In this document: piece by piece, positions 1-64,000 of the stretch | Numbering within the stretch: the first letter of the stretch is position 1 | Layout of the letters: every line of letters begins with the position of its first letter | Origin: Colwellia sp. MB02u-6 | GTDB lineage: Bacteria > Pseudomonadota > Gammaproteobacteria > Enterobacterales > Alteromonadaceae | Reading direction: 5' to 3' | Assembly (NCBI RefSeq): GCF_014077095.1 | Contig: NZ_JACGVG010000027.1 | Span: 496,001 to 560,000, forward strand | Length of the DNA: 64,000 nucleotides | The notes under the pieces: generated by a model | What the model saw: only the letters and a program-made list of their open reading frames with translations | Databases searched by the model: none | What the model was told of the DNA's origin: nothing | Translations under genes and position numbers: made by a program

Positions 1-1
1 A

Positions 2-613
2 ACTGTTATTCAAATATTCCCAGAAGATAAAACTTGGTGGACGCAGTTAGGTATGTTCTATCTGCTAGTTGAAGATTACCAGAAAGGTTTACAAACACTT
101 GATCTGGCTTATAAACAAGGTTTCCTTGTTAAAGAATCTGAGATTAAAACACTAGCAAGTTTATATTCGCAAAATGTAGTGCCATATAAAGCAGCGATAC
201 TGTTAGAAAAGCATATCGATTCTGGCTTAGTACCACGTGATGATAAAAATTTATCTTCACTAGCTAACGCTTGGCACGCTGCTCAGAATATTGATAAAGC
301 GGCTAAATATTATGGCGAATTAGCTAAAATGACAAACCTTGCTAAACATTACAGCAAAGAAGGTATGTTATTAAAGCAAGATGAGCAATTTGAGCCAGCG
401 ATCGTAGCGTTGACTAAAGCAATAGAGCTTGGTGTTAAAAATGAAGGTAGACTGCAAATGAGTATTGCAGAATCTCACTTTTATTTAGAACAATATAAAC
501 AAGCTTATAAAGCGATTAGTTTAGCAAGGAAAGATCCTAAAACCCGTAAGTCAGCTAAGGGTTGGGAAAGCTTTATTAAAGACACAGCACGACGTAAGAA
601 CGTTTCTATCTAA
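2..613 (+). CDS. TPR-repeat protein, C-terminal part (cut by window edge)
   Basis: The reading frame is open from base 2 with no stop before it, so this is the C-terminal part of a longer protein; the first ATG at 53 is probably internal. The visible ~203 residues form helical pairs typical of tetratricopeptide repeats (for example DKAAKYYGELAKM, then FEPAIVALTKAIELG, then YLEQYKQAYKAISLARKDP), which mediate protein-protein contacts. Proteins of this appearance often sit at the end of TonB-ExbB-ExbD operons in marine Gammaproteobacteria, but the upstream genes lie outside the window, so that link is only a guess. A strong terminator follows at 643-673. Confidence 0.8.
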   Translation, partial: TVIQIFPEDKTWWTQLGMFYLLVEDYQKGLQTLDLAYKQGFLVKESEIKTLASLYSQNVVPYKAAILLEKHIDSGLVPRDDKNLSSLANAWHAAQNIDKAAKYYGELAKMTNLAKHYSKEGMLLKQDEQFEPAIVALTKAIELGVKNEGRLQMSIAESHFYLEQYKQAYKAISLARKDPKTRKSAKGWESFIKDTARRKNVSI

Positions 614-642
614 TCTTTATACTTAATTAATAGATATGAAAC

Positions 643-673
643 AAAAAACCAGCCAATTAGGCTGGTTTTTTTA
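643..673 (+). terminator. Rho-independent terminator after the TPR gene
   Basis: Inverted repeat AACCAGCC / GGCTGGTT around a short AATTA loop, followed by a T-run. It lies 30 bases after the TPR stop codon. The A-run on the other side could make it bidirectional, but no gene converges here. Confidence 0.85.
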
Positions 674-848
674 TATCTTGAAGAGTTACTTACTCAATAA
701 TGACTTCGCAGCACATTAATTTCAAATTTCAAATTTCAAATAAAACATTAAATATAGTTAAGTTAGTTGTTCTAAATCAAATAAAGCTACTTTTAATAGC
801 TTTTTTAGACTACAATCCGCGCCGTTTAGTCAATCAATTGGAATGCCA

Positions 849-971
849 ATGTCAGAAGAAAACTTCAAAGATAGTTCGTCTAAGCGTCATTTATTTGCCG
901 CGTTATTTGTGATGTTCGCAGCACCTTTATTACCCATGTTGGCTGGTTGGTTTACATTATTGTCAAATTAA
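849..971 (+). CDS. small hydrophobic protein, 40 aa
   Basis: ATG at 849 preceded by GGA six bases upstream opens a 40-codon frame ending in TAA. The product has a short charged, Ser-rich N-terminus (MSEENFKDSSSKRH) and one hydrophobic segment (about residues 15-37) ending in GWFTLLSN, so it looks like a single-span inner-membrane peptide. I do not recognise the family. It sits 21 bases before the receiver gene at 993 and may share its transcript. A competing frame across 700-912 has no plausible ribosome site. Evidence is composition and start context only. Confidence 0.45.
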   Translation: MSEENFKDSSSKRHLFAALFVMFAAPLLPMLAGWFTLLSN

Positions 972-992
972 CCAACAGCAGTTTTATTTAAA

Positions 993-1376
993 ATGAAAAT
1001 TCTTGTTGTAGACGATAATCCAGTAATACTTAATAGCCTGAGTGATCTATTATTCGCTCAAGGTTATTCTGTCAATACAGGGTGTCACGGTCTAGATGCC
1101 TCTGAAAAGTTACAAAACGAATACTTCGATTTAGTGATCGTCGACCACTTGATGCCTATCATGAATGGGATCCAGCTAACTAAACACATGCGCCAGCATA
1201 AAATGTATCTAGATACACCGGTTATTCTGATGACAACGCAAGGTCATCAATCGTTAAAACTGATTTGTAATACCAACTTATTTTCAGCGGTAATTGATAA
1301 ACCGATTGATGTACAAAACCTACTTAAATTGATAAACGGCTTACTATCGGTAAATACTCACTCTCAGTTACTATAA
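993..1376 (+). CDS. stand-alone response-regulator receiver domain (CheY-like)
   Basis: The 127-residue protein is a single receiver domain with no output domain. It shows the acidic pair VVDDN near residue 7, the phospho-acceptor Asp51 in LVIVDHLMP, a Thr in the ILMTT strand and the conserved Lys in IDKP. Such proteins act by phosphorylation-dependent protein contacts, as in chemotaxis or phosphorelays. No kinase adjoins it; apt follows 54 bases later and is probably unrelated in function. The partner cannot be told from sequence. Confidence 0.85.
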   Translation: MKILVVDDNPVILNSLSDLLFAQGYSVNTGCHGLDASEKLQNEYFDLVIVDHLMPIMNGIQLTKHMRQHKMYLDTPVILMTTQGHQSLKLICNTNLFSAVIDKPIDVQNLLKLINGLLSVNTHSQLL

Positions 1377-1430
1377 TCTTTCAATGAATTGCTTTATTCT
1401 GTAGCTAAAATATTTTTCGACGCTTAGAAT

Positions 1431-1976
1431 ATGACTGAAACACAAATCAATACACTTAAATCCGCAATTCACACCATTCCAGATTATCCAAAACCCGGTA
1501 TTATGTTTAGAGACGTAACGGGTATATTGGATGATGCTGAAGCATTCAAACTCACCATAGACATTTTAGTAAATAAATTCAAAGCGGGTGGTTTTACCAA
1601 AGTAGTGGGTACTGAAGCGCGTGGTTTTCTTTTTGGAGCTCCGTTAGCATTAGCATTGGGCTTAGGCTTTGTTCCAGTGCGCAAGCCAGGTAAGTTGCCA
1701 AGAGCTACATACAGGCAAGACTACCAGCTGGAGTATGGTCACGACACCTTAGAAATTCATCAAGATGCGTTAACCCAAGATGATAATGTTTTAATTATTG
1801 ATGATCTACTGGCAACAGGTGGCACTATTGAAGCAACCACCAAGCTGATAAGACGTACAGGTGCGAAGGTAACAGATGCTGCATTTGTTATATCATTACC
1901 AGACTTAGGTGGTGAAAAAAAACTCGAAGACATGGATTTATCTGTGTTCTCTTTACTGCAATACGCTGGTGATTAA
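1431..1976 (+). CDS. apt: adenine phosphoribosyltransferase
   Basis: 181 residues, the usual length for Apt. It converts adenine plus PRPP to AMP in purine salvage. The PRPP-binding loop is clear ([16 protein letters not shown], about residues 117-132), as are the N-terminal [13 protein letters not shown] hood segment and the EARGF motif near residue 63. The gene is followed after 9 bases by dnaX; apt-dnaX-ybaB is a conserved order in Gammaproteobacteria, which supports the call. Confidence 0.97.
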
Positions 1977-1985
1977 GGCTGAAGA

Positions 1986-4202
1986 ATGAGCTATCAGGTT
2001 TTAGCAAGAAAATGGCGACCAAAATCCTTTAGTGAGTTGATGGGCCAAGAACATGTTGTGACTGTTTTGGTTAATGCCCTGACGCAACAAAGGTTACACC
2101 ATGCCTATCTGTTTACTGGAACTCGTGGTGTTGGCAAAACTACCATCGCAAGAATTTTTGCTAAAAGCCTAAATTGCGAAACAGGCATCACAGCAAGGCC
2201 TTGTGGCATTTGCGATGCTTGTGTGGATATCGATCAAGGTCGCTTTGTAGATTTACTTGAAATTGATGCTGCTTCACGCACTAAAGTTGACGATACTCGT
2301 GAAATTTTAGATAACGTACAATATGCACCAACAAGAGGTCGATATAAGGTCTATTTGATTGATGAAGTTCATATGCTATCGCGCAGTAGTTTCAATGCCT
2401 TATTAAAGACACTTGAAGAGCCCCCTGAGCATGTAAAGTTCATCCTTGCGACTACTGATCCACAAAAATTACCCGTTACGGTACTTTCCCGTTGTTTACA
2501 GTTTCATTTAAAAGCGCTGACGATTAAACAAATTAGCGATAAAATTATTGAAATACTAACAAAAGAAACCGTATCATTTGATGACGAATCAATTGCTATG
2601 CTGGCTAAAGCAGCCCGTGGCAGCATGCGCGACTGCTTAAGTTTGACCGACCAATGCATTGCGCAAGGTAATGGCCATATAACTAGAAATGACGTGCAGC
2701 AAATGTTGGGGGGTGTTGACCGAGACTGGGTCTTTAAAATTATCATCGCCTTATTAAAACAAGACTCTGCAGCTTTAATGCAGCTTTCACTGGTTATTGC
2801 CTCATATGCGCCAAGCTATAGCCGATTGTCAGCTGATCTAATCCAACTACTGCATCAAATCGCGATGACGCAAGTGGTTAAAGCTAATTTTAGCTTGCCG
2901 GTAGAGCACCAACAACTGCTAACGCGTTTCTGTCAGTTAATGTCGCCTGAAGATGTTCAGTTGTATTATCAAATAGTGTTAACTGCCAGAAAAGATTTAC
3001 CTTATGCAGATGATGAACAAGCTGCATTTGATATGATGCTACTTCGCTTACTTGCTTTTAAACCGGTTGTTAATAGCCATAATTTACCCGAAGCAGGTAA
3101 TGAAATATCTAATGATATCTCGCTTAGTGACTCAACGTCATTAGCTCATGCTAGCGCTAATATAGATGAAAACCTCATTCCAGAAAAAAAATCAGCCTTA
3201 CCAGAGACTGTGGAAGATATTAAACAGCAACCAAGCGTTAATATAAATGAAGACAAATCGATTCCAGAGCCAGGTATAGCCCCTGATCAAGAACTTGAAG
3301 CGAATGATGTTTTAGCAGAAGAAATGCGAGCAATTGAACATCAAGCTCATACGCTTATTGAGCCAATACCCGCAGAGAATATATTACAATCTGAGCAGAG
3401 CAATAGTGATCAAAACATTATTGATCAAAGCCCTATGGAACAAGGCCCTGTTGATCAAAGTCTTATCGAGCAAAACCTTACTACTAATCATGGTGATGAA
3501 GATAAAACTGTTGTTAGCACCACTAACAATAGTTCAGATTTACAACAAGATAAAGATGACAAAAAAGTATTCGAATCACCCGTTGCGGCAGCAATCGCGA
3601 CACGAAACATGCTCAGAAGTCGTAAGAAGTCAATGGAGGATAGCGGAAAAAAGCCTAATGGCGCTGCCTTGCGCCCATCATTAGCCACTAGAGAAAATGC
3701 CAGTGTCGACACGGTAAAAAATACCGCTGTAGAGCAGCCTAATGTTCCTGAACTAGCAAGATTACCTGAGCAACCTTATAATGAAGGTGTTATCAATCCA
3801 GCGACGATTAAATTAGCAAACCAAGTTGATAAATGGGCACATATGATTGACAGTATGTCTTTGCTCGCGCGGCTAAGGCAGCTAGCAATCCACGCTACTA
3901 TTGATGATAGGTCTACTGACGATTTATTGATTTTACAACTAGATCAGTCAATTAAGCACTTAAATAGTGATACTGCACATAAGCAATTAGAAGCACAAAT
4001 ATCTGAGTATTTACAACGTAAAATTACCGTTGAATTAAATATTGTTGAAAAAACCGTTTCAGATCCTTATCAGATCCAAGCGGACATTAATGCCAAGCGT
4101 TATGAATATGCACAGCAAGTATTAGCTGAAGATGAAATTGTTATTGCACTGCAACAACAATTTCAAGCTAAGCTTGACCAAGAAACTGTTGTAGCGCGTT
4201 AA
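1986..4202 (+). CDS. dnaX: DNA polymerase III subunit tau (and gamma by frameshift)
   Basis: 738-residue clamp-loader ATPase. Walker A GTRGVGKTT is near residues 45-53, the zinc-binding cysteines lie at about 64-79 (CGICDAC), Walker B is LIDEVH, and the sensor/SRC region follows. Domains I-III end near residue 360. After them comes a long acidic, Gln/Asp-rich linker with loose repeats of the type DQS-MEQ-PVDQ, then a C-terminal tau region for DnaB and polymerase binding. A run of eight A within GAA AAA AAA TCA (3183-3194) would allow a -1 shift to a stop at 3221-3223, giving a gamma-like product of about 412 residues (E. coli gamma is about 431). apt lies just upstream and ybaB downstream. 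Confidence 0.97.
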   Translation: MSYQVLARKWRPKSFSELMGQEHVVTVLVNALTQQRLHHAYLFTGTRGVGKTTIARIFAKSLNCETGITARPCGICDACVDIDQGRFVDLLEIDAASRTKVDDTREILDNVQYAPTRGRYKVYLIDEVHMLSRSSFNALLKTLEEPPEHVKFILATTDPQKLPVTVLSRCLQFHLKALTIKQISDKIIEILTKETVSFDDESIAMLAKAARGSMRDCLSLTDQCIAQGNGHITRNDVQQMLGGVDRDWVFKIIIALLKQDSAALMQLSLVIASYAPSYSRLSADLIQLLHQIAMTQVVKANFSLPVEHQQLLTRFCQLMSPEDVQLYYQIVLTARKDLPYADDEQAAFDMMLLRLLAFKPVVNSHNLPEAGNEISNDISLSDSTSLAHASANIDENLIPEKKSALPETVEDIKQQPSVNINEDKSIPEPGIAPDQELEANDVLAEEMRAIEHQAHTLIEPIPAENILQSEQSNSDQNIIDQSPMEQGPVDQSLIEQNLTTNHGDEDKTVVSTTNNSSDLQQDKDDKKVFESPVAAAIATRNMLRSRKKSMEDSGKKPNGAALRPSLATRENASVDTVKNTAVEQPNVPELARLPEQPYNEGVINPATIKLANQVDKWAHMIDSMSLLARLRQLAIHATIDDRSTDDLLILQLDQSIKHLNSDTAHKQLEAQISEYLQRKITVELNIVEKTVSDPYQIQADINAKRYEYAQQVLAEDEIVIALQQQFQAKLDQETVVAR
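3184..3223 (+). other. putative dnaX frameshift/slippage site producing gamma
   Basis: Eight consecutive A at 3184-3191 in the zero-frame context GAA AAA AAA TCA. Slipping back one base reads ATC AGC and eight more codons to TAA at 3221-3223. The position just after domain III matches where the family makes gamma. I see no convincing stimulatory stem-loop or internal Shine-Dalgarno site, so polymerase slippage on the A-run is as likely as ribosomal frameshifting. Confidence 0.55.
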
Positions 4203-4269
4203 TCGCTACTTGAACTTTTAGCCGTTAACTACTATCTTTGGCGGCATATTACATTTGGAGAGAAAAATT

Positions 4270-4596
4270 ATGATGAAAGGTGGCATGGGTAACTTAATGA
4301 AGCAAGCCCAAGACATGCAAGCTAAAATGGCAAAAGCACAAGAAGAGCTAGCCAAAATGGAAGTGATCGGCGAAGCAGGTGCAGGTATGGTTAAAGTGAC
4401 TATGACAGGTAACCACAACGTACGTCGCGTTATTATCGATGACAGCTTAATGGCAGACGATAAAGATATGCTTGAAGACTTAGTCGCCGCAGCAATGAAT
4501 GATGCTGTACGTCGTGTTGAAGAGCAAAATAAAGATAAAATGGGTGCTTTAACGGGTGGTATGCAAATGCCTCCTGGGATGAAAATGCCGTTTTAA
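4270..4596 (+). CDS. ybaB: YbaB/EbfC nucleoid-associated protein
   Basis: 108-residue DNA-binding protein of the YbaB/EbfC family: a Met/Gly-rich N-terminus ([17 protein letters not shown]), a helix of the [13 protein letters not shown] type, and the conserved core [24 protein letters not shown]. The start is ATG 4270, which has GGAGA eight bases upstream; the TTG at 4255 overlaps that ribosome site and is unlikely. It follows dnaX as in most Gammaproteobacteria. Unusually, a terminator comes next and recR is missing. Confidence 0.95.
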
Positions 4597-4610
4597 TTCT
4601 AAGATCTTAT

Positions 4611-4638
4611 AAATAGCGCCTTTTGGCGCTATTTTTTT
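4611..4638 (+). terminator. Rho-independent terminator of the dnaX-ybaB operon
   Basis: Perfect stem AAATAGCGCC / GGCGCTATTT with a TTTT loop, followed by more T. It ends the housekeeping block before the low-oxygen island. Confidence 0.9.
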
Positions 4639-4813
4639 GGGTGTCGTGAGGTTATTTAAAGCGAGGTGCTTATAAATCCCACCTAACTTGGTTGGAATTT
4701 CTATATTTTATTTGGCTTACTTTACGATACCTAAGGGGTAATCTCTCTCTGATATTTCACATCTCCCTGTTCATACTCTTCGATATAACGCCTGCTGTTT
4801 ATTGTGTTTTCAT

Positions 4814-4827
4814 CTGATGTAGATCAG
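4814..4827. promoter_or_regulatory. FNR-type operator CTGATGTAGATCAG
   Basis: Perfect palindrome CTGAT-N4-ATCAG, the geometry of an FNR/CRP-family site. Its centre is 77 bases before the proposed start of the CoA-ligase gene, so a class II promoter with the site at -41.5 would start transcription near 4862. Confidence 0.65.
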
Positions 4828-4897
4828 TCAAAGCGAACGTAAAAAATCAGATGAACACTATACTTTTTATATCGTTTGCTTGATTGATTTTGCTCGC

Positions 4898-6676
4898 ATG
4901 TCAGAAAATATAATTAATAAGATGTCATATAATAGCCGTGATACAAATTTGCATGATTATCAGCAGACTTGTGATGACTTTAATTGGCAAACAGACATCA
5001 AAAAAACACTTAATATTGCCTATCAAGCCGTTGATAAGCATTTAAATACCAGCATTGAAAACAAAGTAGCACTTCGCTGGCTTGGTAAAGATGAAAAATT
5101 AATTGATTATAGTTACCGTGATTTAGCAGAACAAACCAGCCTTTTTGCTAGTGTGTTAGCTAAGCTAGGTTTTGAACCAGGCGTACGGGTATTTAGCTTA
5201 GTGGGGCGATTACCGCTACTGTATATTTCAGCACTAGGTACGTTAAAGTTTGGCGGCGTTTTTACCCCCTTATTCTCTGCCTTTGGCCCTGAGCCTATAC
5301 GTTCTCGCATGGCGATAGGCGAGGTTAATGTATTAGTTACCACTAAGCGTTTATATGATAAAAAAATTGCCACTTGGTGGCAAGAACTGCCTCATCTTAA
5401 AGTCATTCTATTCATCGATAGTCCTGAACATGAAAACATTTCAGCTGCCTCTTCTCATACCTTAGACAAAGGCTGTCATTGGTTAACCATACTGCTTACT
5501 GATGCTGACACAAGATATCCCTGTGCTAAAACTCATGGTGATGACATGGCTTTGCTGCACTTTACCAGCGGTACAACGGGTCAACCTAAAGGTGTTATTC
5601 ATGTGCATCAAGCGGTGGTTGCCCATCAATCTTCGGCAAAGTACGCCTTAAACTTAAAACAAGACGATATTTATTGGTGCACTGCTGATCCTGGCTGGGT
5701 GACGGGTACCTCGTACGGCATTATTGCGCCACTTTGTTTGGGCGTGACAATGATTGTTGATGAAGCTGAATTTGAAGTTGAGCGTTGGTATAACATTTTA
5801 CAGCAACAAAAAATAACCATTTGGTATACCGCGCCAACCGCGATTCGCATGTTGATGAAAGCAGGATCAGCTATTCGTGAACAATATGATTTATCCGCGT
5901 TAACCTTCATCGCGAGTGTTGGTGAACCTTTGAATGCTGAAGCCGTACGATGGAGTGAAAAAGTACTGGGTTTACCTTTTCATGACAACTGGTGGCAAAC
6001 AGAAACTGGCGCCATCATGATTGCTAATTTTGCCAGTCAGTCAATAAAACCCGGTTCAATGGGCTTACCCTTACCAGGCATTACGGCCGCTATTGTTAAG
6101 CGTAATGAACAAGGGAACATTGAAACAATAGAGGAAGCTATGCAAATTGGTGAGCTGGCATTAAAACAAGGCTGGCCTTCAATGTTCCGCGGCTATTTGC
6201 ATCGTGAAGAAAAATATCAACAGTGCTTTCAAGACGGTTGGTATTTAACTGGCGATCTCGCTAAGCGAGACGCACAAGGCTATTACTGGTTTGTAGGTCG
6301 GGCTGATGATTTGATCAAATCATCAGGTCATTTAATTGGACCATTTGAAATTGAAAGTGCCTTGATGGAGCATGAAGCTGTCGCTGAGGTGGGTGTTATT
6401 GGTATTCCTGACGAAATTACCGGGCAAAGGGTTAAAGCCTATGTGACGTTAAATCCTGATGTCGAATGCAGTGAGCACAACTTAGCCGCATTACAAAAAG
6501 AGCTAAAAGGTTTTGCTCGTAAAAAATTAGGCGCGGCAGTTGCACCTAAGGAAATAGTTTTTCGAAAAAATTTACCTAAAACTCGCAGTGGTAAAATAAT
6601 GCGGCACTTATTAAAGGCACGTGAACTCAATTTACCCGAAGGTGATATTTCCACCTTAGAAAGTGATGAACAGTAA
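4898..6676 (+). CDS. acetyl-CoA synthetase-like AMP-forming acyl-CoA synthetase
   Basis: About 592 residues of the ANL adenylate-forming family, which activates a carboxylic acid (probably acetate or another short acid) to its CoA thioester through an acyl-AMP. The P-loop [15 protein letters not shown], the WWQTETG motif, TGDLAKRD, the hinge and the catalytic-Lys motif [12 protein letters not shown] are present. The last is also the usual acetylation control site. The start is uncertain: ATG 4898 or ATG 4922, neither with a good ribosome site; TTG 4880 seems less likely. First gene of an apparent operon running to PEP synthase, behind an FNR-type palindrome. Substrate choice between acetate and propionate cannot be decided from sequence. 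Confidence 0.85.
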
Positions 6677-6713
6677 TGTTCAATAAGAAGGTAATGAAAA
6701 AGAGTAATAAAAA

Positions 6714-7727
6714 ATGAATGATAAATTACATCTTGATAAAGCGCACTTACTTGAACAATTAAAGCAAATGTTACGCATTCGTCTTTTTGAAGAAAAATGC
6801 GCTGAGCTTTATGCACAAGAGAAAATACGAGGTTTTCTTCATCTTTATATTGGCGAAGAAGCCGTAGGCGTGATGGCGGCGCTTTCCCCAGAAGATAACA
6901 TTGTGGCCACTTATCGTGAACACGGTCACGCGCTTGCGCGTGGTTTATCAATGCAGTCTGTGATGGCTGAAATGTATGGTCGCACAAATGGTTGCAGTAA
7001 AGGGCGTGGCGGCTCTATGCACCTATTTGATAAAAAACAGCACTTTTATGGTGGCAATGCCATTGTTGGAGGTGGTTTGCCTTTGGCCACAGGTTTAGCT
7101 ATGGCCAATAAGCAACTGAAAAAATCAGCGATAGCCGTGTGTTTTTTTGGTGAAGGAGCCGTGGCAGAAGGTGAGTTTCATGAAGTAATGAATCTTGCCG
7201 TGTTATGGCAATTACCTATACTATTTATTTGTGAAAACAATGGTTATGCCATGGGTACGGCATTGGCCTTATCTGAATCAGAAACCAATATTGCCAAAAA
7301 AGCACACAGTTATGGCATGCCAGCGTGGCAAGTCGACGGTATGAATGTGGTCAACGTGGAAGCGGCAACGACTAAAGCCGTTCAGTACGTTAGAAGTCAT
7401 CAACAACCTTATTTTTTAGAGTGTCAGACTTATCGTTTTCGAGGGCATTCAAGCTTTGATGGCCAGTTATACCGTGATAAAGCAGAAATAGAACAGTGGA
7501 AAAAGCATGGCCCTGTAAAGCAATTAAAGCACTGGTTGATACAAAATCACCAGCTCAGTGATAATGACTTTAACCGCATTGAATCACAAATTAAACAAGA
7601 GATAATCGAAGCCATTAACTTTGCCGAGCAAGGACAATGGGAGCCGGTTGAAGATCTTTGTAAAGATGTTTATAGCCCAGCAACACCGAAAATAAATACC
7701 AAGGCAGAACAAGGAGGCTTGGCATGA
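6714..7727 (+). CDS. pdhA: pyruvate/2-oxo acid dehydrogenase E1 component, alpha subunit
   Basis: 337-residue thiamine-diphosphate subunit of a heterotetrameric E1. Family motifs: [26 protein letters not shown], the [10 protein letters not shown] loop that contacts E2/E1 phospho-sites in relatives, and the ThDP/Mg motif [17 protein letters not shown] through ENNG. The reaction is decarboxylation of a 2-oxo acid and transfer of the acyl group to lipoyl-E2. Similarity is to pyruvate and acetoin types; acetoin cannot be excluded. Gammaproteobacteria usually make pyruvate dehydrogenase with a one-chain AceE, so this is likely a second, accessory complex. It overlaps the beta gene by four bases (ATGA). 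Confidence 0.9.
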
Positions 7728-8725
7728 AGGTTCAAACAAACAGTAGTGAAAAGATGACTTACCGTGAAGCCTTACGTGCGGGTATTGAACAATGCCTAAA
7801 CGACGATGAACGTACATTTTTAATGGGTGAAGACGTTGGGCGTTATGGTGGCTGTTATGGCGTAAGTAAAGGCTTGTTTGAACATTATGGCGCAGAGCGA
7901 ATTATTGATACGCCGCTATGCGAATCAGGTTTTGTCGGGGTAGGTATCGGCGCTGCGTTAGGGGGGATGAGGCCGATAGTAGAGGTGATGACCGTTAATT
8001 TTAGTTTGTTGGCAATGGATCAAATTGTTAATAGCGCCGCCACGTTACGCCATATGTCAGGTGGTCAACTTAATGTTCCCGTTGTTATTCGCATGGCTTG
8101 TGGTGCTGGCTTACAACTGGCCGCGCAACATTCTCATAGCTGGGAAAATTTATACGCCCATATTCCTGGTTTAAAAGTATTAAGCCCAGCAACACATAAC
8201 GATGCCCGTTATATGCTATCACAAGCAATACAAGACCCTGATCCTGTGCTTATTTTTGAACATGTCATGCTATTAAATAATCAAGGTGAGGTCTTTAATG
8301 CACCAGACGCTGATATGGAAAAAGCCGTAGTGCGTAAGCAAGGTACAGATATTACCCTGATCACCTATGGGGGCAGCTTACCTAAAGTTTTAATGGCCGC
8401 CTGTGCGCTTGAGGCATTGAATATTAATGTCGAGGTTGTTGACTTACGTTGTTTGCGACCATTAGATAACCACACTATTTTAGCCAGTGTTAAGAAAACA
8501 CACCGCGCTATTATTATTGATGAAGGCTGGAAAACCGGCAGTTTAGCAGGTGAAATCAGCGCTATTATTATGGAGCAAGCTTTTTGGTATTTAGATGCGC
8601 CAGTACAGCGAGTTTGTACTCAAGAAGTGCCTATTCCTTACCCAAGTCACCTCGAACAAGCGGCTTTACCTCAGGTAGAACAAATCATCCGTTGTGCAAC
8701 AATTTTATTTGCAGGTGAACAATAA
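7724..8725 (+). CDS. pdhB: pyruvate/2-oxo acid dehydrogenase E1 component, beta subunit
   Basis: 333-residue transketolase-like beta subunit pairing with the preceding alpha. Motifs: [38 protein letters not shown], the glutamate-containing VEVMTVNF, and the C-terminal [10 protein letters not shown] / [10 protein letters not shown] strong ribosome site AGGAGG lies seven bases before the ATG, inside the end of the alpha gene; the ATGA overlap suggests translational coupling. Co-location with E2 supports assembly of one 2-oxo acid dehydrogenase complex. No E3 (dihydrolipoamide dehydrogenase) gene is in the operon, so E3 must be borrowed from elsewhere. Confidence 0.9.
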
Positions 8726-8775
8726 CGCTGCGCTTTAACGTTCAGCAGGTAATGTAAAATAGAGGAAAGGCAAGC

Positions 8776-10092
8776 ATGAAAAAATCCATAGACATTACTA
8801 TGCCATCACTGGGGGCAGATATGAGCGAGGGCATGTTGGTCGAGTGGTTAGTCAAGGTAGGTAATAAGGTAAAACATGGCGATGTTATTGCCGTGCTTGA
8901 AACACAAAAGGGTGCTATTGACATGGAAGCCTACTACGACGGCATTATTACCGAGTTATTAGTTCAACCGGTAAACACTGTCCCTGTCGGTAGCGTATTG
9001 GCAAGGATGGACATCGAAGAAAAGTCACTAAATGAATCGAAAAATCAAAACACCAGCACTGAAAACATCATCAAAGAACCAATAACTACTGAAGAAATAA
9101 TTGATGAAAAAATAACACCTGAAAAAATAAAACCCAAGCAAATAATTGATGAGCCGGTTTTATTATCGGCAGCAGCCTTGACAGAAAAAACGTTAATAAA
9201 ACCGCAAAAAAAATCGACTGAAAAGCTAAACATCAATATCAAAACTAATAGTAATAACAAAACCAATAGGGTACTTGCTTCGCCCATTGTTCGTAAAATA
9301 GCAAAAGCACAGCAGCTAGATTTGTCGAGGATTAAAGGCAGTGGTCCTAATGGTGGCATCATACTAAAAGATATTACGCAGATAGCACCCAAAACACGGT
9401 TAACTGTGGGCGAGCCATTAACAAATATGCGCAGCGCAATCGGGGCTGCCATGACCAAATCTAAGCAAGAAATCCCCCATTTTTATCTGAGTGTAGACCT
9501 GCCTATAAACAAGGCGCAGCAATGGCTGCAACAAGCCAATAAAGACAAAACACCCCAAACACATATTTTACTTATTGCACTAGTACTTAAAGCGGTTGCT
9601 ATAAGCTTACAAAAATATCCGCAATTAAATGGCTTTTACCAACAAGATCATTTTGAGCCAGCAAGTGAAATCAATATTGCCAATGTCATTAGTTTACGAG
9701 GTGGTGGGGTAGTTGTACCTGCATTGCGCCATGTAGAACAGTTATCGGTACTCGAAATTATGTCTGCTTTGCGTGATATCACGCGTCGAAGTCGAGCGAT
9801 TGAACGTGGTGAGCGTTTACGTAGCTCAGAACTGATGGGCGCTACAATTACCATAACCAATATGGGCGAGCGTGGTGTTGATCAAGTTTTTGGCATTATT
9901 TATCCGCCACAAGTCGCTATTATCGGTGTTGGTAACGTAAAAGAAGTGCCACAAGTGTGCGATGAAAAAATTGATATTGGTGAGCAAATAACGCTTTGTT
10001 TAAGTGCCGATCACCGAGTAGTTGATGGCATGCTCGCGGCTAAGTTTTTAAATAGCTTAGCTAAAAATTTACAAAAACCGGAACAATTATGA
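8776..10092 (+). CDS. pdhC: dihydrolipoamide acyltransferase, E2 component
   Basis: 438 residues in the usual E2 order: one N-terminal lipoyl domain (about 3-80) with lipoyl Lys45 in ETQKGAID (relatives mostly have ETDKA), a Lys/Glu/Thr-rich flexible linker (about 85-160), a peripheral-subunit-binding domain (ASPIVRKIAKAQQLDLSRIKGSGPNGGI), and a catalytic domain with the HxxxD motif as DHRVVDG near the C-terminus. It passes the acyl group from E1 to CoA. AGGAAAGG precedes the ATG. The stop overlaps the next start (ATGA), coupling E2 with the acyl carrier protein. Confidence 0.92.
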   Translation: MKKSIDITMPSLGADMSEGMLVEWLVKVGNKVKHGDVIAVLETQKGAIDMEAYYDGIITELLVQPVNTVPVGSVLARMDIEEKSLNESKNQNTSTENIIKEPITTEEIIDEKITPEKIKPKQIIDEPVLLSAAALTEKTLIKPQKKSTEKLNINIKTNSNNKTNRVLASPIVRKIAKAQQLDLSRIKGSGPNGGIILKDITQIAPKTRLTVGEPLTNMRSAIGAAMTKSKQEIPHFYLSVDLPINKAQQWLQQANKDKTPQTHILLIALVLKAVAISLQKYPQLNGFYQQDHFEPASEINIANVISLRGGGVVVPALRHVEQLSVLEIMSALRDITRRSRAIERGERLRSSELMGATITITNMGERGVDQVFGIIYPPQVAIIGVGNVKEVPQVCDEKIDIGEQITLCLSADHRVVDGMLAAKFLNSLAKNLQKPEQL

Positions 10093-10334
10093 ATGCAACA
10101 GAAATCGAGCACTTGATTATTGAGGCTATACAGGAAGTTGCGCCTGAAGTTGATAAAAACACCATTGATTTTGATGAAGATATCCGTGAAGAGTGTGATT
10201 TAGACTCAATGGACTTTATTAATTATTTAGCGGCGTTGCAAAAATCAACGGGAATAAAAATTATTGAGGCTGATTACCCTAAATTTCATAGTATTAATAG
10301 TGCGTTAGCTTTTCTTAACGACAAGAAAAGCTGA
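10089..10334 (+). CDS. acyl carrier protein (phosphopantetheine-binding)
   Basis: 81-residue four-helix acyl carrier protein. The expected phosphopantetheine site is Ser40 in CDLDSMDFINY, where the usual DSL is DSM. Acidic overall, with conserved spacing to the C-terminal helix. It overlaps the E2 gene by four bases, so it is made together with the dehydrogenase complex and not with fatty-acid genes. No acyltransferase or ketosynthase adjoins it. A role as dedicated octanoyl/lipoyl or acyl donor to E2 would fit but is inference. The housekeeping AcpP is expected elsewhere. Confidence 0.85.
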   Translation: MNATEIEHLIIEAIQEVAPEVDKNTIDFDEDIREECDLDSMDFINYLAALQKSTGIKIIEADYPKFHSINSALAFLNDKKS

Positions 10335-10388
10335 GTTTATAGTCGGTAATCTCGAGTGGATAATGTCGAGCGGATAAAGGTGATAAAT

Positions 10389-12902
10389 ATGCAATCAAAA
10401 CAACAAGCGCAAACTATTTTTTGGTTTGAGCAATTAACGCTCGCCAACCTCGAGCAAGTGGGTGGAAAAAATGCCAGTTTAGGCGAAATGATAGCCAATA
10501 TGAGTGAAACAGCTGTGCAGGTACCTATTGGTTTTGCGACCAGCGCGCAATTATTTGTCGATTTTTTACAACAAAATAAGCTCAATGAAAAAATAAAACA
10601 TCATATTGATGCCTATGGTTCAGCACAACAAAACTTGGCCACTACCGGCAGTGCGATCAGAAAGTTAATTGCTCATGGTGACTTTACCGAGCAGCAAAAC
10701 AATGAAATTACCCAAGCCTATCAAGAATTATCAAAGAGAATACAAGAAAATCAACACGACAAACTTAATCAAAATGACTTAGTAAACCAAGCCCCCTATA
10801 TGGCCAGTGTTGCGGTAAGAAGTTCGGCTACCGCTGAAGATTTACCCGAAGCAAGCTTTGCCGGACAACAAGAGAGTTACTTAAACGTTATCGGTATTGA
10901 ACATTTACTGATCGCCTGTAAACAATGTTTTGCTTCGCTTTATACCGACAGAGCCATTGTTTATCGGGAAAAACAAGGCTTTGAACATGAGAAAGTCGCC
11001 TTGTCGATTGGTATTCAACAAATGATTAATGCTCAAGCAGCAGGGGTGATGTTCACGCTTGATACCGAAACAGGCTTTAGTGATGTTGTTGAAATCAATG
11101 GCGCATGGGGATTAGGCGAAACAATAGTAAAAGGCAGCGTTACGCCAGATAGATTTATGGTTTTTAAGCCATTGTTAGCACAAAATATAGAAGTTACCGC
11201 TAGTGAGCAACAGCACAAGTTTAGACCTATTATTGAAAAAAAATGTGGCAGCAAATTAGAGAAAATGTGCTTTGCCCATGCGGATAAATCAAAAAATATC
11301 CATATCAGTAAAGTAGCAGCAAGTACTGAAACGCTAGCAACCAGTATTGAAGAACGTACCAGCTTAGTTTTATCTGATGATGAAATACTGCAACTGGCAA
11401 GCTGGGCGGTAATAATCGAGAAACATTACGGCAAAGCCATGGATATGGAATGGGCAAAAGATAGTGGTTCAGGGCAGCTTTACATCGTTCAGGCCCGTCC
11501 TGAAACAGTAGAATCACAGAAAAATCATTCGGTATTAGTCAATTATAAACTGAAAGAAAAATCAAAAATACTTGTGCAAGGTGCCAGTGTTGGCAGTGCT
11601 ATTGCTACGGGTAAGGTGTTTAAAGTCGTTAACCCTGAAGATGTTGAACATTTTCCTGAAGGCGCTATGTTAGTGACTCAAAAAACTGATCCTGACTGGT
11701 TACCTTTAATGCGTAAAGCGGCAGGTATTATTACCGATACGGGTGGACCAACAAGTCATGCAGCGATTGTTAGTCGTGAGCTAAAAATTGCCGCGATTGT
11801 TGGCTGTGAAAATGCCACCCAAGTGCTAAAAAATGATCAAGAAGTTACCTTAAGTTGCGCCCAAGGCACACTCGGTATTGTTTATGAAGGCAGATTAGCT
11901 TTTGAAACTGAAGAGGTAAATTTAGCTGACATACCTCACACAAACACAGATATTATGATCAATGCCGCGATGCCCGATGGTGTTTTTAAATGGAGCGCTT
12001 TGCCGGTTGCGGGGATAGGTTTAACCCGCATAGAGTTTATTATTTCCAGTCAAATAGGGGTGCATCCTATGGCGTTATTACACCCTGAAAAAGTGACCAA
12101 TAGTAAAGTTAAACAAAAAATTAGCGAATTATGCCGTGGCTATGCACAAGGTGGAGATTATTTTGTTGATAATCTTGCGCTAGGGGTCGCTAAAATTGCC
12201 GCTTCACAGTACCCAAAGCCTGTCATTGTGCGCATGTCAGACTTTAAATCTAACGAATACCGTGGTTTATTGGGCGGGGAGTTTTTTGAACTGACCGAAG
12301 AAAATCCTATGCTAGGTTTACGTGGGGCCTCACGGTATTACCATAAACTTTATCGCGAAGCTTTTATGTTGGAATGTCAGGCGATTGTTAAAGTGCGAGA
12401 GCAAATGGGGTTTGATAATGTCATCGTGATGATCCCATTTTGTCGCACACCTGATGAAGCAGATAAAGTGCTTGCTGTGATGAGTGAAGTGGGGTTAACG
12501 CGTGGCAAAAAGGGCTTGCAGGTTTATGTTATGTGTGAAATACCGTCTAATATTATTCTAGCAGCAGAGTTTGCTCAGCGTTTTGATGGTTTCTCTATTG
12601 GCAGCAATGATTTAACTCAACTTGTTTTAGGTATAGACCGTGATTCAACTGAGTTAAAAAGCTTATTTGATGCGAGGAATGATGCGGTTAAAAGTATGAT
12701 TGCACAAGTGATAAAAGTCGCTCATGAGTGTGGTTGCAAAGTAGGGATTTGCGGACAAGCCCCTTCGGACCATCCTGAATTTGCCGAGTTTTTAGTGGCA
12801 TGCGGTATTGATTCTATTTCATTGAACCCTGACTCAGTTGCTAAGGCTAGCGTACATATTGCCTTAGCAGAAAACACGATAAATAAGCAAAAAAATCTTT
12901 AA
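10389..12902 (+). CDS. ppsA: phosphoenolpyruvate synthase
   Basis: About 837 residues, slightly longer than the usual ~790. Converts pyruvate, ATP and water to PEP, AMP and phosphate. N-terminal ATP-grasp-like domain (VGGKNASLGEM, then SVAVRSSATAEDLPEASFAGQQESYL), phospho-His domain with the swivelling His near residue 457 in TGGPTSHAAIVSRE, and C-terminal PEP/pyruvate barrel (IGSNDLTQLVLGIDRDS, then VGICGQAPSDHPEFAEF). The start ATG 10389 has AAGGTGA six bases upstream; GTG 10356 is less likely. Last gene of the CoA-ligase/dehydrogenase operon; its stop lies only three bases from the stop of the converging gene. Confidence 0.93.
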   Translation: MQSKQQAQTIFWFEQLTLANLEQVGGKNASLGEMIANMSETAVQVPIGFATSAQLFVDFLQQNKLNEKIKHHIDAYGSAQQNLATTGSAIRKLIAHGDFTEQQNNEITQAYQELSKRIQENQHDKLNQNDLVNQAPYMASVAVRSSATAEDLPEASFAGQQESYLNVIGIEHLLIACKQCFASLYTDRAIVYREKQGFEHEKVALSIGIQQMINAQAAGVMFTLDTETGFSDVVEINGAWGLGETIVKGSVTPDRFMVFKPLLAQNIEVTASEQQHKFRPIIEKKCGSKLEKMCFAHADKSKNIHISKVAASTETLATSIEERTSLVLSDDEILQLASWAVIIEKHYGKAMDMEWAKDSGSGQLYIVQARPETVESQKNHSVLVNYKLKEKSKILVQGASVGSAIATGKVFKVVNPEDVEHFPEGAMLVTQKTDPDWLPLMRKAAGIITDTGGPTSHAAIVSRELKIAAIVGCENATQVLKNDQEVTLSCAQGTLGIVYEGRLAFETEEVNLADIPHTNTDIMINAAMPDGVFKWSALPVAGIGLTRIEFIISSQIGVHPMALLHPEKVTNSKVKQKISELCRGYAQGGDYFVDNLALGVAKIAASQYPKPVIVRMSDFKSNEYRGLLGGEFFELTEENPMLGLRGASRYYHKLYREAFMLECQAIVKVREQMGFDNVIVMIPFCRTPDEADKVLAVMSEVGLTRGKKGLQVYVMCEIPSNIILAAEFAQRFDGFSIGSNDLTQLVLGIDRDSTELKSLFDARNDAVKSMIAQVIKVAHECGCKVGICGQAPSDHPEFAEFLVACGIDSISLNPDSVAKASVHIALAENTINKQKNL

Positions 12903-12905
12903 TGA

Positions 12906-13862
12906 TTAATGTGCTTTGAGTTGCTGTAAAGCCTGCCAGCTAAAGGTTGGGCCACTTTTACAAACATATTGATGCTTGATGTAACAATGGCCACATAAAC
13001 CAACGGCGCAATGCATGCGTCGTTCAACTGCAAGGAAAATGGCATTACTTGCCATGCCATGCTCAGTCAAATAAGTGGCGGCACTACTCATCATCAGCTC
13101 TGGGCCACAAAGCAGCGCCGTTGTGGGTGGGCGAGTAAAAGTGCTCAGCGCTGTGGGTAATATCATTAAAGGGCTACCTTGAAACGTAGTTGCACATAAT
13201 TCATCACTAGTATTAGCATTGGTATTAGCATTGGTATTAGCACGGATATTGTCATTGATATTACTACTAGGATGTTCATCAATGGCATCAAGAGTATTAA
13301 ATATCTTGATCTGCTTTTGCCAACGCGCACGTTCTGGGGTTAACATCTGCGCGGCTTTATTACGAGCACCATAGACTAAGGTGAGTTGCTGTTTATTTTT
13401 GGCTTTATCAGCTAGAGCATCAGTTGGTTTGTCAGGTGAGTTGTTAGTTAGTTTGTCAATTAAAGTCACTAAAGGCGCTAATCCGCAGCCACCAGCAATA
13501 ATTATCGTATTATGATTAACAATTTTATCCAGCGGCCAGCCACGACCAAAAGGGCCTCGCGCACCAAGAATAGCGCCGGGTTGCATGGAGAATAAAGTTG
13601 AGGTGACTTGCCCCATTTGTCGAATAAAAGCTTTAAACTCACCTCGTTCATTGGGTGGTTCGGTAAAGGTGAAGGGGGCTTCGCCTATGCTAGGGACATT
13701 GAGCATAAAAAACTGTCCTGGTTGTACTTGTTGCCAATGATGTGGATGATTTTTATTTTTACTTTGTGCTAAATTTAACAGCCGAAACAAATAATGACGT
13801 GCCTGCTCACCATCATCAATGTAATCCACTAACTCAATACAATCAGGAATATGACTAAGCAT
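12906..13862 (-). CDS. FAD/NAD(P)-binding oxidoreductase with 2Fe-2S site (HydG/AsrB-like gamma subunit)
   Basis: 318-residue ferredoxin-NADP reductase-fold protein resembling the gamma subunit of sulfhydrogenase and anaerobic sulfite reductase B. An N-terminal FAD domain (VQPGQFFMLNVPSIGEAPFTF), an NAD(P)-binding part (IIIAGGCGLAPLVTLI) and a C-terminal cluster CAVGLCGHC...C for a 2Fe-2S centre can be seen. Between them is an odd low-complexity insert NTNANTNANTSDE, encoded by a short tandem repeat near 13205-13245. Last gene of a three-gene operon with the formate dehydrogenase; presumably it hands electrons from formate to NAD(P)+ or the reverse. Confidence 0.8.
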   Translation of the reverse strand: MLSHIPDCIELVDYIDDGEQARHYLFRLLNLAQSKNKNHPHHWQQVQPGQFFMLNVPSIGEAPFTFTEPPNERGEFKAFIRQMGQVTSTLFSMQPGAILGARGPFGRGWPLDKIVNHNTIIIAGGCGLAPLVTLIDKLTNNSPDKPTDALADKAKNKQQLTLVYGARNKAAQMLTPERARWQKQIKIFNTLDAIDEHPSSNINDNIRANTNANTNANTSDELCATTFQGSPLMILPTALSTFTRPPTTALLCGPELMMSSAATYLTEHGMASNAIFLAVERRMHCAVGLCGHCYIKHQYVCKSGPTFSWQALQQLKAH

Positions 13863-14895
13863 GAGTCACCTCAGGCCCATTTTCTTGACCACCTTCTTTA
13901 GTTATGCGCTTCATCACTGAATGTACACCAATAACACCCGGACAGGTTTGTTCACAACGACCACAGCCTACACAGCCATGGCGAGAAAATTCGGTGAAAA
14001 ATTCATCAGCAAACTTATGCTGCCAAAAACGCTCTACTCTCGTGCCTGCTTCTGCCGAGGGATTATTAAAGCTTGCCTCTCGTTGAAAACCTTCATAAAG
14101 ACAAGAGTCCCAAAAACGCTGCTGACTAAACTCATTGTTGTCTTTTTTTATCGCTCGGGTGCCATAGCAAGAACACGTTGGGCAGAGCGTGGTGCAACCA
14201 GAACAACCCAGGCATTGTATGGCTAACGTTTGCCAAAAATCATCAGTTATTGTCCCTGAATTTAATTTTTTTATACCATCAGTGATGTATTTATCATCAG
14301 GAAACTTTTGTTCACATTGATGTAATGCTAAGTCTCTTTGGGTTAAATAATGCCAGTGTGTTTCTATCAGGGCTAATGCTTGTAATGCTTCTGCACCTTT
14401 ACTTGTTTGTTCAAGGACTAGCCATTTATGACCTAGCGGGTGTAAAACAATATCTGCGTGCTCTTCTCTTACACCAGGCCCTGCATTCACCGTCGGACAA
14501 AAACCATGCTCACAAGGATTAATACAATCAAGCCCTACCAGTAAGCATTGCTGGCGTCTTGCCTGATAATAGCGATCGTCTTTAAAAAATTTATCTTGAT
14601 AATGAATAGCCGTTAAATCACAGCTTTGTACGCCAAATAAAACAAAAGGCTTAGGTGTAGGCAAGGTTTCTTGAAAATATTCACCATTAAAAACGAGTAA
14701 ACTTTCTTGTTCGGCAAAAAAGAAGCCTTTGGCTGAGCTTTGTGGTTTGTCATGCACTAAAGGTTGAGTTTCGTCACTGGCGAGTTGTTGCCAATGATAT
14801 TGGCCATTGTTGTTTGTGACCACCTGATGAAATTGATAATCCTGAGCTAAATGTGCTTGCAAATGCTGCAAGTCATCAAGTAAATAAATTTTCAT
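13855..14895 (-). CDS. 4Fe-4S electron-transfer subunit (HydB/AsrA-like beta subunit)
   Basis: 346-residue iron-sulfur protein similar to sulfhydrogenase beta / anaerobic sulfite reductase A. Two Cys clusters near the C-terminus, CLGCSGCTTLCPTCSC and HGCVGCGRCEQTCPG, fit two 4Fe-4S centres; further Cys occur in LVGLDCINPCEHGFC. It overlaps the formate dehydrogenase gene by 20 bases and the flavoprotein gene by 8, so the three are coexpressed. It probably wires the catalytic subunit to the flavoprotein. It ends in TAG. Confidence 0.82.
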   Translation of the reverse strand: MKIYLLDDLQHLQAHLAQDYQFHQVVTNNNGQYHWQQLASDETQPLVHDKPQSSAKGFFFAEQESLLVFNGEYFQETLPTPKPFVLFGVQSCDLTAIHYQDKFFKDDRYYQARRQQCLLVGLDCINPCEHGFCPTVNAGPGVREEHADIVLHPLGHKWLVLEQTSKGAEALQALALIETHWHYLTQRDLALHQCEQKFPDDKYITDGIKKLNSGTITDDFWQTLAIQCLGCSGCTTLCPTCSCYGTRAIKKDNNEFSQQRFWDSCLYEGFQREASFNNPSAEAGTRVERFWQHKFADEFFTEFSRHGCVGCGRCEQTCPGVIGVHSVMKRITKEGGQENGPEVTHA

Positions 14896-16987
14896 GTTTT
14901 GGCTCCTGCTGCAATTGCTCGATTGTTTTTGGTATTTGCCCTTGCGCTAATGCTGCAACCATGACCGCACAGGCTTTTAACTCAGGCATTTTTGTGATCG
15001 GATCTTGCGCGGTATTGGTCAGTTGGTTCGAAGGCGCTTCTTTAAAATGATAAGGCATGCTGACCAGTCCGACAGGCACGTCATTAGTGATCATCGCTCT
15101 GGTTTCTAAATAACCTCGCCGCGATTTAACGCTGACAGCGCCTTGATGGCTGATATGAAGGTTGTTGGCATCAATGGGATTAATAAATAAAATACCAGCG
15201 GGTATTTCTCTTTCTAACAAAGGCGAGTTTCGGGTCATTGAGCCACAACCATAATGAAAATGTAGCCGATTGGTGGTCAGTTGCAATGGAAAGTTTTTAT
15301 CAGGCATTTCATCGATATCACTGTGGTTTACTGCAATTAATCTTGCTTTGCCAATAGGAAAAATTGTACTGTGTAAAATGGCGGTACCCTTGGGGCTGTC
15401 ATTAGTGCAGGGCCATTGTAAGCCGTAATCATCCTCAATTTTTTGATAATTCATCGCTTGATATGGCGGAGTTAGGGCGGTCATTTCATTAAATACCTCT
15501 TGTGAATTTGACCAGTTTAGTTGCTCAGATCCCATTTGTTTTGCCAACGCTTGTAGCCATTGCCAATCACCTTTTGCTTGCCCAACAGGCGCGATAACTT
15601 GGTTTAATTTCTGTACTCGGCGTTCACAATTAGTAAAGGTACCTTCTTTTTCGGCAAAAGAAGCCGCGGGTAAAACAAAGTCGGCGAGCTTTGCTGTTTC
15701 GGTTAAGGTGAGTTCAGCAACAACCAATAAGTCTAAATTTTTGAGTGACGATTTAACATGGTTTTGATCTGGGTCGGTCACTACGGGGTCTTCTCCAAAC
15801 AGTATAAGTGCGCGAAACTCTCCCGATAAAGCGCCCTTGGTCATGCCTAATGAGGTTAATCCTGGGGCCTTTGCTAGTTCTGTATGCCAAGCGTTACTAA
15901 ACTTTTCATGCGCTTTTTCATCATCAACATTTTGATAGCCTGGATAAACATTAGGTAAGCAGCCCATGTCACAAGCACCTTGAACATTATTTTGTCCTCT
16001 AAGTGGATTGACCCCAGTCCCCGGTTTACCAATATGGCCACAGATTAACGCTAAATTAGCCAAAGAAATGACATTATTGGTGCCGCTCATGTATTGGGTG
16101 ATGCCCATGCCATAAAAAATCATTGCCCGTTTCGCTTGACTATATTGCTTTGCGGCTTGGTAAATATCTGCGGCTTTAAGGCCTGTTATTGCTTCAACTG
16201 ATATTGGCGTAATATTTTCAACGTGTTTAGCTAGGTGCTCAAAACCTTCGCAACGTTGATCAATAAAATCTTTGTCATACCATTTCTCTTTGATGATGAC
16301 ATGTAACATTGCATTTATCAGCGCAATATTACTGCCTAACTTGAGCTGTAAATGCAGTGGCGCTAGTTTCGCCAGGCGTATTTTTCTTGGATCTATGACG
16401 ATTAATTTACAGCCATTGAGGTGTGCTTGCATAATATGGCCACCTAAAATACTGTGGTTCTCTGTCGGGTCGGCGCCAAAGACCATAATCAAATCAGTGT
16501 CGAAAATATCTTTGGCACTATTGGTCATTGCGCCAGAGCCTAAAGACTGCTTTAGTCCGGCAACAGTTGGGCTATGGCAAATACGGGCACAATGGTCGAT
16601 ATTGTTTGTTTTTAATACCGCCCGAGCGAATTTTTGTGCGGCGTAGTTATCTTCATTAGTCGCTCGAGCGCTACTAATAACACCGACACTGTTAGTACCA
16701 CTATATTCAATAATCTGAGTTAATTCTTCAGCAATGCTGACAAGGGCTTCTTGCCAACTAATGGGAAAAAATTGATGATTAATACGTTTTAATGGTTGTG
16801 TTAAGCGGTTTTTATCCGTGATGGCATAGGCGGTACTCCAGCCCTTATCACAGAGTTTTCCTTGACTAATAGGATGTGAGGGTTGTGGCTCAACGCCGAT
16901 CAGTTTACCTTTTTCGTCTACAGATAAAGCTATACCACAACCTACGCCACAAAAGGGACAAATAGTATTTATCAGTTTATTAGCCAC
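14876..16987 (-). CDS. formate dehydrogenase catalytic subunit (Mo/W-bis-MGD, cysteine type)
   Basis: About 703 residues of the DMSO-reductase family, the size of FdhF. Cys10, Cys13, Cys17 and Cys46 bind the proximal 4Fe-4S cluster. The active-site ligand is Cys137 in ARICHSPTVAG, where E. coli FdhF has selenocysteine, with His138 next to it. The C-terminal molybdopterin dinucleotide domain follows. I chose GTG 16987 because GGGGGA lies six bases upstream and protein homology begins there; the TTG at 17089 would lie almost on the FNR-type operator at 17103. First gene of fdh-hydB-hydG-like operon, divergent from focA. No maturation genes (fdhD, mob) are nearby. Confidence 0.9.
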   Translation of the reverse strand: MANKLINTICPFCGVGCGIALSVDEKGKLIGVEPQPSHPISQGKLCDKGWSTAYAITDKNRLTQPLKRINHQFFPISWQEALVSIAEELTQIIEYSGTNSVGVISSARATNEDNYAAQKFARAVLKTNNIDHCARICHSPTVAGLKQSLGSGAMTNSAKDIFDTDLIMVFGADPTENHSILGGHIMQAHLNGCKLIVIDPRKIRLAKLAPLHLQLKLGSNIALINAMLHVIIKEKWYDKDFIDQRCEGFEHLAKHVENITPISVEAITGLKAADIYQAAKQYSQAKRAMIFYGMGITQYMSGTNNVISLANLALICGHIGKPGTGVNPLRGQNNVQGACDMGCLPNVYPGYQNVDDEKAHEKFSNAWHTELAKAPGLTSLGMTKGALSGEFRALILFGEDPVVTDPDQNHVKSSLKNLDLLVVAELTLTETAKLADFVLPAASFAEKEGTFTNCERRVQKLNQVIAPVGQAKGDWQWLQALAKQMGSEQLNWSNSQEVFNEMTALTPPYQAMNYQKIEDDYGLQWPCTNDSPKGTAILHSTIFPIGKARLIAVNHSDIDEMPDKNFPLQLTTNRLHFHYGCGSMTRNSPLLEREIPAGILFINPIDANNLHISHQGAVSVKSRRGYLETRAMITNDVPVGLVSMPYHFKEAPSNQLTNTAQDPITKMPELKACAVMVAALAQGQIPKTIEQLQQEPKHENLFT

Positions 16988-17102
16988 GTCTAATCCCCCG
17001 TTACTTTGATTAAAATTTGATTGAAATTCACCGGTAAAGCCAAGATTCACATTGAGTATAGAGTCTAAAAAACGCCTGCTTATCGGCAAAACCTTGCTTT
17101 GT

Positions 17103-17116
17103 CTGATATAAATCAG
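17103..17116. promoter_or_regulatory. FNR-type operator CTGATATAAATCAG
   Basis: Perfect CTGAT-N4-ATCAG palindrome in the divergent region between the formate dehydrogenase operon and focA. A centre at 17109.5 and a class II offset would give starts near 17068 leftward and 17151 rightward, both compatible with the chosen start codons. Confidence 0.7.
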
Positions 17117-17206
17117 TCAACACTTAGATAAGTATATTTTATGAACAGCTTAGGTTTATTCTTAGGTTTTAAATTATTAATATTTGCTCGCATAAGGTTT
17201 ATTGAT

Positions 17207-18025
17207 ATGTCTGATATATTTGGTTCTGATGCCTTTTTACCCAAAGAAATCGCCCAGCGTGTTAATGATGTAGGTGTCGCTAAAGTAGGTTTGCCATTTT
17301 TATCGTTATTGATGTTGGGTATGCTTGCGGGGGCATTTATTGGCTTAGGCGCCCTTTATTTTGTCTTGATAAAGTCAGATGCCAGCTTGGGTTTTGCTAT
17401 TAGCCAAGTGCTAGGAGGGGTAGCATTTTCTCTGGGTTTAATTTTAGTCATTGTTGCTGGCGCGGAGTTATTTACCGGTAATAACCTATTAGCGATGGCG
17501 TGGGCCGAAGGTAAGATATCGACAGCCCAGATCTTAAAAAACTGGCTTGTTGTTTTTTTTGCTAATTTTACCGGGGCAGCAGGCCTTGCGGTATTAGTCT
17601 TTCTGTCGGGTCATATTGACATGAACCAGGGTGCTATTGCTGAGCAATATATCAAAATAGCCCTTATTAAAAGTAACTTGCCCTTTTGGAGTGCTTTTTT
17701 TAAAGGCGTTTTATGTAATGTCTTGGTGTGTATGGCAGTTTGGATGGCCTTTGCGGGGCGAAGTGTTACAGATAAAGTGATGGCTATTGTTTTTCCTATT
17801 TCAGCTTTTGTTGCCGCAGGATTCGAACATTGCATTGCTAATATGTACATCATTCCTTTGGCGATGTTAGCGCAGACTTTTGGCAACACCGATTTGGCTG
17901 TTGCTGCGATAACTTGGTCTGGATTTTTTAGTAATTTAGTACCGGTAATGATGGGTAATCTTGTTGGGGGGAGTTTTTTTGTTGCTTTGGTTTATCACAT
18001 TATTTATCGGCGTAATCATAGTTAA
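17207..18025 (+). CDS. formate/nitrite transporter family channel (FocA-like)
   Basis: About 272 residues with six hydrophobic segments. Family signatures: GGVAFSLGLILVIVAGAELFTGNNLL, FFANFTGAAGLAV, FKGVLCNVLVCMAVWMAF, and AAGFEHCIANMYIIPL with the conserved channel His. These pentameric channels pass formate (or nitrite). Opposite orientation to formate dehydrogenase across one FNR-type operator argues for formate. The start is ATG 17207, giving the conserved N-terminus MSDIFGSDAFLPKEIA; the upstream ATG 17141 would add 22 unconserved hydrophobic residues and would lie upstream of the predicted transcript start. Confidence 0.92.
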   Translation: MSDIFGSDAFLPKEIAQRVNDVGVAKVGLPFLSLLMLGMLAGAFIGLGALYFVLIKSDASLGFAISQVLGGVAFSLGLILVIVAGAELFTGNNLLAMAWAEGKISTAQILKNWLVVFFANFTGAAGLAVLVFLSGHIDMNQGAIAEQYIKIALIKSNLPFWSAFFKGVLCNVLVCMAVWMAFAGRSVTDKVMAIVFPISAFVAAGFEHCIANMYIIPLAMLAQTFGNTDLAVAAITWSGFFSNLVPVMMGNLVGGSFFVALVYHIIYRRNHS

Positions 18026-18063
18026 TATTAGCTTAAAATAATTGCATCACTCACAGTTAAACT

Positions 18064-18127
18064 CAGGCCTAAGCTCAGGTCCTAAGTTCAGGTCCTAAGT
18101 TCAGGTCCTAAGTTCAGGTCTAAGCTC
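18064..18127. repeat. 13-bp tandem repeat (CAGGTCCTAAGTT type)
   Basis: Three exact and two degenerate copies of a 13-base unit lie between focA and the next small gene. The unit number could vary between strains. No hairpin is evident. Confidence 0.85.
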
Positions 18128-18147
18128 CCAGCTAAATAAGGTCGGTT

Positions 18148-18465
18148 ATGTCATATTTTATTATTGCAGCCCAAGGTACTGAATTAGTTAAGTATCATCT
18201 CGCTTTTAATATTACAGCATTTAAAAATGAGCATGTGGCTTTTTCTGGTGCTTTGGGTAAACACCCCTATGATACCAATAAAGTGGTATTAATTGCAGAA
18301 CCCTATGCCAAAAATACGCAGTATTATGAATTTAATAGTGCTGATATAGGCTTGATTGAAAAACTACCTAATCTTATTAATAGCCATGGCGAAGATGCTG
18401 TTATGGTTCTGCTTTGGATAAAAAAAGGCTGTGTTGCCATTAGCAGTTCAGTAATTTTTGTTTGA
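18148..18465 (+). CDS. hypothetical protein, 105 aa
   Basis: The ATG has AAGG six bases upstream. The protein starts MSYFIIAAQGTELVKYHLAF and mixes hydrophobic strands with charged turns; no signal peptide, membrane segment or known motif is visible. The single Cys is near the C-terminus (IKKGCVAI). It lies between focA and a TerB-like gene, all in the same direction, and could be expressed with them. I do not recognise a family. Confidence 0.65.
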   Translation: MSYFIIAAQGTELVKYHLAFNITAFKNEHVAFSGALGKHPYDTNKVVLIAEPYAKNTQYYEFNSADIGLIEKLPNLINSHGEDAVMVLLWIKKGCVAISSSVIFV

Positions 18466-18531
18466 ATCTCAGCCGATCTAATCTCAATATCAGCACCATG
18501 CTCTGCACAAGTATCAACATAGGAGGTAAGT

Positions 18532-18960
18532 ATGTTTGAATCATTCAAACACTGGTTTGAAGCCACAAATCAAGAAAGCCAATTATTTGAGCGTCCAAAC
18601 TCACTGAACCTTCACATCGCATTGGCTGCTTTGCTCTATCATGTGATTAGTGCTGACGGTTTGGAACATAATAATGAAAAGCAAGAATTTACACTTATTA
18701 TGGCAAAGGAGTTTCAGCTGTCAGAACAACAAAGTATGGTGCTTTATCACTATGTGAAAAATCTTAAAAGTGATTTGAAATCTGATTTGTTCACGATTGA
18801 TAAGTACCTAAAGAAGAATCCTAATTTACGTATGGCATTCATGGATAAATTAAATCAATTGATTGGCGTTGATGGTGTTGATAGCGAAGAGCTGAATATA
18901 TATTATGAAACATGGAAAGTTGCATTTCCAGATCTTGTTCAACAGCTTAGGGATAAATAA
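18532..18960 (+). CDS. TerB-like helical protein, 142 aa
   Basis: A strong ribosome site AGGAGG precedes the ATG. The all-helical sequence contains LHIALAALLYHVISADGLEHNNEKQEFTLIM and, later, DKLNQLIGVDGVDSEELNIYYE. This pair of acidic ADG / VDG segments is typical of TerB-type metal-binding helical domains often annotated as tellurite resistance. It is soluble and has no signal peptide. Function is unknown; a stress role would fit the island. The family call rests on pattern only. Confidence 0.6.
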   Translation: MFESFKHWFEATNQESQLFERPNSLNLHIALAALLYHVISADGLEHNNEKQEFTLIMAKEFQLSEQQSMVLYHYVKNLKSDLKSDLFTIDKYLKKNPNLRMAFMDKLNQLIGVDGVDSEELNIYYETWKVAFPDLVQQLRDK

Positions 18961-19180
18961 TGAATAGAGTTTTAAAAAAATTAACTGAGCAGTAAGCCAA
19001 ATACTCATTAGCTGATTTTTGTTAAAATTTTCACCTAAAGCAACTAAAGCCAATGTGCTATTCATTTTTCCAACAATATAAAAAGCTTACCAAAAAATAT
19101 TTGTTAAACCCTTGCCTACCGTTATCCTCCAACTAATATGACGATTAACCGTTTGTAAAATTAGACAGTGGCTATAGTAT

Positions 19181-21871
19181 TTATGATGTGATTTTTTCTG
19201 TACGTCGCCTAAAATATTTTTCCCCCTCGACTAAAAACAATACCGAAGAAGAAACAAGAAAAATACGTAGCCATACAGTTAAGTTAATGTCTGTTGTGCC
19301 AAACAAAGACTGCATCGGTTTTAGGTAGGTAAAACCTAACTGTAAAAAAATCAGTATAACAATAGCGATTAATACATAACGATTGCCCGTTAGTCCGGCC
19401 CAATTAAATATACTATTTTTCAAATAGCGTGAGTTAAATAAATAAAACACCTCAAACATAACCAAGGTATTCACCGCTACTGTGCGTGCATGCTCAATGC
19501 TCATACCTAATTTCATTTCCCAAATATAAAGGCCGACTGTTCCACTCATCAAAATAACAGCAACAAAACTGATACGCCAAATTAAGTGGGGTGTTAGCAT
19601 AGGTTCATTGGAATTACGTGGTGGGCGTTTCATCACATTTTTTTCAGACGGTTCAAATGATAATGACAATGCCAGAGTAACGGCGGTCACCATGTTGACC
19701 CAGAGAATTTGTACTGGCGTTAACGGTAACTGATGAAAACCAAATAAAATTGCCGCCAAAATGATCAGTGCTTCGCCACCACCGGTGGGCAGAATAAAAA
19801 TAATCGACTTTTTGATATTGTCATAAACGGTGCGTCCTTCTTCTACAGCATGAATGATAGAGGCAAAATTATCGTCTAGCAATACCATTTCAGCAGCCTC
19901 TTTGGCCGCTTCTGTACCCTTATGCCCCATAGCTGTGCCGACATCAGCACGTTTCAGTGCAGGGGCGTCATTCACGCCATCTCCGGTCATAGCAACAATT
20001 AACCCCAGCTCTTGTAACAGCCTAACTAAAAGTAACTTATGCTCCGGATTGACACGTGCGTACACATCAATATCTTGGATGCGCTGGCGTAATTCATCTT
20101 CACTCATGAGGTCTAGTTCCTGTCCGGTCAGTACATCGTCAACATTAACTAGGTTGAGTTGTTGGGCGATAGCGCGCGCTGTAACACCATGGTCTCCGGT
20201 AATGATTTTTACCCTAATACCCGCGGTATGGCAGACTTTTATCGCCTCTATAGCTTCTTCACGAGGCGGGTCAATCAAGCCAAACATACCTAATAAAATG
20301 AGACCGTTCTCCACGTCACTAAACTTTAATTCCAGCTGTTTATCGTTGACTGGCTTAACAGCAATAGCCAATACGCGCTGGCCTTGATGAGCCATTTCAT
20401 GAATATGGTTTAACCAGTAATCACTGTCTAATGTCTGAACACCTTGTACTGTTTTTTGATAGGTACACATCTTTAAAATACGCTCGGGGGCACCTTTTAG
20501 GAAAACAAAGGCATCACCTGTTTGTTTATGGTGGAGTGTCGCCATAAATCGATGTTCAGATTCAAAAGGAATCAGATCTGTGCGGGGATATAGCTTAGTC
20601 TCTGCCTCAAGGTCTAATCCAGCCTTGATACCTGATACTAATAAAGCGCCCTCCATGGGGTCACCATGAACTAGCCATTCTCCCTCTTTTAGTTCTAGTG
20701 AGGCATCATTGCATAGCACAGCAGCCCTGATAGCCTCCAAAAGAAGTGACTTCTCCTCAGGAAAAACATTCGTATCTGATAACATTATTGAGCCATGAGG
20801 ATCGTAGCCGGTGCCAGTTAGTTCAAATAAACTGCTAGTCGTGGCAATCATTCGAACCGTCATTTCATTGCGCGTCAGCGTACCTGTTTTGTCAGTACAA
20901 ATGACATTCACGGCCCCTAAAGTTTCCACGGCAGGTAATCTACGGATAATAGCATTTCGTTTTGACATACGCTGTACACCAATCGCTAGGGTGATTGTCA
21001 TAATGGCAGGTAAACCTTCTGGAATTGCCGCTACAGCAAGGCTGACAGCGGTAAGAAACATTTCAGAGAGTGTATAATTTCTTACTAGTGAACCAAAAAT
21101 AAATGTAAACATGGCAATCGCTAAAATGGCGAGTGTAAGCCAGCGTCCGAACTGGGCTATTTGACGTAATAATGGCGTTGTTAGTGAGTCTACTTGTGAT
21201 ACGAGCTTACTAATGTGCCCAATCTCAGTTTGTGCGCCTGTTGCAATAACCACGCCGCTGCCCTGGCCATGAGTCACAAGAGTGCCTGAGTAAGCTAAAC
21301 ATCGACGGTCAGCTATCATGGACTTTTGTGCAACAGAATCTGTGATTTTCTCTACTGCTATAGACTCTCCTGTTAGCGCTGCCTCCTGTATTTCAAGCCC
21401 TTTAACATTAAATAGTCGTAGATCTGCGGGGACCTTATCACCCGACTGCAACATCACGATATCACCGGGTACTAAGGCCTGTGCAGCGACACTTATTTTT
21501 TTGCCATCACGTAACGCCATGGCATTTGGAGAAAGCATTTGCCGAATAGCCTTCAAAGCATTCTCGGCCTTACCCTCCTGCACGAAGCCAATCATGGCAT
21601 TAATCATAACAACAGCTAGGATCACACTTGTATCTACCCAATGACCCAAGATTGCGGTAACAGCACTCGCTGCTATTAAGACATAAATGAGAATATTATG
21701 CAGTTGGTATAAAAAACGCACTAATAAACCACGTCCCTTTGGTTCGGGTAATGTGTTGGGTCCATATTTTGTCAGTCTTTTATTTACCTCATCTTTTGAT
21801 AGTCCACTCGGTGTTGCCTCGAGTAATTCAAAGACTGTTTGTACCTTTTCAGTATGATAACTGTTTGACAT
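19181..21871 (-). CDS. cation-transporting P-type ATPase (P2-type, Ca2+-ATPase-like)
   Basis: About 896 residues. N-terminal cation-ATPase domain, TGES actuator loop ([12 protein letters not shown]), PEGLP in M4, phosphorylation motif [13 protein letters not shown], nucleotide domain (KGAPERIL), hinge [16 protein letters not shown], and a C-terminal membrane domain. Layout matches P2A-like calcium or multi-cation pumps; the ion cannot be fixed. The start ATG 21871 has GGAGGG close upstream; a frame open to 21973 adds 34 unconserved residues and would run to the operator. It diverges from an alcohol dehydrogenase across an FNR-type site. Confidence 0.92.
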
Positions 21872-21980
21872 CCTTATCCCTCCAATAGCTATGCTAATAT
21901 CTGAATGCACTAAACATTCATCACCTGAATCAATATCTGAATTACCAACTGAAGAGTACGCGTTTACACTCATTGTCGAA

Positions 21981-21994
21981 CTGACAAATATCAG
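21981..21994. promoter_or_regulatory. FNR-type operator CTGACAAATATCAG
   Basis: One change from CTGAT-N4-ATCAG, in the divergent region between the P-type ATPase and the alcohol dehydrogenase. The spacing allows class II activation of both genes. Confidence 0.6.
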
Positions 21995-22056
21995 TTCTCC
22001 CCCACAGCAGCCATGATAGCCTTTATATTCAAGACTAATTTTTGGAGTGAATTTCT

Positions 22057-23136
22057 GTGGCTGAGATGATGAAAGCGGCTATTTTTGTTGAGCCTGGTCG
22101 AATCGTTCTTGATGACAAACCTATACCCAATATTGGGCCTAACGATGCGTTAATAAGGGTAACTACAACCACAATATGTGGCACAGATATTCATATATTG
22201 AAGGGAGAATATCCAGTCGCCAGAGGCCTGACAATAGGCCATGAGCCGGTCGGGATAATAGAGAAGTTAGGCGCTAATGTTGCTGGTTATCAAGAAGGTC
22301 AGCGTGTTATTGCGGGTGCAATTTGCCCTAGCGGCTATTCCCACGCTTGCCTTGATGGACTTCATTCGCAAGATGGTGGCAGCTGCAGACATGGCCTAAA
22401 AGCACTTGGAGGCTGGCGTTTTGGCAATACCATTGACGGTGCTCAAGCTGAATTTTTATTGGTTCCAGATGCGATGGCAAATCTCGCGCTGGTACCTGAT
22501 AATCTTACCGACGAGCAAGTGCTTATGTGCCCAGACATTATGTCTACCGGTTTTGCTGGAGCTGAATCAGGAAACATAAAAATTGGTGATAGTGTAGCTA
22601 TATTCGCCCAAGGGCCGATCGGTTTATGTGCTACCGCAGGGGCTAGGTTGCGCGGTGCAACCACCATCATTGCAATAGAAACGGTACCACGGCGAATGGA
22701 AATGGCCAGACAGTTAGGGGCAAACTTTGTCATTGATTATCGAAAAACTGAACCCGTTAAAGAAATTATGCGCATTACCCAAGGGCGCGGTGTCGACGTG
22801 GCCATTGAGGCATTAGGGCTGCAGTCAACCTTTGAAAACTGCCTAAGAGCACTCAAGCCTGGAGGCACATTATCTAGCCTTGGCGTATATTCTGAGAATT
22901 TAATTATTCCCCTCGATGCTTTTCATGCCGGACTAGGTGACAATAAAATAATAACCTCTTTATGTCCTGGTGGAAAAGAGCGAATGCGTAGATTGATGAA
23001 TGTGATCGAATCTGAGCGAATTGATCTCAAACCCTTAATTACTCATCATTATTCGCTTGATCAGATAGAAGACGCTTATGCGCTATTTGCCAATCAAAGT
23101 GATGGCGTGCTGAAAATTGCGATAACACCCAATTGA
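22057..23136 (+). CDS. zinc-dependent alcohol dehydrogenase (MDR family)
   Basis: 359-residue medium-chain dehydrogenase/reductase. Catalytic zinc ligands appear in TICGTDIHIL and in GHEPVG. The usual structural-zinc four-Cys loop is altered: the region reads CPSGYSHACLDGLHSQDGGSC and may be a variant. The Rossmann part has VAIFAQGPIGLCATAGARLRGA. It probably interconverts an alcohol and aldehyde with NAD(H), serving fermentation. Start: GTG 22057 with GGAG nine bases before it; ATG 22066 is possible. It lies opposite the P-type ATPase. Confidence 0.88.
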   Translation: MAEMMKAAIFVEPGRIVLDDKPIPNIGPNDALIRVTTTTICGTDIHILKGEYPVARGLTIGHEPVGIIEKLGANVAGYQEGQRVIAGAICPSGYSHACLDGLHSQDGGSCRHGLKALGGWRFGNTIDGAQAEFLLVPDAMANLALVPDNLTDEQVLMCPDIMSTGFAGAESGNIKIGDSVAIFAQGPIGLCATAGARLRGATTIIAIETVPRRMEMARQLGANFVIDYRKTEPVKEIMRITQGRGVDVAIEALGLQSTFENCLRALKPGGTLSSLGVYSENLIIPLDAFHAGLGDNKIITSLCPGGKERMRRLMNVIESERIDLKPLITHHYSLDQIEDAYALFANQSDGVLKIAITPN

Positions 23137-23206
23137 ATGTTTTAAGGACGGCACACGACTGAAATGCTAGTAATATAAAGTCAATTAAAAAGGTTATATT
23201 ATTAAG

Positions 23207-23220
23207 GTGATATATGTCAG
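23207..23220. promoter_or_regulatory. weak FNR-type site GTGATATATGTCAG
   Basis: Two changes from the island palindrome, 192 bases before the universal stress gene at 23412. Weak alone; listed because the same arrangement precedes the other stress genes. Confidence 0.3.
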
Positions 23221-23411
23221 TTAACCCTGATATAAGCTTATTTAAATACCCTTGTGGTCTAACATTTTAATAGTGTTATAAAACGGTTTTATCACACTCT
23301 TACAATCAAAATATAAGTGGCAAGTTAATAACAGATAGGTTTTTCAGTATAACGATTTTTGTTTTTTGACTTTTGGCTTGGTATTAGGTCTTAATAAATG
23401 AGGGTAATAGT

Positions 23412-23846
23412 ATGGATAAACCTATGTATATTGTTGGCATCGATGGCAGTGAGTGGGCAAAAAGAGCGCTAGAACGAGCTATTTTATTAGCTGAGAAAAC
23501 AGGTGCTAAGGTTAAGTTGGTACAAGTTATTAACCCGATCCTATCAGAGCCATTTGTTGTTGATGGCGGTATTGTACCGATGATAAAAAATGAAGACGAA
23601 AAAAAAATCGCCTTGAACATGCTGTCGTTTTTGCGTGATCAATATAAGCAATCAAATGTTCATTTGGACAGTGAAGTGCTAAGGGGAGACCCAGCTGAAA
23701 TTTTACATGATAAAACCAAAACAGAACATGCCAATATGCTTTTTGTTGGCCGACGAGGACGTTCTCCTTTGTCTGAAATTATTGTTGGCAGTGTCTCTAA
23801 TAAACTGGCTCACTCTATCGGCATACCTATCGTGCTAGTACCTTGA
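23412..23846 (+). CDS. universal stress protein, single domain
   Basis: 144-residue UspA-fold protein. VGIDGSEWAKRALERAI at the N-terminus and the ATP-binding type motif FVGRRGRSPLSEIIVGSVSNKLAHSIGIPIVLVP at the C-terminus (G-2x-G-9x-G(S/T)) place it with ATP-binding Usps. It is closely similar in pattern to the Usp at 48031, so the two are paralogues. GAGGG precedes the ATG. Such proteins commonly belong to anaerobic FNR/Anr regulons. Confidence 0.93.
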   Translation: MDKPMYIVGIDGSEWAKRALERAILLAEKTGAKVKLVQVINPILSEPFVVDGGIVPMIKNEDEKKIALNMLSFLRDQYKQSNVHLDSEVLRGDPAEILHDKTKTEHANMLFVGRRGRSPLSEIIVGSVSNKLAHSIGIPIVLVP

Positions 23847-23938
23847 ACAAGGTTTGGTGAAATTTTTCTTATCGTATCAATAAGGTGTTTTTATTGTGAT
23901 TATTGCTACTAATTCAATCCTTTTGAGGTTAGCCAGGC

Positions 23939-24205
23939 TTGCGTTATTTATATGTTAACTCGGCTGATATTTATCATTTTATCCTTGGAGTGCATACCGC
24001 AGACTATGATCTTTATTTATTAATTGAGCATATTATGCAAAAACGTGATTATAACCGTTTATTGGTATTAACCAAGAAAGAAGCCAACAAAAATGCAACA
24101 CGACAAGAATTACAGGAACTTGAAGCGCTAGAGTATAAGGTGATTGATCAACGCCATGGAAGTGAATTAGATGACACTTATGACGCTAAACTTTTTTTAA
24201 AGTAA
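23939..24205 (+). CDS. hypothetical protein, 88 aa
   Basis: The frame opens with TTG at 23939, ten bases after GAGG; a later ATG at 24032 would shorten it by about a third. The product is charged and helical, ending in DDTYDAKLFLK, with no membrane segment or recognised motif. It lies between a universal stress gene and an SGNH hydrolase, all rightward. The coding call rests on an uninterrupted frame and position only. Confidence 0.5.
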   Translation: MRYLYVNSADIYHFILGVHTADYDLYLLIEHIMQKRDYNRLLVLTKKEANKNATRQELQELEALEYKVIDQRHGSELDDTYDAKLFLK

Positions 24206-24385
24206 TTACCGCCACAACTATATGATTGCTCACTTTCACCTAAGCTCGTTAATAACATTATTAATGATGAAATGATGAAATGCTGAATATCATCTATTAG
24301 CAGCATAGGCAGTGACAGCATTTAATTCCCCGTTTATTGATAGTAATACACAAAGAGATAAAAAAACTCAGGGAGGGTGATTAAT

Positions 24386-25102
24386 ATGTTCCATCAAATA
24401 ACAACCGTTTTGTTAATGCCGGTACTGATACCACAAGCTATTTTTATCAATAAAATGACAGTATCACTGCCAGAGCCAACAGGGGATCGTTTAGGTGTAT
24501 GTGGTGTGGGTAATGAACTGAGATTACTTATCATTGGTGATTCAGCTGCGGTAGGTGTTGGTGTCGATGGACAAGAAGATGCTTTAGCCGGACAGCTATC
24601 ATCATTACTTGGCCGTTCTTATAGTGTTAATTGGAAATTACTTGCAAAGACCGGGGCCACTGCTGAAGATGTACTGGTTATGTTACATAATCAACAAGAG
24701 CAAGTGTTTGATGTGGTACTTGTATCGATTGGTGTTAATGACGTAACGCATTTTACTCATTTAAGTCGATGGGAAAAGAGTATGAATGTGATGCTCAATA
24801 TCCTAGTGTCAAAATTTTCAGTAAAAAAAATACTGCTATCAAATTTACCACCCATGCAAGAATTTACCACCTTTCCTTTACCTTTGCGTTGGTGGTGGGG
24901 TCAGCGTTCTAAGCAGTTAAATAACCGGCTCAGGGTTGTTGTTGAAAATTTTAGCGAATGTACTAACTTTGATATCGATGCACCTATTGAACCAAGGTAC
25001 ATTGCCAAGGACGGATTTCACCCATCAAAAGTAGCCTATCAAGCTTGGGCAAATCAGGCAGCTAAAACAATTACATCATCTTTAGATGACATCAAGGCGT
25101 AA
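24386..25102 (+). CDS. SGNH/GDSL-family hydrolase
   Basis: About 238 residues. Block I LLIIGDSAAVGVGVDG carries the nucleophilic Ser, block III VSIGVNDVTH the Asn, and block V KDGFHPSKVAY the catalytic Asp-His. These enzymes are esterases, lipases or acyl/deacetyl hydrolases; the substrate is unknown. The N-terminus is moderately hydrophobic (MFHQITTVLLMPVLIPQAIF), perhaps a weak signal or anchor. ATG 24386 has GGGAGG nine bases upstream; the GTG at 24377 overlaps that site. Confidence 0.88.
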   Translation: MFHQITTVLLMPVLIPQAIFINKMTVSLPEPTGDRLGVCGVGNELRLLIIGDSAAVGVGVDGQEDALAGQLSSLLGRSYSVNWKLLAKTGATAEDVLVMLHNQQEQVFDVVLVSIGVNDVTHFTHLSRWEKSMNVMLNILVSKFSVKKILLSNLPPMQEFTTFPLPLRWWWGQRSKQLNNRLRVVVENFSECTNFDIDAPIEPRYIAKDGFHPSKVAYQAWANQAAKTITSSLDDIKA

Positions 25103-25465
25103 TAAATTAATTTGTTGATTATCTTATATAGGATCTGAATATTTGATGATGGTGTTAATCATATTTAAGGATATTGTTACACACGTTATTTTCTGCTTAA
25201 AACTTAGTTATCTTGTGATGCTTAATGGACTTATCTCAAACTGCTTAATGTTGAATTCGTCTACTTATTGTCATTGAAAATAAGGTCAGCGATCGCTATT
25301 TATACATAATTAACTTGGGCATAAGTAAATCAGGAGAATATATATTTCTTTAGAGTTAAATAATAAACTTTATATCAGGTTTCCCCTTATTACTAATTTT
25401 TATCCTTTGAATAATGATTAATGGTAGAGATAAATACATGAGCGTAAAACCTCTTAGGGAAAACC
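25103..25465 (+). promoter_or_regulatory. 363-base gap before the FNR-type regulator gene
   Basis: AT-rich, with no convincing gene. It must hold the regulator promoter. No good copy of the CTGAT-N4-ATCAG palindrome is seen here, so strong autoregulation by that site is not indicated. Confidence 0.4.
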
Positions 25466-26167
25466 ATGAAACACCTTAAATACGCGGAAGCAAGTAAATG
25501 TGAACGTTGTATTAGATACCAAAATTGCGTTGTCGCACAGTTATTAGGTAGTACGCCTTATATTAAAACTGTTAATTCATATTTACTGAGTGCTCATGAA
25601 CACTTATATCATGCGGGTGATGAGCTGAGTGCACTTTATATAATTAAATCGGGGGCAATTAAAATTTATGTTACCCATAATGATGGTGATGAACAAATTC
25701 TAAACTTTTTAATTCCAGGCGATATCCTTGGGCTTGATGGTTTAGATACACAGCAATTTGGTTCGTCGGCTATTGCCTTACAAACCTCAGCTGTTTGTGC
25801 TATTCCATTACAACAGTTTAGAAACATACTTGCTGAGTTAGTACCGAGTTGGTTAATCAAGCTTGCCACCGATAATTTGAGCAAACAGGGGCGTAATATT
25901 TCTTTGTTAAATAAGAAAAAAGCTAAAGCACGGATAGCGGCATTTTTAATGGATATGGCTGATAACTACAAATCCCTTGGCTGTTCAGATAAAAACTTTG
26001 AATTAAGTATGTCTCGTGATGACATCGGTAATTATCTGGGGTTAGCATCAGAAACAGTCAGCAGAACATTGACTCAGTTACAACAAGAAGGCTCAGTAAA
26101 GATGGAACGGAGAAATGTAACGATTATAAATGCGTCGCATTTAAGTGAAATGGCTCAGCATCGTTAA
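25466..26167 (+). CDS. FNR-type oxygen-responsive transcription regulator
   Basis: 233 residues: N-terminal cysteines Cys12, Cys15 and Cys21 (CX2CX5C), central Cys111, cyclic-nucleotide-like beta-roll, dimer helix and a C-terminal helix-turn-helix. The four cysteines match the 4Fe-4S ligands of E. coli FNR (20, 23, 29, 122), so oxygen sensing is expected. The recognition helix SETVSRTLTQLQ keeps the Glu-x-x-Ser-Arg set that reads TTGAT half-sites. Located mid-island, it is the natural candidate to bind the CTGAT-N4-ATCAG palindromes around it. Whether it is the cell's only FNR is unknown. Confidence 0.93.
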   Translation: MKHLKYAEASKCERCIRYQNCVVAQLLGSTPYIKTVNSYLLSAHEHLYHAGDELSALYIIKSGAIKIYVTHNDGDEQILNFLIPGDILGLDGLDTQQFGSSAIALQTSAVCAIPLQQFRNILAELVPSWLIKLATDNLSKQGRNISLLNKKKAKARIAAFLMDMADNYKSLGCSDKNFELSMSRDDIGNYLGLASETVSRTLTQLQQEGSVKMERRNVTIINASHLSEMAQHR

Positions 26168-26273
26168 GCACAATCAGATGATTATTGTAGAATCAGATGT
26201 TGGTCTCGGTTAAATAAATGCGTTGTCGTTGTGTTTATCGAAAGGGAAGCATAAAACGCTTTTTTATGCTCAA

Positions 26274-26287
26274 CTGATATTTTTCAG
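26274..26287. promoter_or_regulatory. imperfect FNR-type site CTGATATTTTTCAG
   Basis: One change in the second half-site. It is more than 600 bases from the next start codon, so its role is doubtful. Confidence 0.3.
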
Positions 26288-26690
26288 GGTCTTCATAACT
26301 GTTGTTGTGATCTTATTATTTCGTGAAGTACGTCACTCGTTATTATTATCTCTGGGTGAATTGATCACCGATAATTTAACATAACGTTTAAATAGTTGAG
26401 CAATAAGTTAGCGTATGACGTTTATGGTCAATAAAGTTACTTTACATAGAGTAATATCAATACTCGCTGTTGAAATACTGGTCACGATTAGTGGAGAGAA
26501 ATAGAGCTTGTATTAATTGGCTTAACAGGAGGATTTTTTTGACCCTGTAACAAAATCTGTGTAACTGCCTATTATTAAAACTCAGTATGGCAAGTGTTGT
26601 TTTAGCTTAATAATTAAGTGCAACTCATCAAGAGATTACATCAAAATGAATACAGTTTAAGACGTTATACTTCAGTTAACCTTTCTTGAC

Positions 26691-26704
26691 CTGATTATTA
26701 TCAG
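26691..26704. promoter_or_regulatory. FNR-type operator CTGATTATTATCAG
   Basis: Perfect palindrome; a class II start near 26739 would give a leader of about 155 bases to the tandem Usp gene and the glucan synthase. Confidence 0.65.
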
Positions 26705-26894
26705 TTTAAAAAATTCCCTTCTTATTTATAGTCTACATAACACGCATTATTACTGCATTGGCGCATTTTCCCTATGCCGGAAATATAGCACTGAAAATGT
26801 TTAGCGTATTACAATGAATTCCTTTCGTATTTACGTTTAGCCCTAAAAAAGAGGATCAATAATTGTGTCCTCAACTATGAAGGAGATGTATATC

Positions 26895-27875
26895 ATGCGT
26901 GATATTTTAATTTGCCTTGATGGATCCGCTATTTCTAAGCAGGCTATTCCTTATGCATTGGCGATAGCACATGCTTTTAAGGCAAATATCACCCTACTAC
27001 ATGTACTAGAATATTCAGACAATAATATTAAAACACCGGTTGACCCTTTTCTTTGGGCGCTACAAAAACAAGAAATAGAAATATATCTTGATGATATTAT
27101 GTCAAATTTTCCAGCAAACACTAACATAGTTACTAGCCATATTGTTGAAGGTAAAGCGGCAGAAGAAATTAGTCATTGGATAAAAAAACACCCTGTTGAT
27201 CTGGTCGTACTTTGCAGTCATGGTGCCAATGGTTATTCGCAGTGGCCATTAGCCAGTAATAGTCAAAAACTACTTTTTGGCAGCAAAGTATCAACATTAT
27301 TGGTGCCAGCAAAAGAGCATCAATATCATCAAGAACAGCCCCTTCACTGTAAAAAAATATTGGTCCCCCTAGACGGCTCTGTTTGGGCAGAAAGTGTACT
27401 GCCTGTTGCACTAAGCATCGCCAAAGAGCAGCAGGCAGAAATACTATTAGCCCATGTTATACCTGAGTCTGGACTGACTCATATTATGCCATTTAACAAT
27501 GATGAAATAGCATTAGAAAATAGTATTCAGCGACATAATGAAAAAGTTGCAGCCAATTACCTAGAGCAGGTGAGAAAACAATTATCATCGTTAACCACTT
27601 TAGATATCAGTTCGATACTGATCCCCAAACATGGCGTGTGTGACGAATTATTACAAGTGGTAGCCCAAGATGACATCGATATGGTGATTATGAACGCGCA
27701 TGGTCGTTCTGCTAGAGCCGGGCGTTACCATGGTAATATTGCTATGGATTTTTTGGCAAATACTAAGGTGCCTGTTTTGTTGGTAAGAGGTATAACACCG
27801 CAAGATGATTTGCTCAGGCCAGGCAATACTTATCAATCTGAGTTAGAAGGACGTTATCCCCAGAGGGCTTATTAA
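26895..27875 (+). CDS. tandem-domain universal stress protein
   Basis: About 326 residues made of two UspA folds. The first begins ILICLDGSAISKQAIPYAL and has VVLCSHGANGYSQW; the second begins KILVPLDGSVWAESVLPVAL and has VIMNAHGRSARAG, then VPVLLVRG. The start is ATG 26895, with AAGGAG nine bases upstream; GTG 26865 lies before that ribosome site. Its stop overlaps the next start (TAATG), so translation of the giant glucan synthase is probably coupled to it. Confidence 0.92.
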   Translation: MRDILICLDGSAISKQAIPYALAIAHAFKANITLLHVLEYSDNNIKTPVDPFLWALQKQEIEIYLDDIMSNFPANTNIVTSHIVEGKAAEEISHWIKKHPVDLVVLCSHGANGYSQWPLASNSQKLLFGSKVSTLLVPAKEHQYHQEQPLHCKKILVPLDGSVWAESVLPVALSIAKEQQAEILLAHVIPESGLTHIMPFNNDEIALENSIQRHNEKVAANYLEQVRKQLSSLTTLDISSILIPKHGVCDELLQVVAQDDIDMVIMNAHGRSARAGRYHGNIAMDFLANTKVPVLLVRGITPQDDLLRPGNTYQSELEGRYPQRAY

Positions 27876-30800
27876 TGAAACCTCAGGATGAAATATCTAA
27901 TGAAGTTTTGTTAGCGATAAAGGCACAGGAGTTGGCTAAAAGTCAAACTGTGTCGTATCGCCTGCCTGCTCAAATCCCTTTACTTAATGCACTGCCCAAA
28001 ATACCTAAGTGGCTTGAGCAGGCAAAACTCTTGTTTAATACCCGTGATATTAATACTGCGAAAGTCGCTGAGTGGGTCTATGACAATGGCTATGTTGTTG
28101 ACCGCGCAATTACTCAAATACAAATCGATATGCCAACAAGCTATTATCGGCTGTTACCGAGTCTACAAAATACCAGTAATCAGTCATTACCGCGTGCCTA
28201 TTATCTGGCTAGTGGTTTATTAGCGGCCACAGGTATCCAACTGTCCTTAAATTTTTTGGTTAAGTTTGTTAAAGGCTATCAACAAGAAACGACGCTCAAT
28301 ATTTCTGAATTATGGGCCTTACCGACATTATTGCGTTTGGTTTGTATCCAATTAATCGTCGAAGCGGTAGATAATATAGTGCCTGAACTCACTGTGCCTT
28401 ATTCGCGTGACGATATTAGCCAGCCTTTAATAGTTTCTCGTGATGAAATTGATTATTTAAGCCGAGCTATTCATTGTCTTTCAGTGATAGAAACAATCCC
28501 ATGGCGTAAGTTCTTTGAGCAAGTGAGTGTGGTTGAGGAAAAGCTTCGCCATGAGCCGGCAGATATATATGAAAGCCTTGATTTTGACAGCCGTGATAGG
28601 TATTGCAAAGTTATTGAAAACTTAGCAAGGGCAACCGCCCATGATGAAGCTCATATTGCTGAGCGAGCGGTAGCATTAGCCTGTTGTGAAAGTGCCAATG
28701 GCGAACGTTACTCACATGTAGGTTATTGGCTGGTTGATGAAGGATTAATTACCTTAGAAAATGATTTAGGTTATCAGGTGTCTTGGTGGCAGCGTTTTCA
28801 GCGTTTTTGTGGCAAATTTTCCAGCGTATTATACTTATTAGCGCTAGCACTTTCTCTGATATTGGCTGAAGTTGTGGTTGTTGTTTATCTCTATCAAAAC
28901 GAGGCTCAAGCCTTAACATATTTTGCGGTTTTGGCATTAACATTAATACCCACGTCGATGTTATCGATTGCTATTATTAATTGGTTGATTACCCTAATAT
29001 GGCCAAGTCGAATTTTAAACAAGCTCGACTTTGATCAGCGTATAGACCCCCAATATAAAACGGCTGTTGTTATACCTAGCATGTTAAGTAGTCATAGTGA
29101 TATTGACATATTACTCCAACAAATAGAGCTTCATTATTTGTCAAATAGCGATCCTGCACTGCGTTTTGTGTTGTTAACTGATTATCTTGACGCGCAAGTG
29201 CAGAATATTGCCAGTGATGCGGATTATCTTAATCGTGTTACTCAAGGTGTCAGAGCACTCAATAGTAAATACGGTGCTAGCAATACCGAGCCATTTCACT
29301 TATTACATCGAGAGCGACGTTATAATCGTAGTGAAAATTGCTGGATGGGCTGGGAGAGAAAACGCGGTAAATTAAGCGATTTCAATCATTTTCTTAGCGA
29401 TAAAAACTGTGAAGCTATGTTTGTTCATGAGGGAGAGCCGCTAGGGCTGAATGATATTCGTTATGTGATCACCCTTGATAGTGATACACAGCTTTGTCGG
29501 GGTGCTGCGGCTAAGCTAATTGGTACCTTGGCGCATCCGCTGAACCGCGCAGTTTTTGATGATAAAACAAGCAAGATTCTTGCAGGTTATACCATTATTC
29601 AACCCCGTATTGAAATCGCTCCTACCATGCACCGCCACACTTGGTTTACTCGATTGGCCTCTGGCGATCGTGTTATTGATATATATACCCATGCCGTGTC
29701 TGATGTTTATCAAGATCTTTTTAGTACGGGCATTTTTGTTGGCAAAGGTATCTATGAGGTCGCTAGTTTTGAGCGCAGCCTCAAGCAATGTATTCCGGAA
29801 AACACCATACTAAGTCATGATCTATTCGAGGGGATCTTAGGCCGAGTAGCACTGGCTTCTGACATTGTACTTTATGAAAATTTCCCTACAGGTTATTTCA
29901 GCTTTAGTCGTCGTTTACATCGGTGGATACGCGGAGATTGGCAGCTCATGCCATGGCTAGCCAATAGTGTATTTCAGGCTGATGGCACAAAGGTTAAAAA
30001 CCGTTTGGGTGTGATTGAACGATGGAAAATAATCGACAATTTACGGCGCAGTCTTTTTGCGCCAACATTGCTTCTATGGCTTATGGCGGGTTGGCTATGG
30101 TTGCCAGGTAACGCCCTAGTTTGGACCGCAATGGCGCTACTTGCCCCTGTTGGACATAATTTTTGTCATTTCATGCTAGGGGTTGCACGTGCGACTAATT
30201 ATAAAAGTTTGATCCATTCTTTTACCCTGCCACGTGAGGTAGCGGGTCGCTGGTTCTTGTTACTCATATTTCTGCCTTATGAAGCGATTATCGCCATAGA
30301 TGCTATTGCTCGAACACTTTATAGGATGACGATTAGCCGGGGTAAAATGTTGGAATGGGTAACCGCGTCTGATACTGACAATCAGCTCAATGGTGGTGAT
30401 ACTCGATTGTTTTATTGGCGTGAAATGAGCACAAGTATACTGCTGACCTTATCGCTAGCTGCAGCCGTTGTTAGTGTTAATTTAGCCGTATTACCTGTTG
30501 CTGCACCCTTGTTATTTTTTTGGCTTATCGCACCAGAAATAGCCAGGGTACTAGGGCGTACACTATCGAGTGACAAAGAAAATTTAAGCGATGATGAGGT
30601 AATATTTTTACGCCGTTTGGCTCGACGAACTTGGCTATTTTTTGAGACTTTTGTTGGACCGTCTGATCATTGGTTACCGCCTGACAATTATCAAGAAGAC
30701 CCGCATGGCACTGTTTCACATCGCACCTCTCCAACCAATATTGGCATGATGCTTTTGTCTAATGTCTCTGCTTGGGATTTTGGTTACCTTGGCCCAACAG

Positions 30801-33800
30801 ATTTGGCTGCTCGTTTACTGGCCAGCATGAATACACTAACTAAACTTGAGCATTATCGTGGTCATATTTTCAACTGGTATGACACTAAAACATTAGAAGT
30901 ACTCTCACCTCGTTACATTTCAATGGTCGATAGTGGTAATTTGGCAGCGGCTTTAATGACCCTTGAAAAAAGCTGCCAAGAAGTGCAAAACGCTGCCATA
31001 TTTACCTCTTCACGTTGGGATGGTTTGATGGATAATATCGCCTTGATTGAAGAGTCTTTGGCGTTACTTAATACAGACAAACACTATGACTTTACCCTAT
31101 TAGTAACATTAATAGCTGATATCCGTCATAAGGCTAATAAAGCCAAAAAAAATTCAGCGCTTTGGTGGTTAACCATACACGAACTTTGTCAAGATGACTG
31201 CGTTAATTTCGACCATGTTTTGGTGACAACACTGGCTAAAAAATCTTTGGTTTCAAGGGTTTCACAACTGCGAGATGTCCGTGTTTGGTTAGGGCGTTTA
31301 CATCAACATCTACGTGATATGTTACGTGATATTGACCGCTTGTTACCTTGGTTGTCTGTGTTATTGCAAACCCTGCCAAAAACCTTGCACCAAGATTCAG
31401 GTAGTTACTACCAAGCAATAAGTGCTTTTAATCAAGTCTTAAAGCCAACGCTAAGCTTGGCTGAAGTACCTTTTGCTTGTGAGTCAGCACAAGCGATTAT
31501 TGCCACTTTACGTGATGGCGAGCCGAGTCTTTGGCAAGAGGAACCTGCGAATGATTTTACCTTATGGCTTAATAGGCTGGCGGTTGCAGTAAGTGAATCC
31601 AAAAACAATGCTCAAACCCTACAAGTAGAATTAAATACTATTGCTACATTGGCGAGTAAAGAAGTATCGGCGATGGATTTTTGTTTACTCTATGATAAAG
31701 ACGCTGCACTTTTTCATATTGGTTGGAATGCCACTACTGGAATTATGGATAACCACCATTACGACTTACTTGCATCAGAAGCGCGTTTGGGGAGTATTGT
31801 CGCGATAGGAAAGGGAGATGTGTCGATAAAACATTGGTTTGCTTTGGGGCGTTCTGTCACCAAAGTTGCTGGCCGGAGTGTTTTACTTTCTTGGGGAGGC
31901 ACAATGTTTGAGTATTTGATGCCGCGGATATTACTGCGAAGTCACGCTGGAACTTTACTGGCTCAAAGTGAACAAGTTTCGGTAGATGAACAAATTAAAT
32001 TAGCTAAAAAGCGCAATACCCCTTGGGGAATTTCTGAGTCTGGGTATGCTGCGGTTGATTTTCAACATAACTATCAATATCGTGCCTTTGGCGTACCCAG
32101 CTTAGGCTATAAGCGTGGTTTAGAGGAAGATACGGTTATTTCACCTTATTCTACCGCACTGGCATTAGCTATTTATCCACTTCGCGCCGTGCAAAACCTT
32201 AAAAAATTAACCAAACTCGGTATGATGAGCCTTTATGGTATGTATGAAGCGATTGATTACACCTCAGGACGAGTAGCTAAAAACCGACGTTTTTCTATTG
32301 TTCGTTCTCATATGGCGCATCATCAAGGTATGATATTAACCGCGTTAGATAATGCGATATTTCATGATCAGGTTGCCCAGCGCTTTCAGTCGTGTCCAAT
32401 GGTGCAAACGGTAGAATTGCTCTTACATGAAAAAATACCGACAACCCATGCGCTTGAGTTTCCTATTGATGAAATAACCGAAGCGGAAATCAATCATGCA
32501 CCCATGCATCAATTGCCACACTTACCCACTTGGAAACCTAAGCTGCATGGCGTTATTCCGCAGCTGCACACCTTAAGTAATGGTCGTTTCACTACCTTGC
32601 TGACCGACTCGGGATCAGGAGGTATATTATGGCGCCATAACGCTTTAACACGTTGGTCAGCGGATTCAACGCTCGATAATCAGGGTTTATGGATCTACAT
32701 CCGTGACCTTGATAGTGGAGAAATTTGGTCTGCAGGTAGGCAACCAGTAAATAAACGTGCTGATAAATATGAAGTGGTATTCCATGCTCATATGGCAGAA
32801 TTTAATCGCCGCGATAGAGGCATTAGCTTACGAATGGAAATCGGGGTTGCGGCAAATGATGATGTAGAAGTCAGACGATTAAGCTTTATAAATGAAACGG
32901 CCGCGTCAAGAAGGCTTCAAGTCAGCACCTATGCTGAGGTGGTCTTAACCCCAAGCGACGCGGATCAAAGTCATCCCGCTTTTAGCAAATTATTTGTTCA
33001 CAGTGAATTAGCCAGCAACATGAATGCATTGATTTTTGAACGTCGTGCGCGCTCACCACAAGAAAAATCTCCCGCTATGATGCACCGATTACTGACTGAT
33101 AGCGACGCGGTAAAGTTGGTTGGCTATGAGACTGACCGTGCTAAATTTATTGGTAGAAATGGCTCGATACAAAGTCCACAAGCGGTCACTGAGGGTGTTT
33201 CGCAAACTCTTGGTTGGACACTTGATATGGTTATGTCCCTACAGGTTAATGTTGAATTATCGCCTTATCATAGTGAATCTTTTGCCTTTGTTACTATTGC
33301 AGCCAGTTCGCGACAGGCATTGTTTGATGTTTGCCAATGTTATGAAGTTTATTCTGCCATTGATTTACTTTTTCATGATGCCTTATTTAAAGTCAGTAAT
33401 GAGATGAAAACCTTTGATTATGCCGTTGCTTATTTACCCGAATTACAGCAATTATTGGCACTAATTATTTATCCAGTTGACCTATTACGCGCCAAAAATA
33501 AAGTGATCACGCATAATTTATTGGGCCAGTCAGCACTTTGGCCATTTGGTATCTCGGGTGATTTCCCCATTTTGTTATTGCGACTTGTTGATGAAACGAA
33601 TGTAGCGTTATTACGACTGTTATTTTTTGCTTATCGACGTTGGCATCACCAAGGGATCAAGATTGATTTTGTGATATTACAAGCAGGTTCTTCTGGTTAT
33701 GATGACAAGTTTGGTGCGCAAATACAGCAACTTATACATGAGTTAGACATTGAAACTTTAGTGGCGCAAAGGGCGGGTATTCATGTGCTTCATTCAGATC

Positions 33801-36391
33801 AAATCTCAGATCCGCAAACACATTTACTTGAGGCGAGTGCTCATGTCATTTTAGGAGCCCACTCTTCATTAAAAGAGCAGCTAGCGCTCGCTTATCGTCA
33901 TACTGAACTCTTGCCTCCTTTTCTGGGAATGGTGGCTGCTGATGAAGTACTTCAGATACCACAACTACAGCGCCGCAAAGATTTGGCTTTTTTTAACGGC
34001 CTTGGTGGCTTTACTGACAAAGAATACATTATTTATCTTGAGGTAAATAAATCAACACCAGCACCTTGGTGTAACGTGTTAGCCAATGCTAATTTTGGCA
34101 GTATTGTCAGCGAAGTTGGTGGTGGTTATACCTGGGCTGGCAACAGTGGTGAAAATCGACTCACAACTTGGACGAATGATCCCGTTATTGACCAACCCAG
34201 TGAGGCGGTTTATTTACGTGATGAACAAACAGCACAAGTGTGGACAGTTACCCCAAAACCGGTAGGAACAGGTAACCCTTGTGAAGTCACCCATAGCTTG
34301 GGTTATAGTCGTTGGCGTAGCCATTGGCATCAATTAGAGCAAGAACTAAGCGTATTTGTCGCCCATGAAGACCCGATTAAAGTCACCCGTCTGCGCTTAA
34401 ATAATACTAGCCGTGTCGCTCGACGCTTAACAGTTACTTATTATGCTGAACTCGTTAATGGGGTTAGTCGAGCCCATAGTGGTTCGCATATATTTACTGA
34501 ATATTCAGCTGATGAGGGCGTGATTTTAGCTAAAAATCGTTGGAGTAGTGATTTCTCGACTAATGTAAGTTTTTTATTCGCTGATTATCCAGTGCATGCT
34601 TTCACCACAGACAGAGCTGAATTTATAGGTCGTGAAGGGCACTTCTCTAAGCCTGCCGCATTAGCTCGTTGGGGAATGAGTGGCAAAGTAGGAGCAACAG
34701 TTGACCCCTGCGCCGCTTTGCAAGTACATATTGATTTAGCTCCTGATGAAGAAGTCGATATTCACTTTATCTTTGGTCAAGGTAAAAATGATAATCATGT
34801 GCAACAACTCATCAAAAAATGGCGCTCTGCTGGTGTGATTAACCAAGATTGGACCTTAATGAAGGCACATTGGCAAAAGGTCTGTAATGCCATCAAGGTA
34901 GAAACACCGTCATTGTCTTTTAACTTAATGATGAATCAATGGCTTATCTATCAAACTTTAGCGTGTCGAATATTTGCGCGTTCAGGCTTTTATCAATCAA
35001 GCGGTGCTTATGGATTTCGCGATCAACTTCAGGACGTGATGGCGCTAGTAAGCATAGAGCCCACTTTGGCTCGAGCGTATATTCTTGAGTGCGCAGCACA
35101 CCAATTTGACCGTGGTGATGTACTACATTGGTGGCATCCACCTTATAGTAGAGGTGTACGAACACATTGTTCTGATGATTTAATGTGGCTACCTTTTGTC
35201 ACCTCATATTATGTTGAAACCAGTGGTGATAGTTCGATATTGCATGAGAAAGTCCCGTTTTTACTTGGAGAGCCTTTAACCACACAGGAAGCAGACCGAT
35301 ACAGTAAGTATGAAAGTTCAAGCGAAAGCTATTCGCTTTTTGAACATTGTCAACGGGCAATCGAACGTGGCACGGATTCATCTGGAGAGCATGGTTTGTT
35401 GCTAATCGGTACGGGTGATTGGAATGATGGCATGGACCGAGTGGGTGTTCGAGGTCGGGGTGAGAGCGTTTGGTTATGCTGGTTTGCTATTGCTGTGATT
35501 GATGCATTTACGGTTATATGCGATCAACAACAGCGAAATGATCTGTCTTTACAATGGCGTAAGAGAGCTAAAGATCTTTGCCGCGCTGTGGAAAATAATG
35601 GCTGGGATGGCGCCTGGTATCGACGAGCTTTCGATGATATGCAACTCCCTTGGGGCTCAAGTGAGTGTCAAGAATGTCGTATCGACTCTATTGCACAATC
35701 GTGGGCAACCCTCTGTGGTAAAGCTGATAAAACCCGGGCTAAGCAGGCATTGACCTCGGCTCAAAATGAATTAATTGATCAAGAGCATAAATTAGCTCGA
35801 CTGCTATGGCCCCCGTTTGACGCAACCATGCGAGACCCTGGTTATATCAAGGCTTATCCTCCGGGCACTCGAGAAAATGGTGGACAATACTCGCATGCGG
35901 CTACTTGGTTAGGCTGGGCGTTGGCAAAAGACGGAGACGGAGACGGGGCAATGCAAATATTTAATATGCTCAACCCTATTGAGCGTTCTAGCACTGAACA
36001 AGCAATGACCACTTATCAAATAGAACCTTACGTAATGGCAGGAGATATAGCAACGGTTGTGCCTCATATTGGTCGCGGGGGGTGGTCTTGGTATACGGGC
36101 TCAGCGGCGTGGGCTTATCGCTTAGGAACTGAAGCCATTTTAGGGATACGTTATCGTGATAAATACCTGGTGATTGACCCTTGTATTCCTAAGTCATGGG
36201 GCAGTTATAGTGCTACGTTAACTCGAGAAAACGGCACTATTGAGCTCGCAGTGAAAGACCCTGAGGGAGTTGGCTGTGGTATCATTCAAATCAGCGTTAA
36301 TGGCAAGGTAATAACCGGGCAGCAAGTCGCATTGCCGAATGATCATGAACGATTAACGGTTGAAGTACTATTGGGGAAAGAGACGAATTAA
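27875..36391 (+). CDS. ndvB: cyclic beta-1,2-glucan synthase (NdvB/ChvB-type)
   Basis: 2838 residues, the expected giant size. N-terminal region, then membrane segments (about residues 310-380 and 740-920) around a GT84 glycosyltransferase domain (ITLDSDTQLCRGAA, then the LHRWIRGDWQ motif). The middle holds glycoamylase-like and carbohydrate-binding regions. The C-terminal third is a GH94 phosphorylase-type domain (GTGDWNDGMDRVG, then PGTRENGGQYSHAATWLGWALA). The family polymerises UDP-glucose and cyclises the chain for periplasmic glucan. In rhizobia it serves osmoadaptation and host entry; here it is coupled to a stress protein in a low-oxygen island, suggesting envelope protection or carbon storage. 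A Gly-Asp tract DGDGDG comes from a short tandem repeat near 35933. Confidence 0.93.
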   Translation: MKPQDEISNEVLLAIKAQELAKSQTVSYRLPAQIPLLNALPKIPKWLEQAKLLFNTRDINTAKVAEWVYDNGYVVDRAITQIQIDMPTSYYRLLPSLQNTSNQSLPRAYYLASGLLAATGIQLSLNFLVKFVKGYQQETTLNISELWALPTLLRLVCIQLIVEAVDNIVPELTVPYSRDDISQPLIVSRDEIDYLSRAIHCLSVIETIPWRKFFEQVSVVEEKLRHEPADIYESLDFDSRDRYCKVIENLARATAHDEAHIAERAVALACCESANGERYSHVGYWLVDEGLITLENDLGYQVSWWQRFQRFCGKFSSVLYLLALALSLILAEVVVVVYLYQNEAQALTYFAVLALTLIPTSMLSIAIINWLITLIWPSRILNKLDFDQRIDPQYKTAVVIPSMLSSHSDIDILLQQIELHYLSNSDPALRFVLLTDYLDAQVQNIASDADYLNRVTQGVRALNSKYGASNTEPFHLLHRERRYNRSENCWMGWERKRGKLSDFNHFLSDKNCEAMFVHEGEPLGLNDIRYVITLDSDTQLCRGAAAKLIGTLAHPLNRAVFDDKTSKILAGYTIIQPRIEIAPTMHRHTWFTRLASGDRVIDIYTHAVSDVYQDLFSTGIFVGKGIYEVASFERSLKQCIPENTILSHDLFEGILGRVALASDIVLYENFPTGYFSFSRRLHRWIRGDWQLMPWLANSVFQADGTKVKNRLGVIERWKIIDNLRRSLFAPTLLLWLMAGWLWLPGNALVWTAMALLAPVGHNFCHFMLGVARATNYKSLIHSFTLPREVAGRWFLLLIFLPYEAIIAIDAIARTLYRMTISRGKMLEWVTASDTDNQLNGGDTRLFYWREMSTSILLTLSLAAAVVSVNLAVLPVAAPLLFFWLIAPEIARVLGRTLSSDKENLSDDEVIFLRRLARRTWLFFETFVGPSDHWLPPDNYQEDPHGTVSHRTSPTNIGMMLLSNVSAWDFGYLGPTDLAARLLASMNTLTKLEHYRGHIFNWYDTKTLEVLSPRYISMVDSGNLAAALMTLEKSCQEVQNAAIFTSSRWDGLMDNIALIEESLALLNTDKHYDFTLLVTLIADIRHKANKAKKNSALWWLTIHELCQDDCVNFDHVLVTTLAKKSLVSRVSQLRDVRVWLGRLHQHLRDMLRDIDRLLPWLSVLLQTLPKTLHQDSGSYYQAISAFNQVLKPTLSLAEVPFACESAQAIIATLRDGEPSLWQEEPANDFTLWLNRLAVAVSESKNNAQTLQVELNTIATLASKEVSAMDFCLLYDKDAALFHIGWNATTGIMDNHHYDLLASEARLGSIVAIGKGDVSIKHWFALGRSVTKVAGRSVLLSWGGTMFEYLMPRILLRSHAGTLLAQSEQVSVDEQIKLAKKRNTPWGISESGYAAVDFQHNYQYRAFGVPSLGYKRGLEEDTVISPYSTALALAIYPLRAVQNLKKLTKLGMMSLYGMYEAIDYTSGRVAKNRRFSIVRSHMAHHQGMILTALDNAIFHDQVAQRFQSCPMVQTVELLLHEKIPTTHALEFPIDEITEAEINHAPMHQLPHLPTWKPKLHGVIPQLHTLSNGRFTTLLTDSGSGGILWRHNALTRWSADSTLDNQGLWIYIRDLDSGEIWSAGRQPVNKRADKYEVVFHAHMAEFNRRDRGISLRMEIGVAANDDVEVRRLSFINETAASRRLQVSTYAEVVLTPSDADQSHPAFSKLFVHSELASNMNALIFERRARSPQEKSPAMMHRLLTDSDAVKLVGYETDRAKFIGRNGSIQSPQAVTEGVSQTLGWTLDMVMSLQVNVELSPYHSESFAFVTIAASSRQALFDVCQCYEVYSAIDLLFHDALFKVSNEMKTFDYAVAYLPELQQLLALIIYPVDLLRAKNKVITHNLLGQSALWPFGISGDFPILLLRLVDETNVALLRLLFFAYRRWHHQGIKIDFVILQAGSSGYDDKFGAQIQQLIHELDIETLVAQRAGIHVLHSDQISDPQTHLLEASAHVILGAHSSLKEQLALAYRHTELLPPFLGMVAADEVLQIPQLQRRKDLAFFNGLGGFTDKEYIIYLEVNKSTPAPWCNVLANANFGSIVSEVGGGYTWAGNSGENRLTTWTNDPVIDQPSEAVYLRDEQTAQVWTVTPKPVGTGNPCEVTHSLGYSRWRSHWHQLEQELSVFVAHEDPIKVTRLRLNNTSRVARRLTVTYYAELVNGVSRAHSGSHIFTEYSADEGVILAKNRWSSDFSTNVSFLFADYPVHAFTTDRAEFIGREGHFSKPAALARWGMSGKVGATVDPCAALQVHIDLAPDEEVDIHFIFGQGKNDNHVQQLIKKWRSAGVINQDWTLMKAHWQKVCNAIKVETPSLSFNLMMNQWLIYQTLACRIFARSGFYQSSGAYGFRDQLQDVMALVSIEPTLARAYILECAAHQFDRGDVLHWWHPPYSRGVRTHCSDDLMWLPFVTSYYVETSGDSSILHEKVPFLLGEPLTTQEADRYSKYESSSESYSLFEHCQRAIERGTDSSGEHGLLLIGTGDWNDGMDRVGVRGRGESVWLCWFAIAVIDAFTVICDQQQRNDLSLQWRKRAKDLCRAVENNGWDGAWYRRAFDDMQLPWGSSECQECRIDSIAQSWATLCGKADKTRAKQALTSAQNELIDQEHKLARLLWPPFDATMRDPGYIKAYPPGTRENGGQYSHAATWLGWALAKDGDGDGAMQIFNMLNPIERSSTEQAMTTYQIEPYVMAGDIATVVPHIGRGGWSWYTGSAAWAYRLGTEAILGIRYRDKYLVIDPCIPKSWGSYSATLTRENGTIELAVKDPEGVGCGIIQISVNGKVITGQQVALPNDHERLTVEVLLGKETN

Positions 36392-36525
36392 AGCAACTCA
36401 TTAATTTTAAATAGACTAAGGCTGGAAGCGCATCCCTTATGGTTACTAGGTTGAAGTTACTTAGCGGGTAAACGCATAAGATACCGTCTCTTTTCTTGAT
36501 GGATATTAGTCTGATTTTATTGAGA

Positions 36526-37113
36526 TTATTTCTTACTAAACAGATAGATAAGAAAGATTGTTACTAAACTGATTAGCAAGGCTCTTAGACCACTTATTAA
36601 CCAAGACACTCCGGAGACATAGCCTAGAAATATACCAAGAAAAAAAATTAACATCATCGCGACAATGCTGGCCATTAACAGAGGTGGGAAAATTAACGAA
36701 AATCCAGCGTCGGCCAACCATAACGGAGCAATAATTAATAATGATATGACCAAAGGTGCCAAACCGTTAACTAGCGCAAAAAAAATAGGTACCCAGCGTG
36801 CTGCTTGTCCATGAGCCGTATTTTCCATGTTAACTAACATAATGTTTTCAAGTTCCACTAACGTGCGTTTAAGCTATGCATGCTCACTGATATATGCGCT
36901 ACTCAAACCACTAATTGCAAGCGCAATAGCAGCTCCTACACAAGCATTAATAGTGACGGTCAAACTGGTGGTAGAACCAAGACTAAAACCGACAATGATG
37001 CCAAGCATTGTTAGTGCACCATCGAAGCCGTTAACTACAAAGTACCGGCGTATAATGTCTTGCGAGTTAGTGATCTTCAACAATAACGCAACCTGTTTTA
37101 AAGTGCTAATCAA
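36526..37113 (-). pseudogene. VIT1/CCC1-family metal transporter interrupted by in-frame TAG
   Basis: The frame runs from TTG 37113 to TAA 36526 without a shift but is broken by TAG at 36874-36876. The first 79 residues (RRYFVVNGFDGALTMLGIIVGFSLGS...SEHA) and the 115 codons after the stop (LKRTLVELENIMLVNM, then three hydrophobic segments) align end to end with VIT1/CCC1 iron/manganese transporters, five membrane spans in all. Relatives usually have Glu after SExA, so GAG to TAG is a plausible single change. Either a recent pseudogene, a readthrough gene or a sequence error. The DUF211 gene lies 22 bases upstream in the same direction. Confidence 0.75.
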
Positions 37114-37135
37114 AATGCTATTCCAGATTCATCGG

Positions 37136-37405
37136 TTACTTTTGTTGAGTGTCGTTTTGTACTTCGACAAAATCGATACTGTGAACTGAGCCGCTTACTG
37201 AGGTAATAGCTGCACAAATTGCATCAAAATCAATATTTTTTGCCTCTATTACCACTTCAGTTGTGGCTGTTTCTTCATCCATTTCGATTACAGTTAACGT
37301 CACATGATAGTCTTCACCTACTAAAGCTAAAACTTGACAAAATTCTAGCGCATTGGGTTGGTGGGGTTTTAGAATATCGAGTATTAAACGTTTAACGCGA
37401 ACCGT
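37136..37405 (-). CDS. DUF211-family protein with ACG in the start position
   Basis: An open frame of 89 codons reads (from ACG) TVRVKRLILDVLKPHQPNAL, continuing with VTLTVIEMDEETATTEVVIEAKNIDFDAI and GSVHSIDFVEV, a full-length DUF211 ferredoxin-like protein. No ATG, GTG or TTG exists in frame before the conserved region. ACG at 37403-37405 sits exactly eight bases after AGGAG (37414-37418), where family members have ATG. So it is either translated weakly from ACG or inactivated by an ATG-to-ACG change. It precedes the interrupted VIT gene and probably forms an operon with it. Confidence 0.7.
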   Translation of the reverse strand, partial: TVRVKRLILDILKPHQPNALEFCQVLALVGEDYHVTLTVIEMDEETATTEVVIEAKNIDFDAICAAITSVSGSVHSIDFVEVQNDTQQK

Positions 37406-37678
37406 TAAACTAACTCCTAATGTTGACTATAATTATTCGTTATTTAATTTTTGGATGTCATCATTTATAACTATAGACTTATACATGACACTGTCAAATT
37501 ATCAAACGCGCGGGTAATGCTAAGATCATAAGAATATAAAAACACTAAAATGCACGCGGTTTGTTATTAGTCAGCCTACCTGATTTGTCATTTGCTGTAG
37601 CTTTACTTTGATATTTTCTTAGTTTGATACTTTGCTATTTAGTTACGTTTATTGAAGTGATGAAAATAAATTCGAGTG

Positions 37679-40600
37679 TTAAAACACACAACGCACAGTT
37701 GTACCGTTACCTTTGGATGAGACAATATCTAATGTCGCTTTAATATTAGATGCCCGATATCGCATTATTTGTATACCTATACCTTGATTAAGCTTTGGAT
37801 CATTGATATCAAAACCTAGTCCATCATCAGTGAACTCCAAACAGGTGTTTTCTCCTTGCGCTTGCAGTTGCAGTGCTACCTTTCGGGCTTTAGCATGTTT
37901 TAAGGTATTATTAATGGCTTCTTGGGCGATGCGGTAGACTTGAGTCGCTACGACAGAATCTACCATGGTTAGCTTTGAAGATAATTTTATTTTATTTTTA
38001 ATACCTGATGAATTAAACAACTTCATTAGGGTGGTTAAGGCGTCTTGCAAGCCATGTGGAGGTAATAAAATAGGGGCTAAGATATGACTAAAATCTCTTG
38101 TATCACCAATAGCTTGACTCAATTGTTCTATTATAAGGTCCATTGCTTGATTTTTTTTTATGTCACTTTCAGGCAAAGAGCGCTTTAAATTACTCGCCAG
38201 TAAGTTGATCCCAGTTAAACGCTGGCCTAAATTATCATGAATTTCATGGCCAATTTTTTCCTGCTCATAGGTACTGATGTTAATTAAGGCTTTTTTTAAT
38301 GCTTGAGGTTCGGTTAAGTCATTAATAATACCGATATAAAGTGCACTACCCTTGACCTTAGTTAAGGAGAGTGCGATGGGAAAATCAAGCTCATTTTTCC
38401 TTAACCCTATCAATTCTTTTTTCTCTAAAATCAAGGTAGACAGAGCCGATGATTCAAGGGTAAGTGCTTGGCTAGTTAACTGTTTAATATTGATTGAGGG
38501 AATTAATGCTTGAATGTTTTTGCCAATAATTTCTTTATTATTATAATTAAATACTGTTTGGGCTGAGTCATTAAATTCGGTAATCTTGCCTGATAAGTCT
38601 AAGACAATTATAGCTTCAAAAGCATAATTCATTATGGCGCTTAGCCGTGCTTCTCGTTCGTATAACGTATGCGTGCGCTCTTGCACACATTGTTCTAATA
38701 TTTGTTTTTGATGATGGCGATCAGTAATGTCGACAAAAGTGATCACAACACCGTTAATATGATCATCTAAGGTGCGATAAGGCGTTATTCGACGTAAATA
38801 CCAGCGTCGCTTTTGACCTTTATGATGACTCCTTATATCGGTTTCAATCGGGGTTAATGTTTCCAGCACCTGTTTTGCGTCAGTCATTAAAGCTTTATTG
38901 GATACATTGGCAGAAAAATTATTAATAGGACGACCGATATCACTTTCACGTAAGTTGAGCAATTCACCAATAGGAGGATTGAATAACATCACTTGCATGT
39001 CGCGATTAAGAAAGACAGTGGCAATATCTGTGCTGGAAAGCAAGTTACTGATATCATTATAACTGCGCTCTAATTCTTCAACTTTATATTTTAATTCGGA
39101 ATTGATGGTGTTGAGCTCTTCATTCATTGATTGCATTTCTTCTTTAGAGGTCTCCAATTCCTCGTTGGCAGATTGCAACTCTTCATTCATCGACATGGTT
39201 TCTTCATTACTTACTTTTAGATCTTCATTGGAGTTTTCCAGTTCCTGAACCGTACTGTATAAATCTTCGCGAGTAGCGTTTAGTTCATACTCAAGTTGAG
39301 TGACTATATGCGAGTTTCCTGCGCTGTCACTGTTTGCTATTAAATATTGACTAGGGGGATTTTTTCTCAGAGTATATTCTACTGGAATATTTTGTGGTGA
39401 GCTATCTTGTAAAGGATGTTTGTCTTCAAAAGTGATCAGTAGCAACTCAGTTGAATGGTTTGGCTCATATACGGGGCGAACGGTAAGTGTACAAGTTACA
39501 TAATGATTATTACGTTTTACTCTGGCTTGGTGATCTGCAATAGCCTGATTTTCTTTTTGCACATAATTAATCGCTGAACGCATTCGCGCTCTGAGTCCTT
39601 CACGTAATAAGACTAATAGATCATTAGAAGGGGAGCCTTTTGGAAACTCAAGAAAATTAACCGTAGGGCCTTGATAGTGGAGTATTTCAAATGAATGATT
39701 AATCAATACGGCTGCTGGCGCATAAGCGGCAAGTAAATCACGATTAACCAACTCACTATAACGAGAAGGTGAGTCAGCTCTAAAGTTATTGCTTATAGTA
39801 CTTTGATCTATTGTGATATTTGGTGTTGGAATACAGCTCACTGGTATAGCGAATGGACTTGTAATTAACGGTTTAATCTTTTTAAAAATACGCCATTTTT
39901 TCGATATAGTGGCAAATTGATCTTTATTTTTACCCAGAGACTCAGACGGACCTAGCATTAAATAACTTGTCGTTTTCAGCGCGACATAAAATAAATCGAG
40001 CACGTTAGCTTGCAGTTCTGGCTCTAAATAAATAAACAGATTACGACAGCTGATTAGATCTAGTCGAGAAAATGGTGCGTCGTTTATCAAATTTTGATTA
40101 GAAAAAATAATTTTTTCGCGAATGACTTTTTTAATTTGATAATCCCCTTTATTAGTAACGTTGAAAAAACGTGCTAAGCGCTCTGCAGAGATAATTTCAG
40201 TGCTATTTTTAGCGTAGATCCCGCCGCGAGCAATATTTATTGACTTTTCATCAATATCGCTGGCGAAAACTTGCAGGTTAATTTTTTTCTTCGCTTTGTC
40301 AAAAGCCTCAAACATTAAAAAGGTGATGGTATAAACTTCTTGCCCAGTGGCGCAGGCAGGGATCCAAATACGAACAGGATTATCTACACTACTTCTCGCC
40401 ACAAGCTCAGGAAAAACATCGGTTTCTAACGCTGAAAATGCCTCTTCATCACGAAAGAATGCGGTAACCCCAATCAATAAATCTTTGTTTAATGAGCTGG
40501 TTTCGGTTGGATTATTTTTCATAAACTGGTGATAATCTTGTATTGTTTCGGTATGACACACACACATGCGTCGTTGAATGCGCCTCAATAACATATTTTT

Positions 40601-41293
40601 CCGATAACCACTAAAATCATAACCTGTCCGGCTGTGCAGTAATGACAGTATAGGATATATGCCATTAAACACCTGTTGATCAGTTTGTTCAGCTTTACTT
40701 TGCACATAGGGGTGATTGGAAAATTCTGTTAACAAGATTGGCATGTTTTCAGGTCGGGCAATCACATCAACTAATCCGGTATTAATGGCGTTTATAGGCA
40801 TTTGATTATAGGTAGTGCTAGCCGGGTCTTGAACTATGATCATACCACCTGCAAGTTTTATATCACGAAAACTTAATGTGCCATGACTTACCGTGCCAGA
40901 CAAAATGATGGCAACACAATATTGACCTTGATCTAGCGCTAAGGAGCGAAAAAAATATTCAATTGCAACCCACTGGGTGCGACTTTTAACCTTTGGTGAA
41001 AGGTGCAGTTGCCCGCCACTGATAAAAAGCAGTTTACCGGGAGGCAGTATGTAGACATGATCTCCTTGCACTTGCATATTTTCTATCGCTTCACAAACCG
41101 GCATAGTTGTTGTTTTGGAGAGTAACTCTGGCATCAAGCTGTTATGTGTTGGGTCTAAATGAGGTAATAAAACAAAGGCTATATTACTGTCATTTGGCAT
41201 ATGAGCAAAGAAGGTACTAAAGGATTCAAGTCCGCCAGCAGAAGCGCCAATACCGACAATCAGCTTAGGTTTAGTTGTATTTATTACAGACAT
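37679..41293 (-). CDS. CheB-CheR-PAS hybrid sensor histidine kinase
   Basis: About 1204 residues. CheB methylesterase-like domain at 8-190 (Ser18 in GASAGG, His45), CheR methyltransferase-like domain at about 210-480 (RRIQRRM, then ACATGQEVYT, then CRNLFIYL), a long coiled coil at about 640-740 (repeats of SNEEL/MNEEL), two PAS domains, then HisKA_3 with phospho-acceptor in GHEIHDNLGQ and a HATPase domain (AQEAINNTLKHAKA). The third CheB triad residue, Asp in family GxxSDG, is His137 here. ATG 41293 has AGGTG five bases upstream; ATG 41347 lacks a site. It follows its likely partner regulator by 98 bases. Confidence 0.88.
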   Translation of the reverse strand: MSVINTTKPKLIVGIGASAGGLESFSTFFAHMPNDSNIAFVLLPHLDPTHNSLMPELLSKTTTMPVCEAIENMQVQGDHVYILPPGKLLFISGGQLHLSPKVKSRTQWVAIEYFFRSLALDQGQYCVAIILSGTVSHGTLSFRDIKLAGGMIIVQDPASTTYNQMPINAINTGLVDVIARPENMPILLTEFSNHPYVQSKAEQTDQQVFNGIYPILSLLHSRTGYDFSGYRKNMLLRRIQRRMCVCHTETIQDYHQFMKNNPTETSSLNKDLLIGVTAFFRDEEAFSALETDVFPELVARSSVDNPVRIWIPACATGQEVYTITFLMFEAFDKAKKKINLQVFASDIDEKSINIARGGIYAKNSTEIISAERLARFFNVTNKGDYQIKKVIREKIIFSNQNLINDAPFSRLDLISCRNLFIYLEPELQANVLDLFYVALKTTSYLMLGPSESLGKNKDQFATISKKWRIFKKIKPLITSPFAIPVSCIPTPNITIDQSTISNNFRADSPSRYSELVNRDLLAAYAPAAVLINHSFEILHYQGPTVNFLEFPKGSPSNDLLVLLREGLRARMRSAINYVQKENQAIADHQARVKRNNHYVTCTLTVRPVYEPNHSTELLLITFEDKHPLQDSSPQNIPVEYTLRKNPPSQYLIANSDSAGNSHIVTQLEYELNATREDLYSTVQELENSNEDLKVSNEETMSMNEELQSANEELETSKEEMQSMNEELNTINSELKYKVEELERSYNDISNLLSSTDIATVFLNRDMQVMLFNPPIGELLNLRESDIGRPINNFSANVSNKALMTDAKQVLETLTPIETDIRSHHKGQKRRWYLRRITPYRTLDDHINGVVITFVDITDRHHQKQILEQCVQERTHTLYEREARLSAIMNYAFEAIIVLDLSGKITEFNDSAQTVFNYNNKEIIGKNIQALIPSINIKQLTSQALTLESSALSTLILEKKELIGLRKNELDFPIALSLTKVKGSALYIGIINDLTEPQALKKALINISTYEQEKIGHEIHDNLGQRLTGINLLASNLKRSLPESDIKKNQAMDLIIEQLSQAIGDTRDFSHILAPILLPPHGLQDALTTLMKLFNSSGIKNKIKLSSKLTMVDSVVATQVYRIAQEAINNTLKHAKARKVALQLQAQGENTCLEFTDDGLGFDINDPKLNQGIGIQIMRYRASNIKATLDIVSSKGNGTTVRCVF

Positions 41294-41391
41294 GTAGCAC
41301 CTAGTTTCGGTGGAAAAGTGAGTGTAATCAAAAGTACTTTCTTTCATTTTAAGCGTTGTGCTAATGATAAAATATTTTTATATATAAGCTT

Positions 41392-42060
41392 TTATTCAGC
41401 TGAAGTTACTTCTAAACTCCAGATTATCGCTGAGCGCGTTAGTTCTAAACCAGAGCTTAAGTGGAACTTATCTTTGATATGACGCCGATGGCTTTCAATA
41501 GTTTTTACACTAACGTTGAGTAATTGGGCAATTTTTTTTGTTGTGATGCCTTGACCAATAGCTTCAAAAACCTGTAGTTCTCTGTCGGTCAGTATCTGTA
41601 TGTTGATAGCATTTTTAGAGGTTATTGTTCGAGATGGGTTTTTACGTATTTTTTCAAGAATTTCTGCTTTAACAAAAATTTTATTTTTCATTACTTGTCT
41701 TATGCCAATGAGTAGTTTTTGAGCTGAGTCTTGTTTATTGATATAACCTAGCGCACCACAATTTATTGCTCTTTCTGCATACAATTCATCATTGTGCATT
41801 GATAAGACGATAATACCCATTTGTGGTCGCCAAGCATGAAGTTGTTTGATCAAATCCAGACCATTGCCGTCGGGCAATGATAAATCAACAACAGCAATGT
41901 CAGCTGTTAGGGTAGAGCGCATGTTAAGTGCGTCATAGACATTGGCGGCCTCACCAGAAATGTGCATGTCTGCTTCACCGTTAATCAACTGACGTAGTCC
42001 TTGGCGAACGAGTTCATGATCGTCAACAATAAAAATTTTTTGTACTTTTAGTCCAGACAC
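41392..42060 (-). CDS. NarL/FixJ-family response regulator
   Basis: 222 residues: receiver domain (IVDDHELVRQGL, phospho-acceptor in VVDLSLPDGNG, Lys in INKQD) and a LuxR-type helix-turn-helix (LTDRELQVFEAIGQGITTKKIAQLLNVSVKTIESHRRHIKDKF). The start is GTG 42060 with AAGGAG eight bases upstream. The HisKA_3-type kinase downstream is the kind that phosphorylates this class. Divergent from lon; the shared intergenic region carries an FNR-type palindrome. Confidence 0.93.
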   Translation of the reverse strand: MSGLKVQKIFIVDDHELVRQGLRQLINGEADMHISGEAANVYDALNMRSTLTADIAVVDLSLPDGNGLDLIKQLHAWRPQMGIIVLSMHNDELYAERAINCGALGYINKQDSAQKLLIGIRQVMKNKIFVKAEILEKIRKNPSRTITSKNAINIQILTDRELQVFEAIGQGITTKKIAQLLNVSVKTIESHRRHIKDKFHLSSGLELTRSAIIWSLEVTSAE

Positions 42061-42273
42061 TTGACCCGCTCCTTAACAATATTGTAATTATTGTTTTTGC
42101 CAATATCATCAAGTTGTTTTCGCCGTTTATATTAAGTTTTAGCGTCAACATTTTGTAGTTTCAATGGCTTGATTCTCATTAAAAGTAAGCAGTAGCTATA
42201 AATATCGCTAATGTACATACATTATAACTTTAAAACACTAAAACAACTTTAAACAGAATAATACGAAATTGAA

Positions 42274-42287
42274 CTGATAAATATCAG
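42274..42287. promoter_or_regulatory. FNR-type operator CTGATAAATATCAG
   Basis: Perfect palindrome between the response regulator and lon. At a class II offset the lon transcript would start near 42322. Confidence 0.65.
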
Positions 42288-42351
42288 CGTGTAAATTAAT
42301 AACTGGGATTAGCATTATGCTGGTGAATTAACCCAAGCAGTAATGACCATA

Positions 42352-42393
42352 TTACGAAAAAATAGTTACGAAAAAATAGTTACGAAAAATAAA
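42352..42393 (+). repeat. 14-bp tandem repeat in lon leader (TTACGAAAAAATAG)
   Basis: Two exact copies and one degenerate copy just upstream of the lon ribosome site (AAGGA). Copy number could change leader length. Confidence 0.75.
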
Positions 42394-42423
42394 TTTATAA
42401 TTTTGTAATCTTAAGGAACCCAG

Positions 42424-44889
42424 ATGTCAGACATTAATGTGAAAGGTATTAAAGTAAAAGAGGATAATAAGCAGCAATCAGTTAATGTAAATCAGCAACC
42501 TAGAGCGTTAGTCACGATTCCTGATAATTTGCCAGTGTTGCCATTACGAAATCTAGTTTTATTCCCTTACAACGTCAACTCTATTTCTGTTGGTCAAGCG
42601 CGCTCGTTGAAATTGCTTGAGGATGTGGCCGCAGGTAATAACTTACTGGCAACTCTTGCATATAAAGATCAATACGTTGAAGAGCCAGCGCCTTTAGATC
42701 TTTATCAAGTGGGTTGTATTGCACAGATATTGCGAATTTCAAAGGGTGAAAATAATCACTCCACGGTATTGTTACAAGGGCTTGATAAATTTTCGGTTGA
42801 CGCTTGGCTGAGCGAAAAACCCTATTTACAGGCAAAAATTCATCTTGTTGCTGATATTGAACCAGAAGCAGGAGATATTGAAGCACAAGCAATACGCAAT
42901 AACTTGTTAAAGTCGTTTAGCGAATTAATTAATATACTTTCATATTTACCTAAATCATTAGTGAGTGCATTAAGCCAAACAGAAGATTGTCGTCAACTGG
43001 TCTATTTAGTTAGTTCGAGTATGCGAATGAACATGGCTGACGCTCAAGATATACTTAGCATGAAAGATGTTGTGGCAAAAATGCTTAAACTAACTGATCT
43101 TATCCAACACGAAATGGAGGTACTTGAGTTAGGTAAGAAAATACAAAGTTCAGCCCATGGTGAAATGGACAAGGCACAACGTGATTATGTTTTGCGCCAT
43201 CAAATTAAGGCTATGCAACGCGAATTGGGTGAAGAAGATAGCCAACAAATCAAAATAGAGCAATACCTTAAGAAAATCGAAATCAGTGGCATGTCAACCG
43301 AAGCAGAAGAGCAAGCAAGGCAGGAAATTTCTCGTTTAGAGCATATCCCACAATCATCTTCAGAGTCGGGCGTGATATTAACTTATCTTGATTGGTTACT
43401 CGCGTTACCTTGGAAAAAAACCACAGAAGACATGCTTGATATTAAACAGGCTGAAAAAATTCTTAATGAAGACCATTATGGCTTGGAAAAAATAAAGCAG
43501 CGGATTTTAGAATACTTGGCGGTAAGGCAGCTGCGGCAGAAAAGATTATTAACTAAACCATTAGATAAGAGTGCATCGTCACCCCATATTCACCGAGAAC
43601 GAGAAGGCGTTATTCTTTGTTTTGTTGGGCCTCCAGGTATTGGAAAAACGTCATTAGGACATTCAATAGCACATGCCTTGGGACGTAAGTTGGTCAGTAT
43701 CAGTTTAGGAGGCATACGTGATGAGGCTGAAATTCGGGGCCATCGTCGTACCTATATTGGTGCGATGCCGGGTCGGTTTATTAAAGCGTTGCGCGACGTG
43801 GGGACTAATAATCCGGTTATATTGTTAGATGAAGTTGATAAAATTATTGGCGATCAGCGCGGTGATCCTGCGTCGGCGCTACTTGAAATTTTAGATCCAG
43901 AACAAAATAGCGAATTTCGTGATCATTATCTCGAAGTCGCTTTTGATTTTAGTCAGTTAATGTTTATTGCCACGGCTAATCAACTCGACAACATTCCTGG
44001 GCCGTTACGAGATAGATTAGAGGTCATAACCTTGTCGGGCTATACCGATGATGAAAAATTTCATATCGCGAAGCGTTATTTATTACCTCGACAATTACGA
44101 GAAAATAGTTTGCGGCTTAACGAGTTAACTATAAGTGACGCGGCGATGCTGACACTTATTCGTCAATACACCCGAGAAGCGGGTGTACGTAGTTTGGATC
44201 GACGTTTAGGTGCTATTTGTCGAAAATTAGTGATAAAAATTGCCACAAAAAGTGGTCAATCGCTCACTGTTGATAACACCATGTTGGAAGAATTAATGGG
44301 TAAACCGCCATTCTCTTATGATCTCGCCGAACGTACTGAACGTCCAGGCGTAGCAACGGGTTTGGCGGTAACCGCTGTTGGGGGCGATATATTATTTATT
44401 GAAGCCAGCGCTATGCCAGGTAAAAAAGGTTTGACCATTACCGGACAATTAGGCGATGTAATGCGAGAGTCAGTTGAAGCAGCGTTAAGTTACGTAAGAT
44501 CCCAAGCCAAGCAATTAGGCATTGCTGAAGATTTTTTTGAGCATACTGATATTCATGTTCATGTACCCGCTGGAGCAACACCAAAGGATGGGCCGTCTGC
44601 TGGCGTGGCTATCATTACCGCGTTAGTGTCGTTATTAACGGATAGGCCTATTTTTCATCATATTGGCATGACGGGCGAAATTACCTTACGGGGTTTAGTG
44701 TTACCTGTTGGGGGGATAAAAGATAAAATTTTAGCCGCACACCGAGCCGGTTTAACCACAGTTATTTTACCCAGTAAAAATGAGAAAGACTTGACTGATT
44801 TACCCGAATCAATTCAGAAAGAAATGCGTTTTGTGTTGGCTGAACATGTCGACACTGTATTAGATGAAGCATTAACAAAGCCAATTTAA
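42424..44889 (+). CDS. lon: ATP-dependent Lon protease
   Basis: 821 residues. N-terminal substrate-binding LON domain ([16 protein letters not shown]), AAA+ module with Walker [10 protein letters not shown] near 401-409 and Walker [10 protein letters not shown], and serine-lysine protease domain with Ser725 in PKDGPSAGV and the catalytic Lys within GGIKDK (763-768). Degrades damaged and regulatory proteins. The gene is alone, not beside clpX/hupB where the housekeeping lon normally lies, and follows an FNR-type palindrome, so it may be a second, stress-specific Lon. The ATG is preceded by AAGGA. Confidence 0.93.
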
Positions 44890-44894
44890 TAGCG

Positions 44895-45144
44895 TGTTTA
44901 ACGGTTGATGGACTAAAATTTGACCTACAAAAAATCGCCCAACGCCAGATGAACACCCGTAGAGTTTATGTAGGTCGTATGTAGGATGGACTTTAGTCCG
45001 TCAAGTTAAATGAAATTTAACTGTCATTGGCATAACTGCCAAGCGATAAAAATAATACCGTTGCAGATGTTGGTTAACACATCAGGTTAATTGCCTGTTT
45101 AACGGTTGACGGACTAAAGTCCGACCTACAAAAAATCACCCAAC
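44895..45144. repeat. REP/MITE-like hairpin element (three related copies)
   Basis: A 49-base sequence at 44895-44943 recurs at 45096-45144 with few changes; its first 31-33 bases recur inverted at 44980-45010. Core: GACGGACTAAAGTCCGACC with the self-complementary centre GGACTWWAGTCC. Copy one and the inverted copy can form a long hairpin just after lon. The rest of the 486-base gap (44890-45375) shows nothing else. Confidence 0.8.
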
Positions 45145-45375
45145 ATTAGATAATCGCAATCACTTGCCTAACAAATTAAGGTAGATAAATAGCGCTTAGA
45201 TAAAAATACCAATTTAACTTTTTAATAAATAATTGAATTATAAAATTAATTATTACAATTCGCCCTAGGTGTCGAATATCTGCGTTACTTTCAGGTGTTA
45301 TACGACAAACGTTAGTATTATTGATTTTCGTCTTATTATCATTATTTTGGCGGCTAATTTATAATTTATAATTTT

Positions 45376-46296
45376 TTACGTATTTATTTTTGCTGTTACT
45401 GGTGTTTTTTCGATATCAGTATTAAGATTTTTGATATCATTTCTTGTGTTATAAAAAACTTCGCAGGCGGCTTCTTGTCCTCTGATCACCCGTTTCCCCC
45501 TCAGTGGACCATGGGTTTCGGTAACTAAGGTGTATTGGCTTTCTTGATGATGTTCGTTATAACAAAAGATTAATACCCAGTCTAAAGTTAAGTTAAGCTT
45601 ATGGGCGCGCTGAGTATTAGAATACATGGCAGTAAAATGCCAATTTCCCTTATTAATATGCATTACAGGTAACCAAGGTTGATTGCTTGGATTAAAACGC
45701 TTTGGTGTAATAAGAGGCAGTTCTCTCGCTTTTGCTTTTTTACGGTATTGTGCATCAAGATTGAAAATCAGCTCAATACTGGGCTTAGCCTCAATGGGCT
45801 GCTGGTGAGTTGTTATGGGTAATTGACGAGTACCAAAACATTGAGCAAACCAGGCTTCAATAGCTTTTTTTCGTTTTACGCCTATCCCTTTAACATTATC
45901 TAATTGACCTTCAAATATCGCATTTTCAAAAGCTTCTAAGGTATCAACATGTAAGGTGTTGTGAATACGTTGAGCCATCTCCCGACCAAGGGTTGGAATA
46001 ACTTGAAATAAATCGATGGGATTAGTATTTCCTCTGAGGTTATCTAATCTTGTCATATGTCCCATGGTAATATAATCATTAATTGAACGGGCGATACCCA
46101 CGCCAATATTGGGTAACTGAGTTAACCCCTTTGTCCCACTGTTTTTAAAAATTTGCCTGAGGTCTTGTGGTAATGCCTCAATGGTGATCGCCGCTTTTAA
46201 ATAAGCTTGACAGCGAAATGGGTTGGCATGTTGCTCTTTAAGTAAAAATGAGATTTTTCGCAGGTTTTTGGCTACCTCATGATTAAAAGATAACAT
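45376..46296 (-). CDS. helix-hairpin-helix protein related to the N-terminal part of PolX
   Basis: About 306 residues. The first 150 match the 8-kDa/HhH part of family X DNA polymerases (ISFLLKEQHANPFRCQAYLKA, then LTQLPNIGVGIARSINDYI, then DLFQVIPTLGREMAQRI, then LDNVKGIGVKRKKAIEAWF). The nucleotidyltransferase and PHP domains are absent; a different C-terminal domain follows (INKGNWHFTAMYSNTQRAHKL, then TVTETHGPLRGKRVIRGQE-like). Probably DNA-binding; no catalytic role can be claimed. ATG 46296 has AAGGA seven bases upstream and is preferred over ATG 46329. It lies downstream of hsp20 in the same direction. Confidence 0.75.
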   Translation of the reverse strand: MLSFNHEVAKNLRKISFLLKEQHANPFRCQAYLKAAITIEALPQDLRQIFKNSGTKGLTQLPNIGVGIARSINDYITMGHMTRLDNLRGNTNPIDLFQVIPTLGREMAQRIHNTLHVDTLEAFENAIFEGQLDNVKGIGVKRKKAIEAWFAQCFGTRQLPITTHQQPIEAKPSIELIFNLDAQYRKKAKARELPLITPKRFNPSNQPWLPVMHINKGNWHFTAMYSNTQRAHKLNLTLDWVLIFCYNEHHQESQYTLVTETHGPLRGKRVIRGQEAACEVFYNTRNDIKNLNTDIEKTPVTAKINT

Positions 46297-46353
46297 GCTG
46301 TATTCCTTATCATAAAACTTAGCTTCCATAGATTTAGCACTGAGTAGCTAAAG

Positions 46354-46384
46354 TTTATCTGGACTGATCCCTAGTCCAGATAAA
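46354..46384. terminator. 12-bp perfect hairpin between hsp20 and the HhH gene
   Basis: TTTATCTGGACT / AGTCCAGATAAA with a seven-base loop. There is no T-run longer than three on either side, so it may be a terminator, an mRNA end-stabiliser or an operator. It lies about 190 bases after the hsp20 stop. Confidence 0.5.
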
Positions 46385-46574
46385 TACATTTGCTGAGTGA
46401 TCCCAATGCTATTAAGTTATTGCTCAGTTGTGCGGGTTAAAATAGCCCAAGACCTATTGCTCAGATGGAGCCGGGTACTTATGTTTAGTTTGAAACAATA
46501 AATAAGCCCCTTAATACGGCCCTTGAATTATTTTTTCTGTGCACAACGAGATCACAAACATAATAGAATGGGTA

Positions 46575-47039
46575 TTAATCTACTTTGACTTCTATTCTTT
46601 TGTGCTTTTCGGCAACGAGTGTAGGCACAATAACTTCTAATACGCCGTTATGACAATGCGCTTCAATTTTTTTGGCATCTTGGGCATCAGGTAAATTGAA
46701 ACTACGATAAAAGCTTCCGTATGAACGTTCGAGTCGGTAGTAATTTTCTCGTTTATCTTCCGTTTTACTTTCTCTTTTACCTTCAATCACTAAATTACCG
46801 TTGTCCATGGAGACATTAATGTTTTTAGGATCAACACCAGGGATATCGGCTCTGATTATATAGCGATTGTCTTGTCGTTCTATATCCGCAGAAGGTTGCC
46901 AAACATCAGTCAGTAAATCTGAACTCCGGCTATTCATCGGAAACCCCGGACCAAAAAATCGATCAATTTCGTTAGATAATTGCGAAAACAAGGGCAGTTG
47001 TGGTCTTGTTGTTAATGGTTGATGTTTAAATAATGTCAT
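46575..47039 (-). CDS. Hsp20 small heat-shock protein
   Basis: 154 residues with an alpha-crystallin domain at about 45-150 (WQPSADIERQDNRYIIRADIPGVDPKNINVSMDNGNLVIEGKR) and the C-terminal strand VLEVIVPTLV carrying the IxI/V oligomerisation motif. An ATP-independent holdase for unfolding proteins. GGAGA precedes the ATG. It is upstream of the HhH gene and opposite the cytochrome c-Usp pair. An imperfect FNR-type palindrome is at 47236. Confidence 0.95.
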   Translation of the reverse strand: MTLFKHQPLTTRPQLPLFSQLSNEIDRFFGPGFPMNSRSSDLLTDVWQPSADIERQDNRYIIRADIPGVDPKNINVSMDNGNLVIEGKRESKTEDKRENYYRLERSYGSFYRSFNLPDAQDAKKIEAHCHNGVLEVIVPTLVAEKHKRIEVKVD

Positions 47040-47235
47040 GATTTTTATCTCCGTACAGTGTTATAACGCCACAGCGTAGATAGTTGCTGGCGTTATAAGT
47101 TAATAAAAATTTCAATATAGCTTTTACAAGCTCATGCATTAAATAGTCGTTGTCATAATCAATAGGTACATTGAGTAAAACAGACAATACCGCTGCTATT
47201 CACCACAATATTATCACCAAGTTATATTGGTAATC

Positions 47236-47249
47236 CTGATAAATGTCAT
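47236..47249. promoter_or_regulatory. imperfect FNR-type site CTGATAAATGTCAT
   Basis: First half-site perfect, second with two changes; 197 bases before the hsp20 start. Confidence 0.4.
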
Positions 47250-47419
47250 TTATACGAAGTTTTTTGGCGTGTTATTTTGAGTGTTAGATAGAGAGAAAAA
47301 TGAGGCGTTGATTTTTATCTTTTTCTTGGCAATTTTACTAATCAAGCGATTAAGTTTACTAGGTATTGCTCTACTTTTTGATGGATAACACTGATCTTTT
47401 CATCATTAATGACCATTAA

Positions 47420-47433
47420 CTGATCTATCTCAG
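47420..47433. promoter_or_regulatory. imperfect FNR-type site CTGATCTATCTCAG
   Basis: One change from the island palindrome; its centre is 118 bases before the cytochrome c start, giving a predicted leader of about 77 bases. Confidence 0.45.
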
Positions 47434-47544
47434 CTGCTTGTTAGAAAAATTAGAGGTAAAGCAACCTGTGCATTATTACTTAGATGTTAGGTTTATAAAA
47501 TATTAAACAGTTGTTCTTTTTTGAAGCTGTGTCGAGGAGTTGTT

Positions 47545-48000
47545 ATGAAATATTTACTTTTTTGTTGCTTTACTTTAATCGCTATTAGTTTGAGCAGTTG
47601 TGACTTAGGTCCTGATTCACCCAGAGGCTTTAGTTTGCCAAAAGGTGATGTTGCTAAGGGAGCGATGGTATTAACAAAATACCAATGTTTAGCTTGTCAT
47701 CATATCAATGGTGTGGAACAAGCTGAAGGTATAAACAACCCTGATTTAAATGTACGTTTAGGAGGTAAATTAACCAAAGTAACAACGTATGCGGAACTTG
47801 TGACCAGTGTTATTAATCCTTCACATAAACTTTCTAAAGGTTATGCCCTTACTGCTATTGCTATTGAAGGAAAGTCTAAAATGAGCAATTTCAATGATGT
47901 GATGACCGTAACAGAGTTGGTTGATTTAGTAACATTTTTACAACCTCATTATGAGTTGGTGCCTTATAGAAGAACGGACTATCAGTTTTATCACTATTAA
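47545..48000 (+). CDS. lipoprotein c-type cytochrome, single haem
   Basis: 151 residues. The N-terminus MKYLLFCCFTLIAISLSSC is a lipoprotein signal with lipobox LSSC. One haem motif, CLACHH, follows at about residue 52; a Met in SKMSNFNDVMT could be the sixth ligand. It probably carries electrons at the periplasmic face of a membrane. ATG 47545 has GAGGAG six bases upstream; ATG 47521 overlaps no such site. It is followed 30 bases later by a universal stress gene, likely cotranscribed. Confidence 0.88.
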   Translation: MKYLLFCCFTLIAISLSSCDLGPDSPRGFSLPKGDVAKGAMVLTKYQCLACHHINGVEQAEGINNPDLNVRLGGKLTKVTTYAELVTSVINPSHKLSKGYALTAIAIEGKSKMSNFNDVMTVTELVDLVTFLQPHYELVPYRRTDYQFYHY

Positions 48001-48030
48001 AAATACAGGTGTTTAAAAAAGGTAAATAAT

Positions 48031-48468
48031 ATGCATAAACTTTTATATTTAGTCGGCGTTGACGGCAGCGAGTGGAGTAACAGAGCTGTTGAACGAGCGA
48101 TTCATCTGGCACAAAAAACTGGTGCGAGTGTTAAATTAGTGTATGTGATTACTTGGCAAGAATTTCAGCCAATGATGATTGAGGGGGTTGCGCCACCTCC
48201 GCTTGATAAAAAACAAATAGAGCATGATGTGAATGAAAAAATTTTACAACCTTTGGTTGAAAAATTTAAAGCAGAAAAGGTTGATTTGAGCAATGAATAT
48301 ATCTGGGGTGAGCCTGTTGACGCATTACTTCAACAGGTAAATGATTATCACGTTAATATGCTCTTTGTTGGTCGGCGAGGTCGATCGCGCTTTGCTGATA
48401 TATTACTGGGTAGTGTGGCGAATAAACTTGCACATTGTATTGGTGTGCCTATTGTTTTGGTTCCATAG
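48031..48468 (+). CDS. universal stress protein, single domain
   Basis: 145-residue UspA-fold protein (YLVGVDGSEWSNRAVERAIHLAQKTGASVKLVYV) with the ATP-type C-terminal motif FVGRRGRSRFADILLGSVANKLAHCIGVPIVLVP. A paralogue of the Usp at 23412, to which it aligns over the whole length. Its TAG stop lies inside the first unit of a 9-base tandem repeat. Confidence 0.93.
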   Translation: MHKLLYLVGVDGSEWSNRAVERAIHLAQKTGASVKLVYVITWQEFQPMMIEGVAPPPLDKKQIEHDVNEKILQPLVEKFKAEKVDLSNEYIWGEPVDALLQQVNDYHVNMLFVGRRGRSRFADILLGSVANKLAHCIGVPIVLVP

Positions 48469-48505
48469 TTCCATAGTTCCATAGTTCCATAGTTCCATAA
48501 GTCCT
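48461..48505 (+). repeat. 9-bp tandem repeat TTCCATAGT, about five copies
   Basis: The repeat starts in the last two codons of the Usp gene. Every unit contains the in-frame stop, so gain or loss of units leaves the protein unchanged. The rest of the gap to 48762 shows nothing recognisable. Confidence 0.85.
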
Positions 48506-48762
48506 AATCTCTTGAGCTTTAATAAAGATAAATTTTTAGCTAATAACAACATGCAAAAAGATTAAGCTTTTAATCGTGTGTTTTTATTGTTGATAACTCA
48601 AGGTAATAAACTAATATCAAAATAGACTATCATCTTTTACTTCTCGGTATTAGGGTTTAAGTGCGCAAAATATTATCTCGACAGACGGGGTGAAATTAAC
48701 CAGTCACTGCAGGTATATGTCCTGTGAGAAAAAATAATTTTAATTATAGTTACAGTTAAAAT

Positions 48763-49959
48763 TTATTCAGCACGTAAGGCAAGTACAGGTTCAAGTTTAG
48801 CGGCTTTACTTGCCGGTTGCCAACCCGCTAAAGCGCCAATAATGATCGAAATGGCTAATGCTATTATTAACACTACTGGCTCAAAGACTACAGGCATGGT
48901 TGGCATAACTAATTGTGCAATAAACAATAAAGTCATTGAGGCGATATAACCTAAAATACCACTGGTTAATGCAATAATAATGGCTTCACCCAGAAAAAAA
49001 TAACGTATGTGAGTGGATGAAAAACCTAGTGCTCGAAGCAAGCCTATTTCTTGACTACGTTCGGTAACCGTAATAGTTAAAATAGTAATAATACCAACGG
49101 CGCCAACAAGCAACTAAATTATACCTAACCCTGCTGCCGCGTATTTAACGAAGCGTAAAATGTCATCTAAGCTTTTTAGCATGTCGTCTTGGCTGACTAG
49201 GGTGAAATCTTCACTATGATGACGGGCAATTAACAATTGACTGACTTGTTGGCTAAATGTAGCTGTGGCTATATTTTCATGATAGAAAATGTCTATTTCC
49301 ATCACACTATTACGATTAAATAAGCGTAAGGCCTTTGCCGTTGGAATGTAAACCATATCATCTAAATCTACACCGATAAATTCTCCTTTTTTTTTGAGCA
49401 CACCTATGACTCTATAGCTGTGGCTGCCGACATGAATTTTTTCGCCAATAGCATTATTGTTAGAAAATAACTCTTGTTTTAAGGTCGCGCCTAAGACAGC
49501 AAAAGCACGTGGTGTTAATATATCATCAGGGGGTAAAAACTTGCCTTGGGCTAGCGTTAACTGCCAAGCGTTTAAAGCGGAAGCCGTAATACCGGCAACA
49601 TCAGTATAGCGTCCCCGTTGATACCATTTAATTTGAGCTGTCCCCATGACTACCGGAACAACATATTTTGCGGCGGGCAAACGTTCTAGACTGATGGCAT
49701 CATCAAGTGAAAGTGGCCTTACGGTATTGAGTAATCCACCGACACCAAAGGTTTCGGTTTTACCAGGGGTAACCGCAATAATATGACTACCAAACTGGGT
49801 GAATTCTTGTAAAATATATTGCCGTAAACTCTCGCCTATGGCATTGAGTAAGATCACCGCAGAAATACCGACACTAAAACCAAATATGGTTAATAATGTT
49901 CGCCTTTTTTGTGCATTTACTGCGCGATAAAGCCAAGATAAATAATCTGTTAGTCTCAT
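48763..49959 (-). pseudogene. MacB-type ABC permease interrupted by in-frame TAG
   Basis: The frame from ATG 49959 to TAA 48763 is continuous (398 codons) except for TAG at 49114-49116. Before it are the first membrane helix and the periplasmic MacB-core-like domain; after it the last three helices (LLVGAVGIITILTITVTERSQEIGLLRALG). The stop falls where the intact sister permease and family members have Ser (AISLIVAG), so TCG to TAG is a plausible single change. Without readthrough the product loses three of four helices. Five bases after the sister permease gene, in the same operon. Confidence 0.8.
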
Positions 49960-49964
49960 TTATC

Positions 49965-51167
49965 TTAACCCCTCAAAGCCAATATAGGATCAACGGCTGC
50001 CGCTTTATTAGCGGGTAACCAACTAAACAATAATGCCACGATAAAAGACATAAATATTGCAGCGATTGTAGACCACCAAGGTATGGCTAGTGGTATTTTT
50101 GGGAAGTTAGTCTGGATAATAAAGACGAGACTATAAGAGAGTATCAAGCCTGCGAGCGAACCAAAGCTTGTGATAACTAAAGAAGATATAATAAAAATTT
50201 GACGTACCTCACGGGCACTGGCACCCAGTGATTTTAACAGCCCAATTTCTTCTCGTCGTTGTGAAACGCTAATATAACTGACATTCATGATTAATATACC
50301 GGCAACAATTAAACTGATTGCGGCAATAGCACCAATACTGGCGGTAACAGCAACAATAATTTTATTGAAAGCACTTAACATGGCATCTTGACTGATAATC
50401 GTAATATCGGCTTCGCCATCGTGCCGCTGAGCAATAATTTTATTAATGTTAACTCGGGTATTTATTTCAAAATCAGTTTGTTTTAATTGTAGTAAAATAC
50501 GAAATAAGGCGGGTGAATCAAACAACACTTGTGCTGAGCGTACAGGAATAATAGCCATGTCTTGCAGGTCTAACCCTAATGACTCACCACGTGCTTTCAA
50601 TAAACCAATAACACGGTATTTATATTCACCAATACGCAGCCATTGTCCCATTGGAGAGCTTTTTTTAAACAGTTCTTTCGCTAATTTTGCACCTAAAATA
50701 CAAACGGGAGTCGCGCGAGTTTCGCTATTTTCAGGCAACATTCTACCTTGTTTAACCGTTAAATTACGCACCGTAAACATGTCTCTATTGGTGCCGAGAA
50801 TAATAATGTCACGCGACAATGATTGATTCGACACGCTGGCAGTACCGGCAATAATAGGGGCAACATGGCTTATTGAAGGGATTTTTTTCAGTGCTTGGGC
50901 ATCTTCGATGGTTAAATCACGAGGACTGGTGCCATAAAGTGGCGGGGCAGAGCCGGTGGTTTCTTTTTTGCCGGGCAAAACAATTAACATTTTTGACCCT
51001 AAGGCGGAAAACTCTTGTTCGATGTATAAGCGTGCACCTTCTCCTATACTAGTTAGTAATAACACTGATGATACCCCCATGCCAATGGCAAGTAATACCA
51101 TTGTACTACGCAAACGATGACGAGCTAAAGCTTGGTAGCTGAACAGCCAGTGATCCGCTAAGTTCAT
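49965..51167 (-). CDS. MacB/FtsX-type ABC transporter permease
   Basis: 400 residues: N-terminal helix, large periplasmic domain (TIEDAQALKKIPSISHVAPII, then GQWLRIGEYKYRVIGLLKARG), and three C-terminal helices with the family motif VSQRREEIGLLKSLGASAREV. Works with the ATPase upstream and the HlyD adaptor to move a substrate (peptide, lipid or macrolide type) across the envelope. It overlaps the ATPase gene by four bases. With its sister interrupted, it would have to function as a homodimer. Confidence 0.9.
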   Translation of the reverse strand: MNLADHWLFSYQALARHRLRSTMVLLAIGMGVSSVLLLTSIGEGARLYIEQEFSALGSKMLIVLPGKKETTGSAPPLYGTSPRDLTIEDAQALKKIPSISHVAPIIAGTASVSNQSLSRDIIILGTNRDMFTVRNLTVKQGRMLPENSETRATPVCILGAKLAKELFKKSSPMGQWLRIGEYKYRVIGLLKARGESLGLDLQDMAIIPVRSAQVLFDSPALFRILLQLKQTDFEINTRVNINKIIAQRHDGEADITIISQDAMLSAFNKIIVAVTASIGAIAAISLIVAGILIMNVSYISVSQRREEIGLLKSLGASAREVRQIFIISSLVITSFGSLAGLILSYSLVFIIQTNFPKIPLAIPWWSTIAAIFMSFIVALLFSWLPANKAAAVDPILALRG

Positions 51168-51898
51168 GAGCTTGACCCAAGTTGCTGATATGGCTTAGTT
51201 GTGTTTATTGGTAATCCCGTATCAGAAACAATAACGCCATCTACCATATTAAGTTGTCGTTGTGCGCGATTACCTAAAGCAATATCGTGAGTCACGACTA
51301 ACAAGGTGATGCCATTACGGTTATAACGCTCTAAAATATCGGTAACTTCTTGGCCTGAACTTTGATCTAAATTGCCAGTAGGTTCATCGGCAAGCAAGAT
51401 AGTGGGTTCGGTAATTAATGCCCTAGCAATGCCAACCCGCTGTAATTGTCCGCCAGATAATTGCTTAGGTAATTGCCTAAGATGATTACCTAGGCCGAGC
51501 TCAGATAATAACTTACTGGCTCTTTCTTGACGTGATTTGGCTTTTACACCAGCTAACATCAGGGGTAATTCAACATTCTCTAATGCGGTTAATCTTGGGA
51601 TTAAATGAAACGATTGAAAAACAAAACCGATATACTTTCGTCTCAGCAAGGCCCGCTGCTCTTCGGTTAGCAACTCAGTGTTTTCACCTTGTAGTTGATA
51701 CTGACCACTATCGGGTCTATCGAGTAAACCGATCATATTGAGTAAGGTTGATTTGCCTGAGCCGGAAGGGCCCATCAATGATAAGTACTCGCCTTGTTTA
51801 ATGTTAAGTTTAATATTTTGCAATGCGTGTAGTGGTTGTTCACCCACTTGATAGGTTTTATTCATATGACTGATGTTGATAATAGCGTTATCAGTCAT
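51164..51898 (-). CDS. MacB-type ABC transporter ATPase
   Basis: 244 residues. Walker A GPSGSGKSTLL, Q-loop FVFQSFHLIPRLTALENVELPL, signature LSGGQLQRVGIARAL, Walker B ILLADEPTGNLD, H-loop VTHD. This belongs to the LolD/MacB/FtsE group. It overlaps the HlyD gene by eight bases and the permease by four, showing one tight operon. Confidence 0.93.
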   Translation of the reverse strand: MTDNAIINISHMNKTYQVGEQPLHALQNIKLNIKQGEYLSLMGPSGSGKSTLLNMIGLLDRPDSGQYQLQGENTELLTEEQRALLRRKYIGFVFQSFHLIPRLTALENVELPLMLAGVKAKSRQERASKLLSELGLGNHLRQLPKQLSGGQLQRVGIARALITEPTILLADEPTGNLDQSSGQEVTDILERYNRNGITLLVVTHDIALGNRAQRQLNMVDGVIVSDTGLPINTTKPYQQLGSSS

Positions 51899-53078
51899 GG
51901 GTTTTATGCTCTGCTGATTTATCTTGCTTGAGGTTTTTTTTTAATTCTTGTGTAGATATGGCAGGTAATCCTGCACGAATATTCGCTATATTTGCGGCAT
52001 TAACGATCACTTTTTCTGATTTTGTTAAACCTTCAGTTACTTCACTAAACTGCCAGTTCGTAAGACCTAAGCTGATTTTTCTTTTCTCTATTTTGCCATT
52101 ATTATTGAGAATATAAATGCTGTTGTTGTCAATAATAGCGTCGGTTGGCACGCGCAAATTTTTGCTTGCACTCGCTAAAATTATATCCACATCAACACTA
52201 TAACCGGCTAACAGAGCAGGTAGGCTTTGAGTGGTATCAAAAGAAATCTCTATATCTACGGTACGGGCTTGTTTGGCGTAGTCTTGAACATAAGCCGCTA
52301 TGCGTTTTACTTTACCCATAAACATTTGTCCGCGAAATGCATCTAGGGTAATTCGAACGGGCATACCTAAAGATATTTTTCCTGCGTCAACTTCATCAAT
52401 GGGCGCAGTAACATAGTGGCAATCAGTGGTGAGTAAATCAATGGCAGGTGGTGTTGGTACACCCGGTGGTGACGGCGTACTAAATTCGCCCACTTCTCCT
52501 GATATTTCACCAACAGTGCCATCAAATGGGGCGACCAAATAAGTTTTTTCAATAATTGCTTGTGCTTGCGCTAACATAGCTTTTGTTTGTTGCCAGCTAG
52601 CCTTAGCTGAAGTGCAAGCCGCCTTGCTAGCGTGAGCTTTGGCTTGGGCAAGATCAAATAGTCCTTGAGATGCTAAATTTTTAGTGACTAAATTGCTCAG
52701 ACGCAAAGCTTCACGTTGATCTGATTGATGGATGATACACAAACTTTGCTGGCTAAAGTCAGCGGCTGTGACACCAGCTTTGGCCGAGTCTACTTGTGCT
52801 TTTAGATCTTTATTCCACAAGTTAAGCAAAATGTCGCCGCGTGTAACTTGCTGTCCTTCCTTGACATTAATTGCCGCTATTTGTCCTCCAACAGCAAGGG
52901 CTAACTTTGAGCGTTGGCAAGCCGTTATAGCACCTGCCCGGGTATTAACAACAGTTGTTTCAGTTAAACCAATATCAACATCGGTTATTTCAACGGTGAG
53001 GATGTCAGACTTATTTAGCTGCCAAATAAGTAGGCCAGCAGCAATAAGTAACATAACTAAGCTTATTTTTTTTATCAT
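51891..53078 (-). CDS. HlyD/MacA-type periplasmic adaptor of the ABC exporter
   Basis: 395 residues with an N-terminal membrane anchor (ISLVMLLIAAGLLIWQL), a lipoyl/barrel-sandwich part (AAINVKEGQQVTRGDILLNLW, later LVAPFDGTVGEISGEVGEF), an intervening helical hairpin, and beta-barrel domains. It joins the inner-membrane ABC unit to an outer-membrane channel, which is not encoded here. GAGGA lies five bases before the ATG. First gene of the exporter operon. Confidence 0.9.
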   Translation of the reverse strand: MIKKISLVMLLIAAGLLIWQLNKSDILTVEITDVDIGLTETTVVNTRAGAITACQRSKLALAVGGQIAAINVKEGQQVTRGDILLNLWNKDLKAQVDSAKAGVTAADFSQQSLCIIHQSDQREALRLSNLVTKNLASQGLFDLAQAKAHASKAACTSAKASWQQTKAMLAQAQAIIEKTYLVAPFDGTVGEISGEVGEFSTPSPPGVPTPPAIDLLTTDCHYVTAPIDEVDAGKISLGMPVRITLDAFRGQMFMGKVKRIAAYVQDYAKQARTVDIEISFDTTQSLPALLAGYSVDVDIILASASKNLRVPTDAIIDNNSIYILNNNGKIEKRKISLGLTNWQFSEVTEGLTKSEKVIVNAANIANIRAGLPAISTQELKKNLKQDKSAEHKTHD

Positions 53079-53466
53079 AATGTCCTCTAAGATATTATGC
53101 CGCTAAATAAGTAAAAAGTAGATTTTCTATCTACAAATTTAATCCAATCAACTGTATCTTGATAGCGCTTGGCTGTCGGAATTAAATAATGATCAATATT
53201 AACCAGTACACAACTAGTATGATTCAAAAAACATACTGCCTGCTGTGTTTTAGATCAAGTTTATAGGCGTATAAAATAAGTTGCTTTACGAACAATATAC
53301 GGCCAATTAGTTGCTGTTTAGTGGTTTTTATTAGCTGTTTAATAGACAGTTTACTGTTTCAATATTATGGTTTAGAAGCTAATGTTATTACGGAGAGTTA
53401 ACCCCTTGTTATAAGAGATTAACGTTAATATTATAATAATGAGTAAAGATAATAGCCTGTGTTTTT
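53079..53466 (-). promoter_or_regulatory. 388-base gap upstream of the exporter operon
   Basis: AT-rich; must hold the adaptor promoter. Only a half-site (ATCAA within TTAGATCAAG near 53252) resembles an FNR-type operator. No gene is seen. Confidence 0.3.
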
Positions 53467-54252
53467 CTATTGTCCTTTGGTTGTTTTGTCTGTTGATTTA
53501 AGAAGACCGCTGATCAACTCCATGGGTAAAGGGAAAATAATAGTAGAATTTTTCTCGCCAGCAATTTCTGTTAAGGTTTGTAAATAACGTAGCATGATCG
53601 CATCAGGCTCTTTGGCCAGTTGATTGGCAGCTTGGGTCAGGTGAGTTGACGCTTCTAATTCCCCTCTAGCATGAATAACTTTGGCTCGACGAGTTCTTTC
53701 TGCTTCCGCTTGTCTGGCAATAGCGCGGATCATAGTTTCATTTAAATCAACGTGTTTAATTTCAACATTAGATACTTTTATACCCCAACTGTCGGTTCTG
53801 ACATCTAAAATGGTTTGTATATCAGCATTTAACATGTCTCGATTTGCGAGCATTTCGTCTAATTCATGTTGGCCTAACACCGAACGTAAGGTGGTTTGTG
53901 CAAGTTGAGACGTTGCCTGTAAATAGTCTTCGACATTGATAATCGCTTTTTGTGGGTCAATAACTCGAAAATAAATAACCGCATTAACTTTTACTGAGAC
54001 ATTATCGCGGCTGATAACGTCTTGGCTGGGTACATCCATCACCACGATACGTAAATCGACTTTTACCATTTGTTGGATAAAGGGAATAACAAGAATAAAA
54101 CCAGGCCCTTTCACTTTATAAAATCGTCCAAGTAAAAAAATCACCCCACGCTCATATTCTCGTAAAATTCTAAAAGCACTGAAAAAAAAGGCAATAAGTA
54201 AAAATATAATTGAGCCGGTGAATAATTCTGAATTATTAAATAGTGAAGTCAT
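53467..54252 (-). CDS. SPFH/stomatin-like membrane protein (slipin)
   Basis: 261 residues: N-terminal hydrophobic hairpin ([15 protein letters not shown]), then the band-7 domain ([63 protein letters not shown]), and a helical tail rich in Ala/Glu ([23 protein letters not shown]). Forms oligomeric membrane scaffolds. It overlaps the NfeD gene by 17 bases; NfeD-slipin pairs are conserved across bacteria and archaea and act in membrane quality control. Confidence 0.93.
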
Positions 54253-55660
54253 TATCTTGCTCCTTAGTTGTTGTGTTTATTGTGGGCGCTAAAACAAGGG
54301 TTAGGCCATTAATTGCTTGCACTTTTACTTGTTGACTTTTTTTTAAGGCCAGCGGACTACTAGCCGCCCAACGCTCGCCATTAAACAGCACATAACCCTT
54401 TTCAGTGAAGTCATTTTCCACCGTAACCCAAGCATTAATTATTTCTTCTTGGCCACTGACGATTTTATTTTTTCGTGCTCGGTAGATAAAACCCAAGGCA
54501 AAGACAATAAAGAGTGCAGAGACAAAAGCAAAACTGGCAATTAATGGCAGTGAAATTTTAAATTGCTCAAGCTTAGTGTCGAATAAAAATATCGAGCCTA
54601 AAACAAATGCGCCAATACCGCCGAGGCCAAAAATACCAAAGCTTGGTATCAGTGATTCCATCACCATGAGTGTTACGCCTAACAATAGCAGGGCAACACC
54701 CGCAAAATTCAGGGGTAATAACTGCAGGGCATATAAAGCGATAAGTAATGATATACCGCCGACAATGCCGGCTATGCCTACACCAGGACTATAGAATTCT
54801 AATAACAAACCATAAATACCCAGTAGCATTAAAATATAGGCAATATTAGGGTCGGTAATGGTGGCAATAAATTGGCTACGCCAGTCTGGTTTTTTGCTTA
54901 GTATTTCAGCGCCTTGTAAGGATAACTTAATGTTTTGCTGTTTTATCGCTACCCGCTGACCCTCTAGTTTATTTAATAACACTTGTGGCGACTGAGCGAT
55001 TAAGGTGATGACATTTTCTTTTAGTGCTTCTTTCGCTGTTAATGTTGCCGCTTCTGTAACGGCTTTTTCAGCCCATAGTTCATTACGAGAACGTAATTGT
55101 GCGAGTGAACGAATATAGGCAATGGCATCATTTAATACCTTGTTCTCCATCGCAGAAGGTACGTTTTTTTGTGTTTTATCTTCTGCTGGTGGCGTCATTG
55201 GCCCCGTAATATTAACTGGTGTCGCAGCGCCCAGAGTGGTGGCGGGAGCCATGGCAGCAATATGACAAGCATAAAGTATGTAAGTACCTGCACTCGCTGC
55301 GCGTGCTCCTTGTGGATAAACTAAACAGGCGATTGGAATAGTAGAATTTAAAATACTCTTATTAATGTCACGTAGGCTAGCACTTAAGCCACCTGGAGTA
55401 TCGAGTGTGATAATAATTAAAGGAATGTTATTGGCCATATTAGCGCTGTTTATTTCTCGCACTAAATAGTCACTGACGGCAGGCCCGATAGCACCTTTGA
55501 TGGTCAATAGCGGCACAACTAAAGTGTTTGCGTTAATACTTATCTCTTGCTGAAGGCTATTGGCTACTGGCTTTAAATACGGTGTTTCTGCTGTTCCTAA
55601 GGCATGCATTGAGAGCAAAGCACAATATAAAACCAAGAATATTCTGCACAATTTACACAT
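54236..55660 (-). CDS. NfeD membrane serine protease (long form)
   Basis: About 474 residues. Signal peptide ([22 protein letters not shown]), a ClpP-like protease domain at about 40-230 with [14 protein letters not shown] and the Ser nucleophile in [14 protein letters not shown], four to five membrane spans (about 270-390), and the C-terminal NfeD OB-fold. It cleaves membrane-associated substrates, often partner slipins. ATG 55660 has GGAA seven bases upstream; ATG 55672 precedes that site. An FNR-type palindrome is 75 bases upstream. Confidence 0.9.
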
Positions 55661-55734
55661 AACAGATTCCATTAATCACTGAATTATGAGTTTAGTTGTA
55701 CTTGGTCAATATCTCTAACTTGTGTTGGGAAATG

Positions 55735-55748
55735 CTGATAAAGATCAG
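55735..55748. promoter_or_regulatory. FNR-type operator CTGATAAAGATCAG
   Basis: Perfect palindrome upstream of the NfeD-slipin operon, with the centre about 81 bases from the NfeD start, giving a predicted leader near 40 bases. It is the last copy of the series and marks the right end of the island. Confidence 0.68.
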
Positions 55749-55919
55749 TAGCTCTTAGTTGTTAACGAAAAATACACCTTTATTCAAAGTGTTTTAATGC
55801 TTGAGCAATAATAAATGTTGCTTCATATCTTAATGTAGACTTTAGATAATAGCTTTATAATGAAATATTAGATTAAAGTTAGTATGCTAGTTGGTACAAC
55901 TACAACTCCCTGATCTAAA

Positions 55920-56534
55920 ATGAATATGACCTCTACTTTATATTATATTTATGACCCGATGTGCAGCTGGTGTTGGGGTTATGCACCTACTTGGCATCGA
56001 CTGCAACAAGAACTTACGCCACATATTGATATTAGCTATGGGCTTGGTGGTTTAGCACAAGATTGCGATGAAATTATGCCAGACGAAATGCAAAATTTTT
56101 TACAGCAAACTTGGCGAAATATTTCTGAGCAACTTGGTACAGCATTTAATTTTGATTTTTGGCGCGATTGTCAGCCAAGGCGCTCTACCTTTCCGGCTTG
56201 TCGCGCTGCACTCATTGCAAGAGCTAGCAATAAAGAACAAAGCATGCTGACAGCTATTCAGCATGCTTATTATTTACAGGCCAAAAATCCATCTGATATC
56301 GATACCTTACATAAGTTAGCGATTGAAATTGGCTTGGGTGGCAATGATTTTTTGCAACAAATGAACAGTCAACAGCTTGATAAGGCTCTGAAAAAAGAAA
56401 TTATCCAGATGAGTACGATGCCGATTAACGGTTTTCCTGCGTTAGTTTTAGTTAACAACCAAACGCTTATCAATATTCCCATTGATTATAAAGATTGGCG
56501 CAATAGTTATGCGTTAATAATGGCGAAACTTTAG
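55920..56534 (+). CDS. DsbA-family (FrnE-like) thiol oxidoreductase
   Basis: 204 residues, thioredoxin fold with the active site CSWC in YIYDPMCSWCWGYAP, an inserted helical domain and the cis-Pro segment STMPINGFPALVLV. No signal peptide, so cytoplasmic. Resembles FrnE/2-hydroxychromene-isomerase-type DsbA relatives; substrate unknown. It ends in TAG. It stands opposite the NfeD operon. Confidence 0.88.
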   Translation: MNMTSTLYYIYDPMCSWCWGYAPTWHRLQQELTPHIDISYGLGGLAQDCDEIMPDEMQNFLQQTWRNISEQLGTAFNFDFWRDCQPRRSTFPACRAALIARASNKEQSMLTAIQHAYYLQAKNPSDIDTLHKLAIEIGLGGNDFLQQMNSQQLDKALKKEIIQMSTMPINGFPALVLVNNQTLINIPIDYKDWRNSYALIMAKL

Positions 56535-56874
56535 TTTCAAAAATTTTAAAATTAACGGTTCAACTTTATATCACTAGAACCTCCCTAAAAGGATTAAGTC
56601 TTTCCTTATTATTTGCTCATTGTTTCCTTCTTGTAAAAAATAATACAATAATTTTCAGGGAGGAAAGAAGGAGGACGGCAGGAGAGATAAAAATGCTGAC
56701 TTTTTAGCAGGTATTTAATGCTAGCCTTTATCGACTGACCAAATTTTAAATCAACTTGATGTAAATACAGTAAATAGCCGTTAATATACTGTTTTTTTGT
56801 AGTATGATGTGGTCATAAAAAAAGACTATTCTTTGCTTTTTAAAAGTAAAAATAACAGCAAAATAAGGCTTCCT
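56535..56874 (+). other. 340-base gap before the KAS III gene
   Basis: No gene is seen. A purine-rich stretch around 56655-56690 (GGGAGG, GGAGGA) and its partial complement CCTCCCT near 56580 could pair over a distance. The KAS III promoter must lie here. Confidence 0.35.
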
Positions 56875-57945
56875 ATGACATACGCAGCAATTACCGGTTG
56901 GGGCAAATGCTTACCGCCTGCTATTCTTACCAATGATGATTTAGCAACGTTTTTAGAAACAGATGACCAATGGATAACTTCTCGCACAGGTATGAAAGAG
57001 CGAAGAATTTCTCATGTTACCGTCAGTGAGTTAGCCCATGTTGCCTGTGCGAGAGCATTAGCTGCTGCAGGTAAAACTGCCAAAGATGTTGAATTGATTG
57101 TTTTTGGCAGCACCACCTTTGATCAGATTTGTCCTAACGCAGCCTCGAACGTCCAGCGTTTACTAGGAGCTGAGAATGCCGCTTGTATCGACGTTAGTAC
57201 CGCTTGTACTGGTGGCATGTATAGCTTAAGTGTTGCAACGTCTATGATAAAAAGTGGTGTGGTTAAATCAGCGCTGGTTATTGGAGCTGAGACCATCTCG
57301 CCCATTATGGACTGGAGTAATCGTGATGTTGCTGTCTTATTTGGTGACGGTGCAGCAGCGCTTTACTTGGAAGAAAGTGCAGAAGAAACTGGTGTTATAA
57401 CGCAAGCTTTAGGTTGTTATGGCGAATCTCGAGATATTCTTGCTGTTGAAGGTTGGGGCATGAAATATGCTAATAAAGGACGTTTGCTTGGGCAGTCTAA
57501 TTGGGCGTTTTTAGGTCCCGATATTTTTAAAAAAGCGGTTTCAGGTATGGCGCAGGCCTGTGAAAAAGCACTAGCACAAGCGCAACTTAGTGCTGACCAA
57601 ATGGCCAGTGTTGTTCCTCATCAAGCAAATTTACGTATTATTGATACCCTAGTAAAACGTCTTAAAATGGACAAAGAAAAGGTATTTATCAACATTCATA
57701 AATATGGCAACATGTCAGCGGCAACCACCTTAGTGGCCTTTGTAGAAGCGATAGAAGAAGGCTTTATTGCAAAGCAATCTTATGTGTTACTTCCAGCTTT
57801 TGGTGGTGGTTTAACATGGAGCGCTCATGTGGTGAAATGGGGTGATAGAACACACGCATTATCAACAACCGATGTTGACTTACCTGAATGTAAGCAGTCT
57901 GGCTTGGAACTAGTTCAAGACATCATTGCTGGCAAATCTTTGTAA
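56875..57945 (+). CDS. 3-oxoacyl-ACP synthase III (FabH-like)
   Basis: 356 residues. Catalytic Cys111 in DVSTACTGGMYSL, His in SVVPHQANLRI and Asn in HKYGNMSAATT form the KAS III triad. It condenses an acyl-CoA with malonyl-ACP. The chain is about 40 residues longer than E. coli FabH, with a C-terminal extension (STTDVDLPECKQSGLELVQDI), and the fabDG genes are absent, so it may be an accessory FabH-like enzyme. Start ATG 56875 chosen because homology starts there and AAGG precedes it; an upstream frame to 56809 adds Lys-rich unconserved residues. Confidence 0.88.
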   Translation: MTYAAITGWGKCLPPAILTNDDLATFLETDDQWITSRTGMKERRISHVTVSELAHVACARALAAAGKTAKDVELIVFGSTTFDQICPNAASNVQRLLGAENAACIDVSTACTGGMYSLSVATSMIKSGVVKSALVIGAETISPIMDWSNRDVAVLFGDGAAALYLEESAEETGVITQALGCYGESRDILAVEGWGMKYANKGRLLGQSNWAFLGPDIFKKAVSGMAQACEKALAQAQLSADQMASVVPHQANLRIIDTLVKRLKMDKEKVFINIHKYGNMSAATTLVAFVEAIEEGFIAKQSYVLLPAFGGGLTWSAHVVKWGDRTHALSTTDVDLPECKQSGLELVQDIIAGKSL

Positions 57946-57960
57946 AAAATTAATTTTGTT

Positions 57961-57992
57961 TACAAGCCAACATTACTTTGAGTTGGCTTGTA
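57961..57992. terminator. 11-bp hairpin between KAS III and thioesterase genes
   Basis: TACAAGCCAAC / GTTGGCTTGTA with a ten-base loop. There is no T-run after it, so it could be an mRNA 3'-end or attenuating hairpin; it lies 20 bases before the thioesterase start. Confidence 0.55.
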
Positions 57993-58011
57993 GCTATAAA
58001 TAAGGATACCT

Positions 58012-58401
58012 ATGCGCTTTTTATCTCGTCGGTTAATTTTGCCTAATGATTTAAATTATGCCAATTCACTCTTTGGAGGCAGGGCATTAGCTTGGATTGA
58101 TGAAGAAGCTGCTATATATGCTATTTGCCAACTAGAAACAAACTGTTTGGTTACTAAGCATATTGGCGCAATAAACTTTGAATCGTCGGCACAACAAGGT
58201 GACATTGTTGAGTTTGGTTTATCAACTAAAGCGGTTGGAAGGTCGTCGATTACCATTACATGTATTATGCGTAATAAGGTGACGAAAAAAACAATATGCT
58301 TGGCGGATGATATCGTTTTTGTTCAGGTCGATCCTGAATCCAAACAGCCGATCCCACATGGTAAAACCTTGGCTTCTTTAACTGAAGATTTGGAAAGTTA
58401 A
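58012..58401 (+). CDS. acyl-CoA thioesterase, hotdog fold (YciA-like)
   Basis: 129 residues. Typical acyl-CoA hydrolase pattern: ILPNDLNYANSLFGGRALAWIDEEAAIYA (with catalytic Asn/Asp area), HIGAINFESSAQQGDIVEFG, and VGRSSITI. It cleaves acyl-CoA to free acid and CoA. AGGA precedes the ATG. It lies directly after the KAS III gene and may be coexpressed. Confidence 0.9.
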   Translation: MRFLSRRLILPNDLNYANSLFGGRALAWIDEEAAIYAICQLETNCLVTKHIGAINFESSAQQGDIVEFGLSTKAVGRSSITITCIMRNKVTKKTICLADDIVFVQVDPESKQPIPHGKTLASLTEDLES

Positions 58402-58645
58402 TATGTTTGGTTAATCTAAAAAGCCCTTAGTAACTGCTTTATAAATCATTAGAATGTATCACATCTACTGTCAACTCTACCTCGCTATTGAAGCGCTAAA
58501 ACCTACCCTTATTTAGTGGTTTTGGTGTGGTAATACTAAATTAAGCACCAAACACAATAAGTGAAGTACATTGCAATATAGTGATGCAGGCGGTGTATTT
58601 ATTTATTAGGTATTTATCTGATCAGATAGTTAGTTGTAGTTGTGT

Positions 58646-58849
58646 TTATTCAGTTTCATCAGTGAGAAATTGCTGATAGCTATCAACAGCAAAATATCGA
58701 ATAGACTTTTTTAGCGTGACTTTTTTCGCAATAAGTTGATCATTTCGATATAATTTTACGACCTGCTTTTCACCATTTACATCACTTTGATAACCATGAA
58801 GTGGATTTTTTTGTAAGTTTTCAAATTCGGTTCTCATGATTAATTTCAT
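58646..58849 (-). CDS. hypothetical protein, 67 aa
   Basis: Small charged protein with no signal peptide (NPLHGYQSDVNGEKQVVKLYRNDQLIAKKVTLKKSIRYFAVDSYQQFL), likely a small beta-rich domain. Start ATG 58849 or the next Met four codons on; neither has a strong ribosome site. Downstream of and parallel to the PspB-like gene. No family recognised. Confidence 0.6.
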   Translation of the reverse strand: MKLIMRTEFENLQKNPLHGYQSDVNGEKQVVKLYRNDQLIAKKVTLKKSIRYFAVDSYQQFLTDETE

Positions 58850-58935
58850 ATTAACACTTGATCCTTTTGGTCATGACCATAATCACCACCATCATAATTA
58901 CCAATAGCAAAAACTTGTAGTTTAGAGTTTGTAGC

Positions 58936-59178
58936 TTAGAGTTTATTAATCTCTTTTTGTACGCTATAGCCTTCATCGGTGACAATTTTTTCTAGCACTT
59001 GCATACGTTCTTCAAGTGCTTGTACTTGTTTTGTCATCGCTACAGCTTGTTCATTACTTTGGCTGTTGTGGTCTAAGGTTTTGGCTTTAAATTCTAAATG
59101 TTTTTTGTACATGTCGAATATTACCCCAAAGCCAACTGAAATAAATACAATTAACACAACCATCGCTGTACCTGACAT
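58936..59178 (-). CDS. PspB-like small membrane protein
   Basis: 80 residues: one N-terminal membrane span (AMVVLIVFISVGFGVIFDMY), a charged stretch, then a coiled coil (MTKQVQALEERMQVLEKIVTDEGY). This layout, including the LEERMQVLEKIV tail, resembles phage-shock protein B. No other psp gene is nearby, so the name is by likeness only. AGGAG precedes the ATG by about ten bases. Confidence 0.65.
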   Translation of the reverse strand: MSGTAMVVLIVFISVGFGVIFDMYKKHLEFKAKTLDHNSQSNEQAVAMTKQVQALEERMQVLEKIVTDEGYSVQKEINKL

Positions 59179-59260
59179 ATGTTAAGTCTCCTCTACTTTG
59201 TAATTGAAATAAATAATATTTCAATTAAGCATAGCGTATAACGATGAGAAAAATGCTTAA

Positions 59261-60238
59261 TCAATCAGTAAAAAGTCCACTGAGCTCTTGTTTAGCTAAA
59301 TAATTATCCATGGTGGAACGCAAGAGTTTATAAAGTAATATTGAACCGTCAATCTCTTCTTTACGGTTGGTTAAACTCTCAATATTAAGCCCTAAAGGTA
59401 CTTTGTAGGGTAATACCGCATCAAGTATCTGAACTAGTGTATTGCTGCAAATTCTAATTGATTCGTATAACGGCCGGTCAGCATTTAAAATGCGTAAACT
59501 TGTTGCTTCAGGAACACTGACACCTAACCATTCAATAAACGCTAAGGTTTTTTTACTACCACAAGGAGAGAAAGTTAAAATAATACGTTGTGGCTTTATA
59601 CCTTGTTGCTGACATTCAATGGCATAGCGCGTCAACATATCAATGGTTGCTTGGGCATTGTAAATGGCTTGCGAGATAAAGAAATTGCAACCTTGCTGGT
59701 GTTTTTCAATTAATTTTACATGTTCGTTGCCTTTATTTGCATGGCGCTCAGCAATAGTAATACCACCAATAAAAAAGTTATTTTCATTGTTTACTAAGGT
59801 TTTATAGGCTTCCCCTAAAGGCAGACTAATATTATTTTGCTGTGAAGGGCTTCCAACCAGCACAATGTCGCGAATACCATATTCATGCCAGGCTTCATTA
59901 GCCCACTGATTAAAAGCATCCCCGTTTGATTGCACGACACTCTTGTAAGTAATCACCGGCCGGTTTGACTTTTGCTGTAAAAGTGAAGAGTAAAGTCGAG
60001 GATCATGCGTCGACTTAAAAGGAAAAGGCCGTGGTTTTGAGGTCCGTGAATCCTCATTTTGAATGTCATAAACAATTAAACCGTCAAAGTCGATGTCGCT
60101 TACACGCTCAAGTAGTTTATCGGCAATGGTTGATACTTGCTTAATGGGTGTATCACTTTTAGGCGGGGTTGTGCCGATAAAGTAGACACCACGATTAACG
60201 TCGTTATATCGTGCTCTTAACTCTGAACCGTTCTTCAC
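59261..60238 (-). CDS. methylenetetrahydrofolate reductase-like (MetF-type barrel) protein
   Basis: 325 residues with a MetF-like TIM-barrel pattern: IVYDIQNEDSRTSKPRPFPF, RDIVLVGSPSQQ, GGITIAERHANKGNEHVKLIEKHQQGCNFFISQAIYN, then IILTFSPCGSKKTL. The segment around GCNFFISQ matches the F(I/V)TQ strand of MetF. It starts at a GTG. The usual metF motifs are only partly kept, so it may be a divergent homologue, not the methionine-pathway enzyme. Confidence 0.65.
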   Translation of the reverse strand: MKNGSELRARYNDVNRGVYFIGTTPPKSDTPIKQVSTIADKLLERVSDIDFDGLIVYDIQNEDSRTSKPRPFPFKSTHDPRLYSSLLQQKSNRPVITYKSVVQSNGDAFNQWANEAWHEYGIRDIVLVGSPSQQNNISLPLGEAYKTLVNNENNFFIGGITIAERHANKGNEHVKLIEKHQQGCNFFISQAIYNAQATIDMLTRYAIECQQQGIKPQRIILTFSPCGSKKTLAFIEWLGVSVPEATSLRILNADRPLYESIRICSNTLVQILDAVLPYKVPLGLNIESLTNRKEEIDGSILLYKLLRSTMDNYLAKQELSGLFTD

Positions 60239-60392
60239 TATCGTTACTTCTTATTTAAGGTAAGTTAATGGTCTTTAATAACAATTATCTTACCTTGTTG
60301 CATGATAAAAATCTGCGTTAGTCTAATAATAGTTTTATCAACATTATAGCTAATGTTGATAAGGCGTGGGTTTAGTACGTTCGATTCATTTT

Positions 60393-61358
60393 TTATATCG
60401 ATGCGGCGATATCTATTTGATGAAGAATTTCATCTTTATCTTTTAATCTTTTGATATTGTTAAATAAGGTATCTGCTTGTGGGTATTGTAACTTTAAATA
60501 ACGCAACCATTGTTTTAAACGACTTGAAAAATAAAAGCTCTTATTACCTTTTAAATCGAATTCACTATTACTTATTAACAACAAGCTTAGTTCAGACCAA
60601 GGCATAGGTTTTTCATCAAACTTAATCACATTGGCTAAGTTGGGTAGGGCTAATGCGCCACGCCCTAGCATTAGGTTGGGTGTTTGGCTCTGAGTTATGC
60701 AGTTAGCAGCATCACTTTTACTCCAAATTTCACCGTTAGCAAATATCTCAAGAGCGTATTTTTGTCTTATTTGACCAATAAAGTGCCAATAAGCAGGAGG
60801 TCGGTAGCCATCTTGCTTGGTGCGAGCATGAATGGTTAATTGGTCAACTCGAGCTGACTCGATGGCACTAACAATTTCATCTAGCTTGGAAGCATCGTTA
60901 AAGCCTAACCTAATTTTCGCTGATAAAGTTGCATCAAGGCCAATCGCGGCTCTCATTTTAGCCATTATTTGGTAGATTTTTTCTGGCTCGTTCAGCAAAA
61001 CAGCACCGCCTTTACTTTTGTTAACAGTTTTAGCTGGGCAACCAAAATTAACATCAATACCGTGTGAGCCCATGTCTAATGCCCTGACCGCATTTTCAGC
61101 CATCCAATTGGGCTCTTGGCCGAGTAACTGAATTCTCAAAGGTGTACCACTTTGAGTTCTGCAGCCATTCTCTAGTTCAGGACACATTCTTCTAAAAACA
61201 TGCTCAGGCATTAAGGCGTCAACTATACGAATAAATTCTGTTATACAAAAGTCATAATTATTTAGGGATGTTAGTGTCTTACGCATTAACTCATCGGCAA
61301 CACCTTCCATAGGTGCTAGGATTATTTTTTTTACTTTGTTTTCTATTAGGGTATGCAT
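60393..61358 (-). CDS. dusC: tRNA-dihydrouridine(16) synthase
   Basis: 321 residues of the Dus flavoenzyme family: ILAPMEGVADELMRKTLT at the FMN barrel start, catalytic Cys in DVNFGCPAKTVNKSKGGAVLL, LTIHARTKQDGYRPPAYW, IFANGEIWS and LMLGRGAL. Reduces a uridine in the tRNA D-loop with NADPH; the EFIRI and RRMCPEL features fit the DusC subgroup. Opposite the HvfA-like gene across a 561-base gap. Confidence 0.92.
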   Translation of the reverse strand: MHTLIENKVKKIILAPMEGVADELMRKTLTSLNNYDFCITEFIRIVDALMPEHVFRRMCPELENGCRTQSGTPLRIQLLGQEPNWMAENAVRALDMGSHGIDVNFGCPAKTVNKSKGGAVLLNEPEKIYQIMAKMRAAIGLDATLSAKIRLGFNDASKLDEIVSAIESARVDQLTIHARTKQDGYRPPAYWHFIGQIRQKYALEIFANGEIWSKSDAANCITQSQTPNLMLGRGALALPNLANVIKFDEKPMPWSELSLLLISNSEFDLKGNKSFYFSSRLKQWLRYLKLQYPQADTLFNNIKRLKDKDEILHQIDIAASI

Positions 61359-61919
61359 ACGTTATTAGCTGTAATATTTGAGGCGGTAGACGTTATTCAA
61401 TGGTGTTTTATTAAATACCTTATGCTAAGAGCAAGCTGTGCTCTCAACAGGCAACCCACTTTAGCTGCCATTAATGTTGATTTACCCAAGGGTAATCATC
61501 TGGCAATAATAACATTAAGCGCACCATAACAACTAAAAATAAATAGCAGGCTACTTATTTATCTTCTATTTTTTTGAGTGTTGAAAATCACTCAAATCTA
61601 ATGTGTTTTTGTGATAAAAAATCAAGTGAGCTTAGTCTATGCTTACGTAATTTTTTTTGACAAAAAGAGAATGATAATCAATCATGTTAACTACATTTTG
61701 CTACCAAAAGTGATTAATGCAGCAGTTAAATAGGTGAGTCTTTTACTTGTGGTTTCATTTAGATAAAGCTAATCTTAACGGTGTTGTAGATACAAAATTT
61801 CTTTAAATTAATATAAAAAAATTACAGCGCTTGAAATTTATTCACATCCAGTATGGTCTTTGTTAATAGCTATACCTAAGAGATGTAGTATCTAAATAAA
61901 AAATTAAAAGGAAAGTATA
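61359..61919. promoter_or_regulatory. 561-base divergent region between dusC and the HvfA-like gene
   Basis: Holds a Fur-like box overlapping a -35/-10 pair (61657-61685). The remaining 230-base leader before 61920 has no recognised gene or terminator; a small RNA there cannot be excluded. Confidence 0.45.
61657..61685 (+). promoter_or_regulatory. promoter with overlapping Fur-like box
   Basis: TTGACA at 61657, a 17-base spacer and AATCAT at 61680 form a plausible sigma-70 promoter. The 19 bases 61667-61685 (GAGAATGATAATCAATCAT) match the Fur consensus at about 14 positions and cover the -10 region, the layout of an iron-repressed promoter. Confidence 0.55.
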
Positions 61920-62297
61920 ATGAAATTAATTAAAAAATCATCAATTGCGGCTTTATTAAGCTTATTTGTATTAACTGTTGCGGCAACCATGCCAGCGCAA
62001 GCAGAAACCAACCCATTTGCTGTGCAAAATGTCATGACTATAGTATCTGCTGACGGGCACGAGAATGGTAAGTGCGGCGAAGGCAAATGTGGTGAAGGTA
62101 AAGCCAAAGCTAAAACCGAAGGTAAGTGTGGCGAAGGCAAAGCTAAAACCGAAGGCAAGTGTGGTGAAGGCAAAGCTAAAACTGAAGGCAAGTGTGGCGA
62201 AAGTAAAATGAAGGCCAAAGCCAAAGGTAAATGTGGCGAAGGCAAATGTGGTGAAGGTAAGGCTACAAAAGCTAAAGAAGGTAAGTGTGGCGAATAA
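61920..62297 (+). CDS. HvfA-like Cys-repeat RiPP precursor (orphan)
   Basis: 125 residues: signal peptide (ISRRK-type basic start, MKLIKKSS...TMPAQA), an ENPF-like segment ETNPFAVQNV, then a Lys/Gly/Glu-rich tail holding eight Cys, each in GKCGE (six as EGKCG). This pattern matches HvfA-family precursors, whose EGKCG cysteines are converted by DUF692 (MNIO) enzymes to oxazolone/thioamide copper ligands. No HvfB or HvfC gene adjoins it: a terminator and an SDR gene follow. AAGGA precedes the ATG. Tail repeats imply recent expansion or contraction. Confidence 0.78.
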   Translation: MKLIKKSSIAALLSLFVLTVAATMPAQAETNPFAVQNVMTIVSADGHENGKCGEGKCGEGKAKAKTEGKCGEGKAKTEGKCGEGKAKTEGKCGESKMKAKAKGKCGEGKCGEGKATKAKEGKCGE

Positions 62298-62354
62298 GCT
62301 CACTGCTTAGTAAATAAGTCTAACGCTTAGTCAATAAGCTTGATAGCATATTAG

Positions 62355-62380
62355 AAACCACTTCATTGAAGTGGTTTTTT
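62355..62380 (+). terminator. Rho-independent terminator of the HvfA-like gene
   Basis: AAACCACTTC / GAAGTGGTTT with a three-base loop and a T-run. It separates the peptide gene from the SDR gene. Confidence 0.92.
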
Positions 62381-62430
62381 AGTTTTAATGATTTAAGACC
62401 AATTAAAATGTTTAAGTATAAGGAAAGTCA

Positions 62431-63096
62431 ATGAACAATAATATTGTGATTACCGGTGCGAATAGAGGCATAGGTTTAGCCATGTGTATGCACTTTAAGG
62501 CACAAGGAGATCGTGTCTTTGCGCTGTGTCGAAAAACTTCAGTTGAGTTAACCGCGCTTGATGTCAATATCATAGAAGATATCGATGTAACAAGTGATTT
62601 GGGTATAGCAAACATGGTCTCTGGATTAAAGCATCTCGACATTGATGTATTGGTGTGTAACGCGGGTATTTTAAGGGATGAAAGTTTAGCCAATCTCGAT
62701 CTAAACACGATACGAGAGCAGTTCGAAGTCAATGCTCTAGCACCGCTAAGAGTGGTTGCTAGTTTGCAAAAGCAGCTTAACCAAGGGGCAAAAGTAGCAC
62801 TTATTACCTCAAGAATGGGCTCTATTGCCGATAATGACTCAGGTGGTCGTTATGGTTACAGAATGTCCAAGGCGGCTTTAAATGCGGCTGCCATGTCGTT
62901 GAGTCATGACCTTGCCAGTAATAAAGTAGCTGTTGGTATATATCATCCTGGTTATGTCCAAACAGAGATGGTTAATTATGGTGGTGATATTAGCGCGAGT
63001 GATGCGGCTAAAAAGCTAGTTGCATTAATTAATCAATTAACCTTGGCACAAAGTGGTATTTTTAAACACTCCAATGGTAGTGTTTTGCCTTGGTAA
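62431..63096 (+). CDS. short-chain dehydrogenase/reductase
   Basis: 221 residues, classical-size SDR: cofactor motif TGANRGIGLAM, structural CNAGIL, catalytic Ser in ALITSRMGS and YGYRMSKAALN (Tyr-x-x-x-Lys). NAD(P)-dependent; substrate unknown. Resembles the CsgA/YciK-like group of small SDRs. AAGGAAAG precedes the ATG. Followed after 50 bases by the alkyltransferase-like gene. Confidence 0.92.
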   Translation: MNNNIVITGANRGIGLAMCMHFKAQGDRVFALCRKTSVELTALDVNIIEDIDVTSDLGIANMVSGLKHLDIDVLVCNAGILRDESLANLDLNTIREQFEVNALAPLRVVASLQKQLNQGAKVALITSRMGSIADNDSGGRYGYRMSKAALNAAAMSLSHDLASNKVAVGIYHPGYVQTEMVNYGGDISASDAAKKLVALINQLTLAQSGIFKHSNGSVLPW

Positions 63097-63146
63097 TTAA
63101 GCACAATATAAGCTCAACTGTTGGTAAACTGGTTAGTATTAAGCAT

Positions 63147-63440
63147 ATGAAAATTTGGCAAGCTGTTCTGGCTATTCCTACGGGAAAAGTCGCCTGCTAT
63201 GGCCAAGTTGCTGATTTATCCGGTTTACCTGGCAGCGCTCGGTTAGTAGGAAAAGTGTTAGCTGCTTTGCCAATTAATGGCCAGTATGGGCAAACCGTGC
63301 CTTGGTATCGGGTGATTAATGCTCAAGGTAGAATTTCATTTGCAGCCGGTAGTGAGAATTTTGCTCGACAACGTGACTTACTACAAGCTGAGCAAGTGTT
63401 GGCTATAGGGGCGCGTATCAAATTAAAAGACTTTCAATAG
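63147..63440 (+). CDS. alkyltransferase-like protein (ATL), DNA alkylation damage sensor
   Basis: About 97 residues of the O6-methylguanine-DNA methyltransferase DNA-binding domain (IPTGKVACYGQVADLSGLPGSARLVGKVL). The methyl-accepting Cys of PCHR is Trp here (PWYRVIN), the mark of ATL proteins, which bind O6-alkylguanine and recruit nucleotide excision repair without removing the alkyl group. ATG 63147 gives the conserved N-terminus; an upstream TTG frame from 63090 overlaps the SDR end and is unlikely. Confidence 0.9.
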   Translation: MKIWQAVLAIPTGKVACYGQVADLSGLPGSARLVGKVLAALPINGQYGQTVPWYRVINAQGRISFAAGSENFARQRDLLQAEQVLAIGARIKLKDFQ

Positions 63441-63769
63441 CAACCTGATTTAGCAGAATTGTTGTTTGTTTTAGCGCATTAGCTATTGTCTACAATTAAA
63501 AGCAACTGAGTTAACTAATGAATCTAAGCTGCCTTATCGTGGTGAGTAATAAATGGCTACGAACGAACTGCAAGTGGCTTAAGAATAAATATCACCTTTA
63601 ACGGCTATTTTTAAGAATCTAACCCCTGATGAGTGTCGTTTTCAGTGCCTGAGAGTTATCCCCCAGCCTCAGTAATTTAATGATGAAAAGGACCACTAGT
63701 TCTCTTGTTTTCGCTAGTGGATTTTTTCTTTGCGTTGGTATTATTAGCATTGCCTTTGTCGAGCCTGCT
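63441..63769. other. 329-base gap with a terminator and a possible riboswitch remnant
   Basis: No gene is seen. On the minus strand the bases opposite 63634-63645 read AACTCTCAGGCA, the signature of the glycine riboswitch 3' core, followed by AAAACGACA; the rest of the aptamer is not recognisable and no minus-strand gene lies downstream. The terminator is at 63693-63727. Confidence 0.3.
63693..63727 (+). terminator. Rho-independent terminator
   Basis: CCACTAG / CTAGTGG with a 14-base loop, followed by ATTTTTT. It ends transcription from the SDR-ATL genes and may also help stop the converging gene. Confidence 0.7.
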
Positions 63770-64000
63770 TTAACCTTTACTATATTTGGTTAAATTTTTC
63801 TGGGTAACTAAGTCAGTATGGCTAACGCCAAATTCTGCTTGGGCTAATTGCCACAATTTGTCATAAACAAAGTCGGCTTGCCAATATTTTTCAATATTGG
63901 GGATTTGCATTATTTTCTGCATAATCTCTTGCTGAATATCACCCAGTGCTAAGGCCTGAGAATAAGGCAGTAAGGGTGAAAAGGTCACCATAGTATACAG
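63770..64000 (-). CDS. hypothetical protein, C-terminal part (cut by window edge)
   Basis: A minus-strand frame ends at 63770 and is open to the window edge without a stop; the Met at 63991 may be internal. The visible residues (ALGDIQQEIMQKIMQIPNIEKYWQADFVYDKLWQLAQAEFGVSHTDLV) are helical and soluble. No family recognised. Confidence 0.55.
   Translation of the reverse strand: MYTMVTFSPLLPYSQALALGDIQQEIMQKIMQIPNIEKYWQADFVYDKLWQLAQAEFGVSHTDLVTQKNLTKYSKG

Follow-up and report, generated by a model that had tools for sequence, protein, structure and literature searches.

The window, i.e., the whole 64-kb stretch of DNA that was analysed, carries a block of about 51 kb in which energy- and stress-survival genes are assembled together with an FNR-type gene. 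A 97% match of the FNR places the window in Colwellia. The gene content listed in the original prediction is right in kind, as judged by protein family matches. The block and its genes are the following.

4597..55919, no strand: whole block, inserted between ybaB and dsbA (ybaB-dsbA junction in other Colwellia; block also in G012)
4880..6676, + strand: acetate--CoA ligase (NF003313 above cut-off)
6714..10092, + strand: pyruvate dehydrogenase E1 alpha, E1 beta and E2-type acyltransferase (E2 below equivalog cut-offs)
10356..12902, + strand: phosphoenolpyruvate synthase (above cut-off)
12906..17089, - strand: formate dehydrogenase alpha and two sulfhydrogenase/sulfite-reductase-like electron-transfer subunits (both subunits below equivalog cut-offs)
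17141..18025, + strand: FocA-type formate channel (profile match below cut-off; operator position)
18532..18960, + strand: TerB-domain protein
19181..21973, - strand: P-type cation ATPase (listed ATG upstream of a -10-like hexamer)
22057..23136, + strand: Zn-dependent alcohol-dehydrogenase-family protein
23412..23846, + strand: universal stress protein 1, usp1 (weak UspE match)
24377..25102, + strand: GDSL-type lipase/acylhydrolase
25466..26167, + strand: island FNR-type regulator, 233 aa (Ser195 codon 26048-26050)
26865..27875, + strand: usp2, double Usp-domain protein
27875..36391, + strand: giant cyclic-glucan-synthase-like protein, 2838 aa, with GH94 and glucoamylase domains
37679..42060, - strand: two-component system, CheB-CheR-PAS-histidine kinase and NarL/GacA-like response regulator
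42424..44889, + strand: Lon protease
45376..46329, - strand: helix-hairpin-helix protein, PolX N-terminus-like
46575..47039, - strand: Hsp20-type small heat-shock protein
47521..48468, + strand: c-type cytochrome and universal stress protein 3, usp3
53467..55672, - strand: NfeD and slipin/Band 7

The sequence suggests that the true start of FocA probably lies downstream of the listed ATG and that of the P-type ATPase probably at about residue 35. The giant glucan-synthase-like protein gave no match in an NCBIfam search.

The distance between ybaB and dsbA is below 1 kb in 8 of the 14 other Colwellia examined and, among the close relatives compared, the block was found in G000 and in its sister genome G012 at a fixed chromosomal junction, as is typical of a genomic island. 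No tRNA genes were found in the 64-kb window and no integrase among the proteins searched, a set to which some short ORFs do not belong. The synteny in related genomes on which the original prediction was to be checked extends beyond G012 to G1213, a member of another genus, where a homologous but rearranged block is present; its FNR is 45% identical to the island FNR and its single matching usp has 55.9% identity to usp1. A search of plasmids for relatives of the FNR at E 1e-30 yielded none, and the 254 plasmid records that matched the kinase of the block were all below 60% identity.

The CTGAT palindrome and its placement

The block had been predicted to carry five perfect palindromes of the form CTGAT-N4-ATCAG, one copy with a single change and four weaker ones. 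The perfect copies lie exactly at 4814, 17103, 26691, 42274 and 55735, and the site at 21981 is indeed one change away from perfect, its G012 counterpart being the perfect CTGATAAATATCAG. The four weaker sites are also present, two with one mismatch (26274, 47420) and two with two (23207, 47236), but they are not equally credible: the sister genome keeps those at 47236 and 47420, as well as a weak site at 23964, and when it was searched for counterparts of those at 26274 and 23207 none were found. The flanks, in which the initial reading had found no such site, are not wholly free of the motif: one-mismatch sites lie inside dnaX (4060) and in an intergenic position (58673). The candidate operators, none of which has an assigned strand, are listed below.

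4814..4827: CTGATGTAGATCAG, before acs-pdhA-pdhB-E2-ppsA; perfect, kept in G012
17103..17116: CTGATATAAATCAG, between divergent fdhA and focA; perfect
21981..21994: CTGACAAATATCAG, between divergent P-type ATPase and Zn-dependent dehydrogenase; 1 mismatch
23207..23220: GTGATATATGTCAG, weak site before usp1; 2 mismatches, low confidence
26274..26287: CTGATATTTTTCAG, weak site after fnr; 1 mismatch, low confidence
26691..26704: CTGATTATTATCAG, before usp2 and the giant glucan synthase; perfect
42274..42287: CTGATAAATATCAG, between divergent response regulator and lon; perfect
47236..47249: CTGATAAATGTCAT, weak operator between hsp20 and cytochrome c/usp3; 2 mismatches
47420..47433: CTGATCTATCTCAG, before cytochrome c and usp3; 1 mismatch
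55735..55748: CTGATAAAGATCAG, before nfeD-slipin; perfect

The site at 26274 adjoins an apparent terminator hairpin, as judged by eye.

Fifteen sites with at most one mismatch occur in the window, compared with a mean of 1.56 and a maximum of 6 in dinucleotide shuffles; the 186 such sites found genome-wide would, if evenly spread, amount to about 3 in a stretch of 64 kb. Perfect copies number 15 in 4.01 Mb, and the probability of five of these landing in 51 kb is about 1e-6 by our own arithmetic. All five copies in the block are intergenic, and the ten outside it comprise nine within ORFs and one between tRNA genes. An even distribution across the genome, named beforehand as the outcome that would refute the original prediction, was not what the scan showed: the palindrome is clustered in the block, and the outside sites are mostly coding. 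Whole-genome counts tell less: there are 15 and 17 perfect sites in the genomes with the island FNR and 5-16 in each of 15 Colwellia without it. A reversed-pattern control gives 0-3 per genome and is exceeded in all genomes, so the palindrome is in excess in Colwellia even where the island FNR is lacking, and since these totals fail to separate the two kinds of genomes, only placement marks the block. A chance origin of the cluster was rejected on the basis of the shuffles and the genome counts. The broader idea, that the palindrome arose by chance or as a structural repeat and has no regulatory role, might appeal to the shortness of the motif and to its copies in the other Colwellia, but it appears practically untenable in view of the clustering, the intergenic placement, the fixed spacing and the cross-genus footprint described below, the G1213 block in particular speaking against it.

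The block palindrome, CTGAY-N4-RTCAG, equals the FNR box with an outer C for T, one letter per half, and is present at the majority of the block's promoters. The canonical box TTGATN4ATCAA is found 45 times in the genome and not once in the window. An outer-base count of those intergenic NTGA-N6-TCAN sites whose two outer bases are complementary, made without presupposing C and with gene lists hand-edited from ORF calls (some window starts were shifted downstream, and short overlapping ORFs were omitted, including a 104-aa ORF of G1213 that covers site 26233), gave C..G 8, G..C 1, T..A 0 and A..T 0 for the window block and C..G 10 with no other pair for the G1213 block; in the coding-DNA controls C..G made up 0 of 8 and 1 of 8, respectively. 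By the hand-made gene list of G1213, 10 of the 11 CTGAN6TCAG sites in its block are intergenic.

In both blocks the commonest gap between the box and a TAnnnT hexamer is 22 nt, a spacing shown by 6 of the 14 sides that face a gene in the window and by 6 of 15 in G1213, the mean per gap being 0.63 and 0.69. This distance to a -10-like hexamer would put the centre of the box near -41.5, the position typical of class II FNR promoters. The window test, which omitted the weak sites 26274 and 23964 because no gene faced by them had been assigned, is exploratory, as the 22-nt pattern had been spotted by eye beforehand; the G1213 block, where site 41663 (inside an ORF) was dropped and 63548 (outer mismatch) added by hand, served as the independent check. 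TAnnnT stands at gap 22 on both faces of the operators at 21981 and 42274, before usp2 (TATAGT) and on the hsp20 side of the weak operator at 47236 (TAATAT). The eight window faces without it are those of acs, focA, fdhA, usp1, both cytochrome c faces, nfeD and dsbA; neither face of the fdhA/focA operator has it, and the acs operator has a -10-like TATACT at gap 31 instead.

Perfect boxes followed by N22-TAnnnT occur only three times in the genome, all in the block. If up to one mismatch is allowed there are 19, of which 14 are outside: eight lie inside or overlap an ORF of at least 80 aa and, with mechanical ORFs used for the gene-facing calls, only L071 of the other six faces a gene within about 200 nt. 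At least this one promoter-like site outside the block counts against a wiring restricted to the block.

The promoters of G1213 provide a further comparison. In six orthologous pairs, chosen because the site is present in both genomes, the sequences agree at 92% of the core bases and at 32% of the flanking ones. All ten core bases are found at fdhA/focA, in the same divergent position, and at usp2, where TAnnnT is at 22 too; nine of ten are kept at acs and at response regulator/lon, the latter with TAnnnT at 22 on both faces. The cytochrome c/usp3 promoter carries CTGATATAGATCAG and that of nfeD-slipin CTGACTTATGTCAG, with 8 of 10 core bases. No such site was found in the region upstream of hsp20 in G1213.

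The FNR-type regulator and its relatives

The island FNR, a divergent protein of FNR type, matches PF00027, PF13545 and PF00325 above cut-off, corresponding to a cNMP-binding-like domain and a Crp-type HTH, and scores 162.3 bits against the NCBIfam Fnr model NF008365, below the cut-off of 228. The four Fe-S cysteines seen in the initial reading are in place: C12, C15, C21 and C111 align with those of canonical FNRs, including FNR of solved structures, and are invariant across five aligned proteins. The canonical recognition helix VET[IV]SR is not matched; in the island protein it reads SETVSR, with E, S and R kept and the usual Val replaced by Ser195, the first residue of the motif. For comparison, FixK2 reportedly contacts a thymine in its own box through Leu195 (PMC9104804). 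In the FNR tree, which has long branches, SETVSR is found in the four proteins of the island clade and V-type helices in the 17 others, the split being supported at 100/100. Over all FNR loci examined, 27 are V-type (ordinary FNRs) and seven remoter ones have Arg at that residue.

Neighbourhoods of FNR-like genes with 37-38% match in G364, G319, G177, G271, G383 and G400 (35-40 kb each) were rejected as relatives of the block, as they hold no homologous block and are all V-type. G1414 is a counterexample. Its FNR is of the Ser type and 66% identical to the island FNR, but in the 160 kb examined there are no block genes near it, no perfect boxes and no site enrichment, with three CTGAN6TCAG sites compared with 0.5 expected per 80 kb under a Markov model.

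The genomic context, the geometry of the boxes and the altered recognition helix lead us to infer that the built-in FNR is the binder of the palindrome. NarL-type sites differ in their build from the FNR-like box. This matters for the LuxR/NarL-type response regulator of the block (41392-42060), which, driven by the CheB-CheR-PAS kinase, could itself bind the CTGAT palindrome. In G1213 the block still includes this kinase-regulator pair (57-64% identity), the promoter of the pair carries a box, and the 160 kb of G1414 examined contain the FNR but neither the pair nor an enrichment of sites; we nevertheless consider this improbable, as the box has the exact FNR half-site layout NTGAT-N4-ATCAN with class II spacing and the helix of the island FNR is changed at the fitting position. 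It is similarly unlikely that the genome's second FNR, of canonical type (C25:112316), also or mainly reads the block boxes and that no private wiring exists. The boxes do differ at the outer base only, both proteins keep E..SR, and CTGAT palindromes exceed the reversed control in Colwellia devoid of the island FNR, but the canonical boxes avoid the window, intergenic T..A pairs are absent from either block, and none of the ten outside perfect CTGAT sites is at an evident protein-gene promoter.

Proposed wiring and known systems

The suggestion that one regulon is packed into one locus is well supported by the clustering of the palindrome in the block, its intergenic placement, its often class II spacing and its recurrence at orthologous promoters in G1213. 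Judged from sequence, the block is probably a portable low-oxygen/energy-stress regulon with its own regulator-operator pair. When oxygen falls, the island FNR would assemble its Fe-S cluster, dimerise, bind the CTGAT box and recruit RNA polymerase. This would jointly switch on the acetate and pyruvate-to-PEP enzymes, formate transport and oxidation and the ion pump, together with the Usps, Lon, Hsp20, glucan synthesis and NfeD-slipin. Ser195 sits where contact with the outermost half-site base is expected; it would select C for T and so keep the wiring of the block apart from the host FNR and its TTGAT boxes.

Sequence seldom tells easily whether a transferred cluster is wired into the global regulators of its host or shielded from them. 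The present block seems to supply both a regulator of its own and an operator variant that differs by one letter, in a host that has an ordinary FNR and 45 matches to the ordinary box. This may offer a simple test case of transcription-factor specificity changed by one residue and one base, and it makes the island FNR and the CTGAT box a candidate orthogonal FNR/operator pair. We somewhat favour the view that an FNR subfamily split off from the canonical oxygen regulator through a change in one base-reading residue. Together with some ten operators it would make up a portable regulon, shielded from the FNR network of the host, that travels, rearranges and may be lost as a whole, its regulator and operators evolving together.

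The 50-gene lxa cluster for hypoxic persistence in Burkholderia cenocepacia is reported to encode six Usps and an alpha-crystallin heat-shock protein, to be induced at low oxygen and to be an accessory locus, missing from strain H111; its suspected regulator, BCAM0049, is outside the lxa gene numbers (PMC6127331, PMC9104464). Clustered Usps, Hsp20 and energy-metabolism genes make the block a candidate locus of lxa type. The two are alike in logic, both being accessory loci that cluster Usps and a heat-shock protein, whereas the FNR gene lies inside the block and the suspected lxa regulator outside its locus. The idea of an lxa-like locus for low-oxygen survival may thereby be extended to marine Colwellia. 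The reported FixK2 regulon of Bradyrhizobium, including bll4634-blr4655 with Usp, Hsp20, PEP synthase and other genes, resembles the block in its CRP/FNR control and 14-bp palindrome, but its box, TTGA/C-N6-T/GCAA, is unlike CTGAT-N4-ATCAG (PMC9104804). The fixK2 gene is itself reported to be induced by FixLJ. E. coli FNR and P. aeruginosa Anr share with the island FNR the domains, the four cysteines, E..SR and class II spacing, and differ from it in the Val before Glu (Ser in the island) and in the TTGAT box (CTGAT in the island). DosR belongs to a regulator family different from FNR. The mycobacterial dormancy regulon, in which Usps and alpha-crystallin are reported to be under this one hypoxia regulator (PMC6127331), is comparable with the block by analogy only. 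None of the papers searched contains the block motif strings, and no evident account of this pairing stood among the titles and abstract openings listed for FNR specificity residues, Colwellia FNR and FNR paralogue operators.

Where E. coli FNR has the Asp of the dimer helix, the island clade has Gln, His or Glu, and the oxygen sensitivity of this clade may differ as a result. The dimer helix may also carry a second change that insulates the regulon, one that would keep the island FNR from forming mixed dimers with the host FNR.

Density and placement of the palindrome

We rate the ~51-kb low-oxygen/energy-stress block of the window as a putative regulon of the FNR type, portable as a unit and with a changed operator specificity. 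The five perfect CTGATN4ATCAG palindromes of the original prediction were all found in the places assigned to them, and the observation was judged to be real. The window contains 15 sites with no more than one mismatch against 1.56 expected. Of the usual FNR box, TTGATN4ATCAA, the genome has 45 copies, none of them within the 64-kb window.

The genome-wide count that the prediction proposed distinguishes the block by the density and placement of its sites and not by totals. There are 15 perfect sites in the 4.01-Mb genome, of which the 64-kb window leaves ten outside; in the 3 kb read around each of these, nine were within ORFs and the tenth (L015) was between tRNA-Leu and tRNA-Gly genes. Perfect sites number 17 in G012, a Colwellia relative that carries the block, and 5–16 in each of a further 15 Colwellia genomes that lack a close match to the block FNR, one of which is only 66% complete. 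With counts of 15 and 17 against 5–16, the totals fail to separate genomes with the block FNR from those without it. The reversed pattern gave 0–3 occurrences per Colwellia genome, and the palindrome count was higher in every genome.

Some sites and stretches may be mentioned separately. A promoter-like box outside the block (L071, contig C35:54871–54912), with one mismatch and a gap of 22, faces a gene for a small exported-looking protein and may mark an extra target, a point against the present reading. Another intergenic site outside the block, at 58673–58686 of the window, reads CTGATAGCTATCAA with one mismatch, its G012 counterpart being CTGATAGCCATCAA. A short open stretch of ~56 codons from ATG (~24040–24210) follows the conserved weak site at 23964.

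An inserted block and its counterpart in another genus

Judging from gene neighbourhoods, the block is an insertion at the ybaB–dsbA junction, which it occupies in the window from ~4597 to 55919. Among 14 other Colwellia genomes compared around ybaB, the ybaB–dsbA distance is below 1 kb in eight and ~1 kb in G008 and G009; other genes intervene in G003 and G005 (2.9 and 13.4 kb), and the neighbours differ in G016. The cargo comprises two genes in G003 (L108) and includes a 1375-aa protein in G005 (L114), and this junction is possibly a hot spot for insertions. In G011 (L105), nfeD and slipin fragments (77–94% identity) stand in the place of the block, between ybaB and kas3, with no dsbA match in this neighbourhood; they are probably the scar of a block deletion. 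In G012, six of the seven aligned pieces of the block are 90–95% identical at the DNA level and one is 86% identical, and the ABC exporter found at 48.8–53.3 kb of the window is missing.

48763–53078: MacAB-like ABC exporter (pieces of adaptor, ATPase and permease); lies within the block, lacks its own box and is absent from G012

The exporter was either gained later in the window's block or lost in G012. A stretch 3' of lon (44947–45133) matches three places in G012, as a small repeat or duplication would.

In G1213, a member of another genus of the same family, we tested 31 block genes by tblastn (E 1e-10), and 22 of them have matches within 50 kb, at 34–85% protein identity and in a gene order unlike that of the window.

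Block genes matched in G1213
lon, two-component pair, glucan synthase, usp2, fnr, P-type ATPase, one usp, cytochrome c
focA, fdh and its two partners, ppsA, three pdh genes, acs
nfeD, slipin, hsp20, PolX-like gene

In the 80 kb of G1213 examined there was no match to ybaB, dsbA or kas3, nor, at E 1e-10, to the dehydrogenase, TerB protein, GDSL lipase or 105-aa ORF; the exporter genes gave only remote ABC-type matches (23–45%). The match to the PolX-like gene is split into three pieces (contig C58, joined 48605–49476), and the gene is perhaps frameshifted there.

Conserved putative operators and promoter spacing

The same 80 kb contains 11 copies of the looser form CTGAN6TCAG, against a mean of 0.6 and a maximum of 4 in 40 Markov sequences, and no TTGATN4ATCAA; ten of the 11 are intergenic by a gene list of our own making. 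When every NTGA-N6-TCAN with complementary outer bases was counted, the outer pair was C..G in 8/9 intergenic cases in the window block and 10/10 in G1213, and in 0/8 and 1/8 coding cases, respectively. Across six orthologous promoters, picked since both members carry a site, identity is 92% over the ten core bases and 32% over the 80 bases flanking them. At the seventh, hsp20, the site in the window is weak, and in G1213 we found none.

At class II promoters the FNR box has its centre at -41.5, so that 22 nt remain before the -10 element. TAnnnT stands at a gap of exactly 22 on six of the 14 sides that face a gene in the window and on six of 15 in G1213, and was not found there on the remaining 8 and 9; among 65 gaps this one ranks first in both lineages (per-gap permutation, 1.5e-5 and 3e-5). 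The divergent lon/two-component promoter has it on both faces in both lineages. At the acs promoter (window 4814) the -10-like TATACT lies at gap 31 instead of 22, and similar letters occupy the same gap in G1213 (C58 ~70547).

The FNR-type regulator

The FNR-type protein of the block shares 97% identity with a protein of Colwellia sp. MB3u-45 and has, as predicted, the four cysteines of canonical FNRs (C12, C15, C21, C111). It shares E196, S199 and R200 with them and has Ser at residue 195, where they have Val; the second FNR of the genome (C25:112316), with the motif VETISR, is 35% identical to it. Going by CRP Arg180 and FNR Val208, the residue at this position would read the outer base of the half-site. 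A second ground for assigning Ser195 to the outer base is FixK2 Leu195, which is reported to contact a thymine of the FixK2 box (PMC9104804).

The search for relatives covered sets of genomes that overlap and were drawn at five ranks (17 genus, 395 family, 394 order, 369 class and 398 phylum), at E-value limits of 1e-20 to 1e-48. Among the matches listed, only those in G012 (97%), G1414 (66%) and G1213 (45%) exceeded 40% identity, and all three have SETVSR; V-type proteins, with Val at its first residue, number 27 over all loci read. In a 21-row tree with long branches the Ser clade is split from 17 V-type proteins at 100/100.

The 66% relative in G1414 (L117, C2:80650–81345) speaks against the proposed pairing of this FNR type with the palindrome. 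No block genes and no CTGAT boxes were found near it, and 160 kb of its 240-kb contig gave no perfect box and three CTGAN6TCAG. It is possible that the response regulator of the block, which has its counterpart in G1213, is the binder instead. The G1414 gene adjoins a different P-type ATPase, near genes resembling cydAB.

In its logic, the lxa locus of B. cenocepacia comes closest; its suspected regulator lies outside the locus (PMC6127331, PMC9104464). A similar set of genes is under FixK2 control in Bradyrhizobium, via TTGA-type boxes (PMC9104804); the passages compared from PMC11841059 and PMC12937710 contained nothing decisive. In the literature searched, which mostly did not cover subscription journals, we found no description of an FNR box of the CTGAT type. 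In the Ser clade, Gln, His or Glu takes the place of the dimer-helix Asp that PMC5934665 discusses for E. coli FNR, and the oxygen response of these proteins is therefore not to be assumed.

Arg occupies the recognition position in seven remoter FNR-like proteins (about 25–27% identity) of other Colwellia. At L035–L041, seven loci in Colwellia genomes other than that of the window, a third FNR-like protein (25–27% identity) with RETLSR at the recognition position lies ~8 kb from the canonical fnr; from its motif, this type should prefer yet another outer base.
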